This document shows positions 1 through 64,000 of a stretch of 64,000 nt of DNA, piece by piece. Origin of the DNA: Tridacna crocea (taxonomy: Eukaryota > Mollusca > Bivalvia > Cardiida > Cardiidae); NCBI GenBank assembly GCA_943736015.1, contig OX031059.1, positions 51,161,159 through 51,225,158 of the forward strand, read 5' to 3'. How positions within the stretch are numbered: the first letter of the stretch is position 1; each line of letters begins with the position of its first letter. Both the position numbers and the translations under genes were made by a program. The notes under the pieces are model-generated. The model ran no database searches, was not told where the DNA came from, and was given only the letters and a program-made list of their open reading frames with translations.

Positions 1-210
1 TGGACCAAGCCAGGGGAGCTCTTTGGTAGACTATTCGGGTGCTGTATCAAACATTTTCAACAGCTTTAATAATTAAGAAAATGAAAGTTCTACTCTTCAC
101 AAAACAAATTTCAAATTTTCAGTCACTTTTATTTTGTCGTCTTCAAATGCTTTCGATTTGGACAAGCCTAAAATTTTGTCCTTTGGTAATGAGTTAAAAA
201 AAATCGTCCA
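1..210 (-). mobile_element. Family A MITE, truncated
   Basis: Bases 83-197 match the right half of reversed family A (CTTCACAAAACAAATTTC, ATGCTTTCGATTTGGACAAG, GGTAATGAGTTAA). The other half is not recognisable. Confidence 0.6.
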
Positions 211-584
211 AAAGTTTGGAGTAAGGTTAGTTTCACGACTGGAAGAACTAATAGAGCAGCGGAGAATGTAGAGTGAGGTCAGGCTGTACGTATGAGCAGG
301 CTGATCTTGCTTTACACTCATCGCAAAGTGTACACACGGTTGCCCAAAGCAGACGAAGAGTCAAATACATAAATATAAGTGAAAACATTGCCGTAAAACG
401 AGAATTTACCAACATGCTTGTAAATGTGGTTTGCCGTCAAAGGTTGTTTGTGGTAGGTAATGATTAATAACCCTTGAGAGTCTATCACAACTAAAGTTTC
501 CTTTGCGGCAAGAGTACATAAAGATCAGACGAAACGTGCAGTCTGATCTCTAAATTGTCTGCTTTGGTGAAATTTTGAATTGCA
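211..584. other. Unassigned flank
   Basis: No gene, tRNA or recognised repeat is seen. Short open frames here lack any domain. Confidence 0.4.
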
Positions 585-812
585 TTTAACCCATTACCAA
601 ACGATAATATTTTAGACTGGTCCAAATTGAAAGCATTTGCAGACGACAAAATGAAAGTGACTAAAAATTTGAAATTTGGTTTGTGAAGGGTAGAAAACAT
701 TGTGGGAAAAGGAGAAAATGCTGGTTACCAGCATTTTCTCCTTTTCCCACAATGTTTTCTAAAGGCTTCTTTTTCAGGGGCGTCAAAAGTAGGGATTGTG
801 TGGTAATGGGTT
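585..812 (+). mobile_element. Family A MITE, representative full copy
   Basis: The left end is TTTAACCCATTACCAAACGA, followed by GGTCCAAATTGAAAGCATTTG. A perfect central palindrome is built on GAAAACATTGTGGGAAAAGG, then AGAAAATGCTGGTTACCAGC and the mirror image. The right end is GGGATTGTGTGGTAATGGGTT. Across the family both ends are TTAA plus C-C/T-C/T-TTTACC. The TTAA target and CCCTTT-type ends resemble piggyBac-derived MITEs. Confidence 0.85.
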
Positions 813-1130
813 TAGTTAGGTCTCATTTCTTGACAGAAAATGCGTGTTGGTTTTCTTGGCGCTATACATTGGTTTAACATCGACTATCATATTGAAAACA
901 CACCGATCCTACTGGGCTTTTTGTTGTCAGATTTTACTTCACAAAGAAACATTCTTTAACCCTGAATATCGCCAATGGCGGACAGAAACGCTTAAACCAC
1001 GGGCAAGATCAGAAATAAATTTGGCGTTTATTACAGATTGAATAAAAAAAATTCACGATTGGCCATGAAAATGGATTGTGTGCGATGAAAAGTTAATTTT
1101 GATTTGAAAGGATTAGACCTAAGGTATTGG
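813..1130. other. Unassigned flank
   Basis: AT-rich sequence without a recognisable element or coding signal. Confidence 0.4.
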
Positions 1131-1340
1131 AGTGTTTTTGAAAGGGGTCCCTATAAACTGAGAAACGGAACCGAAACGAAACGCAACGAAACGAAACGAA
1201 ACGCAACGAAACGGAACGAAACGTTACGAAACGAAACGAAACGCAACGAAACGGAACGAAACGCAACGAAACGGAACGAAACGAAACGAAATAGAACGAA
1301 ACGGAATGGAACGAGAACGAAACGGAACGGAGTGCATTTT
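1131..1340 (+). repeat. AACGAAACGG-type minisatellite with element flank
   Basis: Arrays of 5-bp words (AACGA, AACGG, AACGC) repeat in 10-15 bp groups. The flank GGGGTCCCTATAAACTGAGA precedes the array. The same flank and array occur inverted at 5250-5445, so the minisatellite belongs to a dispersed element. Confidence 0.85.
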
Positions 1341-1583
1341 TTGGTACAAAATCAAGCAGAAGGAAAACATAATTTGTTTTTGTAAATAACCCAACTTTTG
1401 ATTGCCGAAATTGTTACGAAGTAAGACTTAAAATTTTGACGGCGCACTATGATCGTGATACTTGGGTGAATTTTGACAATTTAAATGAAGACATTTCATT
1501 TTAATGTTGGTTTGAGTGAACTTAGACTATTGTTTACTTTGTTATGACATAAATCTCCAATAAAATGTTCTTCATGTTTCTGG
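1341..1583. other. Unassigned flank
   Basis: No recognisable element or coding signal. Confidence 0.35.
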
Positions 1584-1965
1584 CCATCTCCGGGAGCCAA
1601 GGTTACGATCACTACATGGACCTTACCTTGGCTGATTGAGCCCGATTTCGAGATTCCTGCGATGCGCCCTCTATTACACCCTTTACATCATATTTCTAAA
1701 GGCCAATGAAATATCGGTTTACAAACCGCTTACGAATACACATGAAAGCGATAAGCAGACATCCACGTGGGTTTCCATGTTTGCCTTCTATTCGAAAGGT
1801 AGTGATCTTGACCTATTTTTATCAAAGATGAAATGCTACGAGCGATTTCATCCGTTGCAGTTAGGGCTGGCTGCATCCAATGAAAAAGCGTATTGGGGGA
1901 AATGTAAAAATCCCGCCAAGGGTAGAGTAGCGTAGTGAATCGTCAGCCTTGGCTGGCAAAGATGG
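1584..1965 (+). mobile_element. Family G MITE copy 1 (AGCCAAGG/CCTTGGCT ends)
   Basis: The ends are CCATCTCCGGGAGCCAAGG and CCTTGGCTGGCAAAGATGG, imperfect inverted repeats. The interior shares long stretches with 43221-43633 (GGCTGATTGAGCCCGATTTC; ATGAAATGCTACGAGCGATT). There is no coding potential. Confidence 0.75.
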
Positions 1966-2264
1966 TTTTTGGCAGCCATCAGTACTGCAAACATGTCGCA
2001 GTCTGGTTGATATTTTGTTTATTGTTTCCATAAATACTGTGATTAAAAATTCATGTCCAAATACAGCAATGTTGAATGCACTTATAACCGATTATGAATG
2101 ATTGATTTTGTATGGCGTTAAACGCAGATTTCAACATAATTTCAATTACAAAGCAGCTGCCAGTGCAGGTCTATCGGTGCTTTCCTGGAATTTCTTACAA
2201 AAGTTTTCAACATAACGTTGTTTACATGCCATTTTTCTGCTTTTCTACATAACCCTCGCCGACA
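1966..2264. other. Unassigned flank
   Basis: Nothing recognised. Confidence 0.3.
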
Positions 2265-2435
2265 CAATGGCCTTCGACGACGGAGGAATGAATCTTGCTG
2301 CAATGACTATCATCAATCGTCGAAAAGAAATTGGCAGAGTAGGGAATCGAACCAGCGACTATCTGTTCTCAAGTCCTGTATAGTACTGACTGAGCTACCG
2401 AGACCTTTTGATAACACCTACGGCCGGTAATGAAA
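2265..2435 (-). mobile_element. tRNA-derived SINE (minus strand)
   Basis: On the minus strand it reads GGTCTCGGTAGCTCAGTCAG (box A) and CGCTGGTTCGATTCCC (box B). The body CGACGATTGATGATAGTCAT and CATTCCTCC is shared with 4800-4945. Confidence 0.7.
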
Positions 2436-2760
2436 CCGGTTTGGATTCTTACAAGATGCTTTAGAGAAATAATCCATTTTATATCAGGCGAATTAGAATG
2501 CCGGTTTTGAGTCTTTATTCAAATTTTGTACATTTGTGCAGATATCACCTTTCTTCATGCACTGTCTGTTTTTCAATCACTTTGATTTCTATCCCAAAAT
2601 AGAAGCCTCGAAGACCTTATGTCACTGAACATGGCTAATTATATTGAACGTCTTTTATTTTTGCATGAAACAGACATACATAAAAAATCGTCGAGACCGG
2701 GACAGACGATTTTGATTGATTGACTGATTCTAGATTAAACACCGCTTTCAAACAGCTCAC
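2436..2760. other. Unassigned flank
   Basis: Nothing recognised. Confidence 0.3.
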
Positions 2761-2925
2761 AGATTCATGTACTGTGAGTTCCACCAGTACATGGCTAGGG
2801 TTCTGAATGATCTTGCCACAAAAAAGCCAGTGGATCCAGTGAGGATTGAGCCCAAAGCCTCCAGGTCACAAGTCCTACACTTTACTACTGAGCAACTCAG
2901 GACCCTGGAAAATGTTAGGTTTGAA
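2761..2925 (-). mobile_element. SINE-like, tRNA-related head on minus strand
   Basis: The reverse strand of 2830-2912 reads GAGTTGCTCAGTAGTAAAGT, then TTTGGGCTCAATCCTCAC, matching weak A and B boxes. Overlapping short open frames on both strands are explained by this element. Confidence 0.5.
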
Positions 2926-3179
2926 ATTATTTTTCTAAGAGAAATTATGTCTGCGGCATATGTACAATTCATTTTAAGGTTTCTGGATACATCAAAAGTT
3001 TTATGCACTATTTTTCCCTTTCAGTCACTGTTTGAAACCGTCCAGTTTGCTCGGTCCTAGTTCATTTTAAATAGAAATAGAGGTTTCTTAAAAAGTACAT
3101 AAAGAAATTTTAACTAACAGTAGCTCCAAGAGATGACTTTAAAATAAGTTAATACTAACTTACAGTTCACAAAATATAC
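2926..3179. other. Unassigned flank
   Basis: Nothing recognised. Confidence 0.3.
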
Positions 3180-3420
3180 AATGATCCATGCTCCGGCAAA
3201 GGGGGGGCTTAATATATCTCCGTGATGCATGATACCAAGTAGGTCCTCACACCATTTTAGATCCATGAAGTCTTTTTTTGTGTGTAACTTTACACTGTAA
3301 CATGAAGTATTCTGGTCCTATGACATGCAGAAAAGTGACCAATAGGGAAAGGTTTCGGCTCACGTCACCCTGCGGGGACTGCGCAGGCTGACCTGGGTGG
3401 ATACTGTTTACAGTTTACGG
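3180..3420. repeat. Family E dispersed repeat
   Basis: It contains GGGGGGCTTAATATATCTCC, ATGATACCAAGTAGGTCC, and the palindromic CGCAGGCTGACCTGGGTGGATAC. The same blocks appear near 10130-10430, 27040-27180 and 44930-45190. A remnant with GACCTACTTGGTATCATGCA and CCCCCTTTTGCC is at 3935-4005. Confidence 0.6.
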
Positions 3421-3544
3421 ATTCATTAAGCTCTCTTTTACAGAATATTGTTCAAATTAAGAATTAAAACCCTGGGAAAAAAACATACTTGAAATATTCC
3501 AACGCTTGATTTTATTGACTGTATAGTGTCTAACACCCTTTTCA

Positions 3545-3740
3545 ACATTATTGTGTGGCGTCCGTGGTCGTAGGGTTGAGCGTCGGCCTCATAATCATCA
3601 GGTCCCGAGTTCGATACACGGGAGCGGGTGTCAGCTTTGGGGTTTTTCATTAGCCCACACATTTGGCGCGAGTACTGGTTTAGTTCCGAGGAAGCAGAAT
3701 AGCGAGAGATAAGTACAAGTTGTAAGAACTTGTTTTTCAA
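3545..3740 (+). mobile_element. tRNA-derived SINE
   Basis: The head GTCGTAGGGTTGAGCGTCGG and box B GAGTTCGATACACGGG are followed by a body with GTACTGGTTTAGTTCCGAGG, AGCAGAATAGCGAGAG and GTTGTAAGAACTTG. The reverse copy is at 48500-48680, and tail-only remnants are near 40105-40260 and 56940-56990. Confidence 0.7.
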
Positions 3741-4195
3741 TCGATGTAAGATAAAAATGTTTCATCTAAACATTATATCAGTTGTATTGCTGCATGGCGC
3801 AATCTGTGCAGGCTGATCTTAATTGAAAATGTTTGCTAGTTAGTCAATATTCTACCTAGTCAATATTCTACCTGTCAAAGGACCAGTGTACATCGTGATT
3901 CAGGCGGCTTTTAAAAAAAGAAGGAAATTATGTATCCATAATAATACGATGACCTACTTGGTATCATGCATAACTGCGAGGCATTAAACCCCCTTTTGCC
4001 AAAAGCAAGGCTCGTGTCTAATCGTAGTGTTACATTTTCAACAATATGCACAACAAAGAGGAAAGAGATGAAATTGCTTGGGTGGTAAAAACAATAAAAA
4101 ACGTCAGCAGAGTCAACCGATGCAGTCATAGAATTGAAATCGTATGAAAAGTGGTGTAAGACGCCTTACAACCCAAAGGCCAGCTAAAAATTGTT
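3741..4195. other. Unassigned flank with repeat scraps
   Basis: It holds a tandem TAGTCAATATTCTACC pair at 3841-3872 and the family E remnant at about 3935-4005. No gene is seen. Confidence 0.4.
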
Positions 4196-4312
4196 AAGCT
4201 ATGCCGAGATAGCGACGGTCACAGACCTGCCGTGACTAGGATTCGAACCGGAAATGTCGGCTACTTCGCAAAGCACTAACCACCATACGATCACAGCTCT
4301 CATTGCAGAACA
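4196..4312 (-). mobile_element. tRNA-derived SINE head (minus strand)
   Basis: The reverse strand reads AGCTGTGATCGTATGGTGGT and CCGGTTCGAATCCTAGTCAC, which are good A and B boxes. Confidence 0.65.
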
Positions 4313-4534
4313 GATATGACCTCAGTTTTCGATTTAAACATGAAAGAAACAAACCCCTTGTTATAAAATCACGAGTTTCACCGCCGCTAAAGGAGAATAC
4401 TAGTACTTTTGAAAATGTTTTAAGAAAAGGATAAAATGTTCGTTACCAGCATTTTCTCTCTTTACTACAATGTCTTAAGATCTAACGCCCTATACAACAT
4501 GAGTTGTATCGTTGCATGCATCGCTACATTGGGC

Positions 4535-4690
4535 CCGGCCGGATAGCTCAGTGGTTAGCGCATCAGACCCGTGATCTGGACCTGGTCAGTACTGGTGTGA
4601 AAAAGCCAGGAAACACATTAGTGCGACACTGACCGCCATGGTATTACCTAAGCTGTTAAAAAGGCATTAAACTCTAATACAAACCAAACA
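4535..4690 (+). mobile_element. tRNA-derived SINE
   Basis: GGCCGGATAGCTCAGTGGTT and a degraded B box are followed by a body ending GTTAAAAAGGCATTAAACTC and a CAAACCAAAC-type tail, as in invertebrate SINEs. Confidence 0.65.
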
Positions 4691-4699
4691 AAATCGCTG

Positions 4700-4945
4700 C
4701 ATTACACCTATCTGTGTTTTCCTGCAGTTCTTTTAACAAGTATTCGAGAGTAATATTCTTCCCACTGGCTGCTCTTAAACAATTACTATCGGTGATCACT
4801 GGAGAGAGAGGAATGAATCCTGTCGCAATGACTATCATCAGTCTTTGGAAAGAAATTTGTCGAATGGATATTTGAACTGGCGACCCATGTTTTGAAGTCC
4901 TGTACGCTACCAACTGTGCTACCCAGGCTCGCCATATTCCGGCGC
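4700..4945 (-). mobile_element. tRNA-derived SINE (minus strand)
   Basis: The reverse strand starts GGCGAGCCTGGGTAGCACAG with B box GCCAGTTCAAATATCC. The body (CAATGACTATCATCA, CCACTGGCTGCTCTTA) is shared with 2265-2435 and 30955-31130. Confidence 0.65.
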
Positions 4946-5249
4946 CCTGTGATAATACTCTGATACCATAGTGACAGAACAAAATTAAATTTTCCCTACA
5001 CGTCAAATATTTAAAATTGCACCTAATATGCTTTTTGTGCAACCTTAAAACCACACTCCCTTGTAGAGGATTATCGTTTGAAGTGCTTAATCTTGACTTT
5101 GACCAGATTTTCAATGCAAAATAATCGCAAAAATTCAGCGACATAATCCTTTTTGTACCTTACATACACTGTGGGATAAAACAATTGGAAACAGTACAAC
5201 AGAAAAACGATAAATAGAGACAAAAAAATAAGTTAAAAAATAAAAACGC
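4946..5249. other. Unassigned flank
   Basis: Nothing recognised. Confidence 0.3.
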
Positions 5250-5445
5250 TGCTAGATTTTATTTCGTTTCGTTCCGTTTCGTTTCGTTCTCGTTATATTC
5301 CGTTGCGTTCTATTTCGTTTCGTTTCGTTCCGTTTCGTTGCGTTTCGTTCCGTTTCGTAACGTTTCGTTCCGTTTCGTAACGTTTCGTTCCGTTTCGTTG
5401 CGTTTCGTTTCGGTTCCGTTTCTTACTTTATAGGGACCCTTTTGA
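5250..5445 (-). repeat. Inverted copy of the AACGAAACGG minisatellite element
   Basis: GTTTCGTTCCGTTTCGTTGC-type repeats end in GGTTCCGTTTCTTACTTTAT and AGGGACCCTTTTGAAAG. This is the reverse of the 1131-1340 element including its flank. Confidence 0.85.
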
Positions 5446-5842
5446 AAGCTGTTTTTTCCGAAACTTTGCTTTTCAATTCCACTGTTTGCAACGTGCTGCC
5501 TGATTTTTAATCTTGGAACACAGTTCGGCTCACCGGATGTCATCTCAGCGAAGTAGCTATAACATTACTTAAGGTATTTCGGTATTTTCTGGATATTGCG
5601 TGACATACCTGCTTTGAGCAATTTTAAATCAAAACTTTACCACTTAATTGACAACACTTGGCCTCTTGTACAGACCACCTTTGAACCTGTGAAAGGAGAA
5701 TTTAACCATCTGCTGTTGTCACATGGTTTTTGTACACATTCATGTAATAAATCTAACTTCGCTTTAATGATTCATTGTTTACTGACTTTGTTTTCGGAGT
5801 AATCTAACGCAGAATTGTATAAATGCCACGGGTCGTAATGAG
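5446..5842. other. Unassigned flank
   Basis: No element or domain is recognised. A 68-codon open frame at 5596-5802 has no supporting features. Confidence 0.35.
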
Positions 5843-7055
5843 TTAATCCTTTACCAAACAATGCAGAATTTAAACGATCCTGGCAGAGAAGGCTTTTGAA
5901 AACTGTTAGCCAGCATTTTTCTCCATTACCACAACGCTTTATACCCTAGCAAACAGAAATTGCACCATTTGAGCCACAATGAAATTTTCGTCTGCAAATG
6001 CTTTCAATTTGGATAAGGTTAAAATTTTGTCCTTGTAAATTGATAAAGGTTATGATGAATATTAATTTATGTAGCGGGTTACGAGAGATGAAAATACCTT
6101 AATTTATGTAGCGGGTGACGGGAGAATAATATAGGCAGGCCTACCTTGATATAAATACAGACCCTGCTGGTAGGCAGAGTTGTGAGGATTATATCTTATA
6201 TTAACCTTCAAAAAAGAAATAGATCAGCAAACATATAGCATATGTTGTGTAATTAGACAGAAATACATTGTTTACTAACAGGCTTCCTCCGTTTATGGAT
6301 AATTATTTGTCAGGTTTTCAAACAGTCGAGATATGATGACTAGATTTATCGTGAAATCCGAGGAGAAATAAAGTGTGTTTGGGGATTGTACCTTATTGTA
6401 ACACGTTTGATTTATGTCTGTTTTGTCGATTTATTTTTGTTTAGCCCTTTACCAAACAACCCCTGAGATAGAAGCCTTTTAAAACCATTATGGGAAAAGG
6501 AGAAAATGTTGGTAACCAGCATTTTTTTCCTTTTCCTACAATGATTTCTACCCTGGTGGAAACAAATTTCAATTTATTTGAAAAAAAAAAATCGTTTATT
6601 TTGTCGTCTGTAAGTAGGTTACTTTCAATCTGGACCTGTCTAAAATTTTAGCTATTGGTAAAGAGTTAAACGTTTGCAAACAATTTGGTGTTTTTACGTC
6701 CACGATGTGGAAGGCTTTTGAAAAGATTGTGCGCTAAAGGCAAAATGTGGGCTTTCTGCATTTTTTCCATTTCCTCGAGGTTCCTTATCCTTTAAAGACA
6801 AATTTCACCAGTAAGAGTTGCATTTAACCCTTTACCAAACAATCCTTGGTTTTCACAACCTCGAGGAAGAAGCCTTCTGAAATAATTGTGGGAAAAGGAG
6901 AAAATGCTGGTAAACAGCATTTTAACCCTTACCGCCAATGTTTTCTTCTGTTCTAAAGTCAAGTTTTAACTTTCGAGTCTCGCTTATTTGTCGTCTGCAA
7001 ATACTTTCAGTTTGGACAAGCCTAAAATTTTGTTGTTTTGTAAGAGTTAATCCGT
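5843..7055. repeat. Family A copies (5843-6045 degenerate; 6441-6672; 6825-7052)
   Basis: Three family A copies flank about 400 bp of otherwise unassigned sequence. That stretch contains a direct duplication of TTAATTTATGTAGCGGGT at about 6063 and 6100. The 6441 and 6825 copies are reversed, starting CCCTTTACCAAACAA and ending GGTAAAGAGTTAA or a close match. Confidence 0.7.
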
Positions 7056-7391
7056 CGTTTGAGAAAGGTAATTCGGCCACGTCTGAATGTTGTCACCCGA
7101 TAAAGAATGAAGATGCCTTTTCTCCCCAGATAAAATTCGTGACCAATACTCATCTGGGAAATACTTAGGATTTGATAAAAGTTATTTTAAAAATTCGATG
7201 TGCATCTTTTTTAACTTACAGCTTTCATATGTTTGGATCTGTTCCGGAGTGAGAATGGTGAAAATTAAAGACGTCAACTGCTTTGGTACCATTTGGTATT
7301 ACGTAGTAAATTTGCAAGTATGAAGTGATTACAGCCGGGTAACTTGTTAATATCCGTAGACGCTGTGAACGGGCTTATATATAGCCGAAAC
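7056..7391 (+). promoter_or_regulatory. Presumed 5' flank and 5' UTR of the fusion gene
   Basis: This is the repeat-free stretch directly upstream of the start codon. A TTATATATAG run at about 7375 is too close to the ATG to act as a TATA box. No initiator or acceptor can be assigned with confidence, so an upstream non-coding exon is possible. Confidence 0.3.
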
Positions 7392-7787
7392 ATGATGTAT
7401 AGACAAGGGGACAGTAGTTTGACGAGAGTAAAAAGTTCCTGGTCTGTGCTGAGATACGACTTACGAACAGCCATAGACGTTCTTGGTCTACCATGTTTGG
7501 TGAAATTGTCTGAAAATGACGTCGACACATTTTTTCATGGCGTCACCGGAAATGCCGCATCTGGTGAATATCAAGTGAAATTCGAAAGAACTTTGTCGTT
7601 TTTTAGTGTACGTGCGCGTGTTTGTGAACTAAATGACATAGACTGGTTCACATTGTGCAAAGGAGAGGAATTTGTAGCGCAGCACAGACGATTAGTTGGC
7701 ACTGAATTCCTCATTCCAGCGGATTACAAAGGAAAGATTAGACTGGTGGACAGGACAGAAAATAGGGAATACTTAAGTATAGTTGAG
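7392..7787 (+). CDS. Exon 1: start codon and first half of CABIT domain (residues 1-132)
   Basis: The first in-frame ATG is at 7392 (tandem ATG ATG), downstream of an in-frame stop at 7326. The exon ends at GAG|GTAGTT (donor 7788) in phase 0 and is followed by a long CT tract. The protein begins MMYRQGDSS and then has a basic/hydrophobic run. LGLPCLVKLSEND (about 31-43) and FLIPADYKGKIRL (106-118) fit the CABIT pattern of a hydrophobic-x-L/I-P-hydrophobic-xxx-G-x-hydrophobic core, as in GAREM and THEMIS. Exon 2 continues directly with an element resembling the second part of the GAREM CABIT. I see no signal peptide, so a cytosolic N-terminus is likely. The family call rests on motif pattern only. 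Confidence 0.82.
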
Positions 7788-10700
7788 GTAGTTTATGTAG
7801 ACTATATCTCTATTTCACTCACCCTCACTCTCTCTTTCTGTCTTTCTTTCTTTCCGACCCTAATATTTGTGTCCGTAGAATCTTCTTGCCAAGGCAATTC
7901 GTTATACAAATTACAGCTGATAAAAGACTTATAGATAGTTAAATCTCTCCCAAACGATGAAATTTTGGACGAGATCAAACTGAAAGCGCTTGCAGACGAG
8001 AAATCATATGGATTGCTGATGTGGGTTTTTTTTTGTACATGAAAGGGTAGAAAACAATGTGGGAAAAAGGAGAAATTGCTGGTTACCAGCATATTCTCCT
8101 TTTCCTACCGTGTTTTCATAAGCCTCCTGTCCCAACATTGTAAAAACCAGGCATTGTTTGAGAAAAGGTTAACCCTTTACCCCATAAGGCATTTCTATGG
8201 TATCTCTAATTGACCCTACATAACAGCAAGGATGAAGCTGTTTCTTATGTGTAGGCCTATATGACACGATTTAATATAATAGAAAACATTGTGGCTAGAG
8301 GTGAAATTGCTTGTGATGAGCAATTTCACCTTTTGCCACAATGTTTTCCAAAGGCTCCTACAAGCAATGCATAGAATTGAGTATCTATGGTGTAAAGGGT
8401 TAAGGTCTTTGACTTCTCCCAGGATACCTCATATACATGAGCTATGCTCTTGCAAAAAAAGGGCTTTAAAGGTGGGTATTTAGATTTTTACATCACACCA
8501 GATTAAAAAATATATACATGTATAGCACTGAAAATTATCTGAAAAAACAATACAAATCATCATTATTTAAGAATCGTAAAATGATTACGAAAAAAAAAAT
8601 TTTTTGATGGTATTCCCTTAAAAGGCTACGTACCCTCTAAAGCTATTTTTAGATTTCCCGCCAAAAATAAAAAAAGCAGCGTAATATAGCAAACATAATT
8701 ATTTTCCATAATGTCTTCTTCGAATGTTATATTTGAAGCTTCGTCTGTATATTTCCTGTATGTAAATGAGCCAGTTGCTCATGTAAAAATAGACCATGTT
8801 TCCCTTAAAGTACGGTCACAAATCAGTAAATGCTACCTGCCGGCGTGGTAACTGCCAGTTTTCACTCAAATTCGGCCGGTGGCAGCTCGGTGGCAGGCAC
8901 AATCGGCAGGCGCCAGGCGGCATTTTAGACCCCGCTAGGACGCCGCTGAAGTTTTAAGAAAAAGTTAAAATTCTGACTGCCACCGGCCGATTTTTTCCAA
9001 TTGTGGCTGTCGTCAGGGCGCCGGCCGGGCACATTTCGTGGTCGCGCGGTGGCAATCAAGCGGCAGACGGGCGGCAGCGCAATTTTTACTCGTTCATCAC
9101 CGGGTTCGAGGGCCTTCAATCTTCGGCCGGCGATCTGTAGGAACTAACTGCCACTCTCCAGCATCCGGCCTGCTACTGTTATGCTATCGAAATGCCACCA
9201 TGCGATTTTAAAATATCTTCTGGCAGCAGGGCGGAGATTGAAAAGCAGATGGAAGGCAGCTGTTGGTGTTGGTAGGTGGCAGGATAGCAATCTGCCGAGT
9301 GTACACTCCCGAGCCCCTGAATATAAATCCGAGGCTATTCCAATAAGGAATTGTCGTCATTGCGATTCTAACAGCACCAGGGCGACTCAGAGACTTGCAT
9401 ATTGCTGGGTTGGACTCTGGTCTCTTGCGCTTCGGTGCTGGCGCTTTGTCTTGCCCCTTGCCTTTAGGGGGCAACTTGTTGGAAGGAAAAATTTCTTAAA
9501 AATTGGATCTATTTATCTTGTGGTTGATAATAATGATGAACACTTTGTAGTGATACGAGAGCAATCTAGCTATATATATCCCCCGTAAACCAGCCTGCCG
9601 CCGTCAGATTATCAAGCGGGCTCCTGTCGGTGGCAGTTCAAACGCCTTATCGCCGGCCGGTGTCAGTTGTAAATGGTCGGTGTCCGCCAGGCCGCCGGGC
9701 GGTGGCAGGTAAAATCTGACGGCTGCCGGACTGTCGCCTAACTGCCACTGGCCGACACCCTGATGACACCCCACACCCCTCGAACTGAAGAAACTGCCTG
9801 CCGCCGCCCGGAAGCCGCCAGGCGGCCTTTTACTGGCAGTTATTTATAGACCACTCTCACCGATTTGTAAAAAATCGGCCGGCGGCATGTAATTTTAAGA
9901 ATCCAGCGATGTGTAAAAATCGGCAGGCGGCAGTTTCACATTGTGACCATAGTGTTAGATGTGGGCCTGGGCTGTAGTAAATATCTAATTTCTCTTGTTG
10001 GCAGATGACTTTCAACCACTGGGGTTTTATGAATGAAAATTAAAAGGCCTTGGGAGTATAAGGATGGTTTTTTTTTTGTATTTATGTAAAATTTTCGTCC
10101 CAAAATCTGAAGGACCACCTTTGATTTACTTCCGTAATTCATGATACCAAGCAAGTCTTTACATGTTTATGGATCCATAATAGGCGCTTCTGTCAACAAC
10201 TTTACTTAATAATGAAGTAGACTGGTCCTCTTACAGAAAATTGACTAATTGTAAAAAGTATCAGCCCAAGTCCGCCTCTGCAGGCTGAGCTGAGTTGATA
10301 CTTTTTGCAGATGCAGATAAGCCCCATTTTGCCAGAGTGCAGTTTGATCATGTATTTAACCATACCTGTATAGATACAGGTAGATCTAGATCTAGTCTTT
10401 TTAGAAAGTAAGGTCATGATCAGACGGTACAATTATGTATAATCTGATTGAAAGCTGCCAGACTCAGCTCATGCAATCTAGGTCTACTGGTGCCAAGGTT
10501 TACCCTTCACAACACAGTCCTAAGTTTTGATGTTCTTGTGGAACAAAGCTTTTGAAAATAATCTGGGAAAAAGAGAAAATGCTGTACTAGCATTATCTCC
10601 TTTTCCGAAAAATAGAAAATCACAGTTTTCAAGTCAAATTTACTTTTTCTTCTGCAAATGATTGCAATTTGGACAAGTCCACAATTTTGTCATTTAGTAG

Positions 10701-13700
10701 AGGGTTACATAAAAAGGGACCAGCAAAACCGCTCAGTGTGCTGTAATTTTACACTTTTATGCCAATGAGTCGCATGAATTTTGTTTTACTTTCAGTTCTT
10801 TTCTATCAGTCAAATTTCAGATCAGTTTTCAATTACAAGGTTTATTTACTGCAGCTGGGTTTAGTTTGGAAGAGTATAAAATATCATCCCAAAATGTTCT
10901 ACTTTGACCTCTGTACCAGATGACAGAATTTTAGACTTTTCCAAAATGAGATCCACTATACTAGACAAACAATTAACCCTTTCCTAAACGACAAAATTTC
11001 AGACTGGTTCAAATTGAAAGGACTCGCAGACGACAAGATAAATGTGACTCAAAAAGCAAAATTTGTTTCCAGCAGGAAAGAAAACATTGTGGGAAAAGGA
11101 GGAAATGCTGGTAACTAGCATTTTCTCCTTTTCCCACAATGTTTTCAAAAGGCTTCTTTCTCAGGTTCATGAAAAGTCGGGATTGTGAGGTAAAGAGTTA
11201 AGTATGAAGGGGTAGACTATTAACCCATTACCACGCAATCCCTACTTTTGACACCCCTGAAAAAGAAGCCTTTAGAAAACATTGTGGGAAAAGGAGAAAA
11301 GGCTAGTAACCAGCATGTTCTCCTTTTCCCACAACTTTCCTACCCTTCACAAAACAAATTTCAAATTTTTAGTCAGTTTTATTTTGTCGTCTGCAAATGC
11401 TTTCAATTTGGATAAGTTTATAATATTGTCGTTTAGTAATGAGTTAACAAAAATTTTTAGAGAAAAACAAAAAGAATAAAGGGTACGCAGAAAAGAGCAG
11501 TCAGATTTGAAGTTATGCTATATAAATGCTTATACTTTTTCTCTTTACCAAAGAACAAAGTTCTGGATCAGATCAAATTGAATGCATTTGCAGACGACAA
11601 AATAAATGTGACTGAAAAATGGAAATTTGTTTTTGTAAGGGTAGAAAACATTGTGGGAAAAGGAGAAAATGCTAGTTACTAGCATTTTCTCCTTTTCCCA
11701 AAATGTTTTCAGAAAGCTCTCTCTCAGGGTTGTTGAAAGTCTGGATTGTGTGGTAAAGGGTTAATGAGTAAAAAAAGGTACATTGTCATAAGTGTTTGAC
11801 AGCCTCATTACTCATCTAGGTGAATCCAACCTTTACTTGTTATTTTTACCCCAATATTTCTATTAACCCTTTACCAAATGACAAAATTTTGGACCTGTCC
11901 AAATTGAAAGCATTTGCTGGCTACAAAATTAAAGTGACCGAAAATTTGAAATTTGTTTTATAAAGGATAGAAAACATTGTGGGAAAAGGAGAAAATGCCG
12001 GTTACCAGCATTTTCTCCTTTTCCTTCAATGTTTTCTAAAGGCTTATTTCTCAGGGGCATCAAAAGTAGGGATTGTGTAGTAATGGGTTAACCTTGGATC
12101 AGCCATTTCAGCAACCCTGGCATAGAAAGCTGTCAGGAACAATGTGCTGGTTACCAGCATTTTCTCCTTTTCCTACAACGTTTTCTAAAGGCGTATTTCT
12201 CAGGGGCATCAAAAGTAGGGATTGTGTGGTAATGGGTTAACCTTGGATCAGCCATACAGTCCATTGTTTCAGCAACCCTGGGGTAGAAAGCTGTCAGGAA
12301 CAATGTGCTGGTTACCAGTATTTTCTCCTTTTCACAAACTATTTTCCACTCTGTTCTAGATAGGTTTCAATATATGATTCACTTTGGATTTGTCGTTTGC
12401 AAAACCTTTCCATTAAAGGTGGGTATTTAGAATTTTCACATCACACCAAATTAAAAAATATATATATTATTGAAATTTATATGAAAAAACAATACAAATC
12501 ATCAATAATTAAGAATCATAAAATTATATAAAAAAGATGTTTTGATGGTATTCCCTTAAAAGGCTACGTAGCCTCTTAAGCTATTTTTAGATTTCGTGCC
12601 AAAAATCAATAAAGCATTGTGGGAATGTCAAGTGACTTGCACGTGACTAATAATGCTTAAATTCCATTACATAACAAACATGTTATAATTATTTTCCATA
12701 ATGTCTTATTTGGACGGATGTTTGAAGCTTTGCCTGTGTATTCCTGTATTTAAATGAGAGGATTGATAATCTGAAAAAAGAACGTGTCTCCCGTTGGTGT
12801 CAACCTGGTCGGTTATAAATCTTCTATTTCTTGTGTTGTCGGGTAGTTTTTGACTGCTGGGGTTTTATGAACGCAAAATAAAAGGCTATGGGAGTATAAG
12901 GATAATTTTTTTGCATTTTTGTAAAATTTTCGTTCTAACATCTGAAGGGCCACCTTTAACCCATTACCACACAATCCCTACTTTTGACAACCCTGAGAAA
13001 GAAGCCTTTGGAAAACATTGTGGGAAAAGGAGAAAATGCTGGTAATTAGCATTTTCTCCTTTTCCCACAATGTTTTCATTTCTTCATAAAAGAAATTTTA
13101 AATTTTCAGTAACTCTTATTTTGTCGTCAGCAAGTGCTTTCCATTGGGACAAGCCTAAATTATTGTCGTTTGGTAACAAGTTGTTAAATGGACCTGCCTA
13201 GATCTATGATGTTTGGTTAAGAGGTAACCTTTGTTCAAACACATCTTTTAAAGGTGGGTATTTAGAATTTTCACATCACACCAAATTAAAAAATATATAT
13301 GTCGATGAAATTTATATGAAAAAACAATACAAATCATCAGTAATTAATAATCATAATATTACAAAAAAAAATTTTTTTTGGTGGTATTCCCTTAAAAGGC
13401 TACGTAGCTTCTTAAGCTATTTTTAGATTTCCCGCCAAAATAAAAAAAAGCATTGTGAGAATGTTAAGTGACTCCCCCGTGACTATGACTATTAAATTCC
13501 ATAGCATAACTAACATGTAATTATTTTCCATAATGTCTAGAACTTCGGACGCTATGTTTGAAGCATCGTCTGTATATTTCCGGTATGTAAATGAGCGAGT
13601 TGCTCATGTAAAAATAGACCGTGTTTCCCTTCAGTGTCGACCTGGGCTGTAGCAAATCTCTAATTTATCTAGTTGTCGGATGGTTTTCGACTACTGGGGT

Positions 13701-16700
13701 TTAATGAATGAAAATTATAAGGCTTTGGGAGTATAAGGATGATTTTTTTGTATTTTTTGTAAAACTTTCGTCCCAATATCTGAAGGGCCACCTTTAATGC
13801 TTGTCTTGTTTGGCTAATTTTTTCAAAGGTTATAATAGGAAAAGAGCTATATTTTTAACATGTTATAGCTCCCTTTAACTCTTTACCAAATGACAAAAAT
13901 CTGGACTAGACTGAATTCAAAGCATTTGCAAACAACATAACGTAGCTAAAATAATGATTCTGTCTACAACAAGGTAGAAAACATTGTGGAACAGGCCCTG
14001 TATCGCTCCAATGGCTTTTTAATCCTTTACCACAAAAATTAAAGTGTTCATGACCCTGAGAAAGAGGGCCTTTGAAAAGAGTGAACAGTGTCCAGCAATA
14101 CAAGCAGTTAATTCATTGGCATGAAAGGTAAAGTGCCTGGAAAAAAAAAAACTAAATGATAGAAACCATATTCTGGATTTAATATTCCAACTATGTGAGC
14201 ATACTATTAGCATCAGAATAAATCACTCTCCCTGAAAACAGAATATTTTCTATCAAAAAAACTTAATGATCTAGCACCATTCATGTATCACTGCAGTTTG
14301 ATATTCAAGGGAGGTAAATAGTAACAAACTTTATCCTTTACAAAAGGAGTTATTTCCCTTGATTAATGTTTAAATTGAAGCGACTCTAATTTGAAGCCCC
14401 TGTTCAACTTGTGATCCCTGGAATGGAGCCAATTTTGACCCCCAGGCCTATAATGTGAAGAAACTTGTTAAAGGTCCATTAGATAAAGGTACATGCCAAA
14501 TTCAGTAGCCCTGGGCCTTGTGCTTTCAGAGAAGATTTTTAGAATGTTAATTTTTTTTTAGTTTTGTTGCCGTGGCAACCAGAGTTTTTTAAGGAATCAA
14601 ATTCCTTCAAGAAATCTGAAGAGGTCCATGGCAGAATCATTTCTGTGACTATGAAGTTTCATCAAATTTGGATGGGTAGTTTCGGAGAAGATGTTTGAAA
14701 TAAAAGTTAATACACGGATGCACGCACGACGGACACTGGGCTATGACATAAGCCAGCTGGCCTTCAGCCAGTGGAGTTTAAAAGGAGAAAATGTTGATTA
14801 CCAGCGTTTTCTCCTTTTCCCACAATATTGTCAAAAGGCCTCTTCCTCTGGGTCGTTAAAACTTGGGATTGTGTGGCAAAGAATTAAGCAAAAATATATT
14901 CATACCAACCAGTTGACGTGGCTAATAAAAGTCTAATAAAAAAAAATATTCATACCATTTAGATAAGAGATTTTTTTCTTGCCTTTGAATGTTTCTGCTT
15001 AATTTCACAAAAACAATTTTTCATCCTGTCTGAAAGAAAGTCTGTACAAAATGGGTTAGATCTGGTTGGGTTTTGTTGTATTCTGTTTAACGCTTTTCAT
15101 TATTAAGTTACCGACATATCTCTCAGCCAGTGCACATGTACTCATACATGCTGCCCTGGAGCTACTTCTACAAGGTCTTGGCACAATATTCCTCCTTAGC
15201 CACTAGCTGCTTGTTGATGGACACTGATCAGCAGTCAAAATGTAGAGTACCAAACAGGCAAAATAAATGTTTCATGTACTTAACCTTTGAGGCAGTGAAT
15301 CTGAGTTTTGTTGGGTCTGCAGGCAGTAAATATCAATATCAGTACCTTATTAGATCCCAGCTCTCAATGCTCAAAAATCTAATTAGGCCCCTTTAAGCAT
15401 ATGTCAGATTCCAAATGATGAAAGGAAGTGAAATATTACAATAAATCACCTCTTATAAGGTCACTAGAATGTCAACAATTCCCTTGACTTTTGAACTATA
15501 CCTCATACAATTATCTTATCAAGCTCTCAATTTTTGTTGATTTTGTATGGAAAAAATGCTCCACAACACTCTCTCACTCATTCACTGCAAACTTGATGGA
15601 TTCATGTTTTCTTGCAGCAGAAAAGTATACTTAAGTTCTGATTGATGCAGATTTTAGTCAAAGATTAATACCAGGTAGCAGATGGTGTAGATCTAAGATC
15701 AGACTTCACATCTTGTGCAGCCTGATCTTGATCTATGCCATCTACAAAAGTTATCCAAGGCAACATGAAGGAGTTAACACAACCCTGTACTAATTAACGC
15801 TGCAGGAAACAGCTTTAGAAGAATTTGTGGGAAAAGAAAGAATGATGTTTACCAACCTACAGTGTTTTCTACTGTTTTGACCATTTACGAAGCAATCCCT
15901 GGTTTTTACGACCCAGAGGTAGAAGCCTCCTGAAAACATTGTTGGAAAAGAAGAAAATGCTGGTAGCTATCTTTCTAACAATGTTTTTTACTCCTCTAAA
16001 GTCAAGTTCTATTTTTTTTTCATGTTTGGTTTGTCGTCTTCTAATGCTTTCAATTTGGACATGTCTGAAATTTTGTTGTTTGGTAAAGTCTTTACCTAAC
16101 AATCCTTGGGTTTTACGACCCTGAGAGAGATGTCTTTTGAAAAAATTATGGGAAAAGGAGAAAATGCTGGTAAATTTTAATGTTTGGGTTACATTTATTT
16201 TGTTGTCTCTAAGTGCTTTGAATTTGGACCAGTCTGAAATTTTGTCATTTGGTAAAGAGTTAAAATCATAAATCGCATCATTTGAGCTTCACTTGATCTT
16301 TTGCTTTCAGATGGATTTCAGTTTTTGCCACATTCAAAATTTTGTTGTCTTGTATAGATTTGAAATTGGCAGTTATTGCACATTTAGAAATTGCTTGTAA
16401 TGTTGATACGATAGGTTCTGTGGTACCTTTATGCCTCATACAAATCAAAGCATAAAAATGTTGGAGTGGTATTTGTCATAGATGACAGATGAGAAAAAGT
16501 ACTAGCAGATAATCATACTCTACACTACTTTCTTTTTACAGGTGATCAAAGATTTTCCCAAATTTGTAAGAGTCGAGAGTGACACAGCATGTTTTTCTCC
16601 CGGTGATATCAACTATCATGTTGTCCACAAGGGGACAGTGCTAGAGCTTGACAGAGTGACACAAAACAACAGAACTGCAGGAGGATCACGTGACACATTT

Positions 16701-19700
16701 CTCATCTGTTTTGACCAAGAAAGTGGGCGGGAATTAGCATTCAGACGTATGTCTCCTGTACATTTTAAAAAGATACACAACACAAAAAAATACAATTTAA
16801 GAGAGTTTACTGAGCATTTGCAGTTACCCCAAAAGGTAGAATTTGTCAACATTAATCCATATGATGTTGTTATAGCAGACGACAATGCAGCAGTTGAACT
16901 TCTAGTTATGTTATCTGGTCCAGTGGAACTTCTTGAATTAAAAAGTTGCAAGTATTTGATAGGTAGAGCTCAAAATACAGAATCTGGTGCAATGAATATA
17001 CTTGCTTTACCAGCAGATTGTGAAATGTATGAGGATTTCCTGGTTTACATTCCTAGTACTTCGATTATTGAGAATACCAAAGATTATGCAGATACTGTGA
17101 TACCTGGCTATATTGACTGTGATATTTTTCGACAAAAACTTTACATGAACTCTGACCGACAGAAATCACCGTTATTGTTGAGATGTGAACTGCCGTCAAC
17201 ATTTAGCTATGACATTGCAGATCCCCCTGATACACCTCCATTACCACCCAAATATGGTAACTATAACCTCTTTTAGCAATATACTATAATGCACTTAATC
17301 CTTTACCACAACCTCGGATACCCCGGGGTCTCCCTATTTGCTACGCTACATCGACCCCTGGGACAATTAATTGAATTTCCCTCGTTTTACCGCTGGCCGA
17401 ATGCTGGCTTTTCATTGGTTCCATCATCATTTTGTGATGGGCGAGTGGACTGTACGCTATGACGTTTCATATCGATTTTCGGCGGCTGATTCAATGTTTT
17501 ATTAGTCAATTGTCCCAGGGTCGATGTAGCGTAGCAAATAGGGAGACCCCGGAGTATCCGAGGATGCCTTTACCACACAATCCCTAGTTTTATTGACCCT
17601 GAAGAAGATGACTTTTGAAAACATTGTGGGAAAATGTCCCACAATGTTTTCAATCCTTTTAACTCTTAACCACACAATCCCGACTTTCAACGACCCTGAG
17701 CAAGAAGCCTTTTGAAAACATTGTGGGAAAAGGAGAAAATGCTGGTAACCAGCATTTTCTCCTAATGTTTTCTTCCCTTCCTAAAACAAATTTCGAATTT
17801 TCAGTCAATTTTATTTTACCATCTGCAGACGCTTTCGATTTAGATAAGCCTAAAATGTAGTCGTTTGGTAATGAGTTAAAGACAAGTTTCAATTTTTGAA
17901 TCATATATATCTTGTGGTTTAGAAATGCTTTCAATTCAGATAAAGTCTAAAAATTTGTCACTTTATTAAGAGTTAACTCCACCTCTTTCAACAGCATTAG
18001 ATACTTTTCACTGAAATCTTAACTCTTTAACAAACGACAAAATTTTAGACTGGCCCACATTGAAAGCATTTGCAGACGACAAAATAAAAGTGACCAAAAT
18101 TTTGAAATTTCTTTGGGGAAGGGAAGAAAACATTGTGGGAAAAGGAGAAAATGCTGGTTACCAGCATTTTATCCTTTTCCCACAATGTTTTCAGAAGGCT
18201 TCTTTCTCAGGGTCGTTAAAAGTCAGGATTGTGTGGTAAAGGGTTAAAAGAGTTGTATCTTACAATCATTCCTTAACTCTTTCCCAAACGACAAATTTTG
18301 GACTCTTCCAAACTGAAAGAGTTTGCAGACAACAATTTTAGATTTTGAGAAAATGGCAGACAGTTCTTAAAAAGGGTAGAAAACACAGTGGAAAAAGGAG
18401 AAATTGCTCAATACGAGCAATTTCTCCTTTTCCCATGGTTTTTTCAAAAGACTTTTACTGCAGACACGTAAAAACCAGGGCTTGTTTGGGAAAGGGTTAA
18501 TGACCTGAAACCGAATATCAGACTGCATTTCTGCGCAATTTGACACTTTTGATGTTGTCGGCAATTGTCATGTACATGCAGGCCAGACAAATAACGTGTA
18601 GGCTAGAATAAATTAGTAGATGGTAGAGATTCACGATCAGACTGCACGGTCTGTAAAGTCTGATCTTGATTTTGATCTGAGCCATTCACCAAAGCCTAAC
18701 ACAAGACTTTTATCTAGTGTAACCAATATAAAACAGATGATTTAGATATTTTTTTTAATCGTTTTAAAACCAGTATGGTTAAGAGAGAAAATGCTGGCAA
18801 ACCATGTTTTCATCTTTCACCGCAATGTTTTCTACAGGTTTTTTTTCATAAACACCTTTCTATGTAATCCTGAGTTTTAACAATCTTTTGGAAGAAAGCC
18901 TTCTGAAAACCTTGTGGGAAAAGAAAATAATGCTGGTGTAACCAGAATTTTCTCCTTTTTCCACAATATTTTTTATGCTATCAAAGACTAATTCCGTCAC
19001 TTAAGCCATATACATGTATATATTGTCGTCTGCAAATGTCTTCAATTTGGACTGGTCCATATTTGTTGTGTAGTAAAGAGTTTACTGTTTTGACCCCCAA
19101 GAAAAGGGCTTTTGAGAAAAAGGGGAAAAGCAGTTAAAGTGGGATTGCTTTGTTTCAAAGACAAAGCCTGCTATAAAGTTGAGCCTTATTCCTTTTTTGT
19201 ATGCAAATGCTTTCAGAATATACAATTCTAAAATCAGTATCTTCCAGTAAGTGCCATTTTTCAAATACAAAGTATTATGAGAAACTCAGACGATTTTAAG
19301 ACCTTTGTTTTCTGACAAGGGACATCAGGGAGTCTACCTTCAGTACCTTAAATTGGTTTGCATACTATCATAAGAAATAATTTTTGTCACAAAATATTTC
19401 TCCTAATATCTTTAACAGATTTTGCTGCTCTTCGATCCACCCTTTCAGAACAACATGTACCAGGCATTGACTCTGAAGGAGATAAGATGGACACTTGTCG
19501 CAAGCGGTTCTTATCAACAGGAGATCTGAAAGGTGCAGGGAGTGAGTTTGATTGCTATTTTATTTGACTCTCAGACTGCAATTACTCAAAGCTGTTTGAC
19601 TCTTCTTTTGATTGAGAAATTTGTCAGCCCTTCACCAAACAATTCCTAGTTTCAATGACCATAATTATGGGGGAAGGCTTTTGAGAATATTTTACAAAAG

Positions 19701-22700
19701 ATCTTTTACAAATACATACTGTTTGCTATTAATACATGTATCTTGTTTCTTTCCCATCTAGAAACATAGTCTGAAGTCTTTTAACCCTTTACCACACAAT
19801 CAAGAGTTTCAACAACCCTGAAGAAAAATTCTTTGAAAGCATTGTCCTACAATGTTTTTTACCCTGCTAAAATCAAATTTAGATTTTGAGTCATATTTTT
19901 TGTGTTGTCTGCAAATGCTTTAAATTTGGACTTGTTGAAAACTTTATTGCTTGTTAAAGGGTTCACCCGCTTTGAAAAAGACACTGTTAAACAGCATTAT
20001 CTCCCGCTAGATGGCATCCTATAAATACTCATCTATCTGATATGGGCATCCTGGGTACAGAACCGAATCACTTTCCTACACGACAACCGTTACTTTGAAT
20101 TCAAAACTAAAATAAAGGTTTACTCAACAAAACGATACCTCGTGCAGTTCACTCAGCTATGATCAGCACTTCAGAGAAATCTGGAGCTAAAGCAGATCTC
20201 ATCTCTCCTTAAACATATTGATAAAAGCTATTTTCAACATTGCTACTTTATAGAGCGTAATATACAGTCAGCCCGCTTTCGGGGCTAGTGATGTGTCATA
20301 TAAGACAGTCGAATCTTTGAAGAATATGACATGCGCAGACAACGTGTTAAACATAGAAATTTCTCATGATCATCTTAAACATCTGCCTGTCATGAGCTGT
20401 TTTTCTGTATTCTCAACAGTTTTTATGTCATGTACTGTTTTTCTGTACTCTCTACGCTGAACTTTTCCTATCTACATTTTTGGTATCTGTTTCTCATGAA
20501 ACCTTTATTTACTCTGTACCAAATGGCAAAACTTTACATTGTTCCAAATCGAAAGGAACTGGATAATATGAAATATGAACTCATATGGTTGGATTTGTTT
20601 GAAAAAGGCATTAACATTGTGGTGAAAAGGATTTTTTAGCAAAACGCTGCCATAAAAACCTTGTTTTTCAGAGTGGTCAAAGCACAGCATTGTGTGGTAT
20701 TGGGTCAATGATACTGACAGTTATTCATTGACTCTGTTTTATCTCCTTACCAAATGACAAAAATTTAGACTTGTCCAAACTGAAAGCATATGCAGACAAC
20801 ACAATAAACATGATTGAAAATTTGAAACTTGATCTTAGAAGAGAAGGAAACCTTATGGGGAAAGGAGAAAATGGTAACAGCATTTTCTCCTTTTCCCATG
20901 TTGTTTTCAAAAGGCTTCTTCTTCTGGGTTGTAAAAACCAGGGATTGTTAGATAAAGGGTTTAAAGCCCAAATTTTAGGCTTGTCGTCACCTTCTGCTCA
21001 ACATTTTCTTCTTTCCTATTAACATTCTCAATAGCGATCATCATTAGAGTTGTAAACAATGAGATTTTTTTGTTGATGTAAATAATTAACAAACTTTTCA
21101 ATGCTAATGTCATGACTTTTTACATCAGCTGCTAAAACACAGGATTGTCTGGTAAAGGGTAAATCACTAACGTTGTTCTTTTTATCTGTTGAAGGTCAAT
21201 CAAGCCTCGGAAGTGTTGACAGAGAGGTAAGATTTGATTAGCAGAGCACCAATTTTTTTGGTGTAATTGGAGATGGCATTTGAAAACTTTAAGATAAATA
21301 AAGAAAAGTCTTGTACTTTTAAAAAGAATTCAACCTGAATTATAGTGTAACTCTTTACCAAACCAGGGCCTGCATTCACCAACCATTCTTAAGAACATTC
21401 TTTGTCTTATTCTCCAGTATTTTTAAAATTTGTAAGTAACACAACTTTTGATTGGCTAAACCGGATGGTTTAGCCAATCAAATGTTGTGTTACTTACAAA
21501 TTTAGAAAACCTTGGAGAATAAGACAAAGAATATTCTCTGGAATGGTTGGTGAATACAGGCCCTGTATTTTCTGTTTTCACCCCCAAAATTTTCCCTAAT
21601 CAAAGACATATTCCATTCATTTTGTCAAATTTAAGTTGCAGCATATAAATGATTGTAGTGTGGAAGATTCTTAACCCTTTACCAAACGACAAAATTTTAG
21701 ACTGGTCCAAATTGGAAGCACTTGCAGACGAAAAAATCAACATAACTCATAAATTGAAAATTGTTTCCAGCAGGGAAGAAAACATAGTGGAAAAAGGAGA
21801 AAATGCTGGTTACCAGCATTTTCTCCTTTTCCCGCAATGTTTTCAAAAGGCTTTTATCTCAGGGTCATAAAAACCAGGGATTGTTTGGTAAAGGGTTAAA
21901 TGTAGTCATTTGGGCTTGCTCTCAACAAAAATTCTTAATTGCATCCTAAGCTTATTTCTGATCCAAGATTTAGATAGAAAGTAAAACAATTTCTAACTGG
22001 CTAAACCATTTGATTTAGTCAACAGGAAATTGTCTCGCTTTTTCATGTTTAGAAATTTTTTCAGAAATTAGTTTAGTTCAAAAATCATTATTTTAAAATG
22101 ATTACAAAACAAGTTCTACATTTTATATAAATCACTCTTGATGATTGCTTCCTACAAACTCTAACTCTATCCCAAACAATAATAATTATGAATGGGTCCA
22201 ATTTGAAAGCACTTGCAGATGAGAAAACTTTTATGGCACATAATGATGGGAATGGTATCAGATAGTCTAGAAAATATTCTGGGAAAAGGAGGTAACACTG
22301 GTTACTAGCATTCTATCCATTTCCCTAAAAAATTTCAAAGGGCCTACTTCTCAGGGTCTTTAACGCTTTACCAAATGACAAATCTATAGACTGGTCCAAA
22401 TTGAAAGGACTTGCAGACGACAAAAATTAATGTGAATCAAAAATTGAAATTTGATTTGGAAAGGGAGAAAACATTGTGGGAAAAGGAGAAAATGGTGGTT
22501 AACAGCATTTCCTCCTTTTCTTACAATATTTTCGAAGGCTTTCTTTCACAAGGTTGTTAAAAGTCAGGATTGCATGATAAAGAGTTAACTCTTTACCATA
22601 CGACAAATTTATAGACTTCTCCAAATTGAAAGCATTTGCAGACGACGAAATAAATGTTAATGAAAAATCGAAATTCGATTTGGGAAGGGTAAAAAACATT

Positions 22701-25700
22701 GTGGGAAAAGGAGAAAATGCTGGTTACCAGCATTTTCTCCTTTTTCCACAATGTTTTCAAAAGGCTTCTACCTCAGGGTTGTCAAAAGTTGTCATTGTGT
22801 GGTAAAGGGTTAAAACTTGAGATTGTGCAAGAGAAGGTACCAGCATTGTGTGTTGCGAAAAATTAGTAAAAGAATGTTATAAAGAATTCCTGGGGAATGC
22901 TGGCACCAGTAACATTTTAGTTTATCATGATCAGCTGCATCTGTCCAAAAACCTGCCATAAATTTGTTTCAGAAGGTAATTAGTAAAATATCAATCGGCC
23001 CCATTGCCTCTTGCAGTAAATGAGCAATAAGATTATTGTATTGTATTGTTGTCCGGTTTTACCCTTTCCCAAACAAGAAAATTTTGGACTTGTTCAAATG
23101 AAAAGCATCGGCAAAATGATGAAATAAATGCAAGTTTAAACTGCTTGAAAGATTGTTTCAACTTTTGCCATATACTTTAAAGTGGTATTTTATGATTTTC
23201 ATTCGCGCGTTTTTCCCACCTTGTTTTCAAAAGGCTTCTTTCTCAAGGTCATCAGGATATTTTGGTTTTATGTTTTTGCCCCAGAGTTATGGTACTTAGA
23301 TTTTTTTTCCATTATTGAAATATGAGCATTAATGAAAATTTCAATTTTTGAAAAATTAATATAGAAACAATACTGGGAGTATCACATGACTCTTACAGTT
23401 TTGAGCTTATCTTTAAATAATATTGAGTTTCTAGTTGTCACCAGTTTCCAATATGGGCAACGATTCCTGAAGCCTATTAGTTTTGTTCAGGGGAAAGTGC
23501 AAGATATAAGATGAAACCCATCTTATATTATACCTGGTTCTTTTATGTCCTCACCATCACACAAGACCTCTTTTAACCCTTTACCACACAATCCCGATTT
23601 TTAACGACCCTGTGACCCTGAGAAAGAAGCCTCTTGAAAACATTGTGGGAAAAGGAGAAAATGCTGGTAACCAGCATTTTCTCCTTTTCCACAATGTTTT
23701 CTACCCTTTCCAAATCAAACTTCAATTTTTGATTCAGATTTACTTACGGGTAAGTCGTCTGCAAAATTAATGCTTTCAATTTAGACTAGTTCAAAATTTT
23801 GTTGTTTTGGAAAGAGTTAAAGTCTCATTTGAAATACTACTAATAATTTTTGGTGGCCAGCGGTGGGGCTCAAACATCACCCTCAAGTGGCACATGACTT
23901 AATTTGTACAAATCCGTTTCTTGACCACCTGATCTAAGCAGGCCGGTCAAAGTGGTCATCTTTCACACTAAAATAGACTTACCTACATGCAGACCATGCT
24001 CTTGATAACAGGGGTTGAACTCACACGACAATATTTTAGGCTTGCCCAAATCGAAAGCATAAAATTTTGCAAATAATAAAATGAAAGTAACGGATAATTT
24101 GAAATTTGTTTTGTGAAGGGTAGAAAACATTGTGGGACAAGGAGAAAATGCTGATTACCAGCATTTTCTCCTTTTCCCATATTGTTTTAAAAAGGCTTCT
24201 TTCTCAGGGTCTTCAAAAGTAGGGATTGTGTGGTAATGGGTTAAAGACATGCAGAAGATTTACCAATAACAGAAAGTTTCAGCCCAAGGTGTGGATATGG
24301 ATTCATTCTGGCTAGAAACTGGTAAAAGCATGAAATGAAATTGTCTTTTATAAATTAACTTATTACCAAACAACAAAATTTTAGGTTTGTCCGAATCGAA
24401 AGCATTTGCAGACAACAAAATAAAAATGACTGAAAATTTGAAATTTGTTTTGTGAAGGGTAGAAAACATTGTGGGAAAAGGAGAAAATGCTGGTTACCAG
24501 CATTTTCTCCTTTTCCCACAATGTTTTCCAAAGGCTTCTTTCTCGGCATCTCTAAAAGTAAGGATTGTGTGGTAATTTGTTAAAAACATGCAGAAGATTT
24601 ACCAATACCAGAAAGTTTCAGACCAAGGTTAGCCTTCACAGGCTGACGTGGACTGGTACTTTTTGAGCATGACTTTTATATATTCATCATGTTGTTTATG
24701 TTTCAGACTCGTGGCATTAGAGGATATCTGAACCGTTTAACTCACAGGGCTAAGTCAAGAGCCTCGCAAGTATTTTCAGGAGTTGAGAGCCTTTCGGACA
24801 CTGTATCTATATCTAGGACACCATCACAATCTTCAAGAAATTTTTCATTTAGAAAATTCTTATCACAGAGAGGAAATTCTAAGCCTAACTCGACTTTTGT
24901 TTGCTACCTTAATTGTTCAGGTGAAATAGATCAACAAATATCCGTTAGAAATGTCGCAGAGAGTCCGGCACAGAACAGAACATTGCTTAGCAACCCTATA
25001 AACAACACATGTATTCCTGAGGAGCCAATCAATTCTGCTAATGAGGAGACAGCCAATCAAAATGCATCAAATAATGTCACCAACATCTCATCAAATAGGA
25101 GCTTTGCAAATCAAAATAAAGCTGGTGCTGTCTCTAAGTATTCACTAACCATGTCATCTGAGGAAGTTGTATATGCAACTGTTCAAAAAGTTAAAAAACA
25201 GGAGAAACAAGATGTTCCTGAAGTGTTTTTGTGCCAGATATGTCGTGAAAACTATCAATATTCCATTCCAAATGAGGAACAGGTTTAACTCTTTACCGAA
25301 CGACTAAATTTCAGACTAGTCCAAATTAAAAGCATTTGCAGATGACAAATTAAATGTAACTCAAAAATTTACATTTGATTCAGGAAGGACAGAAAACATT
25401 GTGAGAAAAGGACAAAATGCTTGTAACCATTTATTTCTCCTCGTACAGAGCCTTCTTCCTGATGACCTTAACTCATTACCAAACGACAAATTTTTTATTT
25501 GTCCAAATCAAAAGCGTTTGCAGGCATCAAGATAAAAGTGACTGAACATTTGAAATTTTGTAATGGGTAGAAAACATTGTAGGAAATGAAGAAAATGTTG
25601 GCTACCAGCATTTTCTCCTTTTCCCACAATGTTTTCTCAAAGCTTCTTTCTCAGGGTTGTTAAAAGTAGTCATTGTTTGGTAATGGGTTAACCTTTTGTT

Positions 25701-28700
25701 ATTCAGTCCTGGATTTGACAACCATTTCTTCCTTTTTCGATTCCCTCAAATCCTATCACTTAACACATTTTTATCTATAATGTTCACAAAATGGGTAAGT
25801 CTTAAATTTTGTCACCTGGTATCGAGTAAAAATACAGGTTCATTCAATAGATTGTTTAACCCATTACCACACAATCCCTACTTCTGATGAACCTGAGAAA
25901 GAAGCCTTCAAAAAACATTGTGGGAAAAGGAGCAAATGCTGGTAGCCAGCATTTTCTCCTTTTCCCACAATGTTTGACACTCTTCACAAAGCAAATTTCA
26001 AATTTTTAGTCGGTTTTATTTTGTCATCTGCAAATGCTTTCAATTTGGACAAGCCTAAAATATTATTGTTTGGTAATCAGTTAAACATTTTGCTGTCCTC
26101 TTGTTGAACATTCCACAGTTGTATTAAAACTTTTAGAACATGGATTTTCTGTCATTTTAACAATAAATAATACATTTTGTCAGTAAATATTCAATGAAAA
26201 ATTTCTTATTCATGCAAGAAGCTGATATTCAATATAAACTTGTAATAAAAAAATTTGACCATGCTTGAATTGAACAGAAGTCTGTTAACCCATTACCACA
26301 CATTCCTTCCTTTTGACGACCCTGTGAGAGAAGCCTATAGAAAACAATGTGGGAAAAGGAGAAAATGCTGGTGACCACAATGTTTTCTACCCTTCACAAA
26401 ACAAATATCATGTTTTCAGTCACTTTTATTTTGTCGCCTGCAAATGCTTTCAATTTGGACTGGTCTAAAATTGTCTCATGTGATAAAGAGTTAAACTGGA
26501 AATCTAATTATAGATGCCATGAATGTCAGGTATGGGTAAAAAAGCCCAAAAAATCATGATATCAGTTAAAATTATAGTGATATTTTTATCAGGAAACTTT
26601 TTATCAAATTGATAATATTTCTATGAAATTTTCTTTTACCATGATAGTTCTGTTGAATTATTGCAATCATTATTTGGTATTTTGTGGTATAAATATGCCA
26701 CCGTAATTTCTAGTAAATGTTTAAACTTTTTTTATTTTTGGTGGAAAGCCTATCCTTTCATGTTGTTTTGTAACTTTGTGAGTTTACATGTTGAAATTGA
26801 CAGATAGAAATGGAAGATAATGAGTCTGTTTTTCTTTATTTGATCCTTATTTTATTTGTCAATTTATTTGGATGTTTTCAATTTAGACGAGTCTTAAATT
26901 CTGCATTTTGGTAAAGTGTTAATTTTGTCAGTGTCAGGATTTTTTCAATAATATTAGATAGGCTAACAGGCTTGATTTGTAGTGAATTAATTGTGTACAA
27001 TAGGGGTCAGAAAGAGGAAGAAGATACTATTGAGCCATGCTCTGTGAAAAGGGGGCTTTGTGCATCTTTGAAAAACATCAACCCAGGTCAGCCAGCACAG
27101 TCTGTATAGACTGACCTGGGCTGATACTTTTCACTGCTTGTGAATTTTCTGCTTGCTAAAGGATCTGTCTACCTCATGATTGAGTCATTTTTAATCCTTT
27201 CCCAAACAATCCCTGGTTTGTACAGGTCTGGAATAGTAGCCTTTTGAAAACTTTGTAGGAAAAGGAGAAAATGCTGGTAACCAGCATTTTCTCCTTTTCC
27301 CACAATGTTTTCTACCCTTTCATAGACAGAAATCATCTTTTCAGCAAGAGTTGAATTGTCGTTTGCAAATGCTTTCAATTTGGTCAAGTCCAAAAGTTTG
27401 TCGTTTTGGAAAGGGTTGATACAAAATAGGTTTTATGGATTTATGGTCATATGATGACTTAACCCTTAGGCTTCTAAGCCCAACACACTGATCATTTTTT
27501 AACAGTGTAGATAAAGATCAGACTGCACAGAATGAGTGGCCTGATCTCTTGGATTTACACTGTCCTATAAGGAGATACTTCCCCCACCCCACCCTCAAAA
27601 AAAAAAAATAGCTTTGAAATAGCAGTATCTTGTTCTTTTGACTATTAACCCTTTACCAAACAATCCCTGGTTTTTACAACCCTGAGATAGTTACCTTCTG
27701 AAACCACTGTGGGAAAAGGAGACAATGCTGGTAACCAGCATTTTCTACTTTTCCCACAATGGTTTCTACCCTGCTAGAAACAAATTTCAATTTTTGAGTT
27801 ACATTTAATTTGTCGTCTGCAAGTGCTTTCAATTTGGGACTAGTCCAAAATTTTGTCGTTTGGTAAAGAGTTAAATAGATTTCATTTCATTTATTTAGCA
27901 GGACAAGGGTGAATAGATTTCATGTATCACAGATAGCCATTAAGACCCCTTATGCCAGAGCATAGCTTATTTACATACACATATTTACTATAGATATGAA
28001 GCAATTAAAATAAACTGAAACAAGGAAGGTTTCCAAGGGAAGAAAAAAGGACTTTCACCTTATGGGTTTACATTGTCATGATATTATGACTCATACAATT
28101 GTATTGACCTTTCACTCAAACCTGTTTTCACACCCCTTAACCCTTTCCCAAACACAAATGCCAAGTTTCAAGTCAATTGGACCAGAGATGACAAAGTTAT
28201 GCTCCGGAAAAGCAGAATAGTCTGTAAAATTGACTACCAAGGGGAAATAACTCAAAGACAGCACAAGGTAGAGTTATGTTTCTTTTGCACTGCACACCAT
28301 ATCATTGCAACAAACACAAATGCCAAGTTTTAAGTCAATCGGACTGGAGATGACAAAGTTATGCTCCAGAAAAGCAGAGAAGTCTGTAAAAATGACAGTC
28401 AAAGGGAAATAACTAAAAGACAGCACAAGGTAGAGTTATGTTTCTTTCGCACTGGACACCATATCATTGCAACAAACACAAATGCCAAGTTTCAAGTCAA
28501 TCGACCGGCGATGACAAAGTTATGCTCCGGATAAGCAGAAAATGATGTAAAAATGATAATCAAAGGGAAATAACTCAAAGACAGATGCCAAGTTTCAAGT
28601 CAATCGGACTGGAGATGACAAAGTTATGCTCTGGACAAAGAACTGGACTCTGCCCGGTTTGGACAAGTCTACATTTTTCTCGTATGGTAAAGAGTTAAAG

Positions 28701-31700
28701 GCTGTATTTTCAAAGTTGCAGGCTGCAATTTTTGTAAGGAGATACTCAGTTGAAATTATACCCTCTATGCTCCGAATAAACCAAACGGCATTTTCAATCT
28801 AGAAATAAAGCCACAGTAATTGCAAATTTAACTCGTTACCAAACGACAAAATTAAGTTTTAGACTGGTCCAAATTGAAAGCATTTGCAGACAACACAATG
28901 AATGTGACTAAAGAATTTATTTTTATATATCGGCCACAGAGGCAACTTCAGTCATGAAAGGCACTATAATCCATAACTTCACAGTCTATGGCAAATAGAA
29001 GGCATTTAACCAAGTTTACGAAACGGTCCCATATTTTGACTGCAGTGAAGAAAATGGCTTTGGTAAACATTGTGGGAAAAAGTGAATACACGAATGCTCT
29101 GTACACATTATTTTCTCCATTTCTCACAAAGTGATCTACTCTTTCAAAGAGAATAATCCTCTCGCTTGAGCCACATCAAGCTTTTTTGTACGAAGATGCA
29201 TTCAATTTGGATAAATCCAAATTTTGTAATCTTGGTAGGCAACTAAGATCAACAACGACAGCAAATGATACCATAGTTGGTGCAGCAGGAATAATGAAAT
29301 TAAAAAATAAAGCTCTCAAAGTTGATGATTTCTCTGTTTTGCAAAATATTTTTTGGGATAATTTTTAGCAAACCTACATGTACATGTGATGTATAGTATA
29401 GAAAGGTAAACAATTGATGTACTGATAACCTTTTTTCAATGTAGATAAAGTATTTAAATCTGGACTTTAAACCGATTGACCATTCTACTTTCTGTTTGGA
29501 CAATATAGCTCCAAATGTAATGGTGTGGAGGAGATACTAAAATATGCGAATAAGAAAAAAATATATATTTCCTGTACTAATCAGCTTGAAGTTTTAACGC
29601 AGTAGAAGGATTTTGGAAGTATAGTGTGTAAAGGAGAAAATACTACTAACCAGTATTTTCTTCTTTCCCACAATGTTTTTCTACTCTTTGAAGAGGAGAT
29701 CCCAGTTTTCTAGCCACAGTTACTTTGTCACCTTTCAATGCTTTCCATAAATATGACTTGCCCTGTAGGCGGCTAAGTGTGACCTTTTGGGGAAAGTGTA
29801 TATCAAGATCAGACTGCACACACTATGATCTACACTGTCTGATAAGGACATAATATTATTTTTCTAAAAAAATACCTTGAAAATTCTAGGTTTTTACCAT
29901 CTACTTAACTCATTACCAAACAACAATATTTGAGGCTTGTCCGAATTGAAGGCATTTGCAGACGACAAAATGAAAGTGACTGAAAATTTGAAATTAGTTT
30001 TGTGAAGGGTAGAAAACATTGTGGGAAAAAGAGAAAATGCTGGTTAACAGCATTTTCTCCTTTTTCCACAATGTTTTCTAAAGGCTTGTTTCTCAGGGGC
30101 GTCAAAAGTAAGGATTGTGTGGTAATGGGTTAAAGGTTTCATTTCACATATTTAGCCGAATAAGGATTGAGTTTGTTGTCTGGCACAGAGTTTGGGGAGG
30201 AACTACTTTCTCTATGAGTGATGGCATCAGATACTGTAAGTTTTTATAATTTTTTTGTTTTGTTTTGTCGTTGTATGTATTTAAAAACAAAGATGCTTCA
30301 ATTCTTGTTGATGAATGTACCCCTCCCCCCCATTTTATATTTACAAGACACAACATGAAACAACATGGACATTAGTTGAACTCTTTACCAAACGACAAAT
30401 TTATAGACTGGTCCAAATTGAAAGCATTTGCAGACGACAAAATAAATGTGACGGAAAAATCGAAATTTGATTTGGGAAGACTAGAAAACATTGTGGAAAA
30501 AGGAAAAAATGATGTTTACCAGCATTTTCTCCTTTTCCTACAATGTTTTCCAGAGGCTTCTTTCTCAGGGGCGTCAAAAGGAGGGATTGTGTGGTAATAG
30601 GTTAACTCTCTACCAAATGATAACATTTTGGATTGATCCAAATTGAAAGCATTTGCAGACGAAATAAATGTGACTGCAGAATTGAAATTTGTCTTAGGAA
30701 GGGAAGAAATCATTGTGGGAAAAGAAGAAAATACTGGTTACCAGCATTTTCTCCTTTTCCCACGATGCTTTCAGAAGGCTTCCTTCAAAGAGGTGTCAAA
30801 ATTTGGGATTGTGTGGTAAAGGGTTAACAGGCAACAGATGTAATTTGTAAAAAAGATGTAAAAATGATTTGTTTGTTTTATGGTAACATACTCGGTATTC
30901 AGTGCACCTCTCCATGCCTTCCATGAGTTGCTTTTATCAGTACTTCTCATAAATATTCCCAAGCCACTGGCTGCTCTCCCAGATAACCACAGTCAAAAAG
31001 ATGATAAGTAGTGAAACGAACTATGTTGCAGTGACTGTCATCAATTAGACTAAAAGAAAACTGGTGGAGCTGTGAATTGAAACTGTGTACCTCAAAACTG
31101 AGCCACTGAAGTTGGTAAATCATGCTGCACAAAACATGCTGTCTGATCCTTGACCGTTACAGTCAACTACTCTTTTTTTGGCCTATAATCAGACAGTTTC
31201 TTCTTTTTGTAGTATACTAGTCTATCCCACAGATAGATAAAAAGGTATAATGTAGTCGGGTACAGGTATTGGTGATATATCGTGCGGCCGTGTCGACATG
31301 TGGTTCGGTAGCTCAGTTGGTTAGAGTGCAGGAACGGTATTCCTGAGGCCCTGGGTTCGAATCTCGGTCGAGCCGTGATATTTCTTTCACCACCTGTTAC
31401 ATTTGGCGCCCAACGTAATAACCCACTAATTAAGAGAGATAGGGTAGTAGTAGTGATTGAGGGATTCGTGGACGAATCCCTCATGTGGCGGGGAAGTATG
31501 TAGTATACTGGTCTATCCCACAGATAGATATAAAGGTATAATGTAGTGGGGTACAGGTATTTGGTGATATATCGTGTGACCGTGTCGACATGTGGTTCGG
31601 TAGCTCAGTTGGTTAGAGTGCAGGAACAGTATTCCTGAGGCCCTGGGTTCGAATCCCGGTCGAGCCGCGATATTTCTTTCACCACCACATTTTTGAAATA

Positions 31701-34700
31701 GGACAACATTTTAAGCCTTTACCAACCAAATGGATCCATTTTTTATCCCCCGCCATAGGCGGAGGGATATAGTTTTAGCGTTGTCCGTCCGTCCGTCCAT
31801 GTGTCCGTCCTGGCAAATATCTCCAATACCATAGGACGGAATTTCATGAAACTTTATACACATGTACAATGACCCATTCTCCCAAGACACTTTTTTTGTT
31901 TTTTTGATTCGATGCAAAATGACCGACTGAGAGCGATTTTAAGTTTCACTTAAGTAACACTTAAGTACACTTTTGATGTTTGGAGTCTTCTCTTCAAAAC
32001 TATACAAAGTTTTTACATTGAACTTGTCACATCTGTCAACTTCCATTAGGAAATGCAGGAAAAGAAGTTTACCTACGTTGACCGTGCAATACCACAGTTA
32101 TTTGCCCTTGTTTTTGTAATAAGGTGTCATGGAAAAAGGGGGTTTCATGTTATATTTCATTCCATTTCTTGTGAAGGCAACTCCTTCCACATTTCTTGAA
32201 GGAATTGAATGCAATTTTGACAGAATATTTTTTGTCATGTGACCTATCGCATATTGTCAGCAATTTGCGATTTGTAGCTGCGTCATGAAAAAAGGGGGCT
32301 TCATGTTTTATTTCATTTTATTTCTTGTGAATGCAACTCGTCCTATATTTCTTGACAGAATTGAGATGAATTTTCATAGATTGTTTCTCATCATTTGACC
32401 TACTTAGTATCACATATTCTCAAGGTTTTACTATTTGTAGCTGCGTCATGAAAAAAAGGGGCTTCATGTTTTATATCATTTTATATCTTGTGAATGCAAC
32501 TCGTCCCATATTTTTTGACAGAAATGAATAGAATTTTCACAGAATGTTTCTTATCATCTGACCTATCACATATTCTCAACGTTTTGCAGTCTGTGGCTGT
32601 GTCATGAAAAAAGGGGGCTTCATGTTTTATTTCTATTTCTTGTGAAGGCAACTCCTCCCACATTTTGCAGATTTAAGTGGAATTTTTACATTATCATGTG
32701 ACCTAACACAATGCCTCCCACATTTCTTGGCAGATTTGGATTGAATTTTCTCATGATCATGTGACCTACGGCATATTGTCAAGGTTTTGGGATTTGTAGC
32801 AGCATCATGGAATAAGGGGGCTTCATGTTATAATTTAATTTTTCACCTGTATCTCTTTAACTACTGGACATATCTCAACAGATTTGGACGAGATTTTCAC
32901 AGATCATGCAACCTAGCACATGTTGTCAGGGTTTTGCAATTTATCACTGTATCATGGAAAAAGGGGACTTCATGTCAAATTTAATTTTTTTTCAGTGTAT
33001 CTCCAACTTTTGCACATTATTTTCATGGAACTTCATATTTTTATTGGTTGATCAAAGCCAGTGACCAATGAGTCAATTGTGCATTCGTCTCTCCATGCAT
33101 CTGTCTCTCCATGCATCTGTCTGTCCGTAAACCTTTTAAATCACAAGTAATACCATATATCCATTCAGCTAGCCAGGCAGGTGCTACAAATTTCAACACT
33201 TTAGTCTCTAGCTACCTGCTTGAAATGGCAGCAGTGTGACGGCTTATACTGTGAGAGGGATTCTTCTAAAGTCCTTGACAAAAATTGATGAAACTTCATG
33301 CATGTTTTCTTTTCCATTACATAGTCTGTTGATACATTTTTTTTTCCATCACATATATGAAATCCTGAAATGAAAACAAATAAAGGAAATATACATAAAA
33401 CCCCCTCTTTCCATGACATGTCATTATATATCACATGTCATAGAAAAGGGGTTTTTATGTATATTTCCTTTGTTTGTTTTCATTTTATGAAATGCCAAGT
33501 TCTGCAAAAATGGTACTTAATGTATAATCCTGTAATGGACCTCTTTTATATTTTTTTTATGTAATGAAATCCTGTGCCATGGAACAAGGGAGCTTAATGT
33601 ATAATTTCATCATGGACCAGTAACAAAAAGGCCACATGTACATGCAAAACACAATACTTCTTATACATTTGTATCAAAAAATTTCTATTTCGGCGGGGGA
33701 TGTCATTTCAACGAAATTGCTTGTTAAAGAGCCTGAAATATGGCATTGACAATACTGTAGGAAAAGGAAAAAGAATGCTTGTAATCATCATTAATTTTCC
33801 CATATCTGACACCGTTTTCAACATTTCAAGACCGAAAAGATTTTATGAGTAAAATTTCCTTTTGATGTCTTAACCCTTTACTCCATAGATACTCATTTCT
33901 ACGCATGGCTTGTAGGAGCCTTTGGAAAACATTGTGGCAAAAGGTGAAATTTCTCATAACGAGCAATTTCACCTTTTGTAACAATGTTTTCTTTGCTATC
34001 AAAAGATGTCATATACACATAAGAAATGGCTTCATCCTTGCTATTATTTAGGGTCAGTTTGAGATACCTTAGAAATGCCTTATGGGGTAAAGGGTTAACT
34101 CTTTACCAAACAACAAAATTTTAGACTGGTTCAAACTGAAAGCATTTGCAGACGACAAAATAATAGTGACTAAAGAATTGAATTTGTTCTAGGAAGGGAA
34201 GAAAACATTGTGGTAAAAGGAGAAAATGCTGGTTACCAGCATTTTATCCTTTCCCCACGATGTTTTCAAAAGGCTTCTTTCACATGGGTGTTAAAAGTGC
34301 GGTAAAGAGTCAAGTAGTATTTTCGATTTAAAATAAACTGAAATTTTGTTTTGTGGTAAAGATGTTAACTCTTAGGCTACAAAGCATAACTTACCAACCT
34401 TTTCCAAACAGTGTAGATCATGATCAGACTGCACAGAGCATGCATTCTTATCTTTGATCTCCTCCGTCTGATGAGAACATGTTGTCGCCCTAAAATTACC
34501 CTTGAAAAAGAATTTGGTATATACAGCATGAAAGTTTCACTTCAGGATTAGGATTAAAGCCTTAAAGTACAACCCCAATTTTTTTTCCCCCGCCGAAAGG
34601 TAGTGGGGGATATGGTAATAGTCTCCTTCCGTCCTTCCATCCTTCCATCATTCTGTCATTCCATCCGTCCGTCCATCCCACATTTTTGTCTGGAGCATAT

Positions 34701-37700
34701 CTCCAAAAGTATTTGAGATATCATCTTCAAACTTCACAAGTGGATAGATCTCATTAAGGAGGCGTGCAGTGTACAAGAACCATTACTCTATCTTCAGTAT
34801 TTTTGGAGTTATTGCCCTTTGTACATGTTTTTCTGGAATTTTTGTCCGGAGCATATCTCCAAAAATATGAAAGCTAGGAACTTGAAACTTCACACACATT
34901 GAGGAGAAGTGCAGTGCACAAGAACCATAACTCTATCTTAAGTATTTTTGGACTTATTGCCCTTTGTACATTTTTACTTTGAATTTTTGTCCGGAGCATA
35001 TCTCCAAAAGCATAAAAGCTAGGAACTTGAAACTTCTCACACATATATAGAGTTCATTGAGGAGAAATGCAGTGCACAAGAACCATAACTCTGTCTTCAG
35101 TATTCTTGGAGTTATTGCCCTTTGTAAATTTTAACTTTGGATTTTTGTCCGGAGCATATCTCCAAAAGTATAAAAGCTAGGAAAATGAAACATCACATGC
35201 ATATAGAACTAATTATGGAGAAGTGCATTGCTAAAGAATCATAACTCTATCTTCAGTAATTGTTGAGTTATTGCTCTTTGTAAATTTTCACTTTGGAATT
35301 TTGTCCGGAGCATATCTCCAAAAGTACAAAGCCTAGGAACTTTAAACTGTATACACCAATAGAATTCATTAAGGAGAAGTGCAGTTCACAAAAACCAAAA
35401 CTCTGTCTCCAGTTATTTTTTTAGTTATTGCCCTTTGTTAATTTTTACTTTGGATTTCTGTCTGGCGTATATCTCCAAAAGTATGAAAGCTAGGAACTTG
35501 AAACTTCACACACATATAGAACTAATTGAGGAGAAGTGCAGTGCTCAAGAACCATAACTCTATCTTCAGTGTTTTTTGCGTTATTGCCCTTTGTAAATTT
35601 TTACTTTGGATTTTTGTTCACACATTTCCATTTAGATTCACTGGCTTTTTTTGACTGATTACCCTTTGATGAATTTATCCTGTTCTGGGACAAGTGCTAG
35701 TTTATTTTTCATACTTATTATCCCCCTAGTGGGGGAGGGATATGGTAATAGTCTCTGTCTGGCCCTCTTTCTGTTCCCCCATTTTTATCCGGAAGATAAC
35801 TTAAACAGTATTTCAGATACCAACTTCAAACTTCGTAAGTGGATAGATCTCATTAAGGAGGAGTGCAGTGTACACGAATGACAACTCTGTCCTTCAAATT
35901 TTTGGAGTTATTGCCCTTTGTTATTTTTCAGGCTTAATTTTTTTGTCTAGCACATAACTTGAAAATTGTTTCACATATCAACTTGAAAATTTGTATGTGT
36001 CTAGATTTCAATAAGGAGAAATGCAGTGCAGAAGAATAATAACTCTATCTTTCATAATTTTTGAGTTATTACCCCTTCGTATTTTTCAGGCTTAACTTTT
36101 GTCCAGAACATAACTGAAAAACTATTTTAGATATGAACAGGTAACTTAATCAGTGGATGGATCTTACTGTGAGAAGTGCAGTGTACAAGAACGATAACTC
36201 TGGAAATATGATTTTTTAATTATTGCCCTTCGTTATTTTTCAGGCTCAATTTTTGTCAAGGACATAACTCAAAAATTATTTCAGTTAATGACATGTTTCT
36301 TCATACGTGGGTAGATTTTATTGTGGAAGACTGCATCGTACAAGAATGATAACTCTGCTTTTTATGATTTTTGAGTTATTATGTAATGAAATCCTGGGCC
36401 ATGGAACAAGGGAGCTTAATGTATAATTTCATCATGGACCAATAACAAAAAGGCCACATGTACATGCAAAACAATAATAGCATGTAAATCAAAACCTCTT
36501 ATACGTTTTGTATCAAAAAAGGTCTTTTTTGGCGGGGGATATCATTTCAATGAAATTGCTGGTTGGAACCTGATGTAGGCTTTTTAGAACATTGTGGAAA
36601 AAGAAGAAAATGCTTGAAACTAATACTTTCTTTTGATCAAGGCTTATTTCATTTATTTTGAGAAATTACTTGTAATTCAGATAAATCAGAATTTAAATCT
36701 ACTGCACCCGATTGTATAAAAGTTTGTCCTTAACACAGTCATGACTTTTAACAACCCTGCAGAAGAGGATCTTTGCAGGCATTGTTGGAAAAAGAGAAAA
36801 TGCTGGTAATCAGCATTTTCTCCTTTTCCTACAATGTTTCTGACCCTTCAAAGAAACGGTTCCGTTTTACATGACACATTTTAACTATTACCACACAATG
36901 CCTATTTTTGACAACCCTGAGAACGAAGCCTTTAGAAAACGTTGTTGGAAAAGGAGAAAATGCTGGTAACCAGCATTTTCTCCTTTTCCCAACATGTTTT
37001 CTACCCTTCACAAAACAAATTTCAAATTTTCAGTCATTTTATTTTTTCGTCGGCAAATGCTTTCGATTTGGACAAACCTAAAATTTTTCGTATGGTAATG
37101 AGTAGATAGACATCTGTAACTTGTTCTGATTTAGACAGGTCTAAAATTTTGTCATTTGATAAAAAAAAAATGAGGAACAACAATCAACTTGTGTATTAGT
37201 AGAAGAATTTGAAAACCCTGCAGCCTATGTGCTTTCAACATCAATGTGTTATTTAAAGGGCCAAGAGACATGGAAGGAACTTCTAGAGTCAACGAAGAGA
37301 TGTCAAACTTTGTTCAAGGATGTCAAGAGAGAAATTATTGAAAAGGACCATTTTAAATATGCTCTTGCCCTGGCTTCACAGCATCCCCCTGGTAGCCTAG
37401 AGGCCATGTCAATACCAAAAGATTTGCAAAGAAGATTGGATCTTATAGAAAGTCGGGAAATACGCATTCTGATAGCAGGTAATGCCAGGGTCTGTACATA
37501 AAATTACAGTACCATATAGAAGGGTATTGAAAGGCACTCAATGAGTAAATCAACGAATCATAATTTTTTTTCATTTTCTAAATAAATTTAGCTGGCCTTT
37601 TGACTAGATGAGACAAGTTATCTTGGTCAATTATTAGGTAAGCCATGAATTCAAAATTGGCATGAACACAAGCAATAAGCTTAAATTTATAGAAAAAATC

Positions 37701-40700
37701 TCCATTTTGCTTTGTTTTTCGAAAGTCACAGGTCTGCTAAACAATCACAACTATCAGCATAAGGTTCACTTCTGGTTAGATTTTGATTTTTGTTGAAATG
37801 AGCTATTCTAGGTAACAAAACTCTGTTTAAGGCTTTGACTGTTGCAAGCAACTTGTTAGTACTTGCACATCCACAGCGTTTCCATACAGTATACATATCA
37901 AAATCAGACACCTACGAATAATTAGGTCAGATGTTGTACCTTTACTGTTTATCATTTTGGTTAAGAATGTGGCCTGAAAGATTTTGCGGTTGCTTTTGAA
38001 TGGTATTATTTGCTGCTTTAAAAATAGAAAATTCATGTAACATATTTATAGAGTTTTATACATAAAATAAGGCTTTGCAATATGTAAGAATGTGTTTAAC
38101 CCATTACCACACAATCCCTACTTTCAACGCCCTTGAGAAAGAAGCCTTTTGAAAACACTATGGGAAAAGGAGAAAATGCTGGTAACCAGCATTTTCTCCT
38201 TTTTCCAGAGTGTTTTCTACCCTTCCCAGAACAAATTTCTATTTTTATCGTCTGCAAATGCTTTCAATTTGAACCAGTCTAAAATTTTCGTGTGTGGTAA
38301 TGAGTTAAGTCATGAACAGTGAAACTTTTGAAATGTAAGATTTACTTTGAAATAAGACTCAACAGTGAGACATAAACCCTAAGAAAGATAAAACTGAAAA
38401 TAAGATTGTGAGTAGTGATACTTAACTCATTACCACACGAGAAAATATTAGACTGGTCCAAATTGAAAGCATTTGCAGACGACAAAATAAAGGTGACTGA
38501 AAAATTGAAATTTGTTCTGGAAAGGGTAGAAAACACTGAGGGAAAAGGAGAAAATGCTGGTTACCAGCATTTTCTCCTTTTCCCACAGTGTTTTCAAAAG
38601 GCTTCTTTCTCAGGGGCATCAAAAGTAGGGATTGTGTGATAATGGGTTAACTCTTTACCCAACAACAAAACTGTAGACTTGTCCAAATTGAAAGCATTTG
38701 CAGAAAACAAAATACATGTGGCTCAGTAATTCAAATTTGTTTTGGGAAGGGTAAAAAACATTACAAGCAATTTCTCTTTTTCGTATAATGTTTTTAAAAG
38801 GCTTCTTTCTCAGGGTCTTTAAAAGTCGGGATTGTATGGTAAAGAGTTAAAGTAATATCATGTATGACCTTATTTAGGAGAAGGCTGTGAATAAAGAGAC
38901 TATTACTCTGTACCACATTGTACACTGATCCAACTTCAAAGAACACCATGAAGACATATTAAATGCAGCTCAGATGTTGGTATCTGTGTCCGAAAGAGAA
39001 GAAAAAATTGCGGGAAAGGGAGAAAGTGCTGGTTACCAGCATTTTCTCCATTTCCCACAATGTTTTGTAAAAGCTTCTTTATCAAGGTCATCAAAAGTAG
39101 GAATTGTGTGGTAAAGGGTTAAGACAGATTAAGACCTCATTTGAAATAAGACTGAACAGAAAGGCCGTAATTTAAGATGAGACTGTGAACGATGAGATTT
39201 TAAGACCTTATTTGAAATAAGACTTGGGACAGTGAGATTTTAGAGCTACATGCAGTATATGTAAAACTGCAAAAGTAAGAATTAATGAAAAGTCAGCCAT
39301 GTAATTATGAAGATATTGTACCAAAGGAATCTGTATGTATAAGTTATTGACCATATATTTCATTTGTATGAAAGTAAATCGGAGGGAGGCGAAGCCGACC
39401 GACGATTTAGTTTTATACAAATGAAATATATGATCAATAACTAACTTACAGTTTGACCTACTTTCTAACTGACTGACAGCTAAGGATGGTGGAAAGAGCC
39501 ATGCAAGAACAACAGAAAGCTCGGTTCGACACGCCTCTTTTGATTGACGGTTGTACGTACGTGCGTTTTTAATCGTACAGCGTTAAAACTGTTACTCAGG
39601 TTGTCCTTGAACTAGTTTCAGGATAATTGTCTGCAGTCAGGCTCATTCGGCATATCTTATTTTCTGAACAGGGGATGTCTCCGCTGGTAAAAGCACACTT
39701 ATGAACATTTTGATGGGTGGAAAATACTTTCCAGTACAGTTTTTGAGCACAACAAAAGTATTTTGTGAAGTTCAACATTGCATGGAAAGGACTGCAGTCA
39801 TAAAGTTTGAAAATGATGAGGACCGTCATCGAGACAAGATAATACCTCTGGCTCAAGACCCAAATCATGCAAGCTGGGAAACCCTTCGGCAATGCATAAA
39901 GACCAAGAAACTTGATGGCAAACAAATTAGAAAAGTTCTTGTGATGTGGCCTCTAGAACTTCAACAGGTTGGTTGATAGCAAATATTTCATATCATATCA
40001 TATTCATTTGACTCATCAGCAAAGAGGATTTTGAAATGATATGTCTTGGATAACTTCGGTTTATATACATGTGTTATATATATTTATTCTACATGGTTTG
40101 AGAAACAAGTTCTTGAAACTTCTACTCATTGCTTTTGATTCTACTTCCTGGAATCTACTTCAGTACTCATGACAATTGTGTGAACCATTGAATGGTCTCG
40201 AGTTGACATCCGCTTCTTTGTGACACTTTACCTCACAAACTTGGTGGTAAGTCTATACAACAGTAAACTGTTGTGCATATTAATTTTGTGTTCTATGTCC
40301 AAGGAAAAAAATTCCTAGGGCAGTAGTATACAAAAATGCTGTTGTATATATCCAGTGCATAATTACTAGCGCTGTCCCCTATTTATACAACATTTAGGTT
40401 GTTTTGTAAGAAATAAAAAAAACTTGGCCATATCTATTTTTAGCTCTACTGGCTGAAAGCCAGCAGAGCTTATGTCATGGCGGGGTTTTCCGTCATCCGT
40501 CTGTCCGTCCGTTAGTCTTTTTCTTGTTTACACAATAAAGTTTGCATTTGTTGTCAGATTTTTGTGAAACTTGCACAGATTGTCTTATCAATAGCTTCAA
40601 CCCTATTGATTTTGAGAAAAATCCAACCAACGATATGGGAAAAGTAGCCATTTCAAGTTGAAAATTTCAAATTCTTGTTTGCACGATAAAGTCTGCGTTT

Positions 40701-43700
40701 CTCGTCAGATGTTCATGAAACTTGCACTGTTTATTTATCTGATCAATAGCTTCAACCCTATTGATTTTGAGGAAAAAATCCAACAAATAGTATGGGAAAA
40801 GTAGCCATTTCCAGTTGAAAATTTCCAATTCTTGTTTACACGATAAAGTCTGCATTTGTCGCTAGATTTACGTGAAACTTGCACAGTTTCTTTATCTCAT
40901 CAATAGCTTCAACCCTATTGATTTCGAAAAAAGTCCAACAGATAGTATGGGAAAAGTAGCCATTTCAAGTTGAAAATCTCAAATTCTTGTTTACACAATA
41001 AAGTCTGCATTTCTTGTCAGATTTTCATGTAAATCACACAGTTTGTTTATCACATCAGTAGCTTCAACCCTATTAATTTTGAAAAAAATCCAATAAATGA
41101 TGTGGGAAAAGTAGCCATCTCAAGTTGAAAATCTCAAATTCTTGTTTACGCGATAAAATGTGCATTTGTAATCAGATTTTTATGAAACTTGCACAGTTTG
41201 TTTATCTCGTCAATAGCTTCAGCCCTATGGATTTTGAAAAAAAATCCAACAAACAGTATGGGAAAAGGAGCCATTACAAGTTGGCTGCCAGTAGAGCATA
41301 TTCAGGCCCCTCAGGGCCTTCTAGTTAAAGATACAATATCAGAATAGCCTCAAAATTTCAATGCTTTGGGCTTTTTTCCTGACTAAGACTATCCTTTCTG
41401 TGTTCCATTTTCTTAGTGTTACAGCTAATACATAATTTTTGTGTGATTGTAGAACATCATAGATTCAGATCAGACAACACCAAAGACAACATGGGACAAT
41501 GATCCAGATCAAACCACACCAATGAGAGTTGTTGGTGATGATCTAGATCAGACAACACCAAGGAGAACTCTAGACAATGATCCAGATCAGACAACACCAA
41601 TGACAGTTGTTGGTGATGACTCAGATCAGACAACACCAAAGGCATCATGGGACAATGATCCAGATCAGACAACTCCAATGAAAGTTGTTGATGATGATGA
41701 CCTGGATCAGAGAGCTTCAAACACAAAGAAGGAATGTTTACAAGGTTATGATAACTTGTCTTGGTCTCTCCTAAATGTAAGCACATATTACAGTATTTAG
41801 TTAACTCTTCACCAAATGACAAAATTCTAAGTTGTCCAAATTGAAAGCTTTTGCAGACAACAAAATAAAAGGGACTGAAAATCTGAAATTTGTTTTGTGA
41901 TGGGTACAAAACAATGTGGGAAAAGGAGGCAATGCTGGTTGCCAGCATTTTCTCCTTTCCTAACAATGTTTTCTAAAGGCTTCTTTCTTAGGGTTGTCAA
42001 AAGTAGGGATTGTGTGGTAATGGGTTAATTTGTTTCCAAGCAATCCAACTTTATTTGCCTTTCCAAAGGGAAAAAAAATCTTTTTAAAATATTGCAGTAA
42101 AAGACTGGTTACCATCATTTTCTCCTTACAATCTTCGCTACCATTTCAAAATAAATTCTGTCATTTGATTCTATGTTTTAGTTGTCATCTGCCGATGCTT
42201 TCAGTATTTACAGGTCTTGACTCTTTGCTACACAATCCTGAGTTTTAATGAACCTGACAGAGAGAACTTTTAAAAACATTATGGGAAAGGAGAAAATTTT
42301 GATACATGTGTTGGCATTTTTTTCCTCTTCCCACAGTGTTTTCCATTGTTTCAAAGACAATGCTCATTATTTTAGCCATCTGAGCCAGATTCAATTTGTT
42401 AACACAAGATTGATTTAACCCTTTCCCAAACAAGCCCTGGTTTTTACGTGTCTGCAGTAACAGTCTTTTGAAAACAGTGTTGGAAAGGAGAAATTGCTCA
42501 TAACAAGCAATTTCTCCTTTTCCCGCACTGTTTTCTACCCCAGAACTTTCTGGCATTTTCTCCAAATCTGAAATAGTCATCTGCAAACTCCTTCGGTTTG
42601 GAAGAGTCCAAAATTTGTGGTTTGGGAAAGGATTAAAGGTGGGTATTTAGAATTTTCACATCCCACCAAATTAAAATATATATATTACTGAAATTTATAT
42701 GAAAAAACAATACAAATTATCAATAATTAAGAATCATAAAATTACAAGAAAAATTTTTTGGATGGTATTCCCTTAAAAGGCTATGTAGCCTCTTAAGCTA
42801 TGTTTAGATTTCCCACCAAAAATCAAAAAAGCATTGTTGGAATGCTTAGTGACTTGCATGCGACTAATGACGCTGAAATTACATAGCATAACAAATGTGT
42901 AATTCTTTTCCATAATGTCTTCTTCGGACGCTATGTTTGAAGCTTCATCTGTGTATTTCACGTATGGAAATGAGCGATATACTCATCTAAAAATAGACTG
43001 TGTTTCCCGTTGGTGTCAACCTGCCCTGTAGTAAAATTCTGATTTCTCTTGCTGTTGGACGGTTTTAGACTACTGCGGTTTTATGAATGAAAATAACAAG
43101 GTTTTGGGAGTATATGGATGATTCTTTTGTATTCTTGTAAAATTTTCATCCCGAAATCTGAAGGGCCACCTTTAAGTTTTTTGTTAGGTAATGGGTAAAC
43201 CTGTGGATTGTTCAGCCAAATCATCTTCGCGAGCCAAGGTTACAATCACTGCGTGGATCTGAACTTGGCTGATTGAGCCCGATTTCGAGATTCCTGTGAT
43301 GCGCCCTCTTTTGGATGCTGGTTATTACCCCACTTTACATCATATTTGTGAAAACCAATGAAGTATTGTTTTACAATCTGCTTACAAATACAATTATTAA
43401 ACATGAAGCGATAAACAGACATCTATGTGGGTTTCCATGTTTACCTTCTATTCGAACAGTTGCCACATTATTCTATTGTTATCAAAGATGAAATGCTACG
43501 AGCGATTTCATTCGTTGCAGCTAGAGCTGGCTGCATCCAATGAAAAAGCGTATCTTGGGAATGTAAAAATCAAGCTCGATCTGCCAAGGGTAGAGTAGCG
43601 TAGTGAATTGTCAGCCTTGGCTTGCGAAGATGGTGCCAAGTAGGGAAATGAACTACTTTGGCCAGTTAACATTTTACGAAACCGAAAATTTTAGACTTAG

Positions 43701-46700
43701 TCAAGATGAAAGCTTTCTCAGAAAACTGATTTAAAAAATAATTGTAGTATTGAAATCAGAGCTCCAGATGAAGGAAGTGATTTTGATTTTGAAATTAGAA
43801 ATATTAATCATTCTGCACCATACCCTATGCTATGGGTGCTCATCAGAATTGTCTCATTGAAATGATTCTAATAAGTACCCACAACCTAGGATTTGAAAGA
43901 GAAATGATGAATTTATAATACCATTACTCTGGGGCTCTGTAAAATGATGATATTAGTCTTTGAAAGGATACCTGTAGATAACATTGTGGTAAAAGAAGAA
44001 AGCTCTGTTCACCAGGATCTTCTGCTTTTCCCATTATGTTTCCAAAGGCCTTTTTCTTTTCATGAGACATAGAATTTAAAACTTGTTCAATACAGAAGCT
44101 GTTGCAGACAGCAAATCAAGTATGGCCAGAATGGTCTGTAGAATTTGTCTTTTAAGGATGAACAATTTAGTGGTAGAGGTAGAAAATACTGGTTACCAGC
44201 AATTTCTGCTTTTCCAACAATATCTGGAATAATATTATTTCAAACAAATATTTTAGAGAAACAATATGTCTTTATTGGACAGTGTAGATCCAAGATCAGA
44301 ATGCATGTTTTGTGCAGTCTGATCTTGATCTACATTGTCCACAAAAGGCCAGTGAGTTATGCTCAGCAACCCAAGGGTTAGATAAATTAAACTTTCAAAT
44401 ATTTAGTAAAACCTGGAATAATGTTATTTCAAACATATATTTTGGAGAATCAATATGTCCTTATTGGACAGTGTAGATCCAAGATCAGACTGCACATTCT
44501 GTGCAGTCTGATCTTGATCTACACTGTCTCCAAAAGGTCAGTGTGTCCCACTTAACAGCCTAAGGGTTAAGTCTACCATTATGGTAGAATACAATCCATT
44601 TCAGAGCAGTAAGAGTGAGGACCTAGATGCAGATGACAGAAGTGATCAAGCTGCAACTAGAGGTGATCTAGATGGCATTGATCTCTGTAGGACTGAACCG
44701 GAGAGGAAAAACAGTGACACATCAGCGTCAATGGCTCAAGATGAGGTTGGTTGTGTACATGATTTACACATTACTGATAATCCTGTGCTGCTCTTCAATT
44801 TGGACAAGTCAAACATTTTAGTAAACACTTAAGTTGTCCTCGTATGCTTTCCAGATGATGTATAGAATTATCTTGCATTGTAAGAAGATATAACTGAAAT
44901 GCATGACTTTGTAGGGGTGTTCTATGAAAAGTGCCATAACTTTTTCTATAATGCCATTTTATGTATGTCCATGTACTGAAAGTGGGGGCTTAATGTGTCT
45001 GTGAAAGGTATCTAGCAAGGTCAGTCTGCTTAGTCAACACAGGCAGACCTGGGCCAAAACTTTCTCCTATTGGTCACTTCTTGTATTTCAAAGGACCAGT
45101 CTACCTCATGATTCTTTTGATAGACAAAATGACTTGCTTGGCATCAGGCAGACGCATCAAGCCCCCTTTTGCCAGAGCATTGCTCATATAAGATTTCAAC
45201 CACAGATATCTTGCTAAGTTTGTTATGTATATGTTGTAGCTCAAACTGGAATCTAGGCAGATCCGGAATCTACCTAGACCAAACTGGAGTTCTGTCTAGA
45301 CCAAATGAGGATTCCATGTTGGCTGGGCAGTTTTACAATCTACCTGAACCAAATTGGAATATTTTCTTGTTGAATATGGTGCAACTACTTATAAACCATC
45401 TTACATGACTTAAACCCCAAAGTAAAACAAGTTTTAATCAGAAATTCAAAGTAAGAATAAATTTTGAATGTTTTGCACTTTAGTGAAAAAAAAATGTGGA
45501 AAACAGAGCAATTGTGGAGAAAAAAAATAAATTTCTTAAATTTAAAACACCTCTCAGTTGTAAACATATGTGGATTAAAAAATTTTACCTTTTTATCTCT
45601 TTACCACACGAGAACATTTTAGACCAGTCCAAATTGAAAGCATTTGCAGAAGACAAAATAAATGTGACTGAAAAACTGAAATTCATTTGGGATAGGGTAG
45701 AAAACATTGAGGGAAAAGGAGAAAATGCTGGTAGCCAGCATTTTCTCCTTTTCCCACAATGTTTTCTAAAGGCTTCTTTCTCAGGGTCATTAAAAGTCGG
45801 GATTGTGTGGTAAAGAGTTTTAAGAGAACAAACTATTTTGGTCTACACAAAGTTATGATATCTATGGATCTGCCTGGGCAGATTCCGGATTTGCCTAGAT
45901 TCCAGTCTAACATAATATAATATAAAAAAAAAATGACTGGCTGTGTACAACAATAACAATCTTTTAGTCACTATCATAAATTCGCAACATCAGATGGGTT
46001 GGACATTTTCTGAATAATGTCCCAAAGACACATAACTTGAAACAAACACTTACTGATCAAGTTATATTTAATTATTTCTAACAGGAGAGAGATGAATTCA
46101 AAATTATATTTGTTGACACCCCTGGTATAACAAGTAGGACTGCTACAGAGCATGAAGTGTTTGATGAAATAGAAACTGCTGGTTCTCTCTACCAAGCTTT
46201 TATTCTGGTCAATGATGGTCTGATAAGGGAAGAGGGTGTAAGTATATCCCTTTACTCCATAGATACTCATTTCTACGCATCGCTTGTAGGAGCCTTTGGA
46301 AAACATTGTGACAAATGGTGAAATTGCTCGTGACAAGCAATTTCACCTTTAGTCACAATGTTTTCTATGCTATCAAAAGGTGTCATATACACATAAGAAA
46401 TAGCTTCATCCTTGTTGTTATTTAGGGTCAATTAGAAATACCATAGAAATGGCTTATGGGGTAAAGGATTATAGTTTGCATTTGGCTTGCAACATGGCAA
46501 AAGGGGCATTCAGACATATGCGTAAAGTGTCGTCTCGGATCACACCGTCTCAGATCATGCAGTCCGCACAGGCTAATCCCAGACTGCATGTTACAACTGC
46601 ACTAGATTTCATGCTAGACTTGCGCAAAACAGAAAAGTACATAAAAATGCAAAGTGTCATTTCGGACCAGTCTGTGCAGACTGCACAGACTGGTCCGAGA

Positions 46701-49700
46701 TGATACTTAACACAAATGTCTATAATGTCCTTTTTATATGCCTGTCGAAGACGGGACGTATTATGGGATCACCCATGGCAACTGGGCGGGCTGATGGGTG
46801 GGTGGGCGTCTGGGTGGGCGGAAATCCAGGTGGGGCAGGCGGGCAGCGTCCCCTTCTTTGTCCTGAGCTTAACTTTGTCTTCTCTGGTCCGATTGACTTG
46901 AAACTTTGCAGTTGTGTTTGTTGCAATAATACAGAGTGCAGTGCGAAAGAACAGTAACTCTACCTCACATGTCTTTGAGTTATTTCATTATGAGCAATTT
47001 TTCCTTTTCCCACAGTGTTTTCAAAAGACTTGTACTGCAGACACGTAAAATCAAGGGCTTGTTTGGCAAAGGGTTAAGAATTGTACTGCTTCTGAGATAG
47101 CCCCAATAGTTGAATGAAATTAAGTGGCTAAAGGGTGCTGTTGTTTCTGACATGGGTCCTCTGTAATTGAATAAAATTAAGTGGTTCAAGAGCTGTACTG
47201 CTTCTGACATGCTTTTCATTATTCAATACAATTAAGTGGTTCAAGAGAGCTGTTGTTTCTGACATGGACCCCTTTGTAGTTCAACATACGTAAGTGCTTC
47301 AAGAGCTTTACTGTCTCTGACATTAGTCCCTACATTCTGTGATGGCAATAGGCAGAAAACATGTCTTCTCTGTAGCTTAGCACACTGACATGATTGAAAA
47401 AAGGTTCTGATTAACTCATTACCAAACAACAAAATGTTGGAACACTCCAAAATTGAAACCATTTTCATGCAACAAAATAGTTGTGGCTGAAAAATTGCAA
47501 TTTGTTGTTGGATCAGTAGAAAAAATTGTGGGAAAATGAGAAAATGCTGGTTACCAGCTTTTTCTTCTTTTCCCACAATGCTTTCAAAAGGTTTTTTTCT
47601 CAGGGTCATTGAAAGTCAGGATTGTGTGGTAAAGGGTTAAAGTTTTATCTCCCCTGAAGTTCACTATTTTTTAACAGTTAGAAAAATACATGTAGATTGG
47701 TTTTAGTATTTACTTCTCAGCAGTTTGTACAACTTTTGATGGGTTAGAAATATGCACAGTTTTCCAAAATGTTTGAATTGTACTTCAACGCAGTAAATGG
47801 ATTAGAGAAATTTAATGCAGTTATAATGTACTTTTGCCACAATGTTTCAATAGGTATTTAACTTTACTTTCTGATGGCTGTCCATCTATAAAGTTGTATT
47901 GTTTTAGAAGGTATGAGATGATAAAGTTTTCTATTGATTTTAAGTTCCAAAAACTAATGGAAGACATAGAAAAATCCATTGTACAGCGAATCTACATGAT
48001 GAATCCAGAATGTGCGCTGTTTATTACCAACAAATTTGATCAAGTTGCCAGAGAGGAAAGACATGCTGTGAAACAAGATGTGGAAAGGAAACTTTTGGAG
48101 AAATGGCCGCGTACTGTTAAACAAAACATCATATTCATGTCAGCATCAAAAGAAGTAAGTCAGTTGTATTTAATCCTTTTACTCATTACCATACGACAAT
48201 AATTTAGGCTTGTTCAAATTGAAAGCATTTGCAGAGGTTATTGATAAAAGTGACTGAAATTTTGAAATTTGTTTAGTGAAGGGTAGAAAACATTGTGGGA
48301 AAAGGAGAAAATGCTGGTTACCAGCATTTTCTTCTTTTCCAACGTTTTCTACAGGCTTTTTTCTCAGGGTCTTCAAAAGTAGGGATTGTGTGGTAATGGG
48401 TTAACCCATAACCAAACTACAAGAATTTAGACCAGTTCATCATGAAAGTATTTGTAAACTACAAATCAAATGTGGCTGTAATGTTTAGATTTCTCGCTGA
48501 AAGGTTTCAAGTTCTTACAACTTACACTAATCTCTCTCCATTCTGCTTCCTGGGAACTACACCAGTACTCGCACGGAATGTGTGGGCCAATGAAAAATCC
48601 CAAAGTTGACAGCTGCTCCCGGGTATCGAACACAGGACCTTTAGGTTATGAGGCCGACACTCTACCTCACAATCATGGACACTTTCATCTCATTACATAA
48701 TGGACATGTGTCAAAGATACACTGCACCATTTCCCACACAATCCTGAGGTGTAACAACCCTATGAAAGAGAGCATTTGAAACATCATGGGAAAAGGGAAA
48801 ATGCTGGTAACTCCTTTTCCCATAATGTTTTCATCCCTTTTAAAGAAACATCCTATCATTTTAGCAACTTTCAACTGTTTTCTGCATTCTGCTTTCAATA
48901 TAGCAAAATTTTGTTATTTTGTTATTTGGTAAAAAGTTAAATCTATCAGACTACAACAAAAAGTGAAAAGCATTTACCGATGACAAATAAAACAGGTGTT
49001 AAGAAATGGTTTTTGCCTATTATAGGATGGAAAGTATAGTGGGAAAAGGTAAAGATTCTGGTTATCATAATTTTCTTCTTATTCCACAGTGTTTTCTGCG
49101 GCTTTCACTCTCAGGGTTATTAAAAGTTGGGATTGTGTGGTAAAGAGGTAAACAGCAAAAAGAAAATTTGGTCCAGTGTCAACTCTGCTTCACTGTTTTC
49201 CAGTTTTGGTTTAGCACAGCTCCAGATTAGAGGCAGTGATGATATTCTAAAGTCATTATCTTTCTTCAAAACCCTATGTTGTTGGTACTCATTAGAATCG
49301 TCTTGATGAGATGATTCAAATGAGTATCCAAAACATAGGGTTTAGTGGAGAACAACTTACATTTTCAATTTTGAAATCAAAATCATTCCCTCTATCTGGA
49401 GCTCTTGTATATGTTTCATTTTCAGAAGATATATGGCAGTAGCATCATTTCTGGCTCTGGCAATTTTTTGAGGGGGATCAAACAGCTGTTGGGCGATTTT
49501 GTCACAAAAGCCATCAGAATATCTATGGAAGAACATTGCTTGTAAGGGACACATTAATTTCTCTCAACTCTTTACCAAACAACAAAATTTTAGACTGTTT
49601 CAAATTAACTCTTTTCAAACGGACAAAATTTTACACTTATCCAAATTGAAAGCATTTGCAGATGAAAAAGTAAATGGAACTCAAACATCAAAACTTGACT

Positions 49701-52700
49701 TGAGCAGATTAGAAAACATCGTCGAAATGCTGGTAACCAGCATTTTCTCCTTTTTCCCACTATGTTTTCAGAAGGCTTTTTCCTTTGGGTCGTAAAAAAC
49801 AGGGAATGTTTAAAAAAGGGTTAAACATTAGCAGACAACAAAATTAAAGTGACTCAAAAATTGAAATCTGTTTTTGGAAGGGTAGAAAACTTTGTGGGAA
49901 AAGGAGAAAATGCTGGTAACCAGCATTTTCTCCTTTTCCCATGATGTTTTCAAAAGGCTCCCTTTGCAGGGCTGTTAAAAGTTGGAATTGTGTGGTTAGA
50001 GTGTGAACTCACCACAAAACTGCCTTTTCTTAGATTTGTTCAATTTGAAAGTATATGCAGACGACAAATTAGATATAACTCAAAAGATGATCTGTCTATG
50101 AAAGGGTAGACAACATTGTGGAAATTGAAAAAAAAATCTGGTTACCAGCATTTTCTCCTTTTGCTACAATGGTTTAACTCTTTACCACTCAATCCCAACT
50201 TTTAACAACCTTGAGAAAGACATCTTTTAAAAACATTGTTGGAAAAGGGGAAAATGCTGGTAACCAGCATTTTCTCCTTTTCCCTCAATGTTTTCTACCC
50301 TTCATGTAAATGAGAATTTTAACCATTTTTTGGCAAAAGAATATTTCAGCGCACAGAAAAATCACTATAACTTATTCTGATCTTGTTTTTATATTGAATG
50401 GCAATTAGCCGAATGGGAATTTCCAGGCTATCCTGAGATGTTGATCTGTATACCTTAGAGGGTGTGAAGTTTGCCATGTTGGCACCATTTGGAAGTACCG
50501 TTTGCAGGCTCAGGGTCAGAGTATAGAATGCTGATAATTTGGCATACTGCATCTCGTTCTGTGTGATAATCTAAGTTAAAATGATGAGCCACTGACCAGT
50601 ATATTCTTGTTAAGTATATATCTCAAAAGTGTTTCTTTATCCTGACTTGAAATACATGTTTCACACTGGTCTCTTCAAAATTTTTAGTGTATTTTTGCAT
50701 TTTTTTGCAAGTTAAAAGATAAATCTTATTTTCGGTTTTGTGACGTCCTCCAAACATTGCAATTTGCCCTAGAGGACATAGCAGAACAAAAAAATGTGAT
50801 TTGTCTTTTAACCCTTTACCACACAATAAAATTTTTCACCCATCTGAATCCATAGTATATGCAAACTCAAATTTTAACATTGCTAAAATTGTAGAAGATG
50901 TCTTTGATAGGGAAGAAAACATTGTTGCAAAAATCGTAGAAGATGTCTTTGATAGGGTAGAAAACATTGTGGAAAAATGAGAAATTCCTGGTTACCAGCA
51001 TTTTCTCCTCTTTCCACAATGTTTTCGACAGTTCTGTGTCTCAAGATCAACAAAAGTCGACATTGTGTGGTAAAGAGTTAATTTTAAAAAATGCAAGAAG
51101 CGAAATGCTGGAAAGACCAAATGCGACATCAAGTTAATTAGTTCTTTAAACAAAAATCCCTGAGAAAAAAGTCTTCTGAAAACATTGTAAAAAAAGGAGT
51201 AAGTGCTGGTGTAACCAGCATTTTCTCCTTTTCCCACCATGTTTTCTACCCTTCCGAAAACATACTTTAAGTTTTTAGTCACATTAATTTTGTCGTCTGC
51301 AAATACTTCCAGTTTGGACAAGTCTAAAATTATTTTGTATGGGAAAAAAAAAGCTATTTATATCACAATAGGTGGCTTATGAACCTACTGGAGATACTAC
51401 ATGTCATCATGAAAAGTGGAAAACAATGGGTGGCAGCAAGACAAACTCAAAAACAGCTGAAAAGAATGCTAGCAGATTTCAAGTCAGAGTCAATAAAACT
51501 GTTAGAAGACCTTGATACAAAATCTGAGAGAGAACTGGATAAACTGTATCAGAAAACAAGCAAAGAATTAGTGCAACATATAAATGTTCAACTTGTCTGG
51601 GATCCTGCAGAAATAAACAGAGAGATCCCAAATCCAGATATGGAATGGAGTCAGTTGATAGATATAGTAGACAACATGATATTTAAGAAGATAATGGACA
51701 AGAAAAAAAGAGAGATAGAGGACCTCAAGAAAAAACATCAAATGCAATGGGAAAAAATTTATAGGTCGGAGATACAACGTCTCAAAAAACTACAAGATTT
51801 GCTGGATGGAATGGGGTGTCAGGACAAGGACCAGACTGGTGTAATGGAGGGAATTGCTACAGCCATGTTCCCAGTGGCTATCAGTGGAGTTTTACGAGTG
51901 GCACCTGTAACTGCTCCATTCCTGTTTTTGACGGTTCCTTTGTTACCCATTCCACTTCTACTGAAGATGATTGTAGATGATTATAAAGACTACCAGAATG
52001 AAAAGTTGAGGGAAGACTTTAAAGAGAACAAAGTTGCATTCTTCAATAAAAGAAGAGAAATACTAATAAATGCTTTCCAAAGTAGCCTCAGGAATCAAAA
52101 TGGCGATGAGTTGAAGAGGTCTCCCGTATTTTGTAATCTTTTCGGTATTTCTCCGAAGTTACAGTTAATGTCAAAAATCAAGGATATTCAAGACACAATA
52201 CAAATGTTGGAGACCTTGGAGTCTTCTAAAAAGTCTGATGAAAGCAAGGTATGTGAAAAATACCTTGCCAAGACAATGGAGATCTATACAGACAGAATAT
52301 TGATTCATGGAATACAGGCGGATGAAATAGAGTGGAGCACTGATGAAGATGGGCACAGAATTCAGTTGGGTGGCACTGTCTATAAAGCAAAGACAAATTC
52401 AAGTGGTAATTAGAACTTTTTAGCCTTGGTTATGCAAAGGTCCAGTGTTTAAACCTTTACCAAACAAGATAATTTTAGACTAGTCCAAATTGAAAGCATT
52501 TGCAGACACAAAGTAAATGTGAATCAAAAATTGAAATTTGACTTTGAAAGGGTAGAAAACATTGTGGGAAAAGAACAAAATTCCAGTTATCAGCAATTTC
52601 TCTTTTTTTGCGCAATGTTTTCAAAGGCGTTCTTTCTCAAGGTCGTTAAAAGTCGGGATTGTGTGGTAAATTGTTAAACCATAATCTAGGAACTAGGTTT

Positions 52701-55700
52701 TTTCGTTGAAATTCACTGATGAATGAAAGTTGATTACTGGTAATTAATTGAAGTTATATGATGTTGAAAGTTAATTTCAAATCATTTACACTATAAGTAT
52801 AACAACACTGGAGAAGAAAGCTTTCGAAAAAATTGTGCGAAAAAAGAAAAAGTTGGTAACCAGCATTTTCTCCTTTCTTATTTCTTTATCATTTGAAGGC
52901 ATATTCCACCTTTAGAGCAAGAGCGAAGCTGCAAATGCCCTAAAGTTGGACTTACGTAAAATTTTGTCATCTGATAAAGAGTAAATATGGTAAAAAAGAT
53001 TATGGAACTATGCATTTTTCCAACTTAAAGTTATTGGTATATGTACACATGAGGATCCAGAAATGGGATCGAGGGGGACCAGGGATCTGGAACCTCCCCG
53101 AAATTTTGGCAATGATGTAGTTATCTGATTTGTCCAAATAAGCTACTTTGTGGCCAAATTCATATTGCATCTGGTTGCCGTTAAATACACCTTGACTAGA
53201 TGTGGTACATGATGTGGTCTGAAATTAAAAGCAGTATTTAGTTTATACCTTAAAACATGTGAACAACCCCTTATGCAATAAATGAAAAATATAGAATGCA
53301 AACTAGTTAACCCATTACCACACAATCCCAACTTTTGATGACCTGAGAAAGAAGCCTTTAAAAAACATTGTGGGAAAAAGCGAAAATGCCAGTAACCAGT
53401 ATTTTCGCCTTTTCCCACAATTTTTTCTTCCCTTCACAAAACAAATTTCAAATATTCAGTCACTTTTATTTTGTTGTCTGCAAATGCTTTCAATTTGGAA
53501 AAGTCTAAAATTTTGTTGTTTGGTAATGAGTTAATAGAATGCCTTTATATCGTTAAGTATATTGTTTAATACCATAATTGCGGAGAATTGATGCTCATAC
53601 AACTCGTAAAGAACGGTCAACTTTGAATTATATGCAACAATGTGCATTTGTAAAATGATCTCACACTGTTCAATGCTGCTGTTTTGTTGTCTTACAAAAT
53701 AGAGTTTTCAATATTTTTCCTAAATATAAATATATTTGATATCTGATCAGATCAGTGAGTTTCATATACATGTCTTAAACTTGTTACAAAACATGCATTG
53801 TTATAAAATCAACAGGAAAAAATTTTGTTGCTATAGATAAGTAATTAACAAATATTTTTAGCAAACATGGTGAAAAATGCAGCCATGGAAGCTTAACGAT
53901 GAGAAACTAATTTGTACAAAAGATGATTTAAAAAAAAACAAAACTTTTATTCTTATAGAGCAACTCCCCCTTACAAACTAAAACATTGAAATTTTAGTCC
54001 AGAATCGAAAAAACAATTAGAATTGTTTCGTCAGAGATTTGTTTTCATTGTGGACAGTAGAGGATCAAGATTGAACTTTTAGTACAGTCCAATTTCGATT
54101 CATACCAGCCACAAAGTGTACTTTAATGATAAATTTGGGGTGCTTAGTTGGTGTATATAGAATCAAAAAGAGAAATCAGGTACTAATAGGTAAATTCGAA
54201 GCTAGTTTCAAGTGGGAAATTTCAAAATGGCAGGCAGTGCAGAATCAAGACAAACATAGCCCATTACCACACAATCCCTACTTTTGACACCCCTGAGAAA
54301 GAAGCCTTTAGAAAACATTATGGGAAAAGGAGAAAATGCTGGTAACCAGCATTTTGTCCTTTCCCACAATGTTTTCTACCCTTCACAAATTCAATCACTT
54401 TTATTTTGTCTTCTGCAAATGCTTTCGATTTCGACAAGCCTAAAAATTGTTGTTTGGTAATGAGATAGACATAGACATTCTATATTTACCTAAGCTGATA
54501 CAGCTTCTAGTCATAAATACATAATACACACATAATACATTCACATGACTTGTATCAGTTACCAAAGTTTGAAGACATTCTCTCTGGAAGAAAGCATACA
54601 TATTAAAATCATGTTTATGGCTATAAAAGTTGCCTATTTATTATGAAAACTAAAACATTTCATTGATAGCTGTTTACAAGATGACACAAATTTGGACTGA
54701 TCCAAAATGGAAACATGGCCCACAATTAAAACTCATTGAAGATACAGATTCTGTCATTCAAAGAGCTACACTTTCAAGTAGTTTGGTCTCGGTTCAGTGT
54801 GTAAGACTTATGTACAACCCTCTTAATTATACTTCAGTCAGAAATTTCAGGATGGGACTTCACTGTTGGCGCAGTCTGATCCCAATTCCCAGAAAAGTTG
54901 AGGATTCTTGTAAATTGCTTACATCCTCAGAAATTCAGTAATCAAAGTATCATTTAACAAGACGTGTATGGGTTAGATCGGACCCTCCATGAGAAAAATA
55001 GCTGGATCTGTGCATGATGTATATGATAGTATCTTATAGCTTAACTAGTATTCAAACATGACACATGAATTCGGCACTTTGTTTACAGTGCAATGAAAGC
55101 TTGATAAAATTTAGGTTATTCTATTGTATATAGAGTGAAATCAGTCTGTATAAGGTAAGTAAGTTACCCAGTGGGGTATAATATGCACTCTGTATTTTTA
55201 CTTGTTCACCTTTGTTAAGAGTTGGTCATAATAGAAATAATCTTAAGAGTTGGTCATAATAATCATTAGAAATAATCATCTTTCTAACGAGGTTTATTGT
55301 TCAATAAACCACATTGTGAGTTATGAGGTGCAATGAATAGCCTACTCTAGCTATTGATTATTTACTTGCCTCATAACTCACAACTGTGGTTTATTGAATG
55401 ATAAAACATGACAGAAAGAAGATAATTTCTGAAATATACATTTTCAGATGTGGCTGTAAAAGAATTGAAGTACAAGAAAAGCACAAGTTCTCAACCATAT
55501 GCTTCTTTACATTCTGATCTGGACTTGTATAAGGAGTGCTTTCTACTGCGGTTTGTATATCCTAACCCCTGTTGGCGAACTTGATATTTTTAGGATGGAA
55601 GGTCCCCGTGGGGTCCCAGGAGTTTTTTACTGTATAGAATGGGACCTCAGCCTTTCTCTATGGCATATCGTAGAAGGCGACTAAAATTAGAGACAAACTG

Positions 55701-58700
55701 CTGCTTTCCTCGTAATTCGTAGGATTGCAGCAGGCTGGGTAGTTCTTGTTCCAAATCCTACATTTTTTTCTCGATGTAAATAGGGTTTGGAATGGGAATC
55801 AATTGGCCTGTGGACCCGTGTGGTTTAATCGGGGGGTATAAGAATAAACCACTGAAGTCCAGCGAACGTCACATCTACCATTTCATCTGGCGGAACAAAA
55901 GTGACAGCATGCATGTCGTAAAAGGGCGACAAAAGGGGCATCATTCAGTGTTTCGTCCATTCCTCATTTATCATATTTGTCTTTTGTTGTTGCACATGTA
56001 TGTTATTTTCACCTCACATTATTGTTTACTAAGTAAGTGCGCCCAATATAACCCAAGTTGTTGACAGGCCTTAAAATGCTATTCATTAAAAAGGAAGGAT
56101 ACTCATATAATTGCAGTTTCAAGACTAATTTTGGCCAGAATGTCTCTGAAGAGTCACAGTATATGTCCAAGGTCAGACTGCACATTATGTGCTGTCTGAT
56201 CTTGGTGTACATTAACTGCATATGCAGCTATAGCTTTGATAGGCATTTAACTCATTACCAAACAACAAAATTTTAGGTTAGTCCAAAATTGAAAGCATTT
56301 GCAGACGACAATATAAAAGGGACTGAAAATTAGAAATTTGTTCTTTGAAGTGTCGAAAAAATTGTGGGAAAAGGAGAAAATGCTGGTTACCAGCATTTTC
56401 TCCTTTTCCCACAATGTTCTCTGAAGGTTTCTTTCTCAAGTCGTTAGAAGAAGAGATTGTTTGGTAATGGATTAAAAGGTTATTCATGCCTATTCAAAAT
56501 CCCAGCCCACAGTAGGAAAGATTCAAGATCATTGTGACAGAAGTTTTCTAGTGCTCCAAGGTCATTATTCTTCTATGTGTAATAAATAAATTTAGATTTT
56601 TGGATGGCCAAATGTTTTTTTGTTTTAGGCTGAAGACACTTTTTGTCTGTAGTTAACTAATAAGTACTGGAAGGTGAAGATAAGCCACATGATTGCATTT
56701 TCTGTGCATCTAATCTTGATCTACAAAACATCTTCACCAGATAATGAAGTTTCAACTTACCAGTGACTGTAATCTCTATTTGTTTCATGGATTAACAACT
56801 TAAAACATTACCAAAGAATCCCTGAGAAATAATACTTTTGAGAACATTGTGTGATTTCTGCTTTTCCTAAAATGATTTAGCCCTTTATCTTCACCAGGTT
56901 TAACTTGTTGTCTGCAAATGTTTACAATATGGATGAGCAGAATTTAGAGAGATTAGTATAAGTTGTAAGAAATTGTTTCTCATTCGATGTAAAATAAATA
57001 TGTTTAAACTAATATGGACGAGTCAAGAATCTGTCATCTTGTAAAGAGTAACACAAATAATTCTAGAGAAAATACTCACTACAGATTCCAATATGATAGA
57101 TCCAATCAATTATATTTCAGACAGCTGTCTAAATCGCCATGTGATAATATTGTGAAATTCTTGGGTAGCAGTTTTAAACCAGACAGTAATGAGCATGAAA
57201 ACATTTGTAAGTTGTGGCTGGTATTTGAGCTCTGTGACGGAACACTGGATGACATCATAGGACGACCAGTGCAAGACAAGACTGAGAGACACGAAGACTT
57301 TCAGTGGTATGCCTCTGAAATTATCAAAGGACTCAAATTTCTGCATGACAAAAATATTGTGCATAGAGATTTGAAGCCATCTAATTGTTTGGTATGTTAT
57401 TATGTATTTATCTTTTCACCTCCTGCATCAAATTTGTTGCAGAAAACTTTGTAACAAAGTGTTAAGGACCCAATCATTTAATCATTGTGGAATATAATAG
57501 CCTGTATTTTCTCTATTTCCTACAATATTTTTTACCCTAGCTCACAAAATTCAATCTTAACCCTTTACCAAACAATCCCTGGTTTTTACGACCCTGAGAT
57601 AGAAGCCCTTTTAAAGGTGGGTATTTAGAAATTTTACATCTCACCAAATTGAAAAACATATCTATCACTAAAATTTATATGAAAAAATAATAAAAATCAT
57701 CAATAAGTAAGACTCATAAATTTACCAAAAAAATTTTTTTTGATGGTGTTCCCCTAAAAGGCTACGTAGCCTCTTAAGGTATTTTTAGATTTCCCGCCAA
57801 AAATCAATAAAGCATTTTGGGAATGTCAAGTCACTGGCATGTGACTTATAACGCTTAAATTCCGTTACATAACAAACATGTAATAATTATTTTCCATAAT
57901 GTCTTCTTCGGACCCTTGTTTGAAACTTTGTCTCTGTATTCATGTATATAAATGAACGAATTGATCATCTAAAAATAGAACGTGTCTCCCGTTGGTGTCA
58001 ACCTTGGCCGTAGTAAATCTCTAATTTCTCGTGCTGTCGGGTTATTTTCGACTATTGGGGTTTTATGAAGGCAAATTAAAATGCTTGGGGAGTACCGTGT
58101 TTTGGTGCGTATAACACGCACATTTTTTCAGCTCTGAATAATTTCAAACTGGGGACTGCGTGTTATACACTACAATAGGCAAAACCATGTTTTTCACCTC
58201 CTTGAAAGTCGGTCGTATACCTGTTCAAAGTGGGTGGGGGAGTGGCGTAGTTACGAAAACGGCAAAGTTCTCTCGCCACAGCCTTAACTTTCATCATCAT
58301 CCCATTTCAACTTTTACCGATTCAAAAAAAACATTAATGTTTTAATTTTGTTGAAATGTACTTGTACATTCTTTATTTGTCGATTAGGATTCGTAATTTC
58401 CCGATTCTATCAGCCATTTTGGCAATGGCGAACGTACCCGGAATGAAAAATATTGATTTACTGTTATCGTCTGATTCGTCTCGTATTTTTTTTATTCTTT
58501 GTTAATAGCTAAAATTGAACATTTATAAAAGAGTAAAATAACGATTCATAAAGAAATTAATAATTTGAAAATATATATATTTATCGCTACTTTTTACAAA
58601 AACCGTGATTTACATCATACTTTAGGTCTATGTTTATTTCACACCTGTCACATTTGTCGATCAAGGTGAGAAAATAGGAGATTAACTACGATATGGTCGT

Positions 58701-61700
58701 CAGTTCTATGTGTGAATTTGCAAATGTCATAAGCTGGCATGATTTTGTAATCACCCGAGTACACATCGAATCATTACCATTTCCACTTTGATTAAAAATG
58801 GTTATTTCCCTTTGATAAAGTATCGCCATTTACAACTTTTCAAGACGGCGACCTAAGCTTCACATGTTACGATATTTTGGTCAATTTTTGATGCGTGTTG
58901 TACATCCGAACAACCTTTTTTCCCCGGATCTGATGCTGAAAAAGGCCTGCGTGTTATACATGCCTGCGTGGTATACACAGCGTTTTACGGTATAAGGATG
59001 ATTTTTTTTTTAATTTTTTTAAAATTTTCGTCCCAAGATCTGAAGGGCCACCTTTAAAGCATTGTGGGAAAAGAAGAAAATGCTGGGAACCAGCATTTTC
59101 TCCTTTTCCCACAATGTTTTCAACCCTGCTGGAAACAAATTTCAATTTTTGAGTTACGTCTATTATGTCGTCTGCAAGTGCTTTCAATTTGGACCAGTCT
59201 AGAATTTTGTCATTTGGTAAAGGGTTAATTTTTTAGTCAAGTTTATTATGTCGTCTGCAAATGCATTTGATTAATTTGCACAAGTCTAACATTTTGTTGC
59301 TTGGTACAGAGTTTTAAGTTAAAATGATGTGTAATACATTTAATATTTGTATCATAAGAAGAAATTGCTCATCATGAAAACATCTGCAACTGAAAAAATT
59401 TAACTAATTACTGCAAAATGATGCTACATTAATAACTTAACCCTTTAGCAACTGGCAAAATTTGGGATTTGACCAAATTACATGCATTTGCAGACGACAA
59501 ATTAAACATTGATGAAATGATAATTTCTCTCTCTAATAGAGTAGAAAACACTGAGGGAAAAGGAGAAAATGCTGATTACCAGCATTTTCTCCTTTCCCAC
59601 AGTGTTTTCCAAAGACTTCTTCTTTAGTGTCGTTAAAAGTCGGGATTGTGTAGTAAAGACTTAAGTATTTTTGTCTTCCGTGAAAAAAAACCCAGCTTTT
59701 GAAAACATTGTAGGAAGATGAACCAATGCTTTCATTTACTGACCAATTGTTTCTTTTACCTGTATTGTCTTTACCTTCATTGTTTTCAGTAGGTAAATGC
59801 AAGCATACCATTTTACATTAACCTTTTACTAGGTTACAAAAGTTCAGACAAGTCCAATTTGAAAGCATCTGAAGGTGCTGTGGCTCAAATAAATGAATTT
59901 ATCTATGGAAGGATAGAAAACATTGTGGGTAAAGGAGAAAATGCTGGTTACCAGCGTTTTCTCCTCTTTCCTTCATGTTTGTGAAGGCTTCCTGATCAGG
60001 GTCAATGAAATTTGGGATTTACCATAAGGTGATAAAGGTAAGACAAAATGTTTCAGTGTTTGTCTACGGATATTAGCTAAGGCTTAAGTATTTCTAAATT
60101 GAAAAGGCAGAGGCCTTAATCTTTTTGTATGCATTAGGTGACCCAGCTAGGCACATTTGTTTTGTATGACCACATCATCTTGTTTGCTGTTTGGTCCCAA
60201 TACCCTGGTCATAACAAATACAAGTCAACAAGAGGTTTTATATTGTCTGTTACTGTTGCTTCTGGTCTAACTTAATCAAGTTAGCTCAGCTGCCTTAGAA
60301 GAACATGGCAAGGCTTTGCCATAGCTCGGATGTTGTTGTCCGCATGATTATGCAAAACCTTTGATATTTTATCATATCTTTGTCATTACTGAAGGTATTT
60401 GCTTCAAACTGTGACAAGTTGTTCATGATCAAAAGGGGAACCCATACAACGATGGCAAGTGATCATCAAAGTAATTTTGACACAATTATGCCCCATTTTC
60501 TACTTTGAATTTTTCACCTAGAAGCAAGTGACTCCAGTGGAGCATTGGCACCTGCATATGTTGCTCGTGTACTTACGGATTTAGAAATAGTCTGTTTTGT
60601 AATGCTTAAAAAACTAACTTTTTCAGCTAAAGAAACTAGACAGCAACAAGTTTATGGTGAAAATGGCAGACTTTGGGGCATCAAAGCAAAAGGATTTGGT
60701 AAGTATGGCTCCTTAACCCACTACAACACAATCCTTACTTTTAACCATCCTGAGAATGAAGCCTTAACCCTTTACCCCATAAGGCATTTCTATGGTATCT
60801 CTAACTGACCCTAAATAACAGCCAGGATGAAGCCGTTTCCTATGCGGAAAGGACACCTTTTGATAGCATAGAAAACATTGTGACAAAAGGCGAAATTGCT
60901 CATCACGAGCAGTGTCACCTTTTGCCACAATGTTTTAAAGGCTCCTACAAGCAATGCATGGAAATGAGTATCTATGGAGTAAAGGGTTAAGAAAACATTG
61001 TTGGAAAAGGAGAAAATGCTGGTAACCAGCATTTTCTCCTTTTCCCACAATGTTTTCAAGCCTTCACAAAACAAATTTCAAATTTTCAGTCACTTTTATG
61101 TTGTTGTCTGCAAATGCTTTGGACAAGCCTGAAATATTGTCGTTTGGTAATGAGTTAACTCTGTACCAAAATACAGCATTTTTGACCGGTCCAAAGTGAA
61201 AGCATTTGCAGACAACAATTCAGTTGTGGCTCAAATATTGAGATTTGTCTTTAATGGGGTTGAAAATATTGCAGGAAAGGGAGAAATGTTTGTTACCAGC
61301 ATTTTCTTCTTTTTCCCGCAATGTTTTACAAAGACTTTTTCCACAAGGTCATTAAAACTCTGGACTGTGTGGTAAAGAGTTAAAATGACTCATCTTGTCT
61401 TTTAAAGGTGGGTATTTAGATTTTTCACATCTCACCAACTTAAAAAATATATATTTATCACAGAAATTTATATGAAGAAAATAATAATAGAAATTACCAA
61501 TAATTAAGAATCATAAAATTACAAAAAAAAAACTTTACGTAGCTCTACGTAGCCTCTTCAGGTATTTTTAGATTTCGCGCCAAAAATACAAAAAAAGCAT
61601 TGTGAAAATGTCAAGTGACTGGCACGTGGCTAATGACACTTAAATTCCATGAAATAACAAACATGTAATTATTTTCTATAATGTCTTTTTCGGACACTAT

Positions 61701-62706
61701 GCTTGAAGCTTCGCCTGTGTATTTTGGGTATGTAAATGAGCAAGTTGCTCATGTAACAATAGATGGTGTTTCCCATTGGTGTCGACCTGGGCCGTAGTAA
61801 ATCTGTAATTTCTTTTGTTGCTGGATGGTTTTTGAATACTGGGGTTTTATAAATGAAAATTGTGCTACTGCATGAAATTTGTTATCAATGAAATGCGCAG
61901 TAGAAGGTAACAACTACAATATTGGATTTACAAAAAAGCGTAGTCAGTAACATTATCATTTATGTTCATCTCTGTTATCTGTGATATTGAATTAAAAGGA
62001 AAGGGGAGAACTGTTTTGTTTTCATGGAGATATGAAAAAAAAAATTGTTTCATTCTTTAACTCATTACCAAACAACAAATTTTTTGGCTTGTCCAAATCA
62101 GAAGCATTGCAGACGACAAAAAATAAAAGTGACTGAAAATTTGAAATCTGTTTTGTGAAGGGTAGAAAACATTGTGGGAAAAGGAGAAAATGCTGGTAAC
62201 CAGCATTTTCTCCTTTTTCCCACAATGTTTTCGAAAGGTTTCTTTCTCAGGGTCATCAAAAGTAGGGATCGTGTGGTAAAGAGTTGAGTTAAAATTAGCT
62301 TGCTACCAGTTGAACAATATTGTATACACAAGTTTATGAGTTCCAATACAATTCACAGATATGTACCCACGCGGTGCAGAGAGGAACACCATTTTACTGG
62401 GCACCAGAAATTGTGAAGTATGCAGACATTAGATTTCATTCAAAAGCATCAGACATATACAGTCTCGGACTTATCTTGTGGGAACTGTGGTACAGAAGGC
62501 ATGCATACCAAGATTTCAACATAATACTTGCAGAAATTCCACACAGGTTTCCAAATGAACAAGAACCAAGAGAAATACTGCAAATGTGTCTAAAAAGTCA
62601 TCCATATCAGCGTGCAAGCATATGTACATTGGAGTTGCATCCATTTTTGCAGGTTACTGGCCAAGGAATGGCAGCAGATGGTAAGCCTGCACCAAGAATG
62701 GAATGA
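7392..62706 (+). CDS. CABIT - dynamin-like GTPase - protein kinase fusion gene (17 exons, spliced)
   Basis: This gene-level entry spans 17 exons: 7392-7787, 16542-17256, 19419-19541, 21195-21226, 24707-25282, 37175-37478, 39672-39967, 41453-41776, 44605-44745, 46085-46237, 47945-48154, 49426-49541, 51372-52405, 55448-55550, 57121-57391, 60627-60698 and 62359-62706. Every intron is GT..AG, all phases match, and the total is 5214 nt (1737 aa plus stop). Seen: a CABIT-like region about 20-300, PPLPPK 364-369, VVYATV 576-581, GTPase motifs at 716-724, 980-983 and 1048-1052, a helical stalk about 1132-1285, a hydrophobic segment 1288-1330, and a kinase domain about 1459-1720. Known: CABIT adaptors (THEMIS, GAREM) scaffold GRB2/SHP2 signalling, and dynamin-like GTPases remodel membranes. 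Inferred: a membrane-linked signalling GTPase-kinase. The weakest join is exon 5 to exon 6, and untranslated 5' exons may be missing. From memory, vertebrate DSTYK (dynamin-like remnant plus kinase) is the nearest architectural comparison. Confidence 0.85.
7788..8402. repeat. Intron 1, 5' part: CT tract, family A (7938-8171) and family B (8170-8402)
   Basis: A (CT)-rich run lies at 7800-7860. The family A copy has a hairpin around GGGAAAAAGGAGAAATTGCT. The abutting reversed family B copy ends in TACCCCATAAGGCATTTC / ATGGTGTAAAGGGTTAA. Its hairpin is GGTGAAATTGCTTGTGATGAGCAATTTCACC in form. Confidence 0.75.
8466..10122 (+). mobile_element. Family C element copy 1, split by a nested insertion
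   Basis: The left part (8466-8810) starts TTAAAGGTGGGTATTTAGA. The right part (9952-10122) ends CTGAAGGACCACCTTT. Other copies at 12413, 13247, 42633 and 61402 carry the same interior without the insertion. Confidence 0.8.
8813..9949. mobile_element. GC-rich TA-flanked element nested in family C
   Basis: The ends CGGTCACAAA and TTGTGACCA are inverted, with TA on both sides. The interior is far more GC-rich than the window and packed with degenerate CTGCCGGC/GCCGGCAG words. It has open frames on both strands (9181-9588, 9208-9474) without any domain. Confidence 0.75.
10123..10497. repeat. Family E repeat
   Basis: It contains CATGATACCAAGCAAGTC, GAAGTAGACTGGTCCTC, GCAGGCTGAGCTGAGTTGAT, and GCCCCATTTTGCCAGAG, matching family E blocks elsewhere. 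Confidence 0.55.
10498..12412. repeat. Cluster of family A MITEs
   Basis: Copies lie at about 10498-10707, 10975-11202, 11220-11447 (reversed), 11534-11764 and 11863-12091. After the last, a segment of about 150 bp holding GGTTAACCTTGGATCAGCCA through the hairpin half is repeated (12085 and 12235), leaving two extra half-elements. Confidence 0.75.
12413..12959 (+). mobile_element. Family C element copy 2
   Basis: It has TTAAAGGTGGGTATTTAGAA and GAAGGGCCACCTTTAA ends with a full interior. The terminal TTAA is shared with the reversed family A copy that follows (12956-13190). Confidence 0.8.
12956..13190 (-). mobile_element. Family A MITE between two family C copies
   Basis: It starts TTAACCCATTACCACACAAT and has a full hairpin. 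The right end is degraded (TTTGGTAACAAGTT). Confidence 0.75.
13247..13797 (+). mobile_element. Family C element copy 3
   Basis: A complete copy with TTTTAAAGGTGGGTATTTAG at the left and TGAAGGGCCACCTTTAA at the right. Confidence 0.8.
13798..14300. repeat. Degraded family A remnants
   Basis: CTCTTTACCAAATGAC at 13880 and a second end at 14024 (CCTTTACCACAAAAATTA) lack the full hairpin. Confidence 0.5.
14301..14895. repeat. Dispersed bivalve-type repeat plus family A half
   Basis: GGATGCACGCACGACGGACA, GACATAAGCCAGCTGGCC and TTCAGCCAGTGGAG are typical of repeats seen across bivalve genomes (recalled, not searched). A family A hairpin follows at 14780-14890. Confidence 0.55.
14896..15675. other. 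Intron 1 stretch without recognised element
   Basis: AT-rich sequence. An 88-codon open frame at 15130-15396 has no domain and no good splice borders. Confidence 0.4.
15676..16265. repeat. Family D palindrome and family A copies at the end of intron 1
   Basis: 15676-15757 is built on GATCAGACTTCACATC and TGTGCAGCCTGATCTTGATC. Family A copies follow at about 15880-16092 and 16090-16265. The latter two share one end. Confidence 0.65.
16542..17256 (+). CDS. Exon 2: rest of CABIT domain and PPLPPK SH3-ligand motif (residues 133-370)
   Basis: The acceptor is TTCTTTTTACAG|GTG and the donor is AATATG|GTAACT. Phase is 0 in and 1 out. The residues continue exon 1 without a break (SIVE-VIKDFPKFVRVE). 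A block reading HVVHKGTVLELDR is followed by FLICFDQESGRELAF (Cys188) and a beta-rich stretch. This matches the arrangement in GAREM-type CABIT domains, where the conserved Cys sits in a hydrophobic-x-C context. The C-terminal end is proline-rich: DPPDTPPLPPKY with PPLPPK at 364-369, a class of motif bound by GRB2-type SH3 domains in GAREM. This is the largest exon of the N-terminal module and its reading frame is uninterrupted over 238 codons. Confidence 0.9.
17257..19418. repeat. Intron 2: family A copies, nested MITE, family D
   Basis: Family A ends appear at 17294 (37 bp past the donor), with fuller copies at 17567-17660, 17658-17880, 18018-18247, 18272-18500 and 18860-19085. The 18272 copy has the hybrid hairpin AGGAGAAATTGCTC..GAGCAATTTCTCCT. 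A family D palindrome lies at 18606-18700. Confidence 0.7.
17312..17563. mobile_element. MITE with about 57-bp terminal inverted repeats
   Basis: The left arm starts CCTCGGATACCCCGGGGTCT and the right arm is its reverse complement with two or so differences, ending CCGGAGTATCCGAGG. The arms include TGCTACGCTACATCGACCC. It sits inside a family A copy whose CCTTTACCACA end is found on both sides. Confidence 0.8.
19419..19541 (+). CDS. Exon 3: linker after CABIT (residues 371-411)
   Basis: The acceptor is AATATCTTTAACAG|ATTTTG and the donor is GGGA|GTGAGT, a near-consensus site. Phase is 1 in and 1 out. The single G left from exon 2 completes an Asp codon. The product reads DFAALRSTLSEQHVPGID and then a charged stretch with RKRFLSTGDLKGAG. 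I recognise no domain. RKRFLSTGD resembles a basophilic kinase target, but that is only a pattern. It is called as coding because both sites are good and the phase joins both neighbours. Confidence 0.75.
19542..21194. repeat. Intron 3: degraded family A copies
   Basis: Family A remnants are at about 19626-19690, 19783-19965, 20506-20712 and 20735-20963. 19980-20500 holds no recognised element. Confidence 0.6.
21195..21226 (+). CDS. Exon 4: 32-nt microexon (residues 412-422)
   Basis: The sequence between CTGTTGAAG| and |GTAAGA encodes SQSSLGSVDRE, with the first Ser completed by the A left over from exon 3. Phase is 1 in and 0 out, which is exactly what links exon 3 to exon 5. The exon is very short, so it depends on splice-site quality and phase alone. 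The Ser-rich content fits the neighbouring linker. Skipping it would shift the frame into exon 5. Confidence 0.6.
21227..24706. repeat. Intron 4: family A cluster and long palindrome
   Basis: Family A copies are at about 21671-21899, 22160-22365, 22360-22590, 22587-22814, 23573-23821 (reversed), 24010-24245 and 24355-24585. Roughly 22815-23570 and 23822-24005 show nothing recognisable. Confidence 0.7.
21364..21565. mobile_element. Near-perfect 202-bp palindromic MITE
   Basis: The ends are CAGGGCCTGCATTCACCAAC and GTTGGTGAATACAGGCCCTG in form, with arms of about 90 bp. The centre is TGATTGGCTAAACCGGATGG and its mirror TTTAGCCAATCA. CAGGG..CCCTG ends suggest a hAT-like MITE. The target duplication is not clear. 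Confidence 0.8.
24707..25282 (+). CDS. Exon 5: Ser/Asn-rich linker with VVYATV motif and CxxC (residues 423-614)
   Basis: The acceptor is TTTATGTTTCAG|ACTCGT and the donor is GAGGAACAG|GTTTAA. Phase is 0 in and 0 out. The start is basic (RGYLNRLTHRAKSRAS), followed by a long Ser/Asn/Thr-rich, probably disordered stretch. Near the end are EEVVYATVQK (Tyr578, of the V-x-Y-x-x-V form bound by tandem-SH2 phosphatases when phosphorylated) and VFLCQICREN (Cys598, Cys601). The CxxC resembles the first knuckle of a zinc finger, but no further partners follow. A stop codon lies just past the donor, so this could be read as a terminal exon. The in-frame NEEQ duplication with exon 6 and the matching phase argue for splicing on. 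Confidence 0.85.
25283..31207. repeat. Intron 5, first half: family A cluster, tandem units, SINE
   Basis: The first family A copy begins at 25285, two bases past the donor. Further copies are at about 25467-25692, 25856-26085, 26284-26495, 27193-27420, 27643-27876, 29904-30135, 30381-30606 and 30605-30828. There are fragments at 28830-28920 and 29000-29240, a family E/D block at 27040-27590 and a reversed SINE at 30955-31130. 26500-27000 holds nothing recognised. Confidence 0.7.
28140..28640 (+). repeat. Tandem array, unit about 163 bp, about 3.3 copies
   Basis: The phrase AACACAAATGCCAAGTTTCA recurs at about 28153, 28313 and 28477 with a short final unit near 28586. Units include GATGACAAAGTTATGCTCCG and AAGGGGAAATAACTCAAAGA. 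The array interrupts a family A element, whose right end reappears at 28655-28700. Confidence 0.75.
31302..31374 (+). tRNA. tRNA-like sequence in 5' LTR (possible anticodon GGT, Thr)
   Basis: The cloverleaf can be drawn as acceptor GGTTCGG/TCGAGCC, D stem GCTC/GAGT, anticodon stem CAGGA/TCCTG with loop ACGGTAT, and T arm CTGGG-TTCGAAT-CTCGG. Box A (TAGCTCAGTTGG) and box B (GGTTCGAATC) are present. Position 33 is C rather than T, so a functional tRNA is doubtful. It is more likely a pol III-competent relic within the LTR. Confidence 0.5.
31594..31666 (+). tRNA. tRNA-like sequence in 3' LTR (possible anticodon AGT, Thr)
   Basis: This is the second copy of the same cloverleaf. The anticodon loop is ACAGTAT and box B is GGTTCGAATCC, a perfect consensus. 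It differs from the first copy in the anticodon loop and T stem, so the two LTRs have diverged slightly. Confidence 0.5.
31740..33725 (+). repeat. Array element J1: CCCCGCC-bordered, about 155-bp units
   Basis: It starts CCCCCGCCATAGGCGGAGGG, then GTCCGTCCGTCCGTCCATGT. Units carry GTCATGAAAAAAGGGGGCTT at about 32129, 32283, 32444, 32602, 32805 and 32952. An inverted repeat lies at 33371-33485. It ends in a block of about 165 bp shared with J2, finishing TTTCGGCGGGGGATGTCATT. Confidence 0.75.
33371..33485. repeat. Palindrome inside J1
   Basis: GAAAACAAATAAAGGAAATA and TACATAAAACCCCCTCTTTC face TATTTCCTTTGTTTGTTTTC across a short spacer. The arms are about 45 bp with a few mismatches. Confidence 0.75.
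33869..34099 (+). mobile_element. Family B MITE, full copy
   Basis: The ends are TTAACCCTTTACTCCATAGA and CCTTATGGGGTAAAGGGTTAA. The hairpin is ACATTGTGGCAAAAGGTGAA and its mirror. Reversed or related copies are at 8170-8402, 46248-46475 and 60763-60990. It shares the family A end motif but has different flanks. Confidence 0.8.
34098..34587. repeat. Family A copy and family D palindrome
   Basis: Family A is at 34098-34320, joined end to end with the preceding family B. Family D is at about 34365-34500 (GTGTAGATCATGATCAGACT). Confidence 0.65.
34588..36560 (+). repeat. Array element J2: CCCCGCC-bordered, about 140-150-bp units
   Basis: It starts CCCCCGCCGAAAGGTAGTGG. About six units contain TTGTCCGGAGCATATCTCCA and AACCATAACTCTATCTTCAG. 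A second leader (AGTGGGGGAGGGATATGGTA) at 35720 begins a related sub-array. It ends in the same block as J1 from ATGTAATGAAATCCTGGGCC to GGCGGGGGATATCATTTC. Confidence 0.75.
36561..37174. repeat. Family A copies at the 3' end of intron 5
   Basis: Copies are at about 36580-36650 (remnant), 36720-36870 and 36880-37108. A terminal stub at 37128-37160 (GTCTAAAATTTTGTCATTTG) runs straight into the exon 6 acceptor region. Confidence 0.7.
37175..37478 (+). CDS. Exon 6: helical region leading into the GTPase P-loop (residues 615-716)
   Basis: The acceptor is placed at AAATGAG|GAACAA. Its tract is poor in pyrimidines, but this choice gives phase 0 to match exon 5. The alternative GTATTAG at 37199 would need a phase-1 donor. 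No in-frame Met precedes the exon (a TAA lies at 37160). The protein is mostly helical (FENPAAYVLSTSMCYLKG, then KELLEST and LFKDVKREI) and finishes with RRLDLIESREIRILIAG, the beta strand entering the Walker A loop. The donor AGCAG|GTAATG splits Gly716. The body of the exon is secure and the 5' boundary is not. Confidence 0.85.
37479..39671. repeat. Intron 6: family A copies and a hairpin
   Basis: 37500-38095 shows nothing recognised. Family A copies are at 38096-38308 (reversed), 38420-38650, 38648-38850 and 38990-39121. A hairpin at 39340-39449 (AAGTTATTGACCATATATTT with its mirror ATATGATCAATAACT) encloses a short GC-rich loop. Confidence 0.7.
39672..39967 (+). CDS. Exon 7: GTPase G1 (Walker A) and G2 motifs (residues 716-814)
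   Basis: The acceptor is TTTCTGAACAG|GGGATG and the donor is CTTCAACAG|GTTGGT. Phase is 1 in and 0 out. Joined to exon 6 it reads ILIAG-DVSAGKSTLMNILMGG, a textbook P-loop (Gly716, Gly721, Lys722, Ser723). KYFPVQFLSTTK follows, where Thr742/743 would serve as the switch-I (G2) threonine. The N-I-L-M-G-G-x-x-F-P spacing after GKST is typical of the dynamin superfamily, including bacterial dynamin-like proteins and mitofusins, rather than of Ras-like GTPases. The remainder is charged and ends in KVLVMWPLELQQ, a likely beta strand. Confidence 0.95.
39968..41452. repeat. Intron 7: SINE tail remnant and array J3
   Basis: 40105-40260 is a diverged reverse SINE like 48500-48680. The rest is mostly the array listed separately. 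Confidence 0.55.
40440..41330 (+). repeat. Array element J3: about 150-bp units, five copies
   Basis: It starts TAGCTCTACTGGCTGAAAGCC with GTCTGTCCGTCCGTTAG, and repeats units with TTCAAATTCTTGTTTACACG, AATAGCTTCAACCCTATTGA and AGTATGGGAAAAGTAGCC. It ends GGCTGCCAGTAGAGCATATT. The borders (ACTGGCTG..CAGTAGAGC) differ from those of J1/J2. Confidence 0.75.
41453..41776 (+). CDS. Exon 8: acidic insert in the GTPase domain with a 13-residue tandem repeat (residues 815-922)
   Basis: The acceptor is TGTGTGATTGTAG|AACATC and the donor is CTAAAT|GTAAGC. Phase is 0 in and 0 out. From residue 820 there are six near-identical units starting DQTTP, alternating DQTTPKTTWDNDP-like and DQTTPMRVVGDDL-like forms. 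This gives a 39-nt unit with a 78-nt higher-order period. The exon ends NTKKECLQGYDNLSWSLLN. Each unit has a Thr-Pro site. The position between G2 (exon 7) and G3 (exon 10) is unusual for a G domain, so the insert probably forms a disordered loop. As a symmetric phase-0 exon it could be skipped without changing frame. Confidence 0.88.
41468..41704 (+). repeat. Coding minisatellite, 39-nt unit, 6 copies (in exon 8)
   Basis: Six units begin GATCAGACAACACCAA or a close variant and repeat every 39 nt. Odd and even units differ in the second half, so the best period is 78 nt. The last unit has one extra GAT codon. All units keep the frame. Confidence 0.93.
42633..43175 (+). mobile_element. Family C element copy 4
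   Basis: Full-length, with ATTAAAGGTGGGTATTTAGA and GAAGGGCCACCTTTAA ends. Confidence 0.8.
43221..43633 (+). mobile_element. Family G MITE copy 2
   Basis: The ends TCATCTTCGCGAGCCAAGG and CCTTGGCTTGCGAAGATGG are good inverted repeats. The interior is shared with 1584-1965. Confidence 0.78.
44440..44575. repeat. Family D palindrome, clearest copy
   Basis: CAGTGTAGATCCAAGATCAG, ACTGCACATTCTGTGCAGTC and TGATCTTGATCTACACTGTC form an almost perfect palindrome of about 65 bp. The copy ends CCTAAGGGTTAAG. Confidence 0.8.
44605..44745 (+). CDS. Exon 9: second acidic insert exon (residues 923-969)
   Basis: The acceptor is CAATCCATTTCAG|AGCAGT and the donor is GATGAG|GTTGGT. Phase is 0 in and 0 out. 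It encodes SSKSEDLDADDRSDQAATRG, then DLDGIDLCRTEPERKNSD and a Ser-rich end. The Asp/Ser composition resembles a degenerate version of the exon 8 insert, but I see no clear repeat. It has no recognisable domain and is called from its splice sites, phase and position. Like exon 8 it is symmetric and skippable. Confidence 0.75.
44746..46084. repeat. Intron 9: family E and A copies
   Basis: A family A-like stub lies at 44790-44830, family E at about 44930-45190 and family A at 45590-45820. A short repeat of CTACCTAGACCAAACTGGA-like phrases lies at 45245-45360. Confidence 0.6.
46085..46237 (+). CDS. Exon 10: GTPase G3 motif DTPG (residues 970-1020)
   Basis: The acceptor is TTATTTCTAACAG|GAGAGA and the donor is GAGGGT|GTAAGT. 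Phase is 0 in and 0 out. The product ERDEFKIIFVDTPGITSRTA has Asp980-Thr-Pro-Gly983 after a hydrophobic strand. This is the G3/Walker B motif, in the form DTPG seen in dynamin-like GTPases. It continues as FDEIETAGSLYQAFILVNDG, the next helix and strand. The exon is flanked on the 3' side by a family B repeat only about 10 bp beyond the donor. Confidence 0.95.
46238..47944. repeat. Intron 10: family B, palindromes, array fragment, family A
   Basis: Family B (46248-46475) begins 10 bp after the donor. 46490-46700 is a palindromic relative of family D/E with TCAGATCATGCAGTCCGCAC. 46738-46990 is a leader-type GC-rich repeat with GGGTGGGTGGGCGTCTGGGT. Family A pieces are at 46985-47075 and 47412-47640. 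47080-47330 repeats AATTAAGTGGTTCAAGAG phrases about four times. Confidence 0.65.
47945..48154 (+). CDS. Exon 11: GTPase G4 (TNKFD) and G5-like strand (residues 1021-1090)
   Basis: The acceptor is TTGATTTTAAG|TTCCAA and the donor is AAAGAA|GTAAGT. Phase is 0 in and 0 out. The product contains YMMNPECALFITNKFDQVA. TNKFD (1048-1052) is the guanine-specificity motif (T/N-K-x-D). The end VKQNIIFMSASKE has the SAS element expected at G5. Its acceptor has a modest pyrimidine tract, but the frame and motif order leave little doubt. Confidence 0.95.
48155..49425. repeat. Intron 11: family A, SINE, inverted repeat
   Basis: Family A is at 48178-48404, about 48720-48940 and 48950-49150. A reversed SINE is at 48500-48680 (box B as CCCGGGTATCGAACAC). 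An inverted repeat at 49205-49410 (CTCCAGATTAGAGGCAGTGA facing ATTCCCTCTATCTGGAGCT) is related to 43750-43905. Confidence 0.65.
49426..49541 (+). CDS. Exon 12: end of GTPase domain, start of stalk (residues 1091-1129)
   Basis: The acceptor is GTTTCATTTTCAG|AAGATA and the donor is TGCTT|GTAAGG. Phase is 0 in and 2 out. It encodes KIYGSSIISGSGNFLRGIKQ, then LLGDFVTKAIRISMEEHC. The G-x-x-x-L-x-x-x-L-x-x-F pattern is the helix that closes the G domain in dynamin-like proteins. The two leftover bases TT join the first G of exon 13 to give Leu1129. The acceptor lies immediately after an inverted repeat (about 49205-49410). Confidence 0.85.
49542..51371. repeat. Intron 12: family A cluster
   Basis: Copies or pieces are at 49565-49823, 49823-50010, 50171-50330, 50808-51080 and 51150-51345. 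50340-50800 has nothing recognised. Confidence 0.65.
51372..52405 (+). CDS. Exon 13: helical stalk, hydrophobic membrane segment, start of kinase (residues 1129-1474)
   Basis: The acceptor is TATCACAATAG|GTGGCT and the donor is TCAAGTG|GTAATT. Phase is 2 in and 1 out. The first about 155 residues are strongly helical and coiled-coil-like (KKKREIEDLKKKHQMQWEKI). Residues 1288-1330 (from MEGIATAMFPVAISG through VPLLPIPLLLKMIV) are hydrophobic, as in the membrane-inserting part of mitofusin-type dynamins. A second charged helical stretch follows. The exon ends with IQLGGTVYKAKTNSS, the beta1-beta2 strands of a kinase N-lobe. The glycine loop is degenerate: the G-x-G half is missing and only GGTVYKA is clear. 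A stop two codons past the donor shows the exon must be spliced or end there. Exon 14 completes the VAVK motif exactly. Confidence 0.95.
52406..55447. repeat. Intron 13: family A copies and an inverted-repeat element
   Basis: Family A is at 52448-52677, about 52800-52985, 53308-53533 and 54258-54467. 53540-54250 and 54470-55200 show nothing recognised. The 92-codon frame at 54663-54941 has no motif. Confidence 0.6.
55269..55430. mobile_element. Inverted-repeat MITE just before exon 14
   Basis: GAAATAATCATCTTTCTAAC and GTTTATTGTTCAATAAACCA face CTCATAACTCACAACTGTGG and AGAAAGAAGATAATTTC. The right end lies 17 bp before the acceptor cut. Confidence 0.7.
55448..55550 (+). CDS. Exon 14: kinase VAVK lysine and alpha-C glutamate (residues 1474-1508)
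   Basis: The acceptor is TACATTTTCAG|ATGTGG and the donor is CTACTGCG|GTTTGT. Phase is 1 in and 2 out. The G left from exon 13 makes Asp1474, giving DVAVKELKYKKS (catalytic Lys1478). HSDLDLYKECFLLR follows, with Glu1503 placed as the alpha-C salt-bridge residue. The donor is non-consensus at +4 to +6 but preserves the frame into exon 15, where the sequence continues RQLSKSPCDNIVKF. That is the usual alpha-C to beta4 wording of kinases. Confidence 0.92.
55551..57120. repeat. Intron 14: unassigned sequence, family D, family A
   Basis: 55560-56130 has no recognised element. It contains GGAAGGTCCCCGTGGGGTCCC, a small hairpin. Family D is at about 56140-56225 and family A at 56246-56477. A SINE tail lies at 56940-56990 (GTATAAGTTGTAAGAA). 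Confidence 0.55.
57121..57391 (+). CDS. Exon 15: kinase hinge, alpha-E and catalytic loop HRDLKPSN (residues 1508-1598)
   Basis: The acceptor is AATTATATTTCAG|ACAGCT and the donor is AATTGTTTG|GTATGT. Phase is 2 in and 0 out. It reads CDNIVKFLGSSF, then LWLVFELCDGTLDDII (hinge and alpha-D) and IIKGLKFLHDKNIVHRDLKP. HRD is at 1589-1591, Lys1593 and Asn1596. HRDLKPSN favours Ser/Thr specificity. All catalytic-loop residues are present. Confidence 0.97.
57610..59057 (+). mobile_element. Family C element copy 5, with nested insertion
   Basis: TTAAAGGTGGGTATTTAGAA is at the left and GAAGGGCCACCTTTAA at the right. The interior is broken at GGGGAGTA/TATAAGGATG by the 896-bp element listed separately. 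Confidence 0.8.
58095..58990. mobile_element. TA-flanked 896-bp element nested in family C
   Basis: The left end CCGTGTTTTGGTGCGTATAAC and the right end ACACAGCGTTTTACGG (reversed CCGTAAAACGCTGTGTATAC) are imperfect inverted repeats with TA on both sides. CGTGTTATAC words recur at both ends. The TA target and ends suggest a Tc1/mariner or pogo-type non-autonomous element. No transposase frame is seen. Confidence 0.75.
60627..60698 (+). CDS. Exon 16: kinase DFG loop (residues 1599-1622)
   Basis: The acceptor is AACTTTTTCAG|CTAAAG and the donor is GATTTG|GTAAGT. Phase is 0 in and 0 out, 72 nt. It encodes LKKLDSNKFMVKMADFGASK followed by QKDL. DFG is at 1613-1615 and the sequence follows directly from the HRDLKPSNCL end of exon 15. 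Skipping this symmetric exon would keep frame but remove the magnesium-binding Asp, so an inactive isoform is possible in principle. Confidence 0.95.
60699..62358. repeat. Intron 16: families A, B and C
   Basis: A family A end is at 60713 (14 bp after the donor). Family B is at 60763-60990, family A at 60990-61157 and 61158-61383, and family A again at 62055-62290. Confidence 0.7.
61402..61861 (+). mobile_element. Family C element copy 6, 3'-truncated
   Basis: It starts TTTTAAAGGTGGGTATTTAG and matches the interior to ACTGGGGTTTTATAAATG. The terminal CCACCTTTAA is missing. Confidence 0.75.
62359..62706 (+). CDS. Exon 17: kinase activation segment and C-lobe, stop codon (residues 1623-1737)
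   Basis: The acceptor is ACAATTCACAG|ATATGT in phase 0, and the stop TGA is at 62704-62706. The protein shows QRGTPFYWAPEIVKY (APE 1637-1639), SKASDIYSLGLILWEL (alpha-F Asp), ILQMCLKSHPYQRASI (with the alpha-I Arg) and LELHPFLQV. A short tail MAADGKPAPRME follows. This is a full C-lobe of normal length. The closest group by eye is TKL or 'other' Ser/Thr kinases. I cannot fix the family without alignment. Confidence 0.96.
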   Translation: MCTHAVQRGTPFYWAPEIVKYADIRFHSKASDIYSLGLILWELWYRRHAYQDFNIILAEIPHRFPNEQEPREILQMCLKSHPYQRASICTLELHPFLQVTGQGMAADGKPAPRME

Positions 62707-63450
62707 CTTGAAGGATTAAATGAACAGTCAAAGTAATAACTACCAAAAGTTTGCAGCAGGTGAATATATGGAAAATTAACATGATTAAAAAATCATAAAA
62801 AGCAATTTTTTCTTGTGCAACAAGATTTTCAAAAGTGTTTGATGCAGGCAGGAAAAAAAAAACTGTTAGCAAAATGTGATGAACTGAGAGGTTGTTATGG
62901 AAACATTAATCAGAGGACTTTTTACCATTACACTATTAAATGTAGAAGGCTGTCAATGAGACTAATCAAAATATTTTAAATTAATACATGGCTGTTTCTG
63001 TGATAATGAATTGTGATATTACATTTCAAATGATAGCATATTGTGATAAATCATCTATAGATTTGTATTGTGTTCTTTGTTTAATCCTTATTAAACCAGC
63101 CTATGTTTTTATGACCCAGGGCAAGATTTGGTTATATAGCTGCTGAATGCTCTTGATTTTCGCTAAATCTGCAATTCAATGTATCGGACAGTGCAGAACA
63201 AAGAGGATGATTGTTACATACATGTATATGTTTCAAGATATGGCTGTTTCTGTGATAGAAAATGGTGATATTTTATTTAGATCTAAACAGACAAAGCTTT
63301 TGAAAATATTGAAAATATTGTGGGGAAAAGAGTTTAAAAAATACTTTTACTGTCATTAAAACTCAGGGTTTTGAGGTAAAGGGTAGATGCATTACCATGA
63401 GATAAGGCCACATGCATGGATATCATCAATTGTGTGACACCATTACCATT
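62707..63450 (+). other. 3' UTR and downstream flank
   Basis: There is no AATAAA soon after the stop. The best poly(A) candidate I see is ATTAAA at 63090-63095. Beyond it are degraded family A pieces (63300-63390). Confidence 0.35.
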
Positions 63451-64000
63451 TAACTCATTACCAAACGACAATATTTTAGGCTGGTCCAAATTGAAAGCAT
63501 TTGCAGACGACAAAATAAAAGTGACTGAAAATTTGAAATTTGTTTTGTGAAGTGTAGAAAACATTGTGGGATAAGGAGAAAATGCTGGTTACCAGCATTT
63601 TCTCCTTTTCCCACAATGTTTTCTAAAGGCTTCTTTCTCAGGGGCGTCAAAAGTAGGGATTGTGTAGTAATGGGTTAAAACCTATTACCAGACAAAGATA
63701 TTTTGAATTTTTCAAATTCAAAGTTATTTGCAGACCAAACGATGTGATCTATGAAAGGATAGAAAACTTTGTGAGAAATTGAGAAAATGCAGTAGAACAG
63801 CATTACTGGTAGCTCTTTTGCCACATTTTTTTTTCACAGGCCTGGCTCCTTCCTCAGGATTGTTAAAACACAGGATTATTTTGTACAAAACCAACATCAA
63901 AATGGTCAAAACACCCTTTTCCTCTTTGTCAAAATATTTTCATTAACCTATTGATGGCATAAGAATCCACATAAAAAAAATGAAAATGATCAAGGCGTGC
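63451..64000. repeat. Family A copies in the 3' flank
   Basis: A full copy at 63451-63678 starts TTAACTCATTACCAAACGAC and ends GTGTAGTAATGGGTTAA. A degraded copy lies at 63680-63870. The last 130 bp are unassigned. Confidence 0.7.

Follow-up and report, generated by a model that had tools for sequence, protein, structure and literature searches.

Organization of the locus

The window considered here, which is the whole stretch of DNA that was analysed, corresponds to 64 kb of contig C4 from a 1.049-Gb genome of 31 contigs. It contained no Ns, and 29.6 kb of it proved similar to other parts of the window by self-comparison. Much of this repeated part seems to belong to a family of ~230 bp, a repeat that is frequent in the window, has inverted ends like TTTAACCCTTTACCA, and is found, for example, at 27644-27875 and 63449-63679.

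The gene model was rebuilt from open frames, splice-site scores and phase, the splice sites being scored with simple matrices. A chain of 15 in-phase exons was obtained on the plus strand, running from an ATG at 7392 to a stop at 62706 and comprising 4719 nt, that is, 1572 residues and the stop codon (Table 1). The domain order in the predicted protein was CABIT, linker, dynamin-like GTPase, a helical region with a hydrophobic stretch, and kinase. An earlier note, made from the sequence only, had described a single frame of 17 exons and 1737 codons; the open in-phase plus-strand chain between these positions, with its three domains, was recovered, and the exon and codon counts were revised to those given above. 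All joins of the model were in phase, as had been claimed, the exon 5/6 join having poor splice scores. Moreover, the three domain assignments of the note were borne out by a Pfam HMM search of the joined 1572-residue protein, in which each domain scored above its cut-off: Pkinase at 9.2e-37 (residues 1298-1554), Dynamin_N at 5.9e-13 (residues 702-893; 49.6 bits, cut-off 27), and CABIT at 9.3e-9 (residues 94-234; 35.5 bits, cut-off 24). Confidence in the linker is lower than in the domains, because the frame is also preserved when exons 3 and 4 are left out by joining 17256 directly to 24780. At the other end of the gene, a good donor (AGATG/gtaagc at 62680, score 4.7) was observed within the last exon, 26 nt short of its end, and it might lead to an alternative last exon lying beyond it.

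Table 1. Features of the window and of the related GTPase-kinase loci, with the evidence for each
Feature	Position	Strand	Evidence or identifiers
Exon 1: ATG start and N-terminal part of the CABIT domain	7392..7787	+	Pfam CABIT
Exon 2: remainder of the CABIT region; PPLPPK proline motif at its end	16542..17256	+	open frame, Pfam with exon 1
Exon 3: linker, in phase	19449..19541	+	frame and phase
Exon 4: linker, 32 nt	21195..21226	+	frame, splice scores
Exon 5: low-complexity linker; 3′ edge is the insertion boundary	24707..25282	+	frame, splice scores
12-nt direct repeat AAATGAGGAACA, left copy	25270..25281	+	word comparison
Repeat-rich stretch, ~11.9 kb, between the two 12-nt copies; putative insertion into one ancestral exon	25283..37167	none	
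12-nt direct repeat AAATGAGGAACA, right copy; run of A just before it	37168..37179	+	
Exon 6: region N-terminal of the GTPase	37175..37478	+	donor position common to three paralogous loci
Exon 7: dynamin-like GTPase, G1 (GDVSAGKST) and G2	39672..39967	+	Pfam, paralog alignment
Open frame judged outside the gene; 41462-41698 is a tandem repeat	41453..41776	+	
Exon 8: G3 (VDTPG)	46085..46237	+	paralog alignment
Exon 9: G4 (NKFD)	47945..48154	+	paralog alignment
Exon 10: last part of the G domain plus subsequent helices	49426..49541	+	frame and phase
Exon 11: helical region with a hydrophobic stretch (residues about 1120-1170), then the kinase start	51372..52405	+	
Exon 12: VAVK lysine	55448..55550	+	joined frame
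Exon 13: HRDLKPSN	57121..57391	+	intron position common to three paralogous loci
Exon 14: DFG	60627..60698	+	joined frame
Exon 15: APE, C-lobe, stop	62359..62706	+	joined frame, Pfam
GTPase-kinase loci	C13:27.337-27.358M, C4:19.459-19.476M, C4:44.154-44.165M		L035, L039-L045, L032, L038

The two surplus exons of the note were probably pieces placed between 39967 and 46085, as reconstructed from its codon count, and both were tried as exons and rejected. The piece at 41453-41776 (108 codons) consists mostly of a 39/78-bp tandem repeat, and paralogs cross the intron directly; the frame of ~56 codons near 44580-44745 falls at an intron position that three paralogous loci pass straight over. In these three loci the same intron lies exactly five residues past a WP (or LP) motif, with DTPG (or DSPG) encoded by the exon that follows. 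The extra exons are therefore unsupported, since the paralogous loci go directly to the DTPG exon and the first piece is mostly tandem repeat. With the direct join of exons 7 and 8, the Pfam score for Dynamin_N was 49.6 bits, versus 35.2 bits for the G1 exon alone.

The CABIT half

The frame of exon 1 alone scored 22.3 bits against the Pfam CABIT model, below the cut-off of 24, exon 2 alone had no Pfam match, and the two exons joined reached 39.6 bits. By eye, exon 1 shows LCKGEEF...FLIPADYKGKI, a candidate for the cysteine-containing core motif of CABIT domains. When the genome was searched with residues 1-604, eight matches were returned, four of them being exons of the window and four lying elsewhere on C4, at 23.55M, 53.01M, 53.06M and 49.23M. 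The last of these (L002) scored 43.1 bits against Pfam CABIT and resembled the window CABIT half at E 2e-5 in a small set and 0.0019 genome-wide. Moreover, a profile of three sequences (the window, L002 and L001), in which two Pfam-confirmed CABITs were included, reached THEMIS at 3.7e-7 among solved structures. That the CABIT call is wrong and the N-terminal half adopts a different all-beta fold would be consistent with the modest Pfam score, with the lack of any PDB match up to E 5 when the window CABIT half was searched as a single sequence, and with the related exons at C4:23.55M and C4:53.01M, which taken alone gave no Pfam CABIT match and 16.8 bits, respectively, neither above the cut-off. 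It is nevertheless very improbable given the score of the joined exons, the similarity to L002 and the THEMIS match.

At C4:23.55M and C4:53.01M, the equivalent of exon 2 appears to share its start position with exon 2 of the window. Further on, both loci have an open frame in which proline and tyrosine motifs occur together with a module that is SAM-like by eye and received no Pfam call. No GTPase or kinase like those of the window was detected in the ~28 kb downstream of the related exons at these two loci (best profile E 1.9 and 0.45, for a search that had no positive control). A module of this kind after the window kinase (62785-62976) was considered and taken as a chance match (E 0.11-0.30, ~9 bits). 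The six places with a Pfam CABIT match (L001-L006), as well as C4:23.55M, 53.01M and 53.06M, all lie on C4, the contig of the window gene and one of the 31 contigs. Between the last two, L052 (C4:53.03-53.04M) has open frames that resemble a reverse transcriptase and a tyrosine recombinase, which we take to be perhaps a DIRS-type element.

Exon 2 ends in PPLPPK, and a PxxPxK motif was expected only 0.14 times per shuffle of residues 301-640, which suggests a putative SH3-recruiting motif by analogy with known adaptors. On the other hand, ITIM-like tyrosine motifs were at chance level, three being found versus 3.1 expected.

The GTPase and kinase domains

The G1 (GDVSAGKST), G2 (threonine), G3 (DTPG) and G4 (NKFD) motifs were all present and could be aligned with those of three paralogs, in agreement with the note's description of complete G1, G3 and G4 motifs. 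When a profile of the four G domains was compared with the PDB, the bacterial dynamin-like protein ranked first (4.1e-21), followed by 5owv (a GTP-binding protein) and mitofusin-2. The hydrophobic stretch of exon 11 had a best 42-residue hydropathy of 1.74, versus a maximum of 1.68 in 500 shuffles, and a strongly hydrophobic segment was also measured in both paralog loci of C4 (C4:19.48M and C4:44.15M). Single-sequence structure predictions had pLDDT values of 41 and 31, too low for use.

In the kinase domain, which the note had considered complete in its motifs, the VAVK lysine, HRD, DFG and APE were indeed found; the claim did not extend to the glycine-rich loop (LGGTVYKA), which has no complete GxGxxG and is two residues shorter than in both aligned paralog kinases and four residues shorter than in ASK1. 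With such an altered loop, as read from the predicted protein, the domain could be either an active kinase or a pseudokinase scaffold. Compared with eight other kinases of the same genome, it matched the two GTPase-linked ones best (59 and 55 bits, versus 40-52 bits for the others), with a small margin and in a tree that did not resolve. This comparison covered six of the 11 other kinase loci (L016-L026), and for the two GTPase-linked kinases the exons had been joined by hand, each of the remaining six being represented by one open frame, possibly incomplete.

A GTPase-kinase family in the genome

A genome search with the GTPase-kinase half gave 41 matches at E up to 0.001, of which 10 corresponded to the window gene and the 31 others to the kinase part only; a Dynamin_N search of the genome gave 17, the window gene being one of them. 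At three loci (C13:27.34M, C4:19.48M on the minus strand, and C4:44.15M), GTPase exons preceded exons of helical and kinase-type regions, all on the same strand within each locus. The presence of both Dynamin_N and Pkinase was confirmed by Pfam in the hand-joined proteins of C13:27.34M and C4:19.48M. The kinase of C4:44.15M showed weak resemblance (E 0.04-0.4) and looks degenerate (VHFDLSQ). Three intron positions and their phases, with donors read from the printed flanks, agreed in all four genes: a phase 1 intron before the P-loop, a phase 0 intron five residues past WP, and a phase 0 intron after HRDxKxxNxL. Because of this shared domain order and the three shared intron positions, the GTPase-kinase half was regarded as a member of a family in this genome. 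Further dynamin-like P-loop exons, possibly belonging to more family members, were noticed at C7:15.99M, 44.20M, 44.87M and 44.92M (L033, L031, L034 and L037, respectively). Two viral-contig scans were negative.

These loci fit the DSTYK-type layout that had been named in the note. As judged from the predicted proteins, GTPase plus kinase is a family layout in this genome, DSTYK-like and with a GTPase of the bacterial-dynamin/mitofusin type, and the CABIT front is the new part. A search upstream of the three other GTPase-kinase loci gave no CABIT domain (within 20 kb at two of them and 8 kb at the third), which is a weak negative, since the home-made profile used scored its positive control, exon 1 of the window, at only E 0.1. 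In the loci that were examined (two related to the CABIT half, three to the GTPase-kinase half), the two halves were not seen together outside the window gene, given that the CABIT relatives showed no GTPase or kinase in the ~28 kb downstream and that this weak test found no CABIT upstream of the others.

One gene or two

The point at which the two halves meet is the intron between exons 5 and 6, which is ~12 kb long and repeat-rich. The 25282/37175 join has the weakest splice sites of the model, the donor scoring -4.0 (61st percentile of the 3529 GTs in the window) and the acceptor -16.4 (percentile 0.00 of the 3692 AGs), and reading through exon 5 leads to a TAA one codon later, inside the repeat stretch. 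Both edges, however, carry the 12-nt word AAATGAGGAACA, the left copy ending one base before the edge of exon 5 and the right copy spanning the edge of exon 6, and no other copy exists in the window. The longest word shared by intron edges was thus 12 nt here and 4-6 nt at each of the remaining 13 introns; only 3 of 16649 random unmasked 40-nt pairs shared 12 nt or more. The left edge of the stretch coincides with the end of the repeat family of the window; on the right, the terminal ~65 nt weakly resemble this family (39 nt at 77%, E 0.002), and strong matches start further in. When the stretch was collapsed, a single open exon was obtained, continuous from the CABIT linker to the P-loop. This arrangement suggests that the 12-kb stretch was inserted into one ancestral exon of an already existing fusion gene, in which case the fusion of CABIT to GTPase-kinase would be genuine and the stop just after exon 5 would belong to the insert. 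When the repeats near one edge were matched to those near the other, identity was only 75-80%, which suggests that these copies are not recent. Concerning the target-site type of the family, 23 terminus matches yielded only three pairs, without a convincing target duplication, and for this reason the 12-nt word is referred to here as an insertion signature, without assignment of the repeat family to a type of element.

On these grounds, the favoured reading, with a probability of roughly two in three, is that of one gene, in which a CABIT-bearing gene would have been fused in frame to a member of the GTPase-kinase family of the genome, its junction exon later taking up the 12-kb insert. It is based on the domain content and order, the open frame, the family relations, the shared intron positions and the 12-nt signature. 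The same junction could be read as the space between two neighbouring genes, with exons 1-5 forming a CABIT gene and exon 6 opening a separate GTPase-kinase gene, the two being joined only in the model of the earlier note. The splice signals there, the TAA met one codon beyond exon 5, an in-frame ATG in exon 6 at about 37241, and the weak negative obtained when CABIT was sought upstream of the three paralogous loci all speak for such a pair; we consider it unlikely, because the shared 12-nt word implies an exon that was once continuous and open, and the stop lies inside the repeat stretch. Moreover, the C-terminal module of the two CABIT-half relatives has no match in the window (best E about 0.1, versus 1e-44 or better for the two training sequences, by construction). 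A more plausible alternative, which still appears doubtful, is that the fusion existed and was later split by the insertion, so that CABIT and GTPase-kinase are now made as separate products, or that the gene is in decay in this individual. The insertion signature and the diverged repeats at its edges are as expected from such a split, as are the weak splice sites at exon 5/6, but long frames remain open on both sides (e.g., 344 codons in exon 11), in a model that was itself chosen to be open, and the junction can be bypassed in frame by a better-scoring route from a donor at 24920 (3.4) to an acceptor at 37224 (-0.4).

Relation to known proteins

DSTYK, the dusty kinase, also named SgK496 and sometimes RIPK5, has a dynamin-like region followed by a C-terminal kinase, and this layout is shared by the window gene. 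In vertebrate DSTYK the GTPase motifs are degenerate, whereas the window gene has intact G1-G4 motifs and a CABIT domain in front, and it was not filed as DSTYK. The paralog at C4:19.5M, with HRDLKLANVL, DLGFAKEE and GTVTHMSPELL, presumably reads like DSTYK. The closest solved G domains to the window family are those of the bacterial dynamin-like protein (BDLP) and mitofusins, and the helical region with its hydrophobic stretch is reminiscent of the BDLP paddle; neither the bacterial dynamin-like protein nor mitofusins are known to have a kinase or a CABIT domain. As for the CABIT half, the domain is shared with THEMIS, THEMIS2 and GAREM, the last corresponding to the Fam59 proteins.

The BDLP paddle is described as contacting lipid and the molecule as polymerising, mitofusins being expected to be built alike (PMC2862293), and the kinase relations of DSTYK are described as disputed (PMC9573974). 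GTPase and kinase also share one polypeptide in LRRK1 and LRRK2 (RIPK6/7) (PMC9573974); these have a Roc/COR GTPase and leucine-rich repeats, and no family relation is claimed. Themis2 binds Grb2 through PPPRPPK (PMC2903609), a motif to which the PPLPPK of the window gene is close. Mammalian CABIT proteins comprise the Themis proteins, with two CABITs, and the Fam59 proteins, with one, and the available part of this source mentions neither a GTPase nor a kinase domain in them (PMC3931654), in contrast with the window gene, which has both. C. elegans RDE-2 has also been named as a CABIT protein (PMC11094273). Among the literature matches listed, no description was found of CABIT, dynamin-like GTPase and kinase in one protein.

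Proposed mechanism and implications

By analogy with these systems, the GTPase and helical part would bind the membrane through the hydrophobic stretch, and GTP would drive assembly on the membrane, as in the bacterial dynamin-like protein. This assembly would gather the C-terminal kinase domains, while the CABIT and PPLPPK parts would recruit GRB2-type SH3 adaptors, so that GTP-driven assembly could result in kinase signalling at the membrane. GTP-driven clustering combined with SH2/SH3 recruitment, which had been proposed in the earlier note, is a plausible hypothesis. A more speculative extension, put forward only tentatively, is that the protein may act as a self-contained signalling node, with GTP-dependent membrane assembly via a mitofusin-like hydrophobic hairpin, a self-clustered kinase and its own THEMIS-type adaptor, and that, through the repeat insertion within the fusion exon, a CABIT-only adaptor may be made from the locus in addition to the full protein.

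If this were true, the node would join parts which vertebrate pathways place on separate proteins, and the poorly understood CABIT module would be linked directly with an enzyme as well as with a membrane-assembling GTPase, which would hint at the usual partners of CABIT adaptors. The locus is, in addition, a candidate example of a repeat insertion that divided an exon and left the reading frame intact. Moreover, with its GTPase motifs intact, the window gene would offer a way to test what GTPase assembly does in DSTYK-like kinases.
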